Shown here: positions 1 through 35,362 of the stretch, in pieces | Layout of the letters: every line of letters starts with the position of its first letter | How positions within the stretch are numbered: position 1 is the first letter of the stretch | DNA from: Elusimicrobia bacterium RIFOXYA2_FULL_50_26 | GTDB taxonomy: Bacteria > Elusimicrobiota > Endomicrobiia > Endomicrobiales > XYA2-FULL-47-53 | DNA: 35,362 bases | Direction of reading: 5' to 3' | NCBI GenBank assembly: GCA_001800355.1 | Contig: MGVF01000019.1 | Span: 1-35,362, forward strand | The notes under the pieces: model-generated | Databases searched by the model: none | What the model was told of the DNA's origin: nothing | The model's input: the letters and a program-made list of their open reading frames with translations, nothing else | Position numbers and translations under genes: made by a program

Positions 1-1095
1 TATAAGAACCCGGATAACGACCCGCGAGGACTTTGGCGTGCAAGTGATTTGTCGGCCAAAACTCCTTCCGAGAGTTGTATCTATCCCATCATTGGCCCAT
101 CAGGTTTAAAATTTATGCCACCTCCAACGCGTTCTTGGATAGTTTCAAAAACTCGATATGAAGAATTATTGAGAGACAACAGAATATGGTTTGGTACAAA
201 AGGAACTGGCAGGCCAATGGTCAAAAAGTTTTTGACTGAAGTTAAAGATGGGATAACAGCAGAGACATGGTGGCCCCGAGATTTTGCAGATGATAATAAA
301 ATAGCCAAATATGAATCAAAGGATTTATTCACTGGCGAATCATTTGCAACACCTAAACCCGAAAAGCTGTTGTTACGTATTTTACAAATAGCAACAAAAC
401 CGGGAGACTTGGTTCTCGACTCTTTTGCCGGGTCCGGTACCACGGGGGCGGTGGCGCATAAGATGGGGCGGCGGTGGATTATGGTGGAGCTGGGGGAGCA
501 TTGCCACACGCATATTATCCCGCGCATGAAGAAGGTTATTGACGGCGAGGATAAGGGCGGTATTACCGAAGCGGCGGGGTGGAAGGGCGGCGGCGGTTTC
601 CGGTATTACCGGCTGGCGCCTTCGCTGCTTGAGAAGGATCAGTTCGGTAACTGGGTTATCAGCAAGCAATACAATGCGTCTATGCTGGCCGAGGCGATGT
701 GCAAGCTGGAAGGATTCACCTTTGACCCAAGTGACACCTGGTACTGGCAGCAAGGGCATTCTACCGAGCGCGATTATATTTATGTGACCACGCAGATGTT
801 TACGCGCGAGCAGTTGCAGAAGTTGTCGGACGAAGTGGGGGAAAACCGCTCATTGCTGGTGATGTGCGGGGCATTTCGCGCAAAGAACCTTGAGGATTTC
901 CCTAATCTGACGGTTAAAAAAATCCCCAAGGCCGTGCTTACCCGCTGCGAGTGGAGCCGGGATGATTATAGCCTTGAGATAAAAAATCTCCCACTAAAAA
1001 CGGATGAACCGGGAAAACCGCAGGATGCCGCACCACGCTCAAAGCAGCAGCGCCGCCTGGCCGTAGAGCAACCGTTTTTGTTTGAGGAAGAATAA
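1..1095 (+). CDS. mod: Type III restriction-modification methyltransferase (Mod), 5'-truncated by window edge
   Basis: The frame is open from the first base, so the start lies upstream; the TTG at 49 is only the first start-like codon. Mod transfers a methyl group from S-adenosylmethionine to an adenine in the recognition site and gives the restriction complex its specificity. Codons 1-9 (YKNPDNDPR) and the PPP-RSW stretch near codon 43 resemble Mod proteins after the catalytic DPPY motif, which is not in the window. The SAM-binding motif DSFAGSGTT begins at codon 140. Its position downstream of the recognition region is the beta-class motif order used by type III Mods. The C-terminal ~200 residues match the usual Mod tail (GGGGFRYYRL, then ISKQYN). 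The gene is the first of a mod-RhuM-res operon. GC content jumps sharply near nt 400-420, just before the SAM motif, which suggests a mosaic gene. Family assignment is confident; the recognition sequence cannot be read. Confidence 0.93.
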   Translation, partial: YKNPDNDPRGLWRASDLSAKTPSESCIYPIIGPSGLKFMPPPTRSWIVSKTRYEELLRDNRIWFGTKGTGRPMVKKFLTEVKDGITAETWWPRDFADDNKIAKYESKDLFTGESFATPKPEKLLLRILQIATKPGDLVLDSFAGSGTTGAVAHKMGRRWIMVELGEHCHTHIIPRMKKVIDGEDKGGITEAAGWKGGGGFRYYRLAPSLLEKDQFGNWVISKQYNASMLAEAMCKLEGFTFDPSDTWYWQQGHSTERDYIYVTTQMFTREQLQKLSDEVGENRSLLVMCGAFRAKNLEDFPNLTVKKIPKAVLTRCEWSRDDYSLEIKNLPLKTDEPGKPQDAAPRSKQQRRLAVEQPFLFEEE

Positions 1096-1109
1096 CGAAG
1101 GGATAAACC

Positions 1110-2129
1110 ATGAACGATAAATATGATGTGAATAAAGCCGATTCGAACATAATAATATACATTTCTCAAGACGGGCAGGCTCATATACAGGTACGCCTTG
1201 AGGATGATACTGTCTGGCTTACCCAGGAGCAGATGGCAGATTTATTTGATAAGTCAAAATCAACCATCAATGAGCACATTCAGAACATTTATAATGAAAA
1301 AGAGCTTGATATCTCAACCACGATGAAAAAATTCGGAAATTCCGAATTTTCTACCAAACCGACAAACAATTACAATCTTGACGTAATTATTTCTGTTGGC
1401 TACCGTGTTAAATCACTCAGGGGTACGCAGTTTCGCATATGGGCAACTCAACGGCTTAGAGAATATCTCATCAAAGGTTTCACGATGGATGATGAACGTC
1501 TGAAACAGGGCGGCGGCAGATCCCGCTACTTTGAGGAACTGCTTCAGCGTATTCGTGACATCCGCAGCAGCGAAAGGAATTTTTACCAGAAGGTTACCGA
1601 TATTTATGCAACCAGCATTGATTATCGCAAAGATGATGAACTCACGAAAGAATTTTTCGCTACGGTGCAAAACAAAATGCACTATGCCGTTCACGGCCAT
1701 ACCGCAGCTGAAATTATAGTGAAAAGGGTTGACTGCAAAAAACCATTGATGGGTTTAACCAGCTTCAAAGGAAAATTCATCACCTCGAATGATACGAAAG
1801 TTGCGAAGAACTATCTTTCTGAAGATGAACTGAAACAGCTTAACCTGATCGTTTCATTGTATATCGATTTTGCGGAATTGCAGGCTTCCAATGGCAGGCT
1901 GATGAAGATGAAAGACTGGATCATTAAACTTGACGAGTTTCTAAGGATCAGCGAAAAACCATTACTGCATCATTCCGGCAGCGTAAGCGCAGAGCAGGCG
2001 GCAAAAAAAGCCCAGTACGAGTTTGAGAAATACTCACGGGAGAATGACAGGAACTATATCAGCGATTTCGACCGTGCGGTTAAACAAATTGAGAACAACT
2101 CCAGGCATTCAAACAGGAAACGCAAATGA
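1110..2129 (+). CDS. rhuM: RhuM family protein embedded in the type III R-M operon
   Basis: This 339-residue protein matches the RhuM ('virulence protein RhuM') family. The N-terminus has the VWLTQEQMADLF motif (about residues 35-46), followed by a helix-turn-helix-like segment. Next come the SVGYRVKS and FRIWATQRLREYL blocks and the family signature HGHTAAEIIVKRVD near residue 200. The family was named from a Salmonella pathogenicity-island gene; its biochemical activity is not established. The start ATG follows a GAAGGGA ribosome-binding site, 14 bp after mod ends. The stop overlaps the res ATG by 4 bp (ATGA), so RhuM and Res are probably translationally coupled. The context suggests an accessory or regulatory DNA-binding component of this restriction system, which is inference. 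No catalytic residues are evident. Codon use matches its neighbours, and there is no frameshift. Confidence 0.9.
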   Translation: MNDKYDVNKADSNIIIYISQDGQAHIQVRLEDDTVWLTQEQMADLFDKSKSTINEHIQNIYNEKELDISTTMKKFGNSEFSTKPTNNYNLDVIISVGYRVKSLRGTQFRIWATQRLREYLIKGFTMDDERLKQGGGRSRYFEELLQRIRDIRSSERNFYQKVTDIYATSIDYRKDDELTKEFFATVQNKMHYAVHGHTAAEIIVKRVDCKKPLMGLTSFKGKFITSNDTKVAKNYLSEDELKQLNLIVSLYIDFAELQASNGRLMKMKDWIIKLDEFLRISEKPLLHHSGSVSAEQAAKKAQYEFEKYSRENDRNYISDFDRAVKQIENNSRHSNRKRK

Positions 2130-4804
2130 ACCAGCACGTTAACACCATCGCCAACCGGCTCAGCCTGCGCCCGCCTCAGCGGCAATCGCTGGAGATATTG
2201 GAACGCCTGTGCGATATAGTACCATTGGAAAAAGGCGGCGACGTTACCGAAGTTTTGAAGAGGGTTCAGAGCGAGTTTTCTTCGGTTGCCGACTTTGAAC
2301 GGGATTTCCCTTCGCTCTGCTTTGCATTGGCCACGGGCGTTGGCAAAACGCGGCTTATGGGCGCGTTCATTTCATACCTATATAAGGCCGAAGGCATACG
2401 CCACTTCTTTGTGCTGGCGCCGAACCTTACGATATATAACAAATTGATAACGGATTTTACACCCAATACGTCCAAATACGTGTTCCAGGGTATCTCCGAA
2501 TTTGCGGTTGAACCGCCTGAGATCATAACGGGCGATAACTACGAAAGCGGCCGCGGGGTGCGCAATGTTGACCTCTTTGGCGACCGTGCCGTGCATGTCA
2601 ATATCTTCAATATTTCAAAGATTACGAGCATTGAAACGCCGAAGGGCGCTGCAAAAACCAATGTGCCGCGCTTTCGCCGTTTGCAGGAATACATCGGGCA
2701 GAGCTATTTTGAGTATCTGTCAAAGCTTGATGACCTGGTGCTGATAATGGATGAATCGCACAGGTACCGCGCATCAGCCGGCATGAAGGCGATTAGCGAG
2801 CTGTCCCCGATACTTGGGCTGGAACTTACGGCAACGCCGCAAATCGAAAAGGGGAGCGGTACACAGGCTTTCAAAAACGTTATTTACAGCTACCCGTTGT
2901 CCGATGCCATGGCAGACGGTTTCGTCAAGGAGCCCGCTGTAGCGACACGCGAGAACTTTAACCCGTCCGGATATGACGATGTCGCCCTTGAAAAGTTGAA
3001 ACTGGAAGACGGTGTGCGGATTCACGAAAATACGAAGGTTGAATTGGAAGTGTATGCACGGGAAAATGATAAACACTTCGTAAAGCCTTTTATGATGGTA
3101 ATCGCACGCGATACTGAACACGCCGATACGCTGCTAAAATTCATTGAAAGCGATTCCTTCTTTGGCGGCAAGTACCGTGGCAAGGTAATTCAGGTGCATT
3201 CCAGGCAGTCCGGCGAGGAACGGGACGAAACCATAGAGCAGCTAATCAATGTGGAAAGGCCGGATAACTCTACCGAAATAGTGATCCACGTTAACATGCT
3301 CAAAGAAGGCTGGGACGTTACCAACCTGTACACAATTGTCCCGCTCAGGGCTGCTAACTCCCAGACATTGGTGGAGCAATCCATCGGGCGCGGCCTGCGC
3401 CTGCCATACGGTAAACGCACCGGAGTAGCCGCAGTTGACCGGCTGACAATTGTCTCCCATGATAAATTTCAGGAGATAGTGGATTATGCCAACAGCCCCG
3501 AATCGCTTATACGCGGCGGAATGAAAATCATTCACGTTAGCGATGAGCGGACGCGTGTGGTTACGGTACAGCCGCTGTTTATGGAGCGGGCTGACGGAGA
3601 ATACGCAGGAGAGCAGCAGAAACTGACGTTTGAAAGCCCTGCTGAGCAGGATGCCGCCCGGGCAACATTCGATATCATTCAAAAAGAATATGAGCGGCTG
3701 CCGTCTTCGTCCGAACTTTCAAGGCCTGAGATCCGGCAGGAGATCGTTGCAAAGGTACAACAACGTATTGCTCCGTCCCAACAGGAACTGCAGGGAGTTG
3801 TAAATCCATTGGATGTAGCACAGATCGTTTCCAAGGCAATAAAACTGCGTAACGACTTATCAATAGACATTCCCCGTATAACTGTTCAACCGGTGGGCAA
3901 CGTAACGAGAGGGTATCAGACATTTGCCCTTGATCTTTCGTCGGTACATGTGATGCCGGTTGACAATGAGATACTTATTCAGGAGCTGCACCGCCGCGAG
4001 CAATACCGGCTTATGAGTGAGGCCGATACCGTGCAGGAAGCCAAACTGGAAGATTATCTGGTGCGCGGTTTGATTAACTTCGACGATATCTCATATGATG
4101 AACACTCAGCCCTGCTTTATGCGCTGGCCGGGCAGGTGGTAAAACATCTGCGGAGCTATCTGAAAGACGAGGGCGAAGTGCTGAATGCACTTAGGTATCA
4201 TCTGCCGGTTCTTGTGAACCTGATACACGCGCAGATGCAGGAGCATTTTGTTGAAAAGGCAACGGCATACGAAGCGCATGTCAGCAAAGGTTTTATGACG
4301 TTACGGCCGGAAACATACTCCTGCCAGGATGATAAAAGCGCCTGCGACTTCCGTGCGCCGGTAAAAGACCGGCAGAATATCCGTAAAATGATTTTCACCG
4401 GTTTCTCAAAATGTCTCTATAGACAGCAGAAGTTCGATTCCGACCCGGAGCGCCGCTTTGCCATGATCCTTGAGAACGATGAACAGGTGATCAAGTGGTT
4501 CAAGCCTGCCCGTACCGATTTCCAGATTCATTACCGCAACGATGCCGCCTATGAACCGGATTTTGTGGTTGAGACCAAAACGGCAAAGTACCTGTGTGAG
4601 CCCAAAGCTGCCGATGAACTGCAGGATGCCGATGTACAGGCCAAGGCCCGCGCCGCCACCCAATGGTGTGCCCATGCCACAGAGCATGAAAAGAAGCATA
4701 ATGGCAAACCATGGATATACCTGCTCATTCCACATGATGCAATTGCAGATAACAAGACGCTTAAAGGTTTCTCTGCTACTTATCAATGGCCTTCGCAGAA
4801 GTAG
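2126..4804 (+). CDS. res: Type III restriction endonuclease subunit (Res), helicase-nuclease
   Basis: At 892 residues this is a full-length Res subunit. It should act with Mod as an ATP-dependent complex that cleaves DNA carrying unmethylated sites. Superfamily 2 helicase motifs appear in order: Walker A ATGVGKT (about 69-75), DESH (209-212), a LTATP motif III (about 235), HVNMLKEGWDV, and the motif VI block QSIGRGLRLPYG. A C-terminal PD-ExK nuclease is visible as D812 with E825-P-K827. All key residues are present, so the enzyme looks intact. The ATG overlaps the RhuM stop by 4 bp. The stop is followed after 8 bp by a miniature element whose left target duplication begins right after the stop codon. 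Res and Mod together make this a type III system. An orphan SF2 helicase is much less likely, given the mod gene upstream and the nuclease motif. Confidence 0.94.
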   Translation: MNQHVNTIANRLSLRPPQRQSLEILERLCDIVPLEKGGDVTEVLKRVQSEFSSVADFERDFPSLCFALATGVGKTRLMGAFISYLYKAEGIRHFFVLAPNLTIYNKLITDFTPNTSKYVFQGISEFAVEPPEIITGDNYESGRGVRNVDLFGDRAVHVNIFNISKITSIETPKGAAKTNVPRFRRLQEYIGQSYFEYLSKLDDLVLIMDESHRYRASAGMKAISELSPILGLELTATPQIEKGSGTQAFKNVIYSYPLSDAMADGFVKEPAVATRENFNPSGYDDVALEKLKLEDGVRIHENTKVELEVYARENDKHFVKPFMMVIARDTEHADTLLKFIESDSFFGGKYRGKVIQVHSRQSGEERDETIEQLINVERPDNSTEIVIHVNMLKEGWDVTNLYTIVPLRAANSQTLVEQSIGRGLRLPYGKRTGVAAVDRLTIVSHDKFQEIVDYANSPESLIRGGMKIIHVSDERTRVVTVQPLFMERADGEYAGEQQKLTFESPAEQDAARATFDIIQKEYERLPSSSELSRPEIRQEIVAKVQQRIAPSQQELQGVVNPLDVAQIVSKAIKLRNDLSIDIPRITVQPVGNVTRGYQTFALDLSSVHVMPVDNEILIQELHRREQYRLMSEADTVQEAKLEDYLVRGLINFDDISYDEHSALLYALAGQVVKHLRSYLKDEGEVLNALRYHLPVLVNLIHAQMQEHFVEKATAYEAHVSKGFMTLRPETYSCQDDKSACDFRAPVKDRQNIRKMIFTGFSKCLYRQQKFDSDPERRFAMILENDEQVIKWFKPARTDFQIHYRNDAAYEPDFVVETKTAKYLCEPKAADELQDADVQAKARAATQWCAHATEHEKKHNGKPWIYLLIPHDAIADNKTLKGFSATYQWPSQK

Positions 4805-4812
4805 AAATTGTG

Positions 4813-4945
4813 GTGTCTCTTTAGCGCTTAGAAGTTGTCGTCGTCATTGCGAGCCCAAAGGGCGCGGCAATCCCGCTTTCATATGAAGCAACGTCGAGAT
4901 TGCTTCGCTCTTGCTCGCAATGACCTCAAACTGCTAAAGAGACAC
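4813..4945 (+). mobile_element. Miniature palindromic element, copy A (MITE-like)
   Basis: A 133-bp element with perfect 13-bp terminal inverted repeats (GTGTCTCTTTAGC / GCTAAAGAGACAC). It also has subterminal inverted GTCATTGCGAGC blocks and an inner GCAATC/GATTGC pair, so most of it can fold into one long hairpin. The flanks are AAATTGTG (4805-4812) and TAATTGTG (4946-4953), an 8-bp target-site duplication with one mismatch. There is no open reading frame. It sits just after the res stop codon and upstream of the hrcA promoter, where its hairpin could also end the R-M transcript. Confidence 0.9.
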
Positions 4946-5119
4946 TAATTGTGAACAACCGGGGTCGGGTCTTTACATTTAGCATAACCAACTGCTGTTA
5001 CGCGCAGTGCCGTTTGCAGGGTGCGATTCCCGTATCGCGCCGGCTGTTACAGTTAGCCGACGATTTTATCCCTACGCTCCACGGCTGTATCCCGCCAATT
5101 GCCGGATGAACTCCGCCGC
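4946..5119. other. Non-coding spacer before hrcA; possible decayed transposon tail
   Basis: No convincing gene is present. A 52-codon open frame starts with GTG at 4951 and ends at 5109, but it has no ribosome-binding site and no family resemblance. The motif read on the minus strand as TGTAAAGACCCGACCCC (about 4953-4972) reminds me of sequence found after REP-associated tyrosine transposase genes. The minus-strand frame ending there reads GYAKCKDPTP but is broken by stops upstream. A short hairpin (CGGCT...AGCCG, about 5040-5060) is also present. The transposon-relic reading rests on memory and is weak. Confidence 0.3.
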
Positions 5120-5148
5120 TTGACATTATTTTTAGTTGGTGGTATAAT
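5120..5148 (+). promoter_or_regulatory. Sigma-70 promoter of the hrcA operon
   Basis: A perfect consensus: -35 TTGACA (5120-5125), a 17-bp spacer, and -10 TATAAT (5143-5148). Transcription should start near 5155, inside the CIRCE element, giving a leader of about 30 nt before the hrcA ATG. Confidence 0.93.
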
Positions 5149-5149
5149 G

Positions 5150-5176
5150 TTAGCACTTGACAGTGTTGAGTGCTAA
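5150..5176 (+). promoter_or_regulatory. CIRCE operator (HrcA binding site)
   Basis: TTAGCACTT (5150-5158), 9-bp spacer, GAGTGCTAA (5168-5176). This matches the CIRCE consensus TTAGCACTC-N9-GAGTGCTAA except for the last base of the left arm. It begins one base after the -10 box, so bound HrcA would block RNA polymerase directly. It lies directly in front of hrcA, making the operon autoregulated and heat-inducible by the standard HrcA-GroE mechanism. Confidence 0.96.
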
Positions 5177-5186
5177 GAATAAATTT

Positions 5187-6224
5187 ATGCGCCAGATTGA
5201 TCCAAAAATTATCGAGGAAAGAAAGAAGCAGGTTTTACAGGCCGTTATACATCATTTTATTAAAACGGCGCGGCCTGTAGGCTCGCATATTCTGACGGAC
5301 GATTATAAATTCGATCTGTCGCCCGCCACTATCCGCAACCTTATGGCGGAGCTGGAGGACGACGGCTATCTTACGCATCCGCACACCTCAGCCGGCAGAA
5401 TACCGACTGACAAGGGCTACCGCGCTTACGTTGATTCCCTGATGGAGCTACAGCGGCTGGCACTTGAAGAGGAATCGCGGGTTCGGCACGAATACCACGG
5501 CCGCGTGAAGGAACTCGAGGAAATACTTGTTAAAACATCCAAGGTGCTTTCGGCGCTGTCGCAGTACACGGGTTTTGTGCTTACCCCGAAACTTGAGAGA
5601 AACAAACTTAAATACCTGGAATTACTGCCGGTAGCGCACCGCAAAATACTCGTTATACTGGTAACGCATACCGGGTTCGTTAAACACCAGATGATAGACG
5701 CTGACATCGCCCCGGAAAAACTCCACCGGCTTAATGCGCTGCTGAACAGTAAGCTTAAAGGGCTTACGCTGCTTGAGGCAAAACAGCAGATTCTGGAAAA
5801 GATTGAGGAAGCCGAGAGGGAAGAACGCGAACTGTTCCTTCTTGCAAGGGATCTCAGCGGGCGCATTTTCGACATCGAAGAAGAAGTATATATGGACGGA
5901 ACAACCAATGTACTGGCGCTTCCGGAGTTCCAGGATTATGAACCCGTGCGTTGCATCTTAAGGCTTAGCGAGCAGAAAGACATACTTGTTCATATACTGC
6001 AGGAAGATCTTACGTCGGACAAGGTCAAGGTGATGATCGGCTCTGAAAGCACGTGCAGGGAATTGCAGAATCTCAGCGTCGTAAGCACGGTTTACAAAGA
6101 CGGCGCGCGGCCTATCGGCGTTCTCGGGATTATAGGCCCCAGGCGCATGGAATATCACAAGATGATGGCGTTGGTAAGTTCGGTGTCAAAGATTCTTAAT
6201 AAACTTCTTTCCAAGGGAGGTTGA
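5187..6224 (+). CDS. hrcA: Heat-inducible transcription repressor HrcA
   Basis: A 345-residue repressor that binds CIRCE and shuts off chaperone genes until heat stress. The N-terminus (MRQIDPKIIEERKKQVLQA) opens a winged-helix domain of about 80 residues with the family blocks SPATIRNLMAELEDDGYL and PHTSAGRIPTDKGYRAYVD. A GAF-like dimerisation domain follows. The C-terminal block IGVLGIIGPRRMEYHKMM is the usual HrcA ending. I chose the ATG at 5187 rather than the in-frame TTG at 5157, because 5157 lies inside CIRCE and the ATG gives the typical N-terminus. No strong Shine-Dalgarno sequence precedes it. It is the first gene of the operon, with its operator 10 bp upstream. GrpE follows after 3 bp. 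Confidence 0.97.
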   Translation: MRQIDPKIIEERKKQVLQAVIHHFIKTARPVGSHILTDDYKFDLSPATIRNLMAELEDDGYLTHPHTSAGRIPTDKGYRAYVDSLMELQRLALEEESRVRHEYHGRVKELEEILVKTSKVLSALSQYTGFVLTPKLERNKLKYLELLPVAHRKILVILVTHTGFVKHQMIDADIAPEKLHRLNALLNSKLKGLTLLEAKQQILEKIEEAEREERELFLLARDLSGRIFDIEEEVYMDGTTNVLALPEFQDYEPVRCILRLSEQKDILVHILQEDLTSDKVKVMIGSESTCRELQNLSVVSTVYKDGARPIGVLGIIGPRRMEYHKMMALVSSVSKILNKLLSKGG

Positions 6225-6227
6225 TGA

Positions 6228-6788
6228 ATGAATAGCAATATTGAAGATACGCCGGAGGCTGTTTCCGACATAGCGCGCGCGGAAAAGGTGTCCGAGCTTG
6301 AAATCCTGCAGCAATCGCTTGAAGAAAAAAAGCGCCTCGCGGACGACTATTACCACCAGCTTCTGCGCCTCAAGGCTGATTTCGAAAACTACCGCAAACG
6401 CGCGGAAAAGGAAAAACACAACCATCTTCTCTGGGGCAAGGAAGAAATTCTGCTGAAACAGATTCGTCTCCTGGACGTCATGGAGCAGGCACAGGCAACG
6501 GCCGTAGACGGAGCTAATCTTGAAAGCATAAAAACCGGCATGAACCTCATTCACCAGGAATTTAAAAAAATCCTGTCCGAGGAAGGCGTGACGGAAATGG
6601 AGTGCAAAGGCGGCGCGTTCGACCCGACGCTACACGAAGCGGTGGAGCAGATTGAAAACGAGCAGCCGGAAGGCACGATAATCGAAGTTATCCAGAAGGG
6701 CTACCAGATAGGCAACAGGATGGTTCGCCCCGCACGCGTAAAAGTGTCAAAGGGAAAAAAAGCAAACGCTGACAACTGCGACAAATAA
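6228..6788 (+). CDS. grpE: Nucleotide exchange factor GrpE
   Basis: A 186-residue cytosolic co-chaperone that releases ADP from DnaK and resets its cycle. The layout is typical: a variable acidic N-terminus, a long helical coiled-coil (about residues 20-90, including the RLKADFENYRKRAEKEK signature), and a C-terminal beta domain with GAFDPTLHEAV and YQIGNRMVRPARVKVSKG. The ATG is preceded by a strong AGGGAGG site at 7-nt spacing and lies 3 bp after the hrcA stop, so it should be cotranscribed and CIRCE-controlled. Length is normal for the family. Nothing unusual was seen. Confidence 0.96.
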   Translation: MNSNIEDTPEAVSDIARAEKVSELEILQQSLEEKKRLADDYYHQLLRLKADFENYRKRAEKEKHNHLLWGKEEILLKQIRLLDVMEQAQATAVDGANLESIKTGMNLIHQEFKKILSEEGVTEMECKGGAFDPTLHEAVEQIENEQPEGTIIEVIQKGYQIGNRMVRPARVKVSKGKKANADNCDK

Positions 6789-6814
6789 ATATCCGATAAA
6801 AGGAGGATACGACA

Positions 6815-8677
6815 ATGGCAAAAATAATCGGCATCGATCTGGGCACATCTAATTCTGCGGCGGCGGTTATGGAGGGCGGCAAGGCAACTATCATACCTTC
6901 GGCGGAAGGCACGACGCTTGGCGGCAAGGCATTCCCGTCCTACGTAGCTTTCACAAAGGACGGCCAGCTTCTCATCGGCGAACCGGCCAGGCGGCAGGCT
7001 ATTACCAACCCTGAAGGAACGATAACGGCGTTCAAGCGTAAAATGGGAACAGACTTCAAGTATTCGATTCACGGCAAGGAATACACGCCGCAACAGCTTT
7101 CGGCGTTCATACTGCAAAAGGTAAAACGCGACGTCGAGGCATTTCTGGGAGAACCGATAGCAAAAGCGGTTATCACGGTTCCCGCATATTTTAACGATAA
7201 CCAGAGGCAGGCGACAAAAGACGCCGGCTCCATCGCAGGCCTTGAAGTTGTTCGGCTTGTAAACGAACCCACCGCCGCATCGCTGGCATACGGAATTGAC
7301 AAGGGCGGCAAGGAACAAAAGATCCTGGTGTTCGACCTCGGCGGCGGAACCCTGGACGTAACCATCATGGAAATGGGCGCGGAGGGAACGTTTGAGGTGC
7401 TTTCAACCTCGGGCGACACCCAGCTTGGCGGCACGGACATGGACAACTCCCTGATTGACTACATCGCCGATGATTTCAAGAAATCAAACGGCATAGACCT
7501 GCGTACTGACAAAATGGCCTTCCAGCGGCTTAAGGAAGCGGCGGAAAAAGCCAAGATTGAACTCTCAAACGTGCTGGAAACCGACATAAACCTGCCGTTC
7601 ATAACGGCGGATGCGTCCGGCCCGAAACATCTTACAATGCGTTTCACGCGCGCAACTCTTGAAAATATAGTGCGCCCGATAGTTGACCGCTGCCGGAAAT
7701 CCATAGACCAGGCAATGACCGACGCAAAACTTTCCCTTGCCGATATCGGCAAGATCATCCTCGTCGGCGGCCCAACCCGCATGCCCATAGTCCAGAAATT
7801 CGTCGAGGATTTTGTCGGCAAAAAAGTGGAACACGGCATTGACCCCATGGAATGCGTAGCCATCGGCGCAGGAATCCAGGCCGCAGTACTGACAGGTGAA
7901 GTAAAGGACATATTGCTGCTTGACGTTACTCCGCTTACCCTTGGCGTTGAAACGTTCGGCGGCGTGCGCACGGCGATAATAGACCGCAATACTACGATAC
8001 CGGTGAAACGCTCCCAGGTATTTTCTACCGCGGCGGATAACCAGCCTTCAGTGGAAATACACGTATTGCAGGGCGAACGGCCGCTTGCAAAAGACAACGT
8101 TTCCCTCGGACGCTTCTTCCTTGAAGGCATACCGCCCGCTCCACGCGGCGTTCCGCAGGTAGAAGTTACCTATGACATAGACGCAAACGGCATTCTGCAT
8201 GTTCTTGCCAAAGACCTCGGCACCAAAAAGGAACAATCCATCCGTATCACCGCTCCGAACAAGCTGTCCAAGGACGAGGTGGATAAATTCGTAAAGGAAG
8301 CCGAAAAATTCTCCGACGAAGACAAGAAACGCAAAGAGGAGATAGAGGTAAAGAACGAAACCGACACGCTTGTCTACTCCACTGAAAAAAGCCTCAAGGA
8401 TTACGGCGACAAAGTATCGCCGGACGACCGCCTGCAGATAGAGCGCGCGCTGACGGAAACAAAGGATGCCCTTAAAACCAACGACCTTGAAGCCATAAAA
8501 AAGGCAAAAGAAGCGCTTATCGCCGCATCTCACAAACTGGCCGAGGCAGTATACAAGGAAGCGCAGGCAAAAGCCGCCCAGCAACAACAGGGCGCCGGGC
8601 AGCCTCAAGGGGAAGAACCCAGGAAGGAAGAAGAAAATGTCGTCGAAGCCGAAGTCGTAAAGGATGAAAAGAAGTGA
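6815..8677 (+). CDS. dnaK: Chaperone protein DnaK (Hsp70)
   Basis: A 620-residue Hsp70. The ATPase domain (about 1-375) shows the phosphate-1 loop GIDLGTSNS (6-14), the phosphate-2 block [14 protein letters not shown], and the adenosine motif [10 protein letters not shown]. The substrate-binding domain follows the [15 protein letters not shown] linker and includes [11 protein letters not shown] and [11 protein letters not shown]-like blocks (here [11 protein letters not shown]). An alpha-helical lid and an acidic, Gln-rich tail finish the protein. A strong AAAGGAGG site lies 8 nt before the ATG. The stop overlaps the dnaJ GTG by 4 bp. It refolds proteins with DnaJ and GrpE, encoded on either side. 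GTS replaces the more usual GTT in the first loop; this conservative change occurs in other DnaKs. Confidence 0.98.
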
Positions 8678-9804
8678 AACGGGATTATTACGAAATACTC
8701 GGCGTAGCTAAAAATTCTACGGCCGACCAGATAAAGAGCGCCTATCGCCAGCTTGCCCTTAAATACCACCCGGACAAGAACCAGGGCAACAAGGCTGCGG
8801 AAGAGCAGTTCAAGGAAATCAACGAGGCATACGAAATGCTCTCCGACGGACAGAAACGCGCGCAGTACGACCGCTTCGGCCATGCCGGGGTGGGAACGGC
8901 GCCACCGCCGCCGGGCGCAGGCGGCGGGTATGCCACCGGCGGAAATGTTGATTTCGGAGATTTTTCGTCGGTGGGCGACATTTTCGGCGATATGTTCGGA
9001 GATGTGTTCTCAGGCAGGGGCGGCCGAAGAGGTGGCGGCGCGCGCAAGGGAGCAGACCTCCGCTACGACCTTGAGCTTACGTTGCATCAGGCCTTCAGCG
9101 GCGCGGAAATCCCTCTTGAAATCCCGCGCATGGAATCATGCCCTGTTTGCAGCGGCTCAGGCGCAAAACCCGGGACATCTCCAAAAACATGCCCGCAATG
9201 CAAGGGAACGGGACAAGTGCGCTATTCACAAGGGTTCTTTTCATTCGCCCAGACATGCCCCCGTTGCCGCGGCACTGGCGAAACCATTGATACGCCCTGC
9301 CCTCGTTGTCACGGGCAAGGCGCGGTAAAAGGCACTCACCGCATTACTGTGCGCATACCCGCCGGCATCAACGAAGGCACATCCCTGCGCGTCGCAGGGG
9401 CCGGCGATGCAAGCGAAAAGGGCAGCGCTCCTGGCGACCTATATGTCGTAGTACACCTCAAAAAAGATCCGGTATTCAGCCGCGAGGACGACGACCTTAT
9501 AACCGAGCTGCCTCTTGCGTTTTCCCATGCCGTGCTGGGCGGCGAGTTTGCAGTTTCAACCATCGGCGGGAAAGTAACGTTGAAAATTCCCGCCGGCACT
9601 CAGCCACACACGACGTTCCGCGTCAGGAACGAAGGTTTCCCGCACATTGACCGCAGGGGACGCGGCGATTTACTTGTGAGAACAACCATAGTCATACCCA
9701 AAAACCTCAACGATAAGCAAAAAGCAGCCCTGCACCAGTTCGCGCAATCCGTAGGCGAAGACGTCCCCGGCTCCGACGGCATTTTCAAAAAGGTTTTCGG
9801 GTAG
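8674..9804 (+). CDS. dnaJ: Chaperone protein DnaJ (Hsp40)
   Basis: A 376-residue class-I J-protein that delivers substrates to DnaK and stimulates its ATPase. The J domain (1-70) carries HPD at 32-34. A Gly/Phe-rich linker follows (about 75-115, with a PPPPGAGGG run). The zinc region has four CxxCxGxG-type repeats, starting at C156, C173, C195 and C209. C-terminal substrate-binding domains complete the protein. The GTG start overlaps the dnaK stop (GTGA), the usual sign of translational coupling. The next gene, rsmE, starts 1 bp after the stop. All functional residues are present. Confidence 0.97.
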
Positions 9805-9805
9805 T

Positions 9806-10534
9806 ATGCCTCATTTTTTTATACCTCCTGAAAACATCGCCGGCAATAAGTTTACGCTTACGGGAGACGAGGTTCATCACCTTATTCGCGTGCGCCGCTG
9901 CGCCGCCGGGGCAACAATTCAATTATTCGACGGCACGGGGAAAACATACAACGCCCGCATTGACGAAATAGAAAAAAATTCCATACGCGGCACGATTATA
10001 AACGAAACGTCATTTGCGCCGCCACGGGTGCGCCTTCATCTTTTTCTATCAGTTCCAAAGGGTGAAAGATTCGACTGGATGGTGGAAAAGGCGTCTGAAC
10101 TCGGCGTGCATTCCATTACACCGCTTGTAACCTCGCGCAGCATAATAAAAAACATCGAGCCGCCTAAACTGGAGCGCTGGAAACGATTGTCCATGGCGGC
10201 GAGCCAGCAATCGCGCCGCCCGGATATAATGGCAATAAACTCGCCGCAGCATTTTCCCGCCGCGATCGCGCAAGTATCACGGCAAACCGTCAATCTTATC
10301 CCCTGGGAAGCGGAAGAGGCAAAAACACTCGATGAATACGCGCCCGCCATATCAGGAGCTTCCGGCGTTACGGTTTTCATCGGACCCGAGGGCGGATTTT
10401 CCGCCGATGAAATTAGGCAGGCCGAAGATCGCGGGCTAATGCCCGTAACGCTTGGCAAACGCATTCTCCGGGTCGAAACGGCAGGCCTGCTTGCCGCCAT
10501 ACTGGTTCTAAACTGTGCCGGTGAATTCAGGTGA
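9806..10534 (+). CDS. rsmE: 16S rRNA (uracil1498-N3)-methyltransferase RsmE
   Basis: A 242-residue SPOUT-fold enzyme that methylates N3 of U1498 in helix 44 of 16S rRNA. The N-terminal PUA-like domain reads HLIRVRRCAAG. The C-terminal trefoil-knot domain shows IGPEGGFS (GPEGG at 193-197) and LGKRILRVETAGLLAAI, the SAM-binding knot. It starts with ATG 1 bp after dnaJ and overlaps mtaB by 4 bp (GTGA). RsmE next to dnaJ is a recurrent bacterial arrangement. Here it would be carried on the HrcA-controlled transcript, linking ribosome modification to heat-shock control. Confidence 0.95.
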   Translation: MPHFFIPPENIAGNKFTLTGDEVHHLIRVRRCAAGATIQLFDGTGKTYNARIDEIEKNSIRGTIINETSFAPPRVRLHLFLSVPKGERFDWMVEKASELGVHSITPLVTSRSIIKNIEPPKLERWKRLSMAASQQSRRPDIMAINSPQHFPAAIAQVSRQTVNLIPWEAEEAKTLDEYAPAISGASGVTVFIGPEGGFSADEIRQAEDRGLMPVTLGKRILRVETAGLLAAILVLNCAGEFR

Positions 10535-11730
10535 AAGCATTCATTTTTACCTTCGGGTGCAAGGTTAATCAATATGAATCCCAGTTATTGCGCGAACGCC
10601 TCGCCCGCGACGGTTATTCGTGGGCGGACACGATTTACGACGCGGATGCGGTTTTTATAAACAGTTGCACCGTAACGTCCGAGGCCGACCGCCAGTGCAG
10701 GCAGCTGATACGCAAGGTGGCAAACAGAAACCCTGGCGCCAAAATTTTAATTTCCGGCTGTTATGCCGCACGGGCATCGGGCGAGCTGAAAAAGCTCTCG
10801 CCACGCGTTGAAATTGCAGGCGCCGCCTCTATAAATTTAACGGCAAGCGCTCCCGCATCCATCACGGCTTTCGACGGCCATTCCCGCGCTTTCGTAAAAA
10901 TCCAGGACGGCTGCAACAGTTTCTGTTCCTACTGTATCGTCCCATTCGTACGCCGGGAAATGTGGAGCAAACCCACTGCCATTGCCGTGGAAGAAATACG
11001 TACACTTGTGGCCAACGGCTACCCTGAGATCGTTCTTTCCGGGGTCAGGCTGGGGCGCTACGACGGCGGCCTGGTTCCGCTTCTTAAAAAAATTATTGCA
11101 TTGCAGGGGCGCTTCCGCATACGCCTCTCATCCCTCGAAGCGCTGGATGTTACCGACGGCCTGCTGGACTGCATGGCGGATTACAGGGAAAAAATATGCG
11201 CCCACCTGCACATACCCATGCAATCGGGTTCGGACGCGGTTTTGCGGCGAATGAATCGCCCGTACTTGTCGGACGGGTTTCTCCGCATCGCGGAAAATAT
11301 CGCCCGCCGCCTGCCGGATGCGGGCATTACAACCGACATAATAGTTGGTTTCCCGGGGGAAACCGGCGACGATTTTGAGCAAACGCATAAACTGGCGGCA
11401 AGCGGCATATTCAGCCGGCTTCACGTTTTTTCTTTTTCTCCGCGCCCCGGAACCGCGGCCGAAAAGTTTCCCGGGCGCATAGATGCCGGAATAATCAAGG
11501 AACGCGCCGGCCTGCTCCGCGCCCTTGATGCCGGCCTTCAGGATATTTTTTGGAAAAGGTTCATAGAAAAGAAACTGGCCGTTGTCCGTGAAGGGACAAA
11601 AAACACATTGCTAAGCGATAATTATATACGGCTGCATTCTTTAGATGATATAAATACAATTTCAGATTCACTTTTCAATGTAAAACTGGTATCGCACAAT
11701 GGGAAGCCGGCAGCCACTTGCATTTCTTGA
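10531..11730 (+). CDS. mtaB: tRNA t6A37 methylthiotransferase MtaB
   Basis: A 399-residue radical-SAM methylthiotransferase that converts t6A to ms2t6A at tRNA position 37. The N-terminal UPF0004 domain binds one iron-sulfur cluster through C10 (TFGCKVNQYES), C46 (NSCTVT) and C77 (SGCYA). The radical-SAM cluster motif is C128-x3-C132-x2-C135 (DGCNSFCSYCIVP). The C-terminal region is a short TRAM-like domain. The TFGCKVNQYE N-terminus fits MtaB better than MiaB or RimO. The start is GTG, overlapping the rsmE stop. The last ~130 bp are AT-richer and contain the promoter for the HIT gene. It is a little shorter than most MtaB proteins but has no missing cluster ligand. Confidence 0.92.
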   Translation: MKAFIFTFGCKVNQYESQLLRERLARDGYSWADTIYDADAVFINSCTVTSEADRQCRQLIRKVANRNPGAKILISGCYAARASGELKKLSPRVEIAGAASINLTASAPASITAFDGHSRAFVKIQDGCNSFCSYCIVPFVRREMWSKPTAIAVEEIRTLVANGYPEIVLSGVRLGRYDGGLVPLLKKIIALQGRFRIRLSSLEALDVTDGLLDCMADYREKICAHLHIPMQSGSDAVLRRMNRPYLSDGFLRIAENIARRLPDAGITTDIIVGFPGETGDDFEQTHKLAASGIFSRLHVFSFSPRPGTAAEKFPGRIDAGIIKERAGLLRALDAGLQDIFWKRFIEKKLAVVREGTKNTLLSDNYIRLHSLDDINTISDSLFNVKLVSHNGKPAATCIS

Positions 11731-11746
11731 TGAATTCTGTTATAAT
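11718..11746 (+). promoter_or_regulatory. Promoter for the HIT-family gene, inside the end of mtaB
   Basis: -35 TTGCAT (11718-11723), a 17-bp spacer, and -10 TATAAT (11741-11746). The -35 lies in mtaB coding sequence. Transcription is expected near 11753, only about 3 nt before the HIT ATG at 11756, so the mRNA may be almost leaderless. Confidence 0.75.
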
Positions 11747-11755
11747 ACAAACATT

Positions 11756-12097
11756 ATGAGTTGCCTGTTTTGCAGGATGGTTAGCGGCGAGATCAAAACA
11801 GAGATTGTTTTTCAAAGCGATACCATTCTTTGCTTCAGGGATATTAACCCGCAGGCGCCGGTTCATATTTTACTTATTCCGAAGAAACACATCGCGGGAT
11901 TGAACGATATTTCCAAAGAAGATATACCAGTTCTTGGGGAAATACAAACCGTGGCTCAATTGCTTGCCAAACAGGAAGCGATTGACGCTACAGGTTATCG
12001 CCTGGTGACTAATTGCGGCGCGGACGCAGGCCAGGCAGTCGCTCATCTTCACTACCACCTGCTTGGCGGGCGAAAGTTCGGTTGGCCGCCGGGTTAA
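11756..12097 (+). CDS. HIT-family (HinT-like) purine nucleotide phosphoramidase
   Basis: A 113-residue histidine-triad protein. The catalytic motif HLHYHLLGG places His at 97, 99 and 101, and the N-terminal CLFCRMVSGEI (C3, C6) is the zinc-binding start seen in many HinT-like proteins. Members hydrolyse nucleoside phosphoramidates and related adenylated compounds in the cytosol; the physiological substrate is uncertain. I chose ATG 11756 because the longer in-frame start at 11699 overlaps mtaB and adds residues the family lacks. No Shine-Dalgarno sequence is visible, and a consensus promoter ends 9 bp before the ATG, so translation may be leaderless. It sits between the heat-shock operon and rpsU and seems to be its own transcription unit. 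Confidence 0.93.
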   Translation: MSCLFCRMVSGEIKTEIVFQSDTILCFRDINPQAPVHILLIPKKHIAGLNDISKEDIPVLGEIQTVAQLLAKQEAIDATGYRLVTNCGADAGQAVAHLHYHLLGGRKFGWPPG

Positions 12098-12124
12098 AGT
12101 AAGCGATATTCACCCTTTGGATAT

Positions 12125-12184
12125 AAGCGAGCGAGCGAGTAAGTAAAAGCGCACCGGAAACGTTACTTACTGGCTTACTCGCTT
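12125..12184 (+). terminator. Imperfect inverted repeat between the HIT gene and rpsU
   Basis: The left arm 12125-12146 and right arm 12163-12184 pair as AAGCGAG...AGTAAGTAA with TTACTTACT...CTCGCTT around a 6-bp internal mismatch and a 16-nt loop. A weakly T-rich sequence (GTTTAATTAA) follows. It could end the HIT transcript or act in the rpsU leader; the lack of a clean U-tract leaves this open. Tandem GCGA units in the left arm (three in a row) make it look like a small repeat. Confidence 0.5.
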
Positions 12185-12238
12185 GTTTAATTAACATAAG
12201 ATACTTGATGATTATTTGGAAAGGTGGTGTAATTTCAC

Positions 12239-12445
12239 ATGGTCAATGTTCGGGTTCGCGAAGGCGAATCCATCGAGGAAGCCATCCGGCGCTTCAAGCG
12301 TGAATGCGAACGTAACGGCATCATGCAGGAAATAAAAAAACGCGAATACTACAGGGCTCCCAGCGTAGTACGTAAAGAAAAACTGGCTGAAGCCAAGCGG
12401 AAGATGCGTCGTAGAATGATTAAGGAAAGTCGATGGGCTCGTTAG
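12239..12445 (+). CDS. rpsU: 30S ribosomal protein S21
   Basis: A 68-residue basic protein of the small ribosomal subunit that helps mRNA engage the anti-Shine-Dalgarno region. The sequence begins VNVRVREGESIEEAIRRFKR and continues with REYYRAPSVVRKEKLAEAKR and an Arg/Lys-rich tail, matching S21. A GGAAAGGTGG site precedes the ATG by about 11 nt. It heads the group rpsU-NIF3-like-dnaG-rpoD, equivalent to the classic macromolecular-synthesis operon. A strong hairpin follows the stop codon, as in the classic operon, where a terminator separates rpsU from dnaG. Confidence 0.97.
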   Translation: MVNVRVREGESIEEAIRRFKRECERNGIMQEIKKREYYRAPSVVRKEKLAEAKRKMRRRMIKESRWAR

Positions 12446-12463
12446 AAAAATTACGGTAGTTCT

Positions 12464-12509
12464 GAGCGCGGCGGAGAATCTTTGATTATAAGATTCTTCG
12501 CCGGCGCTC
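12464..12509 (+). terminator. Strong hairpin downstream of rpsU (attenuator or processing site)
   Basis: Arms 12464-12482 and 12490-12509 (starting GAGCGC, ending GCGCTC) form a stem of about 19 bp around the 7-nt loop TGATTAT. No T-run follows, so it is not a textbook intrinsic terminator. In this position it may limit read-through from rpsU into the downstream genes or stabilise rpsU mRNA. Confidence 0.65.
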
Positions 12510-12593
12510 GGGGCGGCCGCACAAAGCAGCGCATGGATACACGGGGGCAGCCAACCGGTTCAATTCAACCTGACAAATAATAGCGAGTGTCAA

Positions 12594-13550
12594 ATGAAAC
12601 TTAAAGAACTTTTTAATTTTTTCATAGAACAGGGCATTGCCGCAGACCCGCGCGGCGCGGAAACGGCACGACTGGCGTTGGAAACCGAAAAGAAAAAATT
12701 TGCGGCGCTTACCACCGTGGAAAAGGAAGATTTTGACACGGGAAGGTTAACCAATCCGTATTTGGATTCAAGGATACTCAACGGTTCCGGAGAGGAAAAC
12801 GTCAATTCGGTTCTCGTCGGCATTGACATTGAAACCGCCGAGATAATGCTGGCACACGCCTTAAAGGAACGCGGCAGGAAAGTTGACCTGGTTCTAACCC
12901 ATCACCCGGAAGGCCACGCGTATGCCACGTTCTATGAAGTCATCGGGATGCAGGCTGACATTCTCCACCGGCAGGGGGTGCCTATCAATATCGCCGAATC
13001 CCTCGTGGAAAGCCGGCGCACGGAAGTGGGGAGAAAAGTGCTGCCGCAGAATCATGCCCGCGCAGTTGACGCCGCAAAACTGCTTGAACTCCCTTTCATG
13101 TCCGCCCATACTGTGGCCGACAACCAGGTTGTAAACTATCTTCAAAACACTTTTGATACGCGCGCGCCTAAACGGCTCGAGGATATAATGGCCATTTTAA
13201 ACGAAATGCCGGAGTACAGGCACGCGAAAAAAAACGGGGCGGGGCCGCGCATAATCGCCGGCGACAAGGAAAGCAGAACGGGAAAGATTTTTGTGGATAT
13301 GACGGGCGGAACGGAAGGCCCGAGGGAAGCCATTGAAAAACTGGCCGCTGCCGGCGTAGGAACTATCGTCGGAATGCACATGAGCGAAGACCATTACAAG
13401 GAAGCTAAGAAATACCACCTCAACGTTGTCATAGCCGGCCATATTTCATCGGACAACGTTGGCGTTAACCTCCTTCTTGATGCGACTGAAAAGAAATCAG
13501 GCGCGATTGAAGTCATAGAATGCTCGGGGTTCCGCAGGTTCAAGAGGTAA
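12594..13550 (+). CDS. NIF3-like (YbgI/DUF34-type) metal-binding protein
   Basis: A 318-residue protein related to the NIF3 (NGG1p-interacting factor) family, which folds into dinuclear-metal-binding toroids and is often labelled GTP cyclohydrolase 1 type 2 without firm proof. The metal-ligand motif LVLTHHPEGHA lies at about residues 100-110, after a DIETAEIMLAHAL block. The closing VIAGHISSDNVGVNLLLD supplies another histidine. The N-terminal ~90 residues (helical, charged) are longer than in typical 250-residue NIF3 proteins, so this is a divergent subgroup. The stop overlaps the dnaG start by 1 bp (TAATG). Its place between rpsU and dnaG suggests cotranscription with replication and transcription initiation genes. 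The substrate is unknown. Confidence 0.78.
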   Translation: MKLKELFNFFIEQGIAADPRGAETARLALETEKKKFAALTTVEKEDFDTGRLTNPYLDSRILNGSGEENVNSVLVGIDIETAEIMLAHALKERGRKVDLVLTHHPEGHAYATFYEVIGMQADILHRQGVPINIAESLVESRRTEVGRKVLPQNHARAVDAAKLLELPFMSAHTVADNQVVNYLQNTFDTRAPKRLEDIMAILNEMPEYRHAKKNGAGPRIIAGDKESRTGKIFVDMTGGTEGPREAIEKLAAAGVGTIVGMHMSEDHYKEAKKYHLNVVIAGHISSDNVGVNLLLDATEKKSGAIEVIECSGFRRFKR

Positions 13551-15283
13551 TGGCATTTTCACAGGAAACTATAGAGCAGATAAGGCTGGCTACTGACATC
13601 GTCGAACTGGTGCGTGAATATGTGCCGTCGTTAAAAAAGGCGGGGCGCAACTGGAAGGCGCAATGCCCGTTTCATAACGAAAAAACGCCATCATTTACAG
13701 TCAACCCCGAGAAAGGCATTTTTCACTGCTTCGGGTGCCATGCCGGCGGAGACGTTTTCAAATTCGTTACGCTCATTGACCACTTGAACTGGCCGGAGGC
13801 CGTGCAAAAGCTTGCGGGGCGCGCCGGCATAACCGTAAAGGAAACCAAGGAAGAGATAATAAAGCGCTCCGAGAAGCAGAAGATATTCGACCTGCTTGAA
13901 CTGGTTGCAAATTTTTATCACAGGTGCCTTAAAGAATCCAAATCCGCGGCGGCGCCTGGTTATCTTAACCAACGCGGCGTTACAAATGAGACGATTGACC
14001 GCTTCCTTATAGGTTTTGCGCCCAGGACAGCGCTTGTGCCGGCAGCGTTAAAAAAAGGGTATACTCACGAACAGCTTATTGCAGCCGGCGTTATAACGAA
14101 AACGGAACGCGGTTCATTCTTTGAATATATGTCGGAACGCGTCGTATTTCCGATATTCGACACGCAGGGCCGCATAGTTGCCTTCGGCGGAAGAACGCTG
14201 AAAGATGAGCAGCCAAAATATCTTAATACACCCGAGACGGCTGTTTATTCAAAGTCGGCGCAGCTTTACGGGTTGAATGAATCCATCCCTACCATTCGCA
14301 ACACTAAAGAGGCGATAATACTGGAGGGATACATGGACGTGGTTATAACGCACCAGTGCGGCGTGCCTTACACGGTGGCAACGCTGGGAACTGCCTTAAC
14401 CGCTATCCACGCCAGGATGCTGGGTCGCTACTGCGAAAACGTTACGTTGTTATTCGACGCGGACGCCGCCGGCAGGGACGCGACAAGAAGGGCGATTGAC
14501 ACGTTTATTGAAACGGAGATCGCGCTTCGCATAGTAACTCTGCCCGACGGGCTTGATCCTGACGAGTTTATTCTTAAAGTTAACAAGGACGGTTTCCTTT
14601 CGCATTGCAATACAAAAGGCGTGCCTGCCGTAGAATTTTTAACGGCGCTGGCGCTTGAAAAATGGGGTAAATCTACCCCTGAAGCGAAAGTAAAAGCCGC
14701 ATCGGAAGTTATGCCTACCCTGGCGCGGATAAAAAATAATATACTGCGCAGGGAATGGATAAAGTACCTGGCTGAAAAACTTAATACGACCGAGGACGCG
14801 CTGCAGGCCGAGTACAAGCGTGCGCAATCGCCTCTAAAAGGCAGGCGCGTAAAAAACGACGAAAATGTTTCCGCGGCGCCTTCAACCGGGTTGCGCTCGC
14901 CGGAGGAAGAAATATTGCAGATATTGTTCGCCCGCCCGGAACTGGGTTCACACGTCAATGATGATGTGTTTGATAATGAGCGTAATAAGGAAACGTACAG
15001 GCTTTTTGCAAGCGGAATACCGGCATCGCAGATAGTCGCCCATTTAAATGACGAAGATGCGCGCTGGTTCACCGAGTTACTGGTCGAAGAAAGAAACTAT
15101 GCCAACCCTGAGCAAGTGCTGTCAAATGTCCTGCGGGACGTACAGCTGGCCAGGCTGCGGCGCCGCCGGCAAAAACTCGAGGAAGAAGTAACGGCCATGA
15201 TTAACGGGAACATTCCCAAGGACGAGGATAAAATACGCGCATATAACGAATTAACAAAGCAATTGAAAGGTTCGGTGAAATGA
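13550..15283 (+). CDS. dnaG: DNA primase DnaG
   Basis: A 577-residue primase that makes RNA primers for lagging-strand synthesis. The N-terminal CHC2 zinc finger shows C39, H42, C60 and C63 ([12 protein letters not shown] and [10 protein letters not shown]). The catalytic TOPRIM domain has E259 (ILEGYMDV) and D303-A-D305 ([10 protein letters not shown]), preceded by the FGGRTL block. The C-terminal ~150 residues are the helicase-binding region. The ATG at 13550 overlaps the previous stop by 1 bp, with AAGAGG just upstream; a longer in-frame start at 13520 would lie inside the NIF3-like gene and is rejected. The stop overlaps the rpoD ATG by 4 bp. Confidence 0.97.
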
Positions 15284-17010
15284 AAATGGAAAAGAACGAT
15301 ACTATCTTTAAAGGTCTTATTGAAATGGGGAAAGAGCACGGATTTCTGACCTATGAAGAGATCAATCGCGGAATACCCGGTTCGGTAGTTTCTTCCGAGG
15401 CGATTGACGACTTTTTTGGAACGCTGGACAGCCTGGGCATACCGGTGGTAGAGCGGGAAAAGGATGCCGCCGCGCCTATAGCCCCCGTCGAAACACACGA
15501 AGAGGAAGCGCCCAGCGCCGAAACGGAAGATGAAATAACCAATCCCGTTCGCATGTATTTAAGCGAAATGGCAAAAGTTTCGCTTCTTGATCGCGAGACC
15601 GAAATTCACCTTGCGCGAAGTATCCGCGAGAACGAGAAAAAATTAAAACAGATCGTGCTTGATTCGCCGCTTATACTAAAAGAGATAAGAAACTGGGAAA
15701 CGCTTATCAGCCAGCAGGAAATGACGCCTAAAGAGCTTATGCCGCGCGGGCGCAAGTCAACTTCACAGTTGCGCCGCATGCGCATGAAAATCAGGACGGC
15801 CGTAAAAGACATCACAAAAGCCGAACAGAATATAACCAGGACGGAAGCGAAACTGCAGGCAAAATCATTAAGCGAAAAAGAACGCATACACCTTTCAGCG
15901 CACGTTGCCGAGGAACGCGCCCGCATCATCAGCCTCATCGTGGGACTTAATCTTAACCAGGATAAAATCAAACGGCTGATAAACAAGATAAAAACCACGG
16001 CGCAGAAGCTTCACGAACTCGACGACGAGATCCAGCGCTACGAACGCCGCCTTAAAATGCCGCATACCCGGCTGTTGCACCTCTACCACATGGGCAAGGC
16101 TAAAAAGATCACGTTAAACGACTTCAAGCGCCAGACAGGCTATACACTGACGGGGATCGAAGCGCTCGTGCAAAACCTGCAAAACATCATACAGCGCCAG
16201 GAATCAATGGAGGAAGGATTATCCATTTCCCGCGAAGAACTTCTTGGAACGGATCACAAAATCCGTGAACTTGAGGAAGTTATCCACGACGATAAAATGA
16301 AGCTTATAGAAGCTAATTTCCGCCTCGTGGTTTCCATAGCCAAGAAACACGTCGGCATGAGCAACCTTGAGCTTTCCGATCTTATACAGGAAGGCAACCT
16401 GGGGCTTTCAAAGGCCGTCGAAAAATTCGAATGGAAACGCGGTTTCAAATTTTCGACCTATGCCACCTGGTGGATACGCCAGTCAATAAACCGCGCAATA
16501 GCCGACCAGGCGCGCACGATACGCATACCCGTTCACATGAAGGAGCTTATATCCAAGCTCACTAAAATAAAAAAACGCTATCAGCAGGAACACGGCCGCG
16601 AACCTGACATAGAGGAATACACCCGCCTGCTTCGCCTTTCGCCCGAACGGGTGCGCCGCGTATTGAAAATGATGCAGGAGCCCATATCACTGGCTACGCC
16701 CGTGGGCGAAGAAGAAGATTCACGGCTTGAGGATTTCATAGAAGATCACAGCAATCCCAGCCCGGTGCAGAAAACGCATGAATACCGCCTCCAAATCGAG
16801 ATTGAAAAAGTACTCGACACCCTTACGCCGCGGGAAGCCGACATCATCCGCCTCAGATATGGTATCGGGGTAGGCTATCCCCGGACGCTTGAAGAAGTCG
16901 GGAAAATATTCGGCGTTACCCGCGAGCGCGTGCGGCAGATTGAAGCAAAAGCAATCCGCAAACTGCGCCACCCCTCCCGCAGCAAAACCCTGCGCGAGTA
17001 CCTTGAATAA
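15280..17010 (+). CDS. rpoD: RNA polymerase primary sigma factor (RpoD/SigA)
   Basis: A 576-residue housekeeping sigma factor. A region 1.1-like domain is followed by an acidic linker. Region 1.2 reads [16 protein letters not shown] (about 87-102). A charged non-conserved helical insert of about 200 residues separates regions 1.2 and 2. Region 2 has [17 protein letters not shown] and [17 protein letters not shown], which read the -10 box. Region 3 follows ([10 protein letters not shown]), and region 4 ends with [20 protein letters not shown], the -35-reading helix-turn-helix. The start overlaps dnaG (ATGA). The consensus -35/-10 promoters elsewhere in the window fit this sigma factor. The -35 box of the following tRNA promoter lies over its last codons. 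Confidence 0.97.
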
Positions 17011-17031
17011 CATCCCTGAATTTTCTATAAT
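17003..17031 (+). promoter_or_regulatory. Promoter for the CAU tRNA gene
   Basis: -35 TTGAAT (17003-17008, overlapping the rpoD stop region), a 17-bp spacer, and -10 TATAAT (17026-17031). The tRNA begins 11 bp after the -10, leaving a very short 5' leader for RNase P to remove. Confidence 0.8.
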
Positions 17032-17042
17032 AGTGGAACGTT

Positions 17043-17116
17043 GGGCCAGTAGCTCAGTTGGTCAGAGCAATCGACTCATAATCGATCGGTCGTAGGTTCA
17101 AGTCCTACCTGGCCCA
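17043..17116 (+). tRNA. tRNA with CAU anticodon, probably tRNA-Ile2 (lysidine type), possibly elongator Met
   Basis: A full cloverleaf: acceptor GGGCCAG/CTGGCCC, D stem GCTC/GAGC, anticodon stem ATCGA/TCGAT with loop CTCATAA, 5-nt variable loop, and T stem GTAGG/CCTAC with loop TTCAAGT. The discriminator is A, and CCA is not encoded (ATCC follows). It lacks initiator features. Bases 4 and 5 are C-C paired with G69 and G68, the pair of features reported to guide TilS to tRNA-Ile2. The variable and T regions also resemble Ile2 more than elongator Met as I remember them. The amino-acid identity is inference; the tRNA call is firm. Confidence 0.9.
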
Positions 17117-17311
17117 ATCCCAATTCCGAGCAAAGCGGAAAGCTCTTAACATTTCGGAAAGGGGTAACAGTCCCGCCAGTATGGCGGGACGCAATAGGGG
17201 GAACAGGATGTTCCCCCTTTGGGAGAATTCCGGCGTAGCGATTCCTTCGGAGCCGGAACAGCTTGGAGCGAAGCGGAAAGCTAGCCCCGCCGAAGGCGGG
17301 GTTCGACCATA
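17117..17311 (+). repeat. Hairpin-rich spacer between the two tRNA genes
   Basis: This 195-bp stretch has no gene. It holds three clean hairpins: GTCCCGCC/GGCGGGAC (17170-17177 with 17183-17190), AGGGGGAAC/GTTCCCCCT (17196-17204 with 17210-17218, followed by TT) and CCCCGCC/GGCGGGG (17285-17291 with 17295-17301). The unit AGCGAAGCGGAAAGCT (near 17266-17282) is also present in a close copy near 17129-17145. The middle hairpin, with its short T-tail, could terminate transcription after the first tRNA. Confidence 0.7.
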
Positions 17312-17386
17312 GGGTAGTTAGCTCAGCGGAAGAGCACTCGCCTCACACGCGAGTGGCCGCAGGTTCAAATCCTGCACTACCCACCA
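17312..17386 (+). tRNA. tRNA-Val (CAC)
   Basis: Acceptor GGGTAGT/ACTACCC, D stem GCTC/GAGC, anticodon stem CTCGC/GCGAG with loop CTCACAC (anticodon CAC), variable TGGCC, T stem GCAGG/CCTGC with loop TTCAAAT, discriminator A at 17383. The CCA end is encoded (17384-17386), unlike in the tRNA upstream. Confidence 0.95.
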
Positions 17387-17435
17387 TCTTGAATATTTTA
17401 AAATTAGTAAATATATAAGTGAAAGCAGCCACCAA

Positions 17436-18158
17436 ATGGAAAATATCAAAGAAAAACTGGCCGTGCTTATTGAGCTTCAACAGAAGGATTCAAACCTCGA
17501 CAAGTACCGCAAGCAGATGGAAACTCTTCCCCGTCAGGTCGAAGAAAAAAACAACCTGCTTGCCGGTTGCCGCGCCGAATTGGACGAAGGTAAAAAATCA
17601 GCCACACAGTTTCAGTTATTAAGAAAAGAAAAGGAAATCGAGCTTGCGACAAAAGAAAATGACATACGCAAGCATAGCATGGAGCTTAATTCCGTAAAGA
17701 GCAATGATGCTTATCGCGCCCTTATGAGCGAAATTGAAAAGGCAAAGCAGGACAAATCCAAGTTGGAAGAGGAAATCCTGCTGTTAATGGATAATATTGA
17801 TCAGGAATCGGCAGGCGTAAAAGTAAAAGATACCGAACTGAAAAATAATGAGATAAAAATCAAGGTCGAGATAACGGCGCTTGAAAATGAATATAAAAAA
17901 ATGCAGGAAACTCTGGCGCAGCTTGATGCCGCGCGCAATGAATACGCCGGCAAGATAACTCTGGAGTTGCTGCAACGCTATGAATTTATTCGCTCCGCGC
18001 GCGAGGGGGTAGCGATCGTACCCATTAATGACAGCAGTTGCGGCGGATGCCACATCACCCTCAGGCCGCAGATAATAAACGAGGTTTACAAGGGGTTGGA
18101 TCTTGTTACCTGCGATAATTGCTCGCGCATCCTTTATAAGAAAGAGGAACCTGCGTGA
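17436..18158 (+). CDS. Coiled-coil protein with C-terminal C4 zinc ribbon (COG1579-like)
   Basis: A 240-residue protein. Residues ~5-190 are almost entirely charged helical heptads, predicted as a long antiparallel coiled coil. The last 45 residues form a zinc ribbon with C202-x2-C205 and C226-x2-C229 (SCGGCHITL and TCDNCSRIL). This matches the conserved 'zinc ribbon domain, possibly nucleic-acid-binding' family (COG1579), whose role is not firmly known. The stop overlaps the RNase H start by 4 bp (GTGA). Pairing with an RNase HI-like gene and rnpB suggests a role in RNA or nucleic-acid metabolism, which is inference. The start ATG has only a weak ribosome-binding site. It follows tRNA-Val by about 50 bp. 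Confidence 0.85.
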   Translation: MENIKEKLAVLIELQQKDSNLDKYRKQMETLPRQVEEKNNLLAGCRAELDEGKKSATQFQLLRKEKEIELATKENDIRKHSMELNSVKSNDAYRALMSEIEKAKQDKSKLEEEILLLMDNIDQESAGVKVKDTELKNNEIKIKVEITALENEYKKMQETLAQLDAARNEYAGKITLELLQRYEFIRSAREGVAIVPINDSSCGGCHITLRPQIINEVYKGLDLVTCDNCSRILYKKEEPA

Positions 18159-18565
18159 AACGTGTCCAGCTCTACACGGATGGCGCCGCGCGCGGCAATC
18201 CGGGTGAAGCCGGTATCGGGATTTTGCTTTACGACGAAAACGGCGCAACCATTGACCATTATTGTGAATATATCGGAACCGCTACGAATAACGTTGCCGA
18301 GTACCGCGCGCTTGTAGCCGGCTTGAGGCTTGCACAGAAACACCAACCCTGCTGCGTGCAGGTTTTCATGGATTCGGAACTGCTGGTAAAGCAGATGAAC
18401 GGTGAATACCGCGTCAAGAATGAAACACTTGCGGAATATTTCAAAACCGCAAAAGCCATGATCCCGGCCTTCAAAGAAATCTGCTTTGCGCACATCCCCC
18501 GTGAAAAAAATTCAGCCGCCGACCGCCTGGCCAACAAAGCCATTGACGAAAAAATAATATTGTAG
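18155..18565 (+). CDS. rnhA: RNase HI-like protein
   Basis: A 136-residue RNase H-fold protein. The DEDD catalytic set is complete: D9 (YTDGAARGNPG), E49 (NVAEYRAL), D73 (MDSELLVKQ) and D123 (SAADRLANKA). It should cut the RNA strand of RNA-DNA hybrids. The sequence is of the short 'reverse-transcriptase-like RNase H' type (YpdQ-like) rather than classic E. coli RnhA. The start is GTG, overlapping the upstream zinc-ribbon gene. The stop codon lies in the first base pairs of the rnpB P1 helix, so protein gene and RNA gene overlap by about 3 nt. Confidence 0.92.
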   Translation: MKRVQLYTDGAARGNPGEAGIGILLYDENGATIDHYCEYIGTATNNVAEYRALVAGLRLAQKHQPCCVQVFMDSELLVKQMNGEYRVKNETLAEYFKTAKAMIPAFKEICFAHIPREKNSAADRLANKAIDEKIIL

Positions 18566-18945
18566 AACAACCGAAAGATCGCTCCCGTTTGACAATCGCC
18601 ATGCGGGGGAGGAAAGTCCGGACTTCACCTTCATGTTGTTTGTGAAGAAAACGGTAGTGGGCAATTCCCATCCGTCGTTGCTTTGTAACGACGAGAGGTG
18701 CGAACAGAAACGCCATTTACCGAAAGGCAAATGGCCTTCCGCAAGTGTATTATGCGGAAGGACGCTCCGGTGTAATGCCGGGGCATGAAACGGCTAAATC
18801 CTTACTGGGAAGCAAGGCAATAGCGCATCAGTTTCTACCGGTGCGCGGTAAGCCGCTTGATCCGGCGGAGTAATCCGTCGGACAGAGAAATGATCTTGGC
18901 CTGCCGATGAGGCGGGAAACAGAATCCGGTGTACAGGTTGTTCTA
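18563..18945 (+). ncRNA. rnpB: RNase P RNA, class A-like
   Basis: The catalytic RNA of RNase P, which trims tRNA 5' ends. The universally conserved P4 5' strand (GAGGAAAGTCCGGAC, from 18609) and the matching 3' strand (ACAGAATCCGG, 18919-18929) are present, as is the GACAGAGAAATGA segment near 18881. The ends GAACAACC (18565-18572) and GGTTGTTC (18936-18943) pair as helix P1, which extends by two pairs to 18563 and 18945. The length of about 380 nt is normal. No terminator with a U-tract follows; the next hairpin is miniature element B. The exact ends are set by pairing and could shift a few bases. Confidence 0.94.
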
Positions 18946-18996
18946 TACAGTAAACAGTTAGCAGTGATCAGTGAAGGTTAAAGACTTTCATTTATT

Positions 18997-19130
18997 GTGT
19001 CTCTTTAGCCGTTTGAGGTCATTGCGAGCGAGAGCGAAGCAATCTCGATGTTGCTTCCGATGAAAAGCGAGATTGCCGCGCCCTTTGGGCTCGCAATGAC
19101 GACGACAGCTTCAAAATGCTAAAGAGACAC
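18997..19130 (-). mobile_element. Miniature palindromic element, copy B (MITE-like)
   Basis: 134 bp, inverted relative to copy A, with perfect 13-bp terminal repeats. It is flanked by a perfect 8-bp duplication CATTTATT (18989-18996 and 19131-19138). It lies 51 bp after rnpB and upstream of the TSUP gene, and codes for nothing. The identical flanks suggest a relatively recent insertion. Confidence 0.93.
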
Positions 19131-19176
19131 CATTTATTAAAACCGCTGGTTTAGTTATTGAGTGTCGGTAATTGCC

Positions 19177-19533
19177 ATGATTATCATATACATTCTACTT
19201 GGGTTTGCGGCGGGGGTTGTCAGCGGGCTGGTGGGCATAGGCGGCGGGATTATTTTGATACCGGCGCTTGTTTATTTTTTCGGCATGACCCAGGCAAAAG
19301 CTCAAGGCACTACGCTTGCCATAATGGTTCCGCCCATCGGGCTCCTTGCAGCCTGGGTATACTATAAACAGGGGAATGTAAACACCGGCATAGCGGCCTT
19401 CGTATGCCTGGGATTTTTTTTAGGGGGATTCCTCGGCGCAAATCTTGCTTCGGGATTCACTAATGAGACTTTACGTAAAATCTTCGGTTTTGTCCTCTTA
19501 ATCATAGCCCTCCGCATGATCCTCCAAAAGTAA
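19177..19533 (+). CDS. Half-size TauE/SafE (TSUP) family membrane protein
   Basis: A 118-residue integral membrane protein with about four hydrophobic segments. The first carries the family signature GLVGIGGGIILIPAL (about residues 16-30), followed by QAKAQGTTLAIMVP and a closing FGFVLLIIALRMIL. TSUP proteins move sulfite, sulfonates or other organic anions. Typical members have about 250 residues made of two such repeats; this is one repeat, so it may work as a dimer. Half-size members are known in many bacteria, so truncation is not implied. GTG at 19162 is an alternative start adding five residues; I prefer the ATG because it places the membrane segment at the N-terminus. No strong ribosome-binding site is visible. 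The substrate is unknown. Confidence 0.85.
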   Translation: MIIIYILLGFAAGVVSGLVGIGGGIILIPALVYFFGMTQAKAQGTTLAIMVPPIGLLAAWVYYKQGNVNTGIAAFVCLGFFLGGFLGANLASGFTNETLRKIFGFVLLIIALRMILQK

Positions 19534-19542
19534 TAACTTCTA

Positions 19543-19668
19543 ATGTTACGCAGCGTGTCATTGCGAGGAGCCTTCGCGACGAAGCAATCTCGTCGTTTTG
19601 ATACGAAACAGCGAGATTGCTTCGCTTCGCTCGCAATGACAGCAACTTTGGCATTTCTTGCGTAACAT
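19543..19668. repeat. Palindromic repeat with MITE-like core but different ends
   Basis: 126 bp with 10-bp terminal inverted repeats ATGTTACGCA / TGCGTAACAT. Inside are the same GTCATTGCGAG...GAAGCAATCTCG core and the same central ~35 bp (from CTCGTCGTTTTGATACG) as copy D. The GTGTCTCTTTAGC ends are absent, and no flanking duplication is seen. It fills most of the space between the TSUP gene and the mraZ promoter. Confidence 0.8.
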
Positions 19669-19706
19669 CAGCAATAATTCTTATATCTCACCTCTTTTCT
19701 TTTCTC

Positions 19707-19735
19707 TTGACAAATTTGCGTGCTAGTTGTATACT
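19707..19735 (+). promoter_or_regulatory. Promoter of the dcw cluster (PmraZ)
   Basis: -35 TTGACA (19707-19712), a 17-bp spacer, and -10 TATACT (19730-19735). The start site should be near 19742, where the MraZ boxes begin. Confidence 0.88.
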
Positions 19736-19741
19736 TATACC

Positions 19742-19767
19742 AAAGTGGTGGAAAGTGGTGGAAAGTG
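19742..19767 (+). promoter_or_regulatory. Three phased MraZ boxes
   Basis: AAAGTG occurs at 19742, 19752 and 19762, spaced exactly 10 bp (the first two units are identical AAAGTGGTGG decamers). This matches the repeated AAAGTG-type target reported for MraZ in mollicutes, placed over the expected transcription start. The pattern implies autorepression of the division cluster by MraZ. Confidence 0.85.
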
Positions 19768-19787
19768 TACAGCAGAGGCGAACGCGA

Positions 19788-20234
19788 ATGAAAACGACAA
19801 ACGGGACAATGTACATAGGCCAGTACACACACTCCTTCGACTCAAAAAACCGCCTTTTTCTTCCTTCGCGCTTCCGCACCCGCAGCGCGTTGTTCGTTTT
19901 AACGAGGGGACTCGAAGAATGTCTTTACCTCTATGATACCGCCGCCTGGCAAAAAGTAATTATAAAACTCGAAGAACTGTCGCTGCCGGATAAAATTGAA
20001 GAACGCGCTTTTAAACGCGCGCTTTTATCCGGGGCAAACGAGGTTGTGCCGGATAACCAGGGGAGAATCCTGCTGCCGCAAAACCTTATAGAGTATGCTG
20101 CTATCGGCAAGGAAGTCATGATTATAGGCGTCGGTAACCGCCTGGAAATCTGGGATAGCAAGCGCTGGGAAAAATACTTCAGGGAAAAGGCGGACACATC
20201 CTTCCGCAACATGGCCGCCAAACTGGAAATTTAA
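19788..20234 (+). CDS. mraZ: Transcriptional regulator MraZ
   Basis: A 148-residue DNA-binding protein with two AbrB-like swapped-hairpin repeats. The first repeat holds YTHSFDSKNRLFLPSRFR, and the second GANEVVPDNQGRILLPQNL. The DxKxR and DxxGR signatures are both present. It forms a ring-shaped oligomer that binds tandem boxes in front of its own gene. I chose ATG 19788, with AGAGGCG about 8 nt upstream; ATG 19809 is possible, and a longer open frame back to 19617 runs through the promoter and a repeat, so it is rejected. It is the first gene of the dcw cluster, 6 bp before rsmH. Confidence 0.95.
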   Translation: MKTTNGTMYIGQYTHSFDSKNRLFLPSRFRTRSALFVLTRGLEECLYLYDTAAWQKVIIKLEELSLPDKIEERAFKRALLSGANEVVPDNQGRILLPQNLIEYAAIGKEVMIIGVGNRLEIWDSKRWEKYFREKADTSFRNMAAKLEI

Positions 20235-20240
20235 TAAAAA

Positions 20241-21131
20241 ATGGAACAATCCACTTATCACAAACCTGTGATGACGGCCGAGGTCGGGGAATATCTTATA
20301 AACAACCCTTCGGGGATTATAATTGATTGTACCCTTGGAGGCGGCGGGCATAGCGCGTATCTACTTGAGCGTTACCCGTCCTTGCGCGTGATAGGCATTG
20401 ATGCCGACGAGGAAGCCACCGGCGAAGCAGCCCGCAACCTTGAACGGTTCGCCAACCGCGTGCAGATAATCAGGGAAAATTTTAAAAACATCGCGGCGGT
20501 GTGCTCCGCGCTTAACATTCGTGCGGTCAACGGCATACTGGCCGATCTCGGCGTTTCATCCAGGCAGCTTGATGACATTGAGCGCGGGTTCGGATTTTTG
20601 TCTCCAAGGCTTGACATGAGAATGGATAAACGGCTTGGGGCGGACGCGGAACACATCGTCAACACAATGGGCGAAACTGAACTCGCGAATCTTTTTTATA
20701 CGCTGGGAGGAGAATTTTTCAGCCGCCCGATTGCACGCGCAATAGTGCGGGCGCGCGAACGCCGCCGCATAACTTCGGGACAGGAACTTGCCGAAACCGT
20801 GCAAAAGGTAAAATACCGTAAAGGCAAAATACATCCCGCCACGAAGGTATTCCAGGCGCTGCGAATCGCGGTAAACACTGAACTTGATAATCTTACAAAC
20901 CTTCTAAATGATGCTCCCGCCCTGCTTGCTTCCGGCGGCAGGATGGTTATACTCAGCTACCATTCACTTGAGGATCGCATAGTTAAGAATAATTTCAGGT
21001 CCCTTGCCCATGAAGGCATATACCGTTTATTGACGAAGAAAGTCGTTCCTCCTTCCGAGAATGAGATTTCAGAGAATCCGCGAAGCCGGAGCGCAAAGCT
21101 GCGCGCGGTAGAAAAAAATGTGTCTCTTTAG
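20241..21131 (+). CDS. rsmH: 16S rRNA (cytosine1402-N4)-methyltransferase RsmH, C-terminus altered by a miniature element
   Basis: A 296-residue SAM-dependent enzyme (also MraW) that methylates N4 of C1402 in 16S rRNA. The SAM motif DCTLGGGGHSAYLL lies at about 29-42. Family blocks GILADLGVSSRQLDD, RLDMRMD, FQALRIAVNTEL and LSYHSLEDRIVK are all present. The conserved tail RSRSAKLRAVEK is intact. The last residues NVSL and the TAG stop (21129-21131) come from miniature element C, which begins at 21120. From the flanking duplication I infer an original tail of EKIQSIVKTEKTAQ with a stop 20 bp before ftsL. Catalysis should be unaffected. No clear ribosome-binding site precedes the ATG, so coupling with mraZ is likely. 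Confidence 0.95.
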   Translation: MEQSTYHKPVMTAEVGEYLINNPSGIIIDCTLGGGGHSAYLLERYPSLRVIGIDADEEATGEAARNLERFANRVQIIRENFKNIAAVCSALNIRAVNGILADLGVSSRQLDDIERGFGFLSPRLDMRMDKRLGADAEHIVNTMGETELANLFYTLGGEFFSRPIARAIVRARERRRITSGQELAETVQKVKYRKGKIHPATKVFQALRIAVNTELDNLTNLLNDAPALLASGGRMVILSYHSLEDRIVKNNFRSLAHEGIYRLLTKKVVPPSENEISENPRSRSAKLRAVEKNVSL

Positions 21132-21255
21132 CAGTCTGAGGTCATTGCGAGCGAGAGCGAAGCAATCTTGTTGTTTGACGACTATAAAGGCGAGATTGCT
21201 TCGTCACTTCGTTCCTCGCAATGACGACGACAACTTCTAAACGCTAAAGAGACAC
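21120..21255 (-). mobile_element. Miniature palindromic element, copy C, inside the end of rsmH
   Basis: 136 bp, inverted relative to copy A, with perfect 13-bp terminal repeats. The flanks AAAAAAAT (21112-21119) and GAAAAAAT (21256-21263) form an 8-bp duplication with one mismatch. It supplies the rsmH stop codon and now separates rsmH from ftsL by 186 bp in an otherwise compact cluster. Confidence 0.92.
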
Positions 21256-21317
21256 GAAAAAATTCAGTCAATAGTCAAAACAGAAAAAACTGCACAATAA
21301 CTTCGAGGTCAATTCCG

Positions 21318-21572
21318 ATGGCGCTGCGATACTTCTACCTGCTTTTGACGATTGCTTTCATTCTTTCATTTTACGTCTGGCAACAGACGCAGTCCATGCG
21401 CCTCGGGTACAAAGTTGATGCCCTGCGCGGCGAATGCGAAAAATGGGAACAGGAAAATTACGAGTGGAGGCTCAAAGTCAACCGTCTAATCTCGATGGAA
21501 CGGCTTGACCGGGTAGCGCAAGATAATAAACTTATTACGCCGGACGATAAAATTACTCACTATCTGAAATGA
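21318..21572 (+). CDS. ftsL: Cell division protein FtsL
   Basis: An 84-residue bitopic membrane protein. A short N-terminus is followed by one membrane segment (about residues 5-21) and a periplasmic coiled coil (about 25-65, KVDALRGECEKWEQEN). FtsL joins FtsB and FtsQ to activate septal peptidoglycan synthesis by FtsW-FtsI. Sequence conservation in this family is low; the call rests on size, topology and position between rsmH and ftsI. GAGG lies 9 nt before the ATG. The stop overlaps the ftsI start (ATGA). Confidence 0.87.
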   Translation: MALRYFYLLLTIAFILSFYVWQQTQSMRLGYKVDALRGECEKWEQENYEWRLKVNRLISMERLDRVAQDNKLITPDDKITHYLK

Positions 21573-23290
21573 AAAACCGCAACCGCACCATTATCCCGAT
21601 TATTGCCGCCATGCTCGCCTTTTCGGCCATAGGCGCCCGCCTTTTCTTTCTCCAGGTCTGGCACCAGGAGGAGATATATCGCCGGGCACAAAAGCTGGTA
21701 TGCCGCGAACACCCCGAGATGCCGCTGCGTGGCATGATATTGGACAAGCAGGACAGGGTCCTTGCCATGAGCGTAAAAGAATATTCACTTTTCGCAGATA
21801 CAAACCTGATGACGGAACCTGCCGAAGTTGAACGCCAACTCGCCAAATTACATGTTTCCATACCTCGCGGGATACTGGCCGCAAAAAATGGGTCGTCATA
21901 CATTCCGCTTACCGATTCGCTTGATCTTGAAACTGTAAAGCGTATCAAACAGTTGAGGCAGCCCGGCCTGGGATTTGAATCCAAATTCAGCCGCCGTCAC
22001 CCTGAAGGAAAAATGGCCTGCCATATCCTGGGCGTGGTAGGCAAAGACAATGCCGGCCTTGAAGGCATCGAATACGTGGCCAACTCCTATCTAACCGGGG
22101 AAAAACTTAAGAATCTGCGTATGCGCGACGGCAGAGGCAGGGAGATAGCGGAACGGCTGCTGAAACCCGAAGAATTGCGCGGCGCCGACGTCCGGCTGAC
22201 AATAGACCGCAACATACAGTTTATCGCCGAACAGGAAATTGACCGCGCATGGCGACAGTCCAACGCAAAGAAAGCGATGATCATCATCCAGGATCCATCG
22301 TCCGGCGAGATTCTTGCCATGGCATCCCGCCCGAATTACGACCCGGGCGACTTTTCAGGTTCATGGAGCGCGCTTAAAAACCCAGCGGTAAGCGATATTT
22401 TTGAACCCGGCTCGACTTTCAAGGCCATCACGGCTGCGGCGGCGCTTGAAGAAAAACTTGTTAAACGCTCCGAAGTATTATGGTGCGAAGACGGCAAGTA
22501 CAAGATGTACGGCCACACAATAAACGACCACGAAAAAAAGGGGTTGCTGACCTTTGACCAGATAATGGAGTACTCGTCGAATATCGGTTTCGCCAAGGTG
22601 AGCCAGCGGCTCGGCAAGGAAAAACTTTATCGTTACATACGGCAGTTCGGTTTTAACACCGTAACCGGCATAGATCTTCCAGGCGAAGCGCGCGGCCTGT
22701 TGCGAGAGCCTGAAAAGTGGGACGGATTATCGTTGCCTACAATTTCATTCGGCCAGGGAATAGGCGTTACGGCATTGCAGATATCAAACGCTTATGCCGC
22801 GCTGTTCAACGGCGGGTTATTGCTGGAGCCGCGGCTTATTGACGAGATACGCAGGCCTGACGGAGAAATAATTTATCGTTCCGAACGGAGGGTTATACGC
22901 GCCGCCGTTTCACCTGAGGTCGCAAATGAAATCCACGAAATGCTGATCGGAGTAGTGGAAAAAGGGACGGGACGCGCGGCAAAAGTGCCGTATTATTCAG
23001 TCGGCGGTAAAACAGGCACCGCGCAGAAACGCGACCCGTCCACTAAAAAATACTCGCCTACTTCTTATATCGCGTCGTTCTGCGGAGTGATACCGGCGAA
23101 CAATCCTCGGATGGTTATAACAGTTGTTCTCGACGAACCGAAAGGCGATTACTGGGGGTCGTCACGCGCGGCGCCCGTGTTTAACAAGGTGGCTGCGCGC
23201 GCCGTCAGCTACCTTAGAATCAGCCCTGACCAGCAAACGATTTACCTTGCAAAAGGCGGGAATGAAACAACCGTAGCGTTAAAGAGATGA
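21569..23290 (+). CDS. ftsI: Septal peptidoglycan transpeptidase FtsI (PBP3-type)
   Basis: A 573-residue class B penicillin-binding protein that crosslinks septal peptidoglycan. It has one N-terminal membrane anchor (about residues 7-27) and a dimerisation domain starting RGMILDKQDRVLAMS. The transpeptidase domain carries the catalytic S282-T-F-K285, S336-x-N338 and K481-T-G-T. All active-site motifs are intact. There is no C-terminal PASTA domain, so it is not of the PBP2x or Spo type. The start overlaps ftsL by 4 bp, and murE begins 10 bp after the stop. It should act with FtsW, encoded downstream. Confidence 0.95.
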   Translation: MKNRNRTIIPIIAAMLAFSAIGARLFFLQVWHQEEIYRRAQKLVCREHPEMPLRGMILDKQDRVLAMSVKEYSLFADTNLMTEPAEVERQLAKLHVSIPRGILAAKNGSSYIPLTDSLDLETVKRIKQLRQPGLGFESKFSRRHPEGKMACHILGVVGKDNAGLEGIEYVANSYLTGEKLKNLRMRDGRGREIAERLLKPEELRGADVRLTIDRNIQFIAEQEIDRAWRQSNAKKAMIIIQDPSSGEILAMASRPNYDPGDFSGSWSALKNPAVSDIFEPGSTFKAITAAAALEEKLVKRSEVLWCEDGKYKMYGHTINDHEKKGLLTFDQIMEYSSNIGFAKVSQRLGKEKLYRYIRQFGFNTVTGIDLPGEARGLLREPEKWDGLSLPTISFGQGIGVTALQISNAYAALFNGGLLLEPRLIDEIRRPDGEIIYRSERRVIRAAVSPEVANEIHEMLIGVVEKGTGRAAKVPYYSVGGKTGTAQKRDPSTKKYSPTSYIASFCGVIPANNPRMVITVVLDEPKGDYWGSSRAAPVFNKVAARAVSYLRISPDQQTIYLAKGGNETTVALKR

Positions 23291-23300
23291 GCGTGCAAGC

Positions 23301-24782
23301 ATGATATTATCTGAATTACTATCGGGATTTGAATACACCAATTACTGCCGGACTGATATAAACGTAAAAGGCATCGCTTACGATTCGCGGCAGGTGAAAA
23401 AGGATTTCGTGTTCGTCGCGCTGCCGGGGACGAAAACCAACGGCAACAGCTTTGCCGCAGATGCCGTCTCGGCCGGCGCGATCGCGGTCGTGTCCGCCGC
23501 AACGCCACAGGGAAACGGCCTGCCCTGGATAACGGCTATTGACCCCAGAAAGGCGCTTGCCGAAATAAGCGCGCGTTTCTACCGAAACCCTGACAGAAAA
23601 CTCAACGTCATAGGCATCACGGGAACTAACGGCAAAACAACCACGAGTTACTTTATAGAAAGTATTTTCAACCGCAACGGCGTTCCGTCGGGCGTTATAG
23701 GCACGGTGAACTATCGCTACGGCGGTAAAACATGGCCGGCGCCTAATACCACACCCCAATCTTCCGATGTCTACCGCATTCTCAGCGGCATGGTCAGGGT
23801 AAAAACCATGGCAGCTATAATAGAGGTATCGTCGCATGCGTTGATGCTTGAACGCGTCAGGGGAATAGAATTCGATATGGCGATCTTCACCAACCTGACG
23901 CGCGACCACCTTGACTTTCACCAGACAATGGATGAATACTTTGCGGCCAAATCCCGCCTGTTCGCGTCACTGCAAAACAATTCCAAAAAAACGCCTAAAT
24001 GTGCTATAATCAATGCCGATGATCCCTGGGGCAAAAAGCTGAAAACTTTTGTTCCAAAAGCAAAAATCGTCACTTACGGCCTCTCGCCGGCGGCGGACAT
24101 AAGCGCAGGCCACATAGCTTTGAGTGGACGGGGGACTGATTTCGTCCTCTCTTCGCCGTTCGGCCGCAGCAAGATACGCTTGTCGCACCTCGGGGAACAT
24201 AATGTTTATAACGCGTTAGCCGCCGCTGCCGCGGCGCTGTACAACGGTATAACGTTCGACAACGTCATTGAAAGCCTCAATGCCGTGCCAGCTGTGCCGG
24301 GACGGCTTGAACAGGTTGCAAGCGGACACGGTTTTACGGTTGTCGTTGATTTTGCGCATACGGACGACGCCCTCCATAACGTTATCACTGCGCTGCGCGC
24401 TCTTAAACCGGCAAGGCTTATAACCGTATTCGGCTGCGGCGGCGACCGCGACCGTTCCAAGCGTCCGCTGATGGGCGAAGTTGCGACCGCCGGAAGCGAT
24501 TTTGTGATAGTAACGTCGGATAACCCGCGCAGCGAAGATCCTCAGAAAATAGCGCTTGATATAGAAGTGGGCATCCGTCGCCGCAACCGCAATAATTACC
24601 AGGTTACAATAGACCGCGAACAGGCGATAGCCGCGGCTATCGCGATGGCTCAAAAAGGCGATATCATACTTCTTGCTGGAAAAGGACACGAAACATACCA
24701 GATAATAGGAAACCAGCGCATCCACTTTAATGACGCTGAAACGGCAGGGAAATATCTACATGGAAAATCTTTATCTTCATGA
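23301..24782 (+). CDS. murE: UDP-MurNAc-tripeptide synthetase MurE (meso-DAP adding)
   Basis: A 493-residue cytosolic ligase that adds the third stem-peptide residue to UDP-MurNAc-L-Ala-D-Glu. The ATP loop GTNGKTT is at 108-114. The EVSSHALMLERVRG block and the AAKSRLF region with the carbamylated lysine are present. The substrate-choosing motif is D407-N408-P409-R410, the form typical of meso-diaminopimelate-adding enzymes. This indicates DAP-type peptidoglycan. The last 23 bp overlap the start of murF. Confidence 0.96.
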   Translation: MILSELLSGFEYTNYCRTDINVKGIAYDSRQVKKDFVFVALPGTKTNGNSFAADAVSAGAIAVVSAATPQGNGLPWITAIDPRKALAEISARFYRNPDRKLNVIGITGTNGKTTTSYFIESIFNRNGVPSGVIGTVNYRYGGKTWPAPNTTPQSSDVYRILSGMVRVKTMAAIIEVSSHALMLERVRGIEFDMAIFTNLTRDHLDFHQTMDEYFAAKSRLFASLQNNSKKTPKCAIINADDPWGKKLKTFVPKAKIVTYGLSPAADISAGHIALSGRGTDFVLSSPFGRSKIRLSHLGEHNVYNALAAAAAALYNGITFDNVIESLNAVPAVPGRLEQVASGHGFTVVVDFAHTDDALHNVITALRALKPARLITVFGCGGDRDRSKRPLMGEVATAGSDFVIVTSDNPRSEDPQKIALDIEVGIRRRNRNNYQVTIDREQAIAAAIAMAQKGDIILLAGKGHETYQIIGNQRIHFNDAETAGKYLHGKSLSS

Positions 24783-26136
24783 ACTGGTGAACGCAACGCG
24801 CGGAGAATTCCTGCTGGGTGATCCCCATGCCCCGGTTCGCGCAATTTCTATAGATACAAGGACACTGCACAGGGGAGACTTCTTTTTTGCCATAACCGGC
24901 AGAAATTTCGACGGACACGAGTTCATAAAGAACGCGGCCGAGAGGCTGGCCGGCGGCCTTATAGTTTCAATTACCGACGTGCCTATCGGCAATCCGTTCC
25001 CATTCCTTCCGGCAATGATAAAGGTAGTGGATACAACCTTCGCCCTCGGCGACCTGGCAAGATACTACCGCAAAAAGTGGAATATACCGCTTGTCGCCAT
25101 AACCGGCTCCAACGGCAAAACGACGACGAAAGAAATGCTGACGGCGATTCTTGAACTAGACAGCCCTACGCTGAAAAATGCCGGCAACCATAATAACCAG
25201 ATAGGCGTGCCGCTGACGCTTTTTAACCTGGGACACCAACACCGCTATGCCGTAGTCGAGATGGGAACGTCGCTTCCCGGCGAGATAAGCCGCCTTTGCG
25301 ACATAGCCTCGCCCGTCGGCGGAATAATAACCAACATCGGCCTGGCTCATATTGAAACATTCAAAAATTTTGACGGCGTATTCGCTGAAAAAACATCGCT
25401 TATCCCGGGAATCGCAACTGGCGGGTGGGTAATAATAAATGCCGACGATCCGTATCTTTCACGCATCGCGCATGTAAACGACAGGGAGATTATTCCCGTA
25501 AGCATGGAATCAAAAGCCGTTGTTTGCGCCAGGGACATGGAGCAATGGCAGGGCAAACCCGTTTTCAAATTGTCCGTGGAGGGAAAAACAGTGCCGGTGC
25601 GCCTTCCCATGTACGGAAAATTCAATATTTACAACGCGCTCTATGCCGCTGCCGCCGCCTGGAAACTGGGAGCAAGGCTTGACCAGATAAAGCAGGGGCT
25701 GGAGCATTTCAAACCGCCCGCCATGCGCATGGAAGAATATGTTACGGCCAACAATGTAACTGTAATAAATGACGCTTATAACGCCAATCCGTCTTCGATG
25801 AGGGCATCCATAGACAGCTTCATACAATCCTTCGCCGACAAAAGAAAGGTTATAGTTCTTGCCGACATGCTGGAGCTTGGCGCCAATGCGGAAAGCGAAC
25901 ACCGGCAACTGGGCGAATTCCTGGCAACACGGCCGCTGGATAAGATTTTCTTGTTCGGGCCGTTGATGGAAAATGCGACCGGCGCGGCATCCGCGCAGCA
26001 CTTTACCGACCGCGATGCCATGGAACTTGAAATACAACATTACCTTCAACCCGGCGACGCGATCCTGTTCAAGGGATCGAGAGGCATGCGCCTGGAAGTA
26101 ACCATAGCCCACTTGTTTTCGGAAACCGGAGAATAA
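24760..26136 (+). CDS. murF: UDP-MurNAc-pentapeptide synthetase MurF
   Basis: A 458-residue ligase that adds D-Ala-D-Ala to UDP-MurNAc-tripeptide. The N-terminal substrate domain has AISIDTRTLHRGDFFFAI. The ATP loop is GSNGKTT at 116-122, followed by NHNNQIGVPLTLF, EMGTSLPGEI and NDAYNANPSSM, all MurF hallmarks. I chose ATG 24760, with AGGGA 9 nt upstream, giving the usual MENLYL-type start; ATG 24730 would add ten residues deeper inside murE. mraY follows with no spacer at all. Confidence 0.95.
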   Translation: MENLYLHELVNATRGEFLLGDPHAPVRAISIDTRTLHRGDFFFAITGRNFDGHEFIKNAAERLAGGLIVSITDVPIGNPFPFLPAMIKVVDTTFALGDLARYYRKKWNIPLVAITGSNGKTTTKEMLTAILELDSPTLKNAGNHNNQIGVPLTLFNLGHQHRYAVVEMGTSLPGEISRLCDIASPVGGIITNIGLAHIETFKNFDGVFAEKTSLIPGIATGGWVIINADDPYLSRIAHVNDREIIPVSMESKAVVCARDMEQWQGKPVFKLSVEGKTVPVRLPMYGKFNIYNALYAAAAAWKLGARLDQIKQGLEHFKPPAMRMEEYVTANNVTVINDAYNANPSSMRASIDSFIQSFADKRKVIVLADMLELGANAESEHRQLGEFLATRPLDKIFLFGPLMENATGAASAQHFTDRDAMELEIQHYLQPGDAILFKGSRGMRLEVTIAHLFSETGE

Positions 26137-27222
26137 ATGTTCTACCACCTGCTATACCCGTTACGTTATTACTTTTCACCGTTTAACCTGTTCCAGTATA
26201 TTACCTTTCGCGTGGGCGGAGCGATACTTACCAGCCTGCTAATCTGCTTTATCTTCGGCCCGCCTTTGATACGCTACCTTCAACGCCTGAAAATCGGACA
26301 AACCGTGCGCAATGACGGCCCTGCATCGCACCTTTCAAAAGCAGGGACTCCGACCATGGGCGGATTGTTGATACTTGTCTCCATGGTTATCTCCACGCTT
26401 TTATGGGCGCGGCTGGACAATCGCTTTATTCTGCTGACGCTTGCCGGCACCGTGTGGCTCGGCCTTCTCGGCTTCTGGGACGACTATCTAAAACTTGTAA
26501 AAAAGCATCCCAGGGGCTTGTCGCCCCAAAGTAAATTCCTGGGACAAACCGTCTTTGCCGCCATCATAGCCGTTTACCTGTGGTTCTTCCCGGCAAATAG
26601 CGCATACGCGTCTTCCATCAACGTCCCTTACCTGAAAGATGTGTTCGTAAACCTTTATTCCGGTTATATACTTTTCTCGGCTCTTATAATAATAGGAAGC
26701 TCTAACGCGGTTAACCTTACCGACGGGCTTGACGGGCTTGCCATCGGCAGCCTGATTATCGCCGCATTCACGCTTGGCGCGCTTGCATACTTTGCCGGAC
26801 ATTTAAAAATAGCGCAATACCTGCGCATTATCCCGGTGCCGGGCTCCGGAGAACTGAGCATATTTCTTGCGGCTTTGATAGGCGCGGGCCTCGGATTCCT
26901 ATGGTTCAACGCATATCCCGCCCAGATGTTCATGGGGGATACGGGCAGTCTATTCCTGGGCGGCGCGCTCGGGCTTATAGCCGTATTCATTAAACAGGAA
27001 TTGATACTTGTGATCATAGGAGGAGTATTCGTCGCCGAGGCGCTGTCCGTTATCCTGCAGGTTTACTCATTTCGCCACCGCAAAAAAAGAATTTTCAAGA
27101 TGGCTCCCATACACCACCATTTCGAGCTCTCCGGTTGGCCTGAAACAAAAGTTACCATACGTTTCTGGATTATAAGTATTATATTGTCCCTGATAGCTCT
27201 CGCCTCGTTAAAACTCCGATGA
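26137..27222 (+). CDS. mraY: Phospho-MurNAc-pentapeptide translocase MraY
   Basis: A 361-residue integral membrane enzyme with about ten transmembrane helices. It transfers phospho-MurNAc-pentapeptide to undecaprenyl phosphate, making lipid I. Signatures include the TPTMGG motif after SKAG, the aspartate-rich LGFWDDYLKLVKK, NLTDGLDGLAIG, NAYPAQMFMGDTGS, and the terminal PIHHHFELSGWPETKV. The N-terminal half-periplasmic leader (LLYPLRYYFSPFNLF) is the form found in Gram-negative MraY. Its ATG immediately follows the murF stop. It overlaps murD by 4 bp. Confidence 0.97.
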   Translation: MFYHLLYPLRYYFSPFNLFQYITFRVGGAILTSLLICFIFGPPLIRYLQRLKIGQTVRNDGPASHLSKAGTPTMGGLLILVSMVISTLLWARLDNRFILLTLAGTVWLGLLGFWDDYLKLVKKHPRGLSPQSKFLGQTVFAAIIAVYLWFFPANSAYASSINVPYLKDVFVNLYSGYILFSALIIIGSSNAVNLTDGLDGLAIGSLIIAAFTLGALAYFAGHLKIAQYLRIIPVPGSGELSIFLAALIGAGLGFLWFNAYPAQMFMGDTGSLFLGGALGLIAVFIKQELILVIIGGVFVAEALSVILQVYSFRHRKKRIFKMAPIHHHFELSGWPETKVTIRFWIISIILSLIALASLKLR

Positions 27223-28580
27223 CAAGCACATTGAAAGGGAAAAAAACAGGCGTCCTCGGCATGGCGCGTTCCGGGATCGCGGCAGCCAATATGGCTCACT
27301 CCATGGGTGCAAGCGTACTGGTAAGCGAGGTGCGCGAAAAAAAAGAATGTGCCGCGGCGTTGCAGCAGCTTGCAAAAGGCATACGCCACGAATTCGGGGG
27401 GCACTCCAAAGCCCTGCTGGGCTGCGATATAATCGTCAAAAGTCCCGGCATCCACAGGGACATAACCATACTTAAAAAAGCGGACGGCTTAAAGATCCCG
27501 GTAGTAAGCGAGATAGAGCTTGCAAGCCGCCTGATAACACCTTCCTCCACCATCGCCATAACCGGCACCAATGGAAAAACAACCACCACAACGTTGATGG
27601 GCGAACTATGCAAAAATGCGGGGCGAAAGACAATAGTCGCGGGGAACATCGGCGATCCGCTGGCAGCGCATGTTGTAAGCATTACCCCGAAAACGACCGT
27701 GGTTCTTGAGGTATCAAGTTACCAGTTGGAAGACTCGCCCGAATTTCATCCCGACATCTGCGCAATACTAAACATTACGCCCGACCATATAGAGCATCAC
27801 CATACAATGGAAAATTACGCGCTGGCCAAGGCAAAAATTTTCGGCCGCCAGTCGAAGGACGATACATGCGTCCTTAATTATGACGATCCTGCCTGCCGCA
27901 AACTTGCCCGGTCATGCCCTGGCCGGGTTATATTTTTCAGCCGTAAAAAGATAGCGTCCGGCGTCTATTTTTATAAAGGGCGCATAGAGGTGCGGCTGCC
28001 GTTTGCGCAATACTCGCTGCCTGCCAAATTAAAAATACCGGGCATGCATAATATTGAAAATGCCATGGCGGCTGTTGCGATGGCCGCTGCCGCGGGTATA
28101 GCTGAACAAGTAATCAAAAAAACCCTGGCGGAGTTTAAGGGCGTCGAACACCGCATGGAATTCGTGGCCGAGATAAACGGCGTGCGATACATAAATGATT
28201 CAAAGGGAACGAATGTAGATTCAACCGTTGTGGCGCTGCGCTCGTTTAATAAGCAGGGCGTATGGCTTATCCTGGGCGGCAGGGATAAGGGCGCTCCATA
28301 CAAGCCGCTTGAGCCGCTGATAAAGAAGAACGTCCGCGGCATACTTCTTATTGGCGAGGCGGCCAATAAAATACGAAAGGAACTCTCCGGCTCCACCGCG
28401 TTTTATTTCACAGGCACGCTTGAAACCGCCGTGGAGCTTGCCGCCTCGCTTGCAAAACGCGGCGAAATAGTCCTGCTCTCGCCGGCCTGCGCCTCGTTCG
28501 ACCAGTTCAAGGATTACGAAGACAGGGGGCGCCGCTTCAAAGACATCGTCAAAAAAAAGATCCTCTCTACGCAGGCATAA
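27219..28580 (+). CDS. murD: UDP-MurNAc-L-alanine:D-glutamate ligase MurD
   Basis: A 453-residue cytosolic ligase that adds D-glutamate to UDP-MurNAc-L-Ala. The N-terminal Rossmann-like domain reads GVLGMARSGIAAA (11-23), followed by KSPGI. The ATP loop is GTNGKTT at 116-122. The central domain has EVSSYQLED and NITPDHIEHH, and the C-terminal domain NDSKGTNVDSTV and LILGGRDKGAPY. LSPACASFDQFKDYEDRG is the usual ending. The order MurD after MurE and MurF in the cluster is standard even though it acts before them. The stop is followed at once by a palindromic repeat, the only non-MITE break in the cluster. Confidence 0.96.
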   Translation: MTSTLKGKKTGVLGMARSGIAAANMAHSMGASVLVSEVREKKECAAALQQLAKGIRHEFGGHSKALLGCDIIVKSPGIHRDITILKKADGLKIPVVSEIELASRLITPSSTIAITGTNGKTTTTTLMGELCKNAGRKTIVAGNIGDPLAAHVVSITPKTTVVLEVSSYQLEDSPEFHPDICAILNITPDHIEHHHTMENYALAKAKIFGRQSKDDTCVLNYDDPACRKLARSCPGRVIFFSRKKIASGVYFYKGRIEVRLPFAQYSLPAKLKIPGMHNIENAMAAVAMAAAAGIAEQVIKKTLAEFKGVEHRMEFVAEINGVRYINDSKGTNVDSTVVALRSFNKQGVWLILGGRDKGAPYKPLEPLIKKNVRGILLIGEAANKIRKELSGSTAFYFTGTLETAVELAASLAKRGEIVLLSPACASFDQFKDYEDRGRRFKDIVKKKILSTQA

Positions 28581-28686
28581 GTTCCTTCTCCCCGCCGGGG
28601 AGAAGGCCAGGATGAGGGGGAAGTCGTCGGGAACAGAACCTTTAGCTCCCCCTCACCTTTCCTCTCCCCGACGGGGAGAGGAAACG
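28581..28686. repeat. GC-rich inverted-pair palindromic repeat between murD and ftsW
   Basis: Two inverted copies of one ~40-bp unit (28581-28620 and 28645-28686) with a 24-bp centre. Each copy contains its own hairpin: CTTCTCCCC-GC-CGGGGAGAAG-like on the left, CTCTCCCCG-ACG-GGGAGAG-like on the right, and the two copies pair through the GAGGGGG/CCCCCTC blocks. It starts right after the murD stop. It is unrelated in sequence to the MITE copies, and no flanking duplication is seen. It could attenuate transcription or protect the mRNA 3' end. Confidence 0.75.
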
Positions 28687-28714
28687 AGTTACCGACGATA
28701 ATCTCAGGCCTGTG

Positions 28715-28720
28715 TATAAT
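28715..28720 (+). promoter_or_regulatory. Possible -10 element upstream of ftsW
   Basis: TATAAT at 28715-28720, in the first clear stretch after the murD-ftsW repeat. No good -35 box is found at 16-18 bp, so this is a weak candidate for an internal promoter that would keep ftsW-murG expressed if the repeat blocks read-through. Confidence 0.35.
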
Positions 28721-28748
28721 GACAAGCCAACGGAGAAAGGGCAGGGTG

Positions 28749-29885
28749 ATGGGGCTGATGAAAGGCAAGAAAAACGACGCAACGTATAGCACTGATTTCA
28801 CGCTCCTTTTGTTAACCGCAATACTGGTTACATTCGGCACGATTATGGTTTTTTCGTCGAGTGTAATTATGGCTGAAATTCGCTTCCAAACACCATACAT
28901 CTTTATCATCAAACATGTTATATGGGTAGCCGCCGGCGCTGTCGCCATGTTTGCATTCTCGCGCTACGACTACCGTAAACTTCAGGAACTCACGCGGCCG
29001 CTTATAATAACGGCCGTAACGCTATTGGTGCTTGTCGTGATAATCGGCTCGGAAAAAGGCGGCGCAAAACGCTGGTTTAAGCTGGGGCCGATGAGCTTCC
29101 AACCTTCGGAATTCGCCAAGCTCGCGCTTGTGATAGCAATGGCCGATTTCATGGATAGAAAAAAAAGTCGGCTGAATAAGATGAAAGGGCTTTTACCTGC
29201 CCTGGGGCTTGCGGGCTTGTTCTGCTTTCTTATATCACTTGAGCCCGATTTAGGCACGCCGGTAATAATGGTTGCGGTTACGGTGGCCATGCTGTTCGTA
29301 GCCGGCGCGCGCCTGGGACATTTGCTATTAATAGGTATATCGTTCGTGCCGCTGGTAGCCCTGGAAATTCTGCGAAAGCCGTACCGCCTTGCGCGCATGA
29401 AGGCGTACCTGCAATCAGTGGGCGATATCAGCTCCAGTTCATACCAGTTGGATCAATCAATCCTTGCGCTGGGCAACGGCGGTTTTTTCGGCAGGGGGCT
29501 TGCCCACAGCCAGATGAAACTGTTTTACCTGCCGGAACCGCATACGGATTTCATTTTCCCTATAATAGGCGAGGAAACAGGATTCATAGGCACGATAATA
29601 CTTATTGTTTTATTTATCATATTTGCCTGGCGGGGATGGATGATATCTAAAAACAGCCCTGATTTCTTCGGAGGGATGCTGGCCATGGGCATCACTCTTT
29701 TGATAACAACCCAGGCCGTTTTCAACATGGGTGTGGCGACGGGGTTACTGCCCACCAAGGGGCTGCCTTTGCCGTTTGTATCTTTCGGCGGCACCGCTCT
29801 TGTCATTAATATGGCGGGGGTAGGCATACTGTTGAACGTTTCGCGGCACATGAAAAAACATCAGGCGAAAAAAGGGAATTATTGA
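28749..29885 (+). CDS. ftsW: Septal peptidoglycan glycosyltransferase FtsW (SEDS)
   Basis: A 378-residue polytopic SEDS protein (about ten membrane segments) that polymerises lipid II at the septum with FtsI. Signature blocks are GGAKRWFKLGPMSFQPSEFAK, EPDLGTPVIM, YQLDQSILALGNGGFFGRGL, LPEPHTDFIFPIIGEETGF and LPTKGLPLPFVSFGGTAL. I chose ATG 28749, which has GGAGAAAGG 8 nt upstream; in-frame ATGs at 28719 and 28758 are alternatives, and 28719 would begin within the possible -10 box. RodA is less likely, because the gene lies between murD and murG in the dcw cluster. Confidence 0.94.
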   Translation: MGLMKGKKNDATYSTDFTLLLLTAILVTFGTIMVFSSSVIMAEIRFQTPYIFIIKHVIWVAAGAVAMFAFSRYDYRKLQELTRPLIITAVTLLVLVVIIGSEKGGAKRWFKLGPMSFQPSEFAKLALVIAMADFMDRKKSRLNKMKGLLPALGLAGLFCFLISLEPDLGTPVIMVAVTVAMLFVAGARLGHLLLIGISFVPLVALEILRKPYRLARMKAYLQSVGDISSSSYQLDQSILALGNGGFFGRGLAHSQMKLFYLPEPHTDFIFPIIGEETGFIGTIILIVLFIIFAWRGWMISKNSPDFFGGMLAMGITLLITTQAVFNMGVATGLLPTKGLPLPFVSFGGTALVINMAGVGILLNVSRHMKKHQAKKGNY

Positions 29886-30973
29886 TGCCAGAACTGAAAA
29901 CAATTATTATTGCGGCGGGGGGAACCGGAGGCCACCTGTACCCGGGCATTGCGCTGGCGCGGGAACTTGCCCGTCGCAACTTTACACCGGTGTTTATCGT
30001 GCGCGAAAACGATCCGGCGCAAGATATACTGGCACGTGAACAATTTGCGTTTCGCGCCATTCCCGTGCGAGGAATGCCCAGGAAAATATCCTTTAGATTC
30101 GCCGGATTTATATATTTTCTTTTTAAAGGCCTGTTTGCAACGGCGCGTGTTCTTGGAGAATTGAAACCGGAAGCGGTAGTGGGCATGGGCGGCTACATTT
30201 CATTTCCAGCCGTATTCATTGCGCGATTGATGGGGATGCGGACGCTTATACACGAGCAGAATTATATTCCCGGGCTTAGCAACCGCATCCTGTCGCATTT
30301 TTGCGGTACCGTTGCCGTAAGTTTCGAACAATCCGCTTCATTCTTCAGCCGGCGCAAAACCATAGTAACCGGCAACCCCGTGCGCGCAGACCTGTTTAAC
30401 GCGCAGCCGCGCGAGGCATACGCCTTCTTCGGCCTTGACCCGGCCAAATGCACCGTGTTGGTTTTCGGCGGAAGCCTTGGAGCTTCGGCGCTGAACACGG
30501 CAATCGTCTCTACACTGCCGGAGCTTGCCGACGCAAAAGATAAGCTTCAATTCATACACCTGGCCGGCAAACGCGACGCCGATACGGTTGCAGCAGCATA
30601 TAAGGCCGCCGGCATACGTGCCGCCGTGCGCGCCTATCTCCACGAGATCGGGCTTGCATATTCGGCCGCCGACCTTGTAATCTGCCGCGCCGGCGCCACG
30701 ACTGTTACGGAACTGTCGTTCCTTAAAAAGAAGGCAGTGCTTGTCCCGTACCCTCATGCAACCGCCGACCATCAGCACTTCAACGCCTCGCTACTGGTAC
30801 AATCAGGCCAGGCAGTGGAAATACGCGAAAACGCGCTAACGCCCGCGCTGCTGGCAAGCCGGATCGTGGCTGCCGCCGAAACATTCGCAACACACACCGC
30901 CCCACCGCCCCCGCCGCCCGCCCTGCCACAATCCCGCCTTGCCGACGCCGTTAGTGCCTCTTTAGCGTTTTGA
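29885..30973 (+). CDS. murG: UDP-GlcNAc:undecaprenyl-PP-MurNAc-pentapeptide transferase MurG, C-terminus altered by a miniature element
   Basis: A 362-residue GT-B glycosyltransferase that turns lipid I into lipid II at the inner membrane face. The N-terminal GGTGGHLYPG loop (about 12-21), VVGMGGYISFP, LIHEQNYIPGLSNR and VTGNPVR are present. The C-terminal domain has LVFGGSLGASALN, ICRAGATTVTEL and LVPYPHATADHQ, so the donor and acceptor sites look complete. The ATG overlaps the ftsW stop by 1 bp (TGATG). The last six residues, SASLAF, and the TGA stop come from element D, which starts at 30954. From the flanking duplication I infer an older tail AVVNIVLYTKR with its stop at 31117. A proline run (PPPPPP) sits near the end. 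It is the last dcw gene in the window; murC, ftsQ, ftsA and ftsZ do not follow. Confidence 0.95.
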   Translation: MPELKTIIIAAGGTGGHLYPGIALARELARRNFTPVFIVRENDPAQDILAREQFAFRAIPVRGMPRKISFRFAGFIYFLFKGLFATARVLGELKPEAVVGMGGYISFPAVFIARLMGMRTLIHEQNYIPGLSNRILSHFCGTVAVSFEQSASFFSRRKTIVTGNPVRADLFNAQPREAYAFFGLDPAKCTVLVFGGSLGASALNTAIVSTLPELADAKDKLQFIHLAGKRDADTVAAAYKAAGIRAAVRAYLHEIGLAYSAADLVICRAGATTVTELSFLKKKAVLVPYPHATADHQHFNASLLVQSGQAVEIRENALTPALLASRIVAAAETFATHTAPPPPPPALPQSRLADAVSASLAF

Positions 30974-31082
30974 AGTTGTCGTCGTCATTGCGAGCGGAGC
31001 GAAGCAATCTCGTCGTTTTGATACGAAACAGCAAGATTGCTTCGCTCTCGCTCGCAATGACCTCAAACTGCTAAAGAGACAC
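30954..31082 (+). mobile_element. Miniature palindromic element, copy D, inside the end of murG
   Basis: 129 bp in the same orientation as copy A. The left terminal repeat has one change (GTGCCTCTTTAGC); the right is perfect. The flanks CGCCGTTA (30946-30953) and CGCCGTTG (31083-31090) form an 8-bp duplication with one mismatch. It supplies the murG stop codon and lies directly upstream of the vapBC promoter. The internal sequence is very close to copy E. Confidence 0.92.
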
Positions 31083-31096
31083 CGCCGTTGTTAATA

Positions 31097-31125
31097 TTGT
31101 ATTATACACAAAAAGATAGTATAAT
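31097..31125 (+). promoter_or_regulatory. vapBC promoter with overlapping inverted repeat (probable operator)
   Basis: -35 TTGTAT (31097-31102), a 17-bp spacer, and -10 TATAAT (31120-31125). The inverted repeat ATTATAC (31101-31107) / GTATAAT (31119-31125) overlaps both boxes, as expected for autorepression by a VapB-VapC complex. The promoter starts 15 bp after element D. Confidence 0.75.
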
Positions 31126-31153
31126 TGGTGTATGGATCGCAAAGGAGAATGAA

Positions 31154-31348
31154 ATGACACGTACCAATATTGATATTAATGACAGGCTTATAAAAGAAGG
31201 CATGAGCATAACGCATTGCAAAACAAAAAAAGAGCTGGTTAATTATGCCCTGGAAGAACTTGTAAAAATAAAACACCGCAAGGGCATCCTTAAATTCGCC
31301 GGCACAAAATGCTGGAAAGGGAATCTCGATAAAATGAGAACAATGTAA
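31154..31348 (+). CDS. vapB: VapB-type antitoxin
   Basis: A 64-residue antitoxin. The N-terminus TRTNIDINDRLIKEGM is a ribbon-helix-helix-like start typical of the VapB family that pairs with PIN toxins, followed by TKKELVNYALEELVK. The C-terminal part (KFAGTKCWKGNLDKMRTM) is the expected toxin-binding tail. I chose ATG 31154 because AAAGGAG lies 7 nt upstream; a longer frame from 31088 crosses the promoter. The stop overlaps the toxin ATG by 1 bp (TAATG), the usual coupling. It should neutralise VapC and repress the operon. Confidence 0.9.
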   Translation: MTRTNIDINDRLIKEGMSITHCKTKKELVNYALEELVKIKHRKGILKFAGTKCWKGNLDKMRTM

Positions 31349-31749
31349 TGATTATCGTTGACACTTCCGTCTGGATTGAGCTGTTTCGTAATACCCATTC
31401 AGAGCATGCCGCTGCATTAAAGGACTTACTGGAAAACAGAAACGGCGAAATAGTACTAACCGATATTATAGTGATGGAGATTTTGCAGGGAATAAGCGAT
31501 GATAAAATCTTCGAAGAAATAAAACGCTATTTGCTTGAATTTCCTCTGATCGAAGCTCGTACGCCAGCCACCTACATACATTCCGCCCGATTGTACCGCT
31601 TATGCAGAAGAAAAGGGCTTATCGTTAGAAAAAGTATTGACCTGTTAATCGCGGCCATCGCAATTGAAAACCGGCTGGAAGTATTCCATCGCGACAGAGA
31701 CTTCGAAACAATAGCAACTGTTTCGGCGTTAAAAATCTACAAACCATGA
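31348..31749 (+). CDS. vapC: VapC-type PIN-domain toxin ribonuclease
   Basis: A 133-residue PIN-domain protein. The acidic active site is complete: D5 (MIIVDTSVWIELFR), E44 (VMEILQG), D98 (SIDLLIAA) and D116/D118 (HRDRDFE). VapC toxins cut RNA, often initiator tRNA or the rRNA sarcin-ricin loop; the target here is unknown. The ATG overlaps the vapB stop. The TGA stop lies inside the left 8-bp duplication of element E, so the protein end is unchanged by that insertion. The gene pair is bracketed by elements D and E within otherwise housekeeping DNA. Confidence 0.93.
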   Translation: MIIVDTSVWIELFRNTHSEHAAALKDLLENRNGEIVLTDIIVMEILQGISDDKIFEEIKRYLLEFPLIEARTPATYIHSARLYRLCRRKGLIVRKSIDLLIAAIAIENRLEVFHRDRDFETIATVSALKIYKP

Positions 31750-31751
31750 TG

Positions 31752-31879
31752 GTGTCTCTTTAGCGTTTTGAAGTTGTCGTCGTCATTGCGAGCGGAGCGA
31801 AGCAATCTCATCGTTTTGATACGAAACATCGAGATTGCTTCGCTCTCGCTCGCAATGACCTCAGACTGCAAAGAGACAC
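31752..31879 (+). mobile_element. Miniature palindromic element, copy E, after vapC
   Basis: 128 bp, same orientation as copies A and D. The right terminal repeat lacks one T (GCAAAGAGACAC). It is flanked by a perfect 8-bp duplication CCATGATG (31744-31751 and 31880-31887), the left copy of which contains the vapC stop codon. Before insertion, surE would have started about 13 bp after the vapC stop. Confidence 0.93.
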
Positions 31880-31895
31880 CCATGATGAGAGCTGA

Positions 31896-32636
31896 ATGAA
31901 AACCATACTTGTTACAAACGATGACGGGATATACGGGCCGGGGTTGAAGCCGCTGGTAAAGGCTCTTAAAAAGGTAGCCCGCGTTATAGTAATCGTTCCG
32001 GACCAGGAACGATCTGGAACAAGCCATTCCATCACGCTGCATAAACCGCTGCGCATACAGGAATTGGATTCTAATACTTTCATCGCGAACGGCACACCGA
32101 CGGACTGTGTCCGTTTCGGCGTTCTTTCGCTCGTAAAATCCAAAGTTGACGTTGTCGTATCGGGCATAAATACCGGCCCGAACCTGGGGCAGGACGTTAT
32201 CTACTCAGGCACGGTCGCCGGCGCGCGGGAAGGAACGCTGCTGGGGATTCCCTCGATAGCGCTCTCGGCGGCGGAAAGCGCTAAAGCGGACTTCCGGCTT
32301 GCCGCGCGTATCGCGAAAAAACTGGTTAAACACATGCTCTCAGGCGTGTTCCCGTCAAATGTTTATTTAAACGTAAACGTTCCGTATCGCGTAAAAGGCT
32401 TCCGCGTAACCACGCTGTGCAAACGCATTTACGACGAGGAAATCGAATGCCGCATAGACCCGCGCGGCCAGAAATATTACTGGCTCGCAGGCAAAACTGT
32501 TTCCGGCACATACCAGGCCGGCACGGATCTGGCTGCCGTCAACAAGGGGCTTGTTTCCATCACACCCCTGGAGCTTGACCCCACAGCCACAGAACTAATG
32601 GGGGCGTTCAACCAGTGGATAACAGATTTAAGTTAG
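31896..32636 (+). CDS. surE: 5'/3'-nucleotidase SurE
   Basis: A 246-residue metal-dependent phosphatase that removes phosphate from nucleoside 5' and 3' monophosphates. The metal site motif NDDG is at 8-11 ([13 protein letters not shown]). S40 lies in RSGTSHSIT, and [22 protein letters not shown] supplies the second metal asparagine. Length is normal. GAGAG lies just before the ATG. The 3' end overlaps uvrB by 22 bp, so the two genes are translationally linked. The start lies 16 bp after element E. Confidence 0.95.
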
Positions 32637-34636
32637 TATCTTCCTTCAAGCCGGCGGGGGATCAGCCGGCGGCAATAGAAAACCTGACCGTGGCGATCAC
32701 GGAAGGCAGGAAAGAGCAGGTATTGCTGGGGGTAACAGGCTCCGGCAAAACCTTTACCATCGCCAACCTGATTGAAAAAGTTCAGAAACCAACGCTTATA
32801 ATCTCGCCGAATAAAATACTCGCAGCCCAGCTTTACGCCGAATTCAAATCGTTCTTCCCGGAAAATGCCGTGGAGTATTTCATTTCTTATTACGATTATT
32901 ACCAGCCGGAAGCCTACATCCCCCAGACAGATACCTACATTGAAAAAGATTCTTCAATAAACGACCACATAGACCGCCTGAGGCTTAAGGCCACCACGTC
33001 ACTTCTTGAGCGCAAAGATGTTATAATCGTGGCGTCGGTATCGTGCATTTATAACCTGGGTTCGCCGGAGGAGTACCGCCAGATGTGCGTGTTCCTCAAG
33101 AAAGGCGAGGCAAAATCCCGGCAGGATATACTTACAGCGCTTGTCAACATTCACTACCAGCGTAACGATATTGAGTTCGGCCGCGGAACATTCAGGGTGC
33201 GCGGCGACACGCTGGAGATTTATCCCGCATACCTGGAGACGGCGCTGCGCGTGGAGCTTTTCGGCGATGAGATAGAGCGCATAAGTGAAATTCACCCGGT
33301 TACCGGCGCGGTTATATCCGGCAAGGAACGCGTTTACGTATATCCCGCACGCCATTTCGTTACCCCGCGGCCGCAACTTGAAATGGCGATTAAATCCATA
33401 GAGGACGAGCTTGCCCGGCGACTTATTGAGCTGAAACAGGAGGGGAAACTTCTTGAGCATCAGCGGCTTGAACAACGCACGCACTACGACATCGAAATGA
33501 TACGCGAAACCGGATTCTGCCACGGCATAGAAAACTATTCGCGTCTTATATCAGGCCGCCCCGCGGGATCCCGCCCCGCATGCCTTATTGATTATTTCCG
33601 CACCGCGGACAGCGGCGATTTTCTTACCGTGATTGACGAATCCCATATTACGGTGCCGCAGATACGCGGCATGTACGAAGGCGACCGCAGCCGCAAGCAA
33701 ACGCTTGTGGATTTCGGCTTCCGGCTTCCGTCGGCGCTGGACAACAGGCCACTGAAGTTTCATGAATTTGAAGCCATCACGAAACAGATTATCTACGTGT
33801 CCGCAACCCCGGCCGCATACGAACTTACAAAAACGCACGGCGAGGTGACGGAACTGATCATCCGTCCCACGGGGCTGATTGACCCCGAGGTGATTATACG
33901 TCCCATCGAACACCAGATTGACGATCTTATACGTGAAATAAATTATTGCGTCAAGCATAAACAACGCGTGCTTGTTACCACGCTCACCAAGCGGATGTCC
34001 GAAGATCTTACGGACTATCTGAAGGAGAAAGGGCTTCTTGTCCAGTACCTGCATTCGGAGATTGACGCGCTTGCCCGCGTTGATATTCTAAAGAACCTGC
34101 GCCTGGGCAAGTTTGACGTGCTGGTCGGCATAAACCTGCTGCGCGAAGGCCTCGACCTGCCCGAAGTCGGGCTTGTAGCGGTGCTTGATGCGGACAAGGA
34201 AGGTTTCCTGCGCTCGGAAACAACGCTTATCCAGGTCTGCGGAAGGGCTGCGCGCAACGTTGAGGGAAAAGTGATACTTTACGCCGACAATATGACAGGC
34301 TCCATGAGCCGCGCACTCGGTGAAATGAATCGCCGCCGCATAAAACAGGAAGAGTACAACAGGGCAAATAACATAACGCCGCGCTCCATCGTCAAAGCGG
34401 TGCATGACCTTGAAGAGTTCCAGTACAAGGCAAAAGAGGAAGGCCTTGCCAACCTTATAAGCGAATCCGCCGGCGAGTATGTAACGCCCGCGAACTTCAA
34501 TAAAATCGTCGCCGAGCTTGAGAAACAAATGCGCCAGGCCGCCGACAACCTGGATTTCGAGCTGGCCGCCCGCCTCCGCGACAAGATTTTCGCCCTGAAC
34601 GAAATGAACGCCAAACGCAAAGGCCGCGGTAAATAA
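32615..34636 (+). CDS. uvrB: Excinuclease ABC subunit UvrB
   Basis: A 673-residue DNA damage-verifying helicase of nucleotide excision repair. Walker A GVTGSGKT is at 39-46. The damage-probing beta-hairpin region begins [21 protein letters not shown] (about 90-110). DESH ([16 protein letters not shown]), the SATPAAYE block and the [13 protein letters not shown] and QVCGRAARN helicase motifs follow. The C-terminal UVR motif ([23 protein letters not shown]) contacts UvrC. The start is GTG, inside the end of surE; GGGGGCG about 9 nt upstream may serve for binding. The gene is complete and ordinary. UvrA and UvrC are not in the window. Confidence 0.97.
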
Positions 34637-34660
34637 TTCCACCAAAGGACGGTAAATTTT

Positions 34661-35362
34661 ATGCAACTATCCAAAAAATGGCTTGTTAAAATCTTATGTC
34701 CGGTTTTTGCTCAATTTCTTTTATTTTCGCCCTGCTTGAATGCCGGGACGCTTCTTATGCAGTACGGATTTGAAGACGCTCTTCCCTATCCGCCATATAG
34801 CACCGCAAGCCCCGGTAACGGGTGGCCTTTTACAAGCGTTGCATCCGCGTATTGGGGATATTTCACAAACGGCACAAATGTTGTCTATTCGGTTGGGAAT
34901 ATTCAGCCGCGCTCGGGCAACAAGTTCTGGGCGTTTCAATTCTGCACAACACAATATGATCCTTATATCGAAAAGACAGCAACCAGTATTGATGCCCATA
35001 TTAATATCGGCCTGGGCGATGTTGCCTACCCGACCGGTACGCATGACCTTATAGATTTATCAACGGATGTAAAGTCGGATACGCTCACAATACGTTACTG
35101 GTTTGCGCTTTACGGAAACTGGACATCGAGCCAGACCGCCATAGGAACCGATGGGCAACCCAGGGATATTGACGCAGCCGGCATGAAGTTTATCAGGGCA
35201 TATGCGGATGGAGGCAACTACCAGATTGGAATATTGGGTGCCCAGAATAACGACGATTCAGACCTGTTATTTCACCACACGGACGATGGCGGTATGTGGA
35301 ATGCCGGATGTTATTATCCTGTCGGCGCGATAACCAACCTGGACAACAAAAACTGGACATGC
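34661..35362 (+). CDS. Secreted protein of unknown function, 3'-truncated by window edge
   Basis: The frame is open from ATG 34661 through the last base (234 codons). A Sec signal peptide is clear: KK at residues 5-6, a hydrophobic stretch (about 9-24), and a likely signal peptidase I cut after LNA (about residue 28). The mature part is rich in Gly, Asn, Tyr, Trp and Asp (YGFEDALPYPPY, NGWPFTSV, WAFQF), a composition typical of beta-sandwich surface or exported proteins. I do not recognise a family. A C-terminal sorting signal such as PEP-CTERM cannot be tested because the end is missing. AAAGGA lies about 11 nt before the ATG. It is probably cotranscribed with or just after uvrB, with a 24-bp gap. 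Confidence 0.8.
   Translation, partial: MQLSKKWLVKILCPVFAQFLLFSPCLNAGTLLMQYGFEDALPYPPYSTASPGNGWPFTSVASAYWGYFTNGTNVVYSVGNIQPRSGNKFWAFQFCTTQYDPYIEKTATSIDAHINIGLGDVAYPTGTHDLIDLSTDVKSDTLTIRYWFALYGNWTSSQTAIGTDGQPRDIDAAGMKFIRAYADGGNYQIGILGAQNNDDSDLLFHHTDDGGMWNAGCYYPVGAITNLDNKNWTC

Follow-up and report, generated by a model that had tools for sequence, protein, structure and literature searches.

The window, by which we mean the whole stretch of 35,362 nucleotides analysed here, carries five copies of a short palindromic repeat that belongs to a much larger family in the same genome. This family, referred to as family A, is very probably a MITE family that has been mobilised by a DDE-type transposase from another locus. 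Its copies would have exchanged their core, given rise to one-ended products and survived chiefly at gene borders. The mobilised parts would be two 13-bp ends (GTGTCTCTTTAGC) together with short, unequal sub-terminal arms (AGTTTGAG, GTTTTGAAGTTGTCGTC). A DDE-type transposase acting in trans would insert this unit with an 8-bp stagger, and the palindromic core between the arms (GTCATTGCGAG...CTCGCAATGAC) would be carried as cargo that is independent of these particular ends.

Family A copies in the window

The sequence-only reading had described five copies, and all of them were found where it had placed them:

4813..4945, minus strand: family A copy, 133 bp, core type c1; duplication AAATTGTG/TAATTGTG (7/8)
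18997..19130, plus strand: family A copy, 134 bp, core type c1; duplication CATTTATT (8/8)
21120..21255, plus strand: family A copy, 136 bp, core type c2; duplication AAAAAAAT/GAAAAAAT (7/8)
30954..31082, minus strand: chimeric copy with A ends and the c3 core of family B, 129 bp; duplication CGCCGTTA/CGCCGTTG (7/8)
31752..31879, minus strand: second chimeric copy with A ends and c3 core, 128 bp; duplication CCATGATG (8/8)

The flanking 8-mers read as they had been given, matching fully for copies 18997 and 31752 and at seven of eight positions for copies 4813, 21120 and 30954. Of the ten window ends, eight carry without change the 13-mer that had been proposed as the common end, but the remaining two deviate: one end of copy 30954 has a single mismatch (GTGCCTCTTTAGC), and the right end of copy 31752 has a one-base deletion (GCAAAGAGACAC). 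Similarly, the subterminal inverted repeats GTCATTGCGAGC/GCTCGCAATGAC are present on both sides in four copies, but the right arm of copy 21120 reads CCTCGCAATGAC. When folded, all five window copies form long hairpins with energies of -58 to -79 kcal/mol.

Copy number and distribution

The assembly to which the window belongs, as contig 19, totals 2.01 Mb in 138 contigs and is estimated to be 92% complete. Copy numbers in this assembly are based on pattern counts and on a 376-kb sample of long contigs, the window included. The exact 13-bp end occurs 100 times genome-wide (54 + 46), with 0 occurrences of a reversed-pattern control, and 190 times (99 + 91) when up to one mismatch is allowed, against 2 for the control. 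Both ends are exact over 13 bp in 23 pairs. The 190 ends correspond to about 95 pairs, with more degraded ends not yet counted. The sample contains 28 full-length copies and 59 core-bearing stretches, and scaling it gives about 150 full copies, a figure that derives from contigs picked for their length and known hits. Family A probably comprises more than 100 copies in this genome, and the large genome-wide expansion that had been suspected from the window is borne out by the end counts. Given these counts with their controls, and the frequency of target duplications described below, the five window copies are not a product of chance.

The elements typically measure 122-136 bp, with a nested variant of 251 bp. 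Three contigs terminate within a copy, and copies therefore break the assembly.

The searches place these ends in a single species. Each of 340 further genomes of the phylum has the 13-bp ends 0-2 times, which is no more than chance. No intact end pairs were found in the GTDB r220 contigs (84,980 species, with the source genome itself possibly left out) or in IMG/VR. A search for the element in phages and a search for the core in plasmids found none. The UvrB encoded in the window is nearest to that of Candidatus Ruminimicrobiellum bubulum (Elusimicrobiota), at 67%, and the phylum covered by these genome searches is accordingly taken to be Elusimicrobiota.

Target duplications and evidence for transposition

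The original reading of the five window copies, that a non-autonomous element has truly transposed with a stagger of 8 bp, is supported across the genome. The flanking 8-mers match at 7-8 of 8 positions in 45 of 62 distinct full-length copies, compared with 0.9 for shuffled partners, and the positional agreement between the two outer 8-mers across the 62 copies is 83%. Duplication lengths of 5-7 and 9-12 bp each fit at most two copies. The duplicated sites are A+T-rich, with 31% G+C versus 40% just outside. Terminal inverted repeats, a duplication of constant length, and a short multi-copy form without a transposase gene, all features of MITEs, are found together in family A.

The match between the two 8-mers is complete in 21 copies and extends to seven positions in 24, six in 10 and fewer in the last 7. 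This spread of scores implies that much of the family A expansion is probably not recent. Copies without flanking duplications had been named as evidence that would speak against transposition; 55 of the 62 copies match at six or more positions, but seven match at five or fewer. The state of these seven full copies is compatible with decay or recombination. At a further full-length copy (L014:1501-1634), a 17-base repeat (GAATTACAAAAATATTT) stands at the flanks instead of the usual 8-bp duplication.

Shortened copies

Sixteen copies lack 10-30 aligned bases on one side, some of them through internal deletions with the end kept. In six of them one terminal repeat is largely or entirely gone, with 11, 12, 13, 20, 22 and 24 bases missing, and the lost side can be either side of the element. 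These 6 of the 16 copies tested have an 8-bp duplication no more than one base away from the shortened end (8/8 in five and 7/8 in one), and a mismatched-pairing control yielded 0 duplications. Two shortened copies, L101:970-1087 and L064:1501-1613, have direct flanking repeats of 11-13 bases instead of a clean 8-bp duplication. The pattern of one intact end, a variable other end and a duplication of normal length is seen in six shortened copies:

L083:17137: shortened copy; duplication GATAAATC
L083:2915: shortened copy; duplication ATTTTCAT
L069:1124: shortened copy; duplication CTTTTATT
L104:806: shortened copy; duplication GCTTATTC/T
L023:859: shortened copy; duplication AAATTATC
L066:1501: shortened copy; duplication TGAAATAA

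We consider these six to be candidate products of one-ended transposition, in which the transposase would sometimes pair one true end with a false internal end and thereby leave a shortened copy flanked by an 8-bp duplication. PMC4133298 cites the one-ended transposition of Tn21 as one way in which variable ends arise, and the signature of the shortened family A copies resembles that of Tn21 as cited there, but with an 8-bp stagger.

It is quite possible, on the other hand, that the shortened copies arose by normal insertion and subsequently had one end trimmed through abortive excision, with no one-ended transposition involved. A nick followed by resection of the element side would be expected to place the junction of the shortened end at the duplication, which is where it sits in the six, and the repeats at L101 and L064 exceed 8 bp or are offset. 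Such resection should erode the flank side as well, yet the duplications are intact. If one-ended transposition is indeed their origin, the shortened copies with exact 8-bp duplications would be natural examples of this process carried out by a transposase outside the Tn3 family.

Search for the transposase

No transposase is evident among the ORFs of the window, as had been stated before; this rests on inspection by eye, with three ORFs tested against Pfam. Among the fetched loci with exact ends, none has a transposase between family A ends, and a full-length IS with such ends was not found there: the ends open into the short bodies or, at locus L048, into what looks by eye like the tail of a DNA-polymerase-IV gene. 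The families IS66, IS1595 and ISAs1, which had been put forward as candidates, found no support: searches of the 92%-complete assembly for IS1595, IS256, IS66, IS6 and PF01609-type (IS4/ISAs1) transposases gave no match. The sole transposase that emerged from six family searches of the assembly is a single-copy gene:

L113 / G000:C136:13273-13962: ISL3 transposase gene with a late frameshift; inverted ends GGCTCTTCTCC...TTGTGGGTA

As the only transposase turned up by these searches, the ISL3-family enzyme has to be considered as the driver of family A, and 8-bp duplications are typical of the ISL3 family. We nevertheless regard this assignment as improbable, since the ends of the ISL3 element do not align with GTGTCTCTTTAGC and the element is present in a single copy with no clear duplication. 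The proposal that family A is an ISL3-derived MITE was rejected on the same difference in ends. For the preferred DDE-type transposase encoded elsewhere, mobilisation in trans can only be inferred, because no transposase with these ends was found. The parent IS of MITEs is often lost, and the gene for the driver may have been lost here or may lie outside the assembled sequence.

The core as a separate module

The palindromic body described for the window copies is present, but it does not belong to the element as such: it forms a module of its own that can be exchanged, and the same core lies between other ends. Across the genome, the palindrome GTCATTGCGAG(40-70)CTCGCAATGAC is found in 171 places, and a palindromic core with a different inner sequence occurs in 14 other genomes of the phylum among 199 searched, with 1-23 occurrences in each. 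In a literature search with the core string CATTGCGAGC, the papers among the matches listed were all on unrelated subjects.

Cores are associated with the ends of families B, C and D as well as with those of family A. Family C has ACAGGCTGTGTCATAATT-type ends and is often nested, with a CGTCATTCCGGCGAAAGCCGGAATC palindrome, and the rare family D places the core between GTACTCTGTAAGACTGA ends. Family B and the nested arrays of family C are represented by the following features:

19542..19669 of the window, plus strand: family B element, 128 bp, c3 core between GATGTTACGCA-type ends; no clear target duplication
L074:1003-1305, L091:19552-19924 and L070:694-944: family C arrays nested with A- and B-type elements

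At the boundaries tried, families B, C and D, with few copies or uncertain ends, gave no consistent target duplication.

A total of 104 cores in the fetched DNA were sorted by core type and by ends:

c1 cores: A ends 80, D ends 2, no ends 1
c2 cores: A ends 6, C ends 1
c3 cores: B ends 11, A ends 2, no ends 1

The chimeras at 30954 and 31752 have arms that are 90-100% identical to family A, and a core that is 85-88% identical to family B versus 79% to family A. The two chimeras share 95% identity and are flanked by separate duplications, which means that the chimera transposed as a unit after it had formed. These separate duplications indicate that cores can pass between end families and stay mobile.

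Recombination within the palindrome that the families share, or a template switch there, is the probable route of this exchange, and nesting with a later deletion may be another. Nesting of whole elements is seen directly in L070, L074, L091 and L092, and may account for some of the core sharing with no true exchange involved. A broader interpretation, which we put forward tentatively and hold to be somewhat doubtful, is that a single core travels as exchangeable cargo with several sets of transposon ends that are unrelated to each other, all in one genome, so that the repeat persists by switching transposase while its chimeras stay mobile. It is very unlikely that the GTCATTGCGAG palindrome is itself the mobile unit and the 13-bp ends are co-copied flanks of one lineage (e.g. 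REP-type or slippage): the core is indeed more widely spread than the ends, which are absent or at chance level in the 14 other genomes, but it is the 13-bp ends, and not the core, that the 8-bp duplications immediately border, a position that largely refutes this explanation, and different cores share the same ends.

Comparison with known systems

Family A is of a known kind: a MITE expansion, here well documented, in a phylum that has been little studied. Prokaryotic MITEs are reviewed in PMC10969869, and family A resembles them in being short and gene-free, with terminal inverted repeats, target duplications, a strong hairpin, intergenic placement and presumed mobilisation in trans. It differs in that no parent IS can be named and in that its ends were found in a single species of those searched. 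TIMEs, the Tn3-derived miniature elements described in PMC4133298, are likewise non-autonomous and have mosaic forms, but they have ends of about 40 bp and 5-bp duplications, in contrast to the 13-bp ends and 8-bp duplications of family A.

The BOX, RUP and SPRITE repeats of Streptococcus pneumoniae (PMC3049150, PMC10969869) offer another parallel, with several small repeat families in one genome and insertion of one into another. Here, however, one core is found between unrelated ends, and family A has precise 8-bp duplications. Taken by itself, the core is similar to interspersed extragenic palindromes such as REPINs (PMC3116915), from which family A differs by its transposon-type ends and its duplications. 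Specialists are likely to be most interested in the exchange of cores and in the candidate products of one-ended transposition that occur naturally here.

Placement relative to genes

The position of copies relative to genes was analysed with mechanical ORFs. In the 376-kb sample, 46% of the full copies have an ORF stop no more than 25 bp away, compared with 17% of random non-coding positions, and 39% lie near an ORF start, compared with 15%. Nine of the 28 sample sites fall inside a mechanical ORF, some of them through over-extended ORF starts. This clustering would reflect survival, with copies persisting chiefly at gene borders and insertions within genes selected against, and does not amount to proven target choice.

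A neighbouring ORF terminates inside the element in 9 of 65 full copies, the window cases being rsmH-like and murG-like genes. The TAG stop of the rsmH-like ORF (20241-21131) is provided by the end of copy 21120..21255, and the stop codon of the murG-like ORF (29882-30973) by the chimeric copy 30954..31082. Copies of family A account for some of the gene ends in this genome, as they do for some of the assembly breaks.

Two other features of the window were recorded. An RNase P RNA gene (RF00010; 18563-18949), detected with a score barely over the gathering cut-off, ends about 48 bp upstream of the family A copy 18997..19130. A RhuM-family gene (PF13310) at 1110-2129 is flanked by DNA-methylase-like and helicase-like ORFs, a neighbourhood that suggests a type III restriction-modification locus.

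Follow-up and report, generated by a model that had tools for sequence, protein, structure and literature searches.

A miniature transposon supplies the stop codon and last residues of rsmH in an Elusimicrobia draft genome

The last three residues and the stop codon of RsmH (the 16S rRNA methyltransferase MraW) are supplied by a MITE, element C, that lies between rsmH and ftsL in the window, i.e., the 35,362-nt stretch of DNA analysed here, which makes up an entire contig (C19) of a draft genome of 2.01 Mb in 138 contigs. RsmH now ends ...KLRAVEKNVSL-stop (...RSRSAKLRAVEKNVSL): AVEK is followed by N, then by the element-encoded VSL, with the TAG at element nt 10–12. A first-pass annotation of this DNA had described the ending in this way and attributed it to the element, and both statements hold when the sequence is read directly and recomputed. 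Despite the new end the MraW domain is complete (PF01795, residues 6–292, profile positions 3–308 of 309), and the altered residues fall after the domain match, which stops at residue 292. The element-made end of rsmH is thus real, but it is an ordinary effect of such mobile repeats. The positions of the features are collected in Table 1.

Table 1. Features of the rsmH–ftsL junction and further MITE copies, in window coordinates
Feature	Position	Strand	Details
rsmH (16S rRNA methyltransferase, MraW)	20241..21131	+	296 aa; Pfam Methyltransf_5, 1.3e-97, residues 6–292
Left target-duplication copy, G A7 T	21111..21119	+	sequence; duplications of the family are typically 8 bp
MITE element C, 136 bp	21120..21255	+	long hairpin, inverted ends
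Left terminal inverted repeat GTGTCTCTTTAGC, carries the TAG	21120..21132	+	end-pattern search
TAG, current rsmH stop	21129..21131	+	element nt 10–12; sequence read
Right terminal inverted repeat GCTAAAGAGACAC	21243..21255	+	end-pattern search
Right target-duplication copy GAAAAAAT (G A6 T)	21256..21263	+	sequence
Putative former rsmH tail EKIQSIVKTEKTAQ-TAA (E = 21256–21258), now untranslated	21256..21300	+	reconstruction
GAGGT, Shine–Dalgarno-like, 8 nt before the ftsL ATG and downstream of the element	21305..21309	+	sequence; putative role
ftsL, 84 aa	21318..21572	+	start agrees with FtsL of relatives in the order
MITE copy D, ends murG (29882–30973)	30954..31082	-	murG present end ..ADAVSASLAF-stop, excised ..ADAVVNIVLYTKR-stop
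MITE copy E	31752..31880	-	8-bp duplication CCATGATG (31744–31751) holds the stop of a PIN-domain gene (31348–31749)

Element C has the properties by which bacterial MITEs are recognized: it is short and multicopy, with terminal inverted repeats and a target duplication of fixed length. Searching the genome with the end pattern gave 190 single inverted ends when up to one mismatch was allowed; a reversed-pattern control gave 2. About 68 paired copies, mostly 122–136 bp and without coding capacity, were gathered from fetched stretches of the genome, a list of copies that is incomplete, and their inverted ends match GTGTCTCTTTAGC/GCTAAAGAGACAC with few mismatches. In the 8-bp register 18 of these 68 copies have exact target duplications, 25 have one mismatch and 12 have two; a 9-bp duplication was rejected because the 8-bp register fits across the family. 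Since so many paired copies occur, typically with 8-bp duplications, element C represents a true insertion. Three further members form a subgroup with it, being 93–96% identical to element C, and compared with these closest sisters it carries two private changes in 136 bp (about 1.5%), which would leave little time since the insertion for other changes. The paired-end pattern was found only in this genome among 341 of the phylum, and a literature search found no paper linking Endomicrobia with MITEs. The RNA fold of 21105–21270 has a free energy of -64.8 kcal/mol (z -5.4); Rfam gave no match across 18900–21700.

The insertion, the MITE family, the 8-bp duplication and the present reading frame are all read directly. 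We consider it likely that the element inserted at GAAAAAAT and that the left duplicate later gained an A, which brought the TAG of the element into use as the rsmH stop. Specifically, the element, a non-autonomous transposon whose MITE family is specific to the lineage, would have gone in some 12 codons short of the original rsmH stop, or very close to it, duplicating 8 bp, and the left duplicate would then have gained its A through slippage in the A-run. Translation of rsmH now passes EK, reads AAT from the left duplicate and GTG TCT CTT from the element, and stops at the TAG in the inverted repeat. The old tail would persist beyond the element as untranslated DNA, and ftsL retains its start codon and the GAGGT ribosome-binding site just downstream. 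We infer that A6 was the ancestral run length, that slippage caused the difference between the duplicates, that the events occurred in the order given, and that the insertion was tolerated through the retained ftsL signal.

The case for A6 rests on what each duplicate gives when the element is removed. Keeping the left (A7) copy leaves a frame that is open through ftsL and encodes a 395-aa RsmH–FtsL fusion, an arrangement seen in none of the relatives examined. Keeping the right copy gives a protein of 304 aa ending ...AVEKIQSIVKTEKTAQ, with a TAA at 21298–21300. Because A7 gives a fusion, and because I is common after EK while N is rare, A6 is the best ancestral reading. We compared RsmH with 107 homologues, 29 of them from the same order; the genomes covered included a single one of the same family. 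Directly after the EK/ER pair, 50 of the 107 have I and 2 have N, and within the order the counts are 17 and 0 of the 29. The A6 frame, which the first-pass annotation had linked to a common EKI ending, restores I, the commonest residue at this position.

Other parts of the reconstruction need amending. The right-copy frame does reach a stop before ftsL, but the 20 bp quoted for its distance from the ftsL ATG include the stop codon itself, and the spacing between stop and ATG is 17 nt. Nor is the restored junction especially compact, as had been claimed; it is looser than those of its relatives: relatives in the order end 0–4 residues after EK, as against 12 residues plus 17 nt in the reconstruction, and in most of them rsmH overlaps ftsL by about 8 nt (one relative, L048, whose stop falls at the start of the match, was left out of the junction-gap values). 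With all 29 order relatives ending so early the 12-residue tail is unusual; tails of at least 12 residues after EK occur in 3 of the 107 homologues and in none of the 29. The closest RsmH matches are from Endomicrobiales (Elusimicrobiota), and the best named match in GTDB contigs is only 56% identical, which rules out comparing the junctions at the DNA level. None of the relatives compared ends in NVSL. The former-tail segment is single copy in the genome. That the original tail can be reconstructed is accurate as regards the A6 frame, which is the best available, but not as regards the exact letters, which are uncertain because the segment has been non-coding since the insertion and free to drift.

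Given the low private divergence of the element, the reconstructed tail is plausible as a natural RsmH ending. The main alternative, which we think rather unlikely, is that RsmH originally ended much earlier, for example as EKI-stop, and that IQSIVKTEKTAQ was never its natural tail. A TAG at 21265–21267, now CAG and thus a single transition away, could have decayed once the stop of the inserted element had made it dispensable. The early stops of the order relatives fit such an ending, as do several homologues that end exactly EKI, and the segment has been untranslated ever since the insertion. However, this alternative needs one additional mutation, where the private divergence of about 1.5% would predict roughly 0.6 changes over the whole 39-nt tail.

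With the element in place, the consequences of the run length can be read for each phase. Without the extra A the frame would indeed run on into the element, as first suggested, adding 40 residues after EK before it meets a TAA at element nt 119–121, giving 332 aa; with A8 in the left copy RsmH would end ...EKKCVSLAV-stop. Two of the three phases entering the element stop within 21 nt, and one runs 40 residues. A-runs slip readily, and A6/A7 is an ordinary slip site. For the further suggestion in the first-pass annotation, that the slip was kept because it gave a short harmless tail, we found no evidence; single differences are the commonest class of target duplication (25 of 68), and two of the three phases stop early in any case. 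It is improbable that the slip was selected for exchanging a 40-residue tail for a short one, even though an A6 run next to the element would lengthen RsmH by those 40 residues and other capped genes retain near-original length: drift alone produces duplication differences in most copies, one case cannot demonstrate selection, and in L007 a deaminase-like gene still carries a longer tail coded by the element, which stops at element nt 52. The preferred explanation, insertion followed by a one-A slip, does not require such selection.

The difference between the duplicates can itself be read in two ways. The left copy has one A more than the right, as had been noted, when the runs are taken with their flanks (G-A7-T and G-A6-T), but set in the 8-bp register they read AAAAAAAT and GAAAAAAT, formally a substitution. 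An A/G substitution with no slipped A, and with EKNSVNSQ... as the frame before insertion, is in line with the abundance of one-mismatch duplications, 5 of the 25 differing at the first position, and the family yielded no unambiguous indel in a duplication; a sister copy in L003 (1492–1500, 1637–1644) is equally ambiguous, GAAACCCCC and GAACCCCC differing either by an extra left A or by A/G. As it stands, however, this frame fuses RsmH to FtsL, so the ancestor would have carried the fusion unless it had a stop that has since disappeared, and it places after EK the N found in 2 of the 107 homologues. On these reading-frame grounds we prefer the one-A slip, which appears to fit better, and regard the substitution as quite improbable. 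Least probable of all is an assembly or sequencing error in the A-run, with both copies A6 and RsmH carrying the 40-residue element tail (332 aa): the genome is a fragmented draft of 138 contigs and some platforms are well known for errors in runs such as A7, but short-read assemblies seldom err at 7 A, and the present call yields an RsmH of normal length.

Downstream of the element, the ftsL product has no Pfam match, and its N-terminus (MALRYFYLLL..FYVWQQTQS) was compared by eye with that of relatives. The spacing between rsmH and ftsL is now 186 nt. Given this separation and the strong fold, coupling by overlap, as the junctions of relatives allow, should end. Neither an intrinsic terminator nor a promoter on the + strand was found in the surroundings of the junction; with no terminator found and GAGGT kept, it is plausible that ftsL is still expressed.

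At least six other genes end inside a MITE copy. In six of them the stop lies at element nt 12, 19 or 20 and the present length is within 3 aa of that of the excised form: murG in the window (363 aa, excised 366), a histidine kinase (499, 496), a GNAT/FemAB-like protein (367, 367), a protein with no Pfam match (327, 327), a glycosyltransferase (240, 237) and a Kdo-transferase-like protein (417, 415). The TAG lies in one phase of the inverted repeat, and many copies have TAG or TGA at nt 17–20 in another. A cytidine/MafB19-type deaminase gene (L007:1088–1552) extends 52 nt into one of the copies and so has an element-encoded tail that ends ..RAKQS-stop.

The insertions also appear to cluster at stop codons. 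The duplication lies -2 to +10 nt from a stop codon in 14 of the 44 insertions outside coding interiors, where 4.4 would be expected for random non-coding positions and 5.6 ± 1.9 for AT-matched ones. This corresponds to none of 4000 simulations with the ORF cut-off set to 100 aa and to P of about 0.002 at 60 aa, but because the gene calls are mechanical the clustering is a lead and not a result. Stop-proximal copies include L006, L073, L082, L091, L100 and L102. We tentatively raise the possibility that the MITE prefers stop codons, either by targeting AT-rich, TAA-like 8-mers or by survival, and that its built-in stop makes it self-capping, a cheap replacement for the end of an operon gene. 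If this were true, rsmH and murG would be two products of self-capping insertion within the window; the clustering is a by-product worth following.

Judging by published analogues, MITE-made C-termini are already known, and so is the change from a long tail to a short one through an indel. In Coxiella burnetii QMITE2 at the 3′ end of enhC supplies C-terminal residues; strains differ by an indel that leads either to a tail of 33 residues encoded by the element or to a stop immediately ahead of QMITE2, and QMITE copies overlap the 3′ ends of several further genes by 1–50 bp (PMC5896051). The MITE-made C-terminus is the shared feature; element C differs in belonging to another family, in having its stop within the inverted repeat and in being seen here in one strain. 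Among the enterobacterial RU repeats (ERIC-type), RU-2 lengthens ECA4072 by four residues and RU-1 takes the place of the usual stop in ECA3499 (PMC2759123), but their sequence is different and their open frames are longer. The mycobacterial MIRUs are small repeats at gene junctions that do little harm to neighbours and preserve translational coupling through a short ORF of their own at start codons (PMC12548453), whereas element C leaves rsmH and ftsL 186 nt apart. What rsmH adds is a clean example of a small transposon rewriting the C-terminus of a conserved gene of the cell-division cluster without destroying it, repeated in one genome. Its main use is in annotation, for telling true from element-made C-termini, and it offers a test case for built-in stop codons that make insertions at gene ends tolerable.

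An autonomous transposase was sought in the draft genome among the ISL3, IS256/Mutator, IS1595 and IS4/IS5-type DDE families. No match to PF00872, PF12762 or PF01609 was found; the sole ORF matching PF01610 (ISL3), at G000:C136:13273–13962 (L188), carries an internal TAG, and no matching GTGTCTC ends were found within 1.5 kb of it in L188. The core of element C (nt 22–107) consists of two GTCATTGCGAG...GCAATC units in inverted orientation and thereby resembles the inverted doublets of REP doublets or REPINs, but in resemblance only, the core here being enclosed by 13-bp inverted repeats and 8-bp target duplications. Without the GTGTCTC inverted ends, the core matches in 18 of the 83 other genomes of the order. 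Examples of the REP-like core doublet are L189, L190, L192 and L037:833–919, and one genome of the same family has a core copy about 0.6 kb upstream of rsmH. In the window itself, a partial core at 19580–19640 overlaps the start of the mraZ ORF in the mechanical ORF listing.
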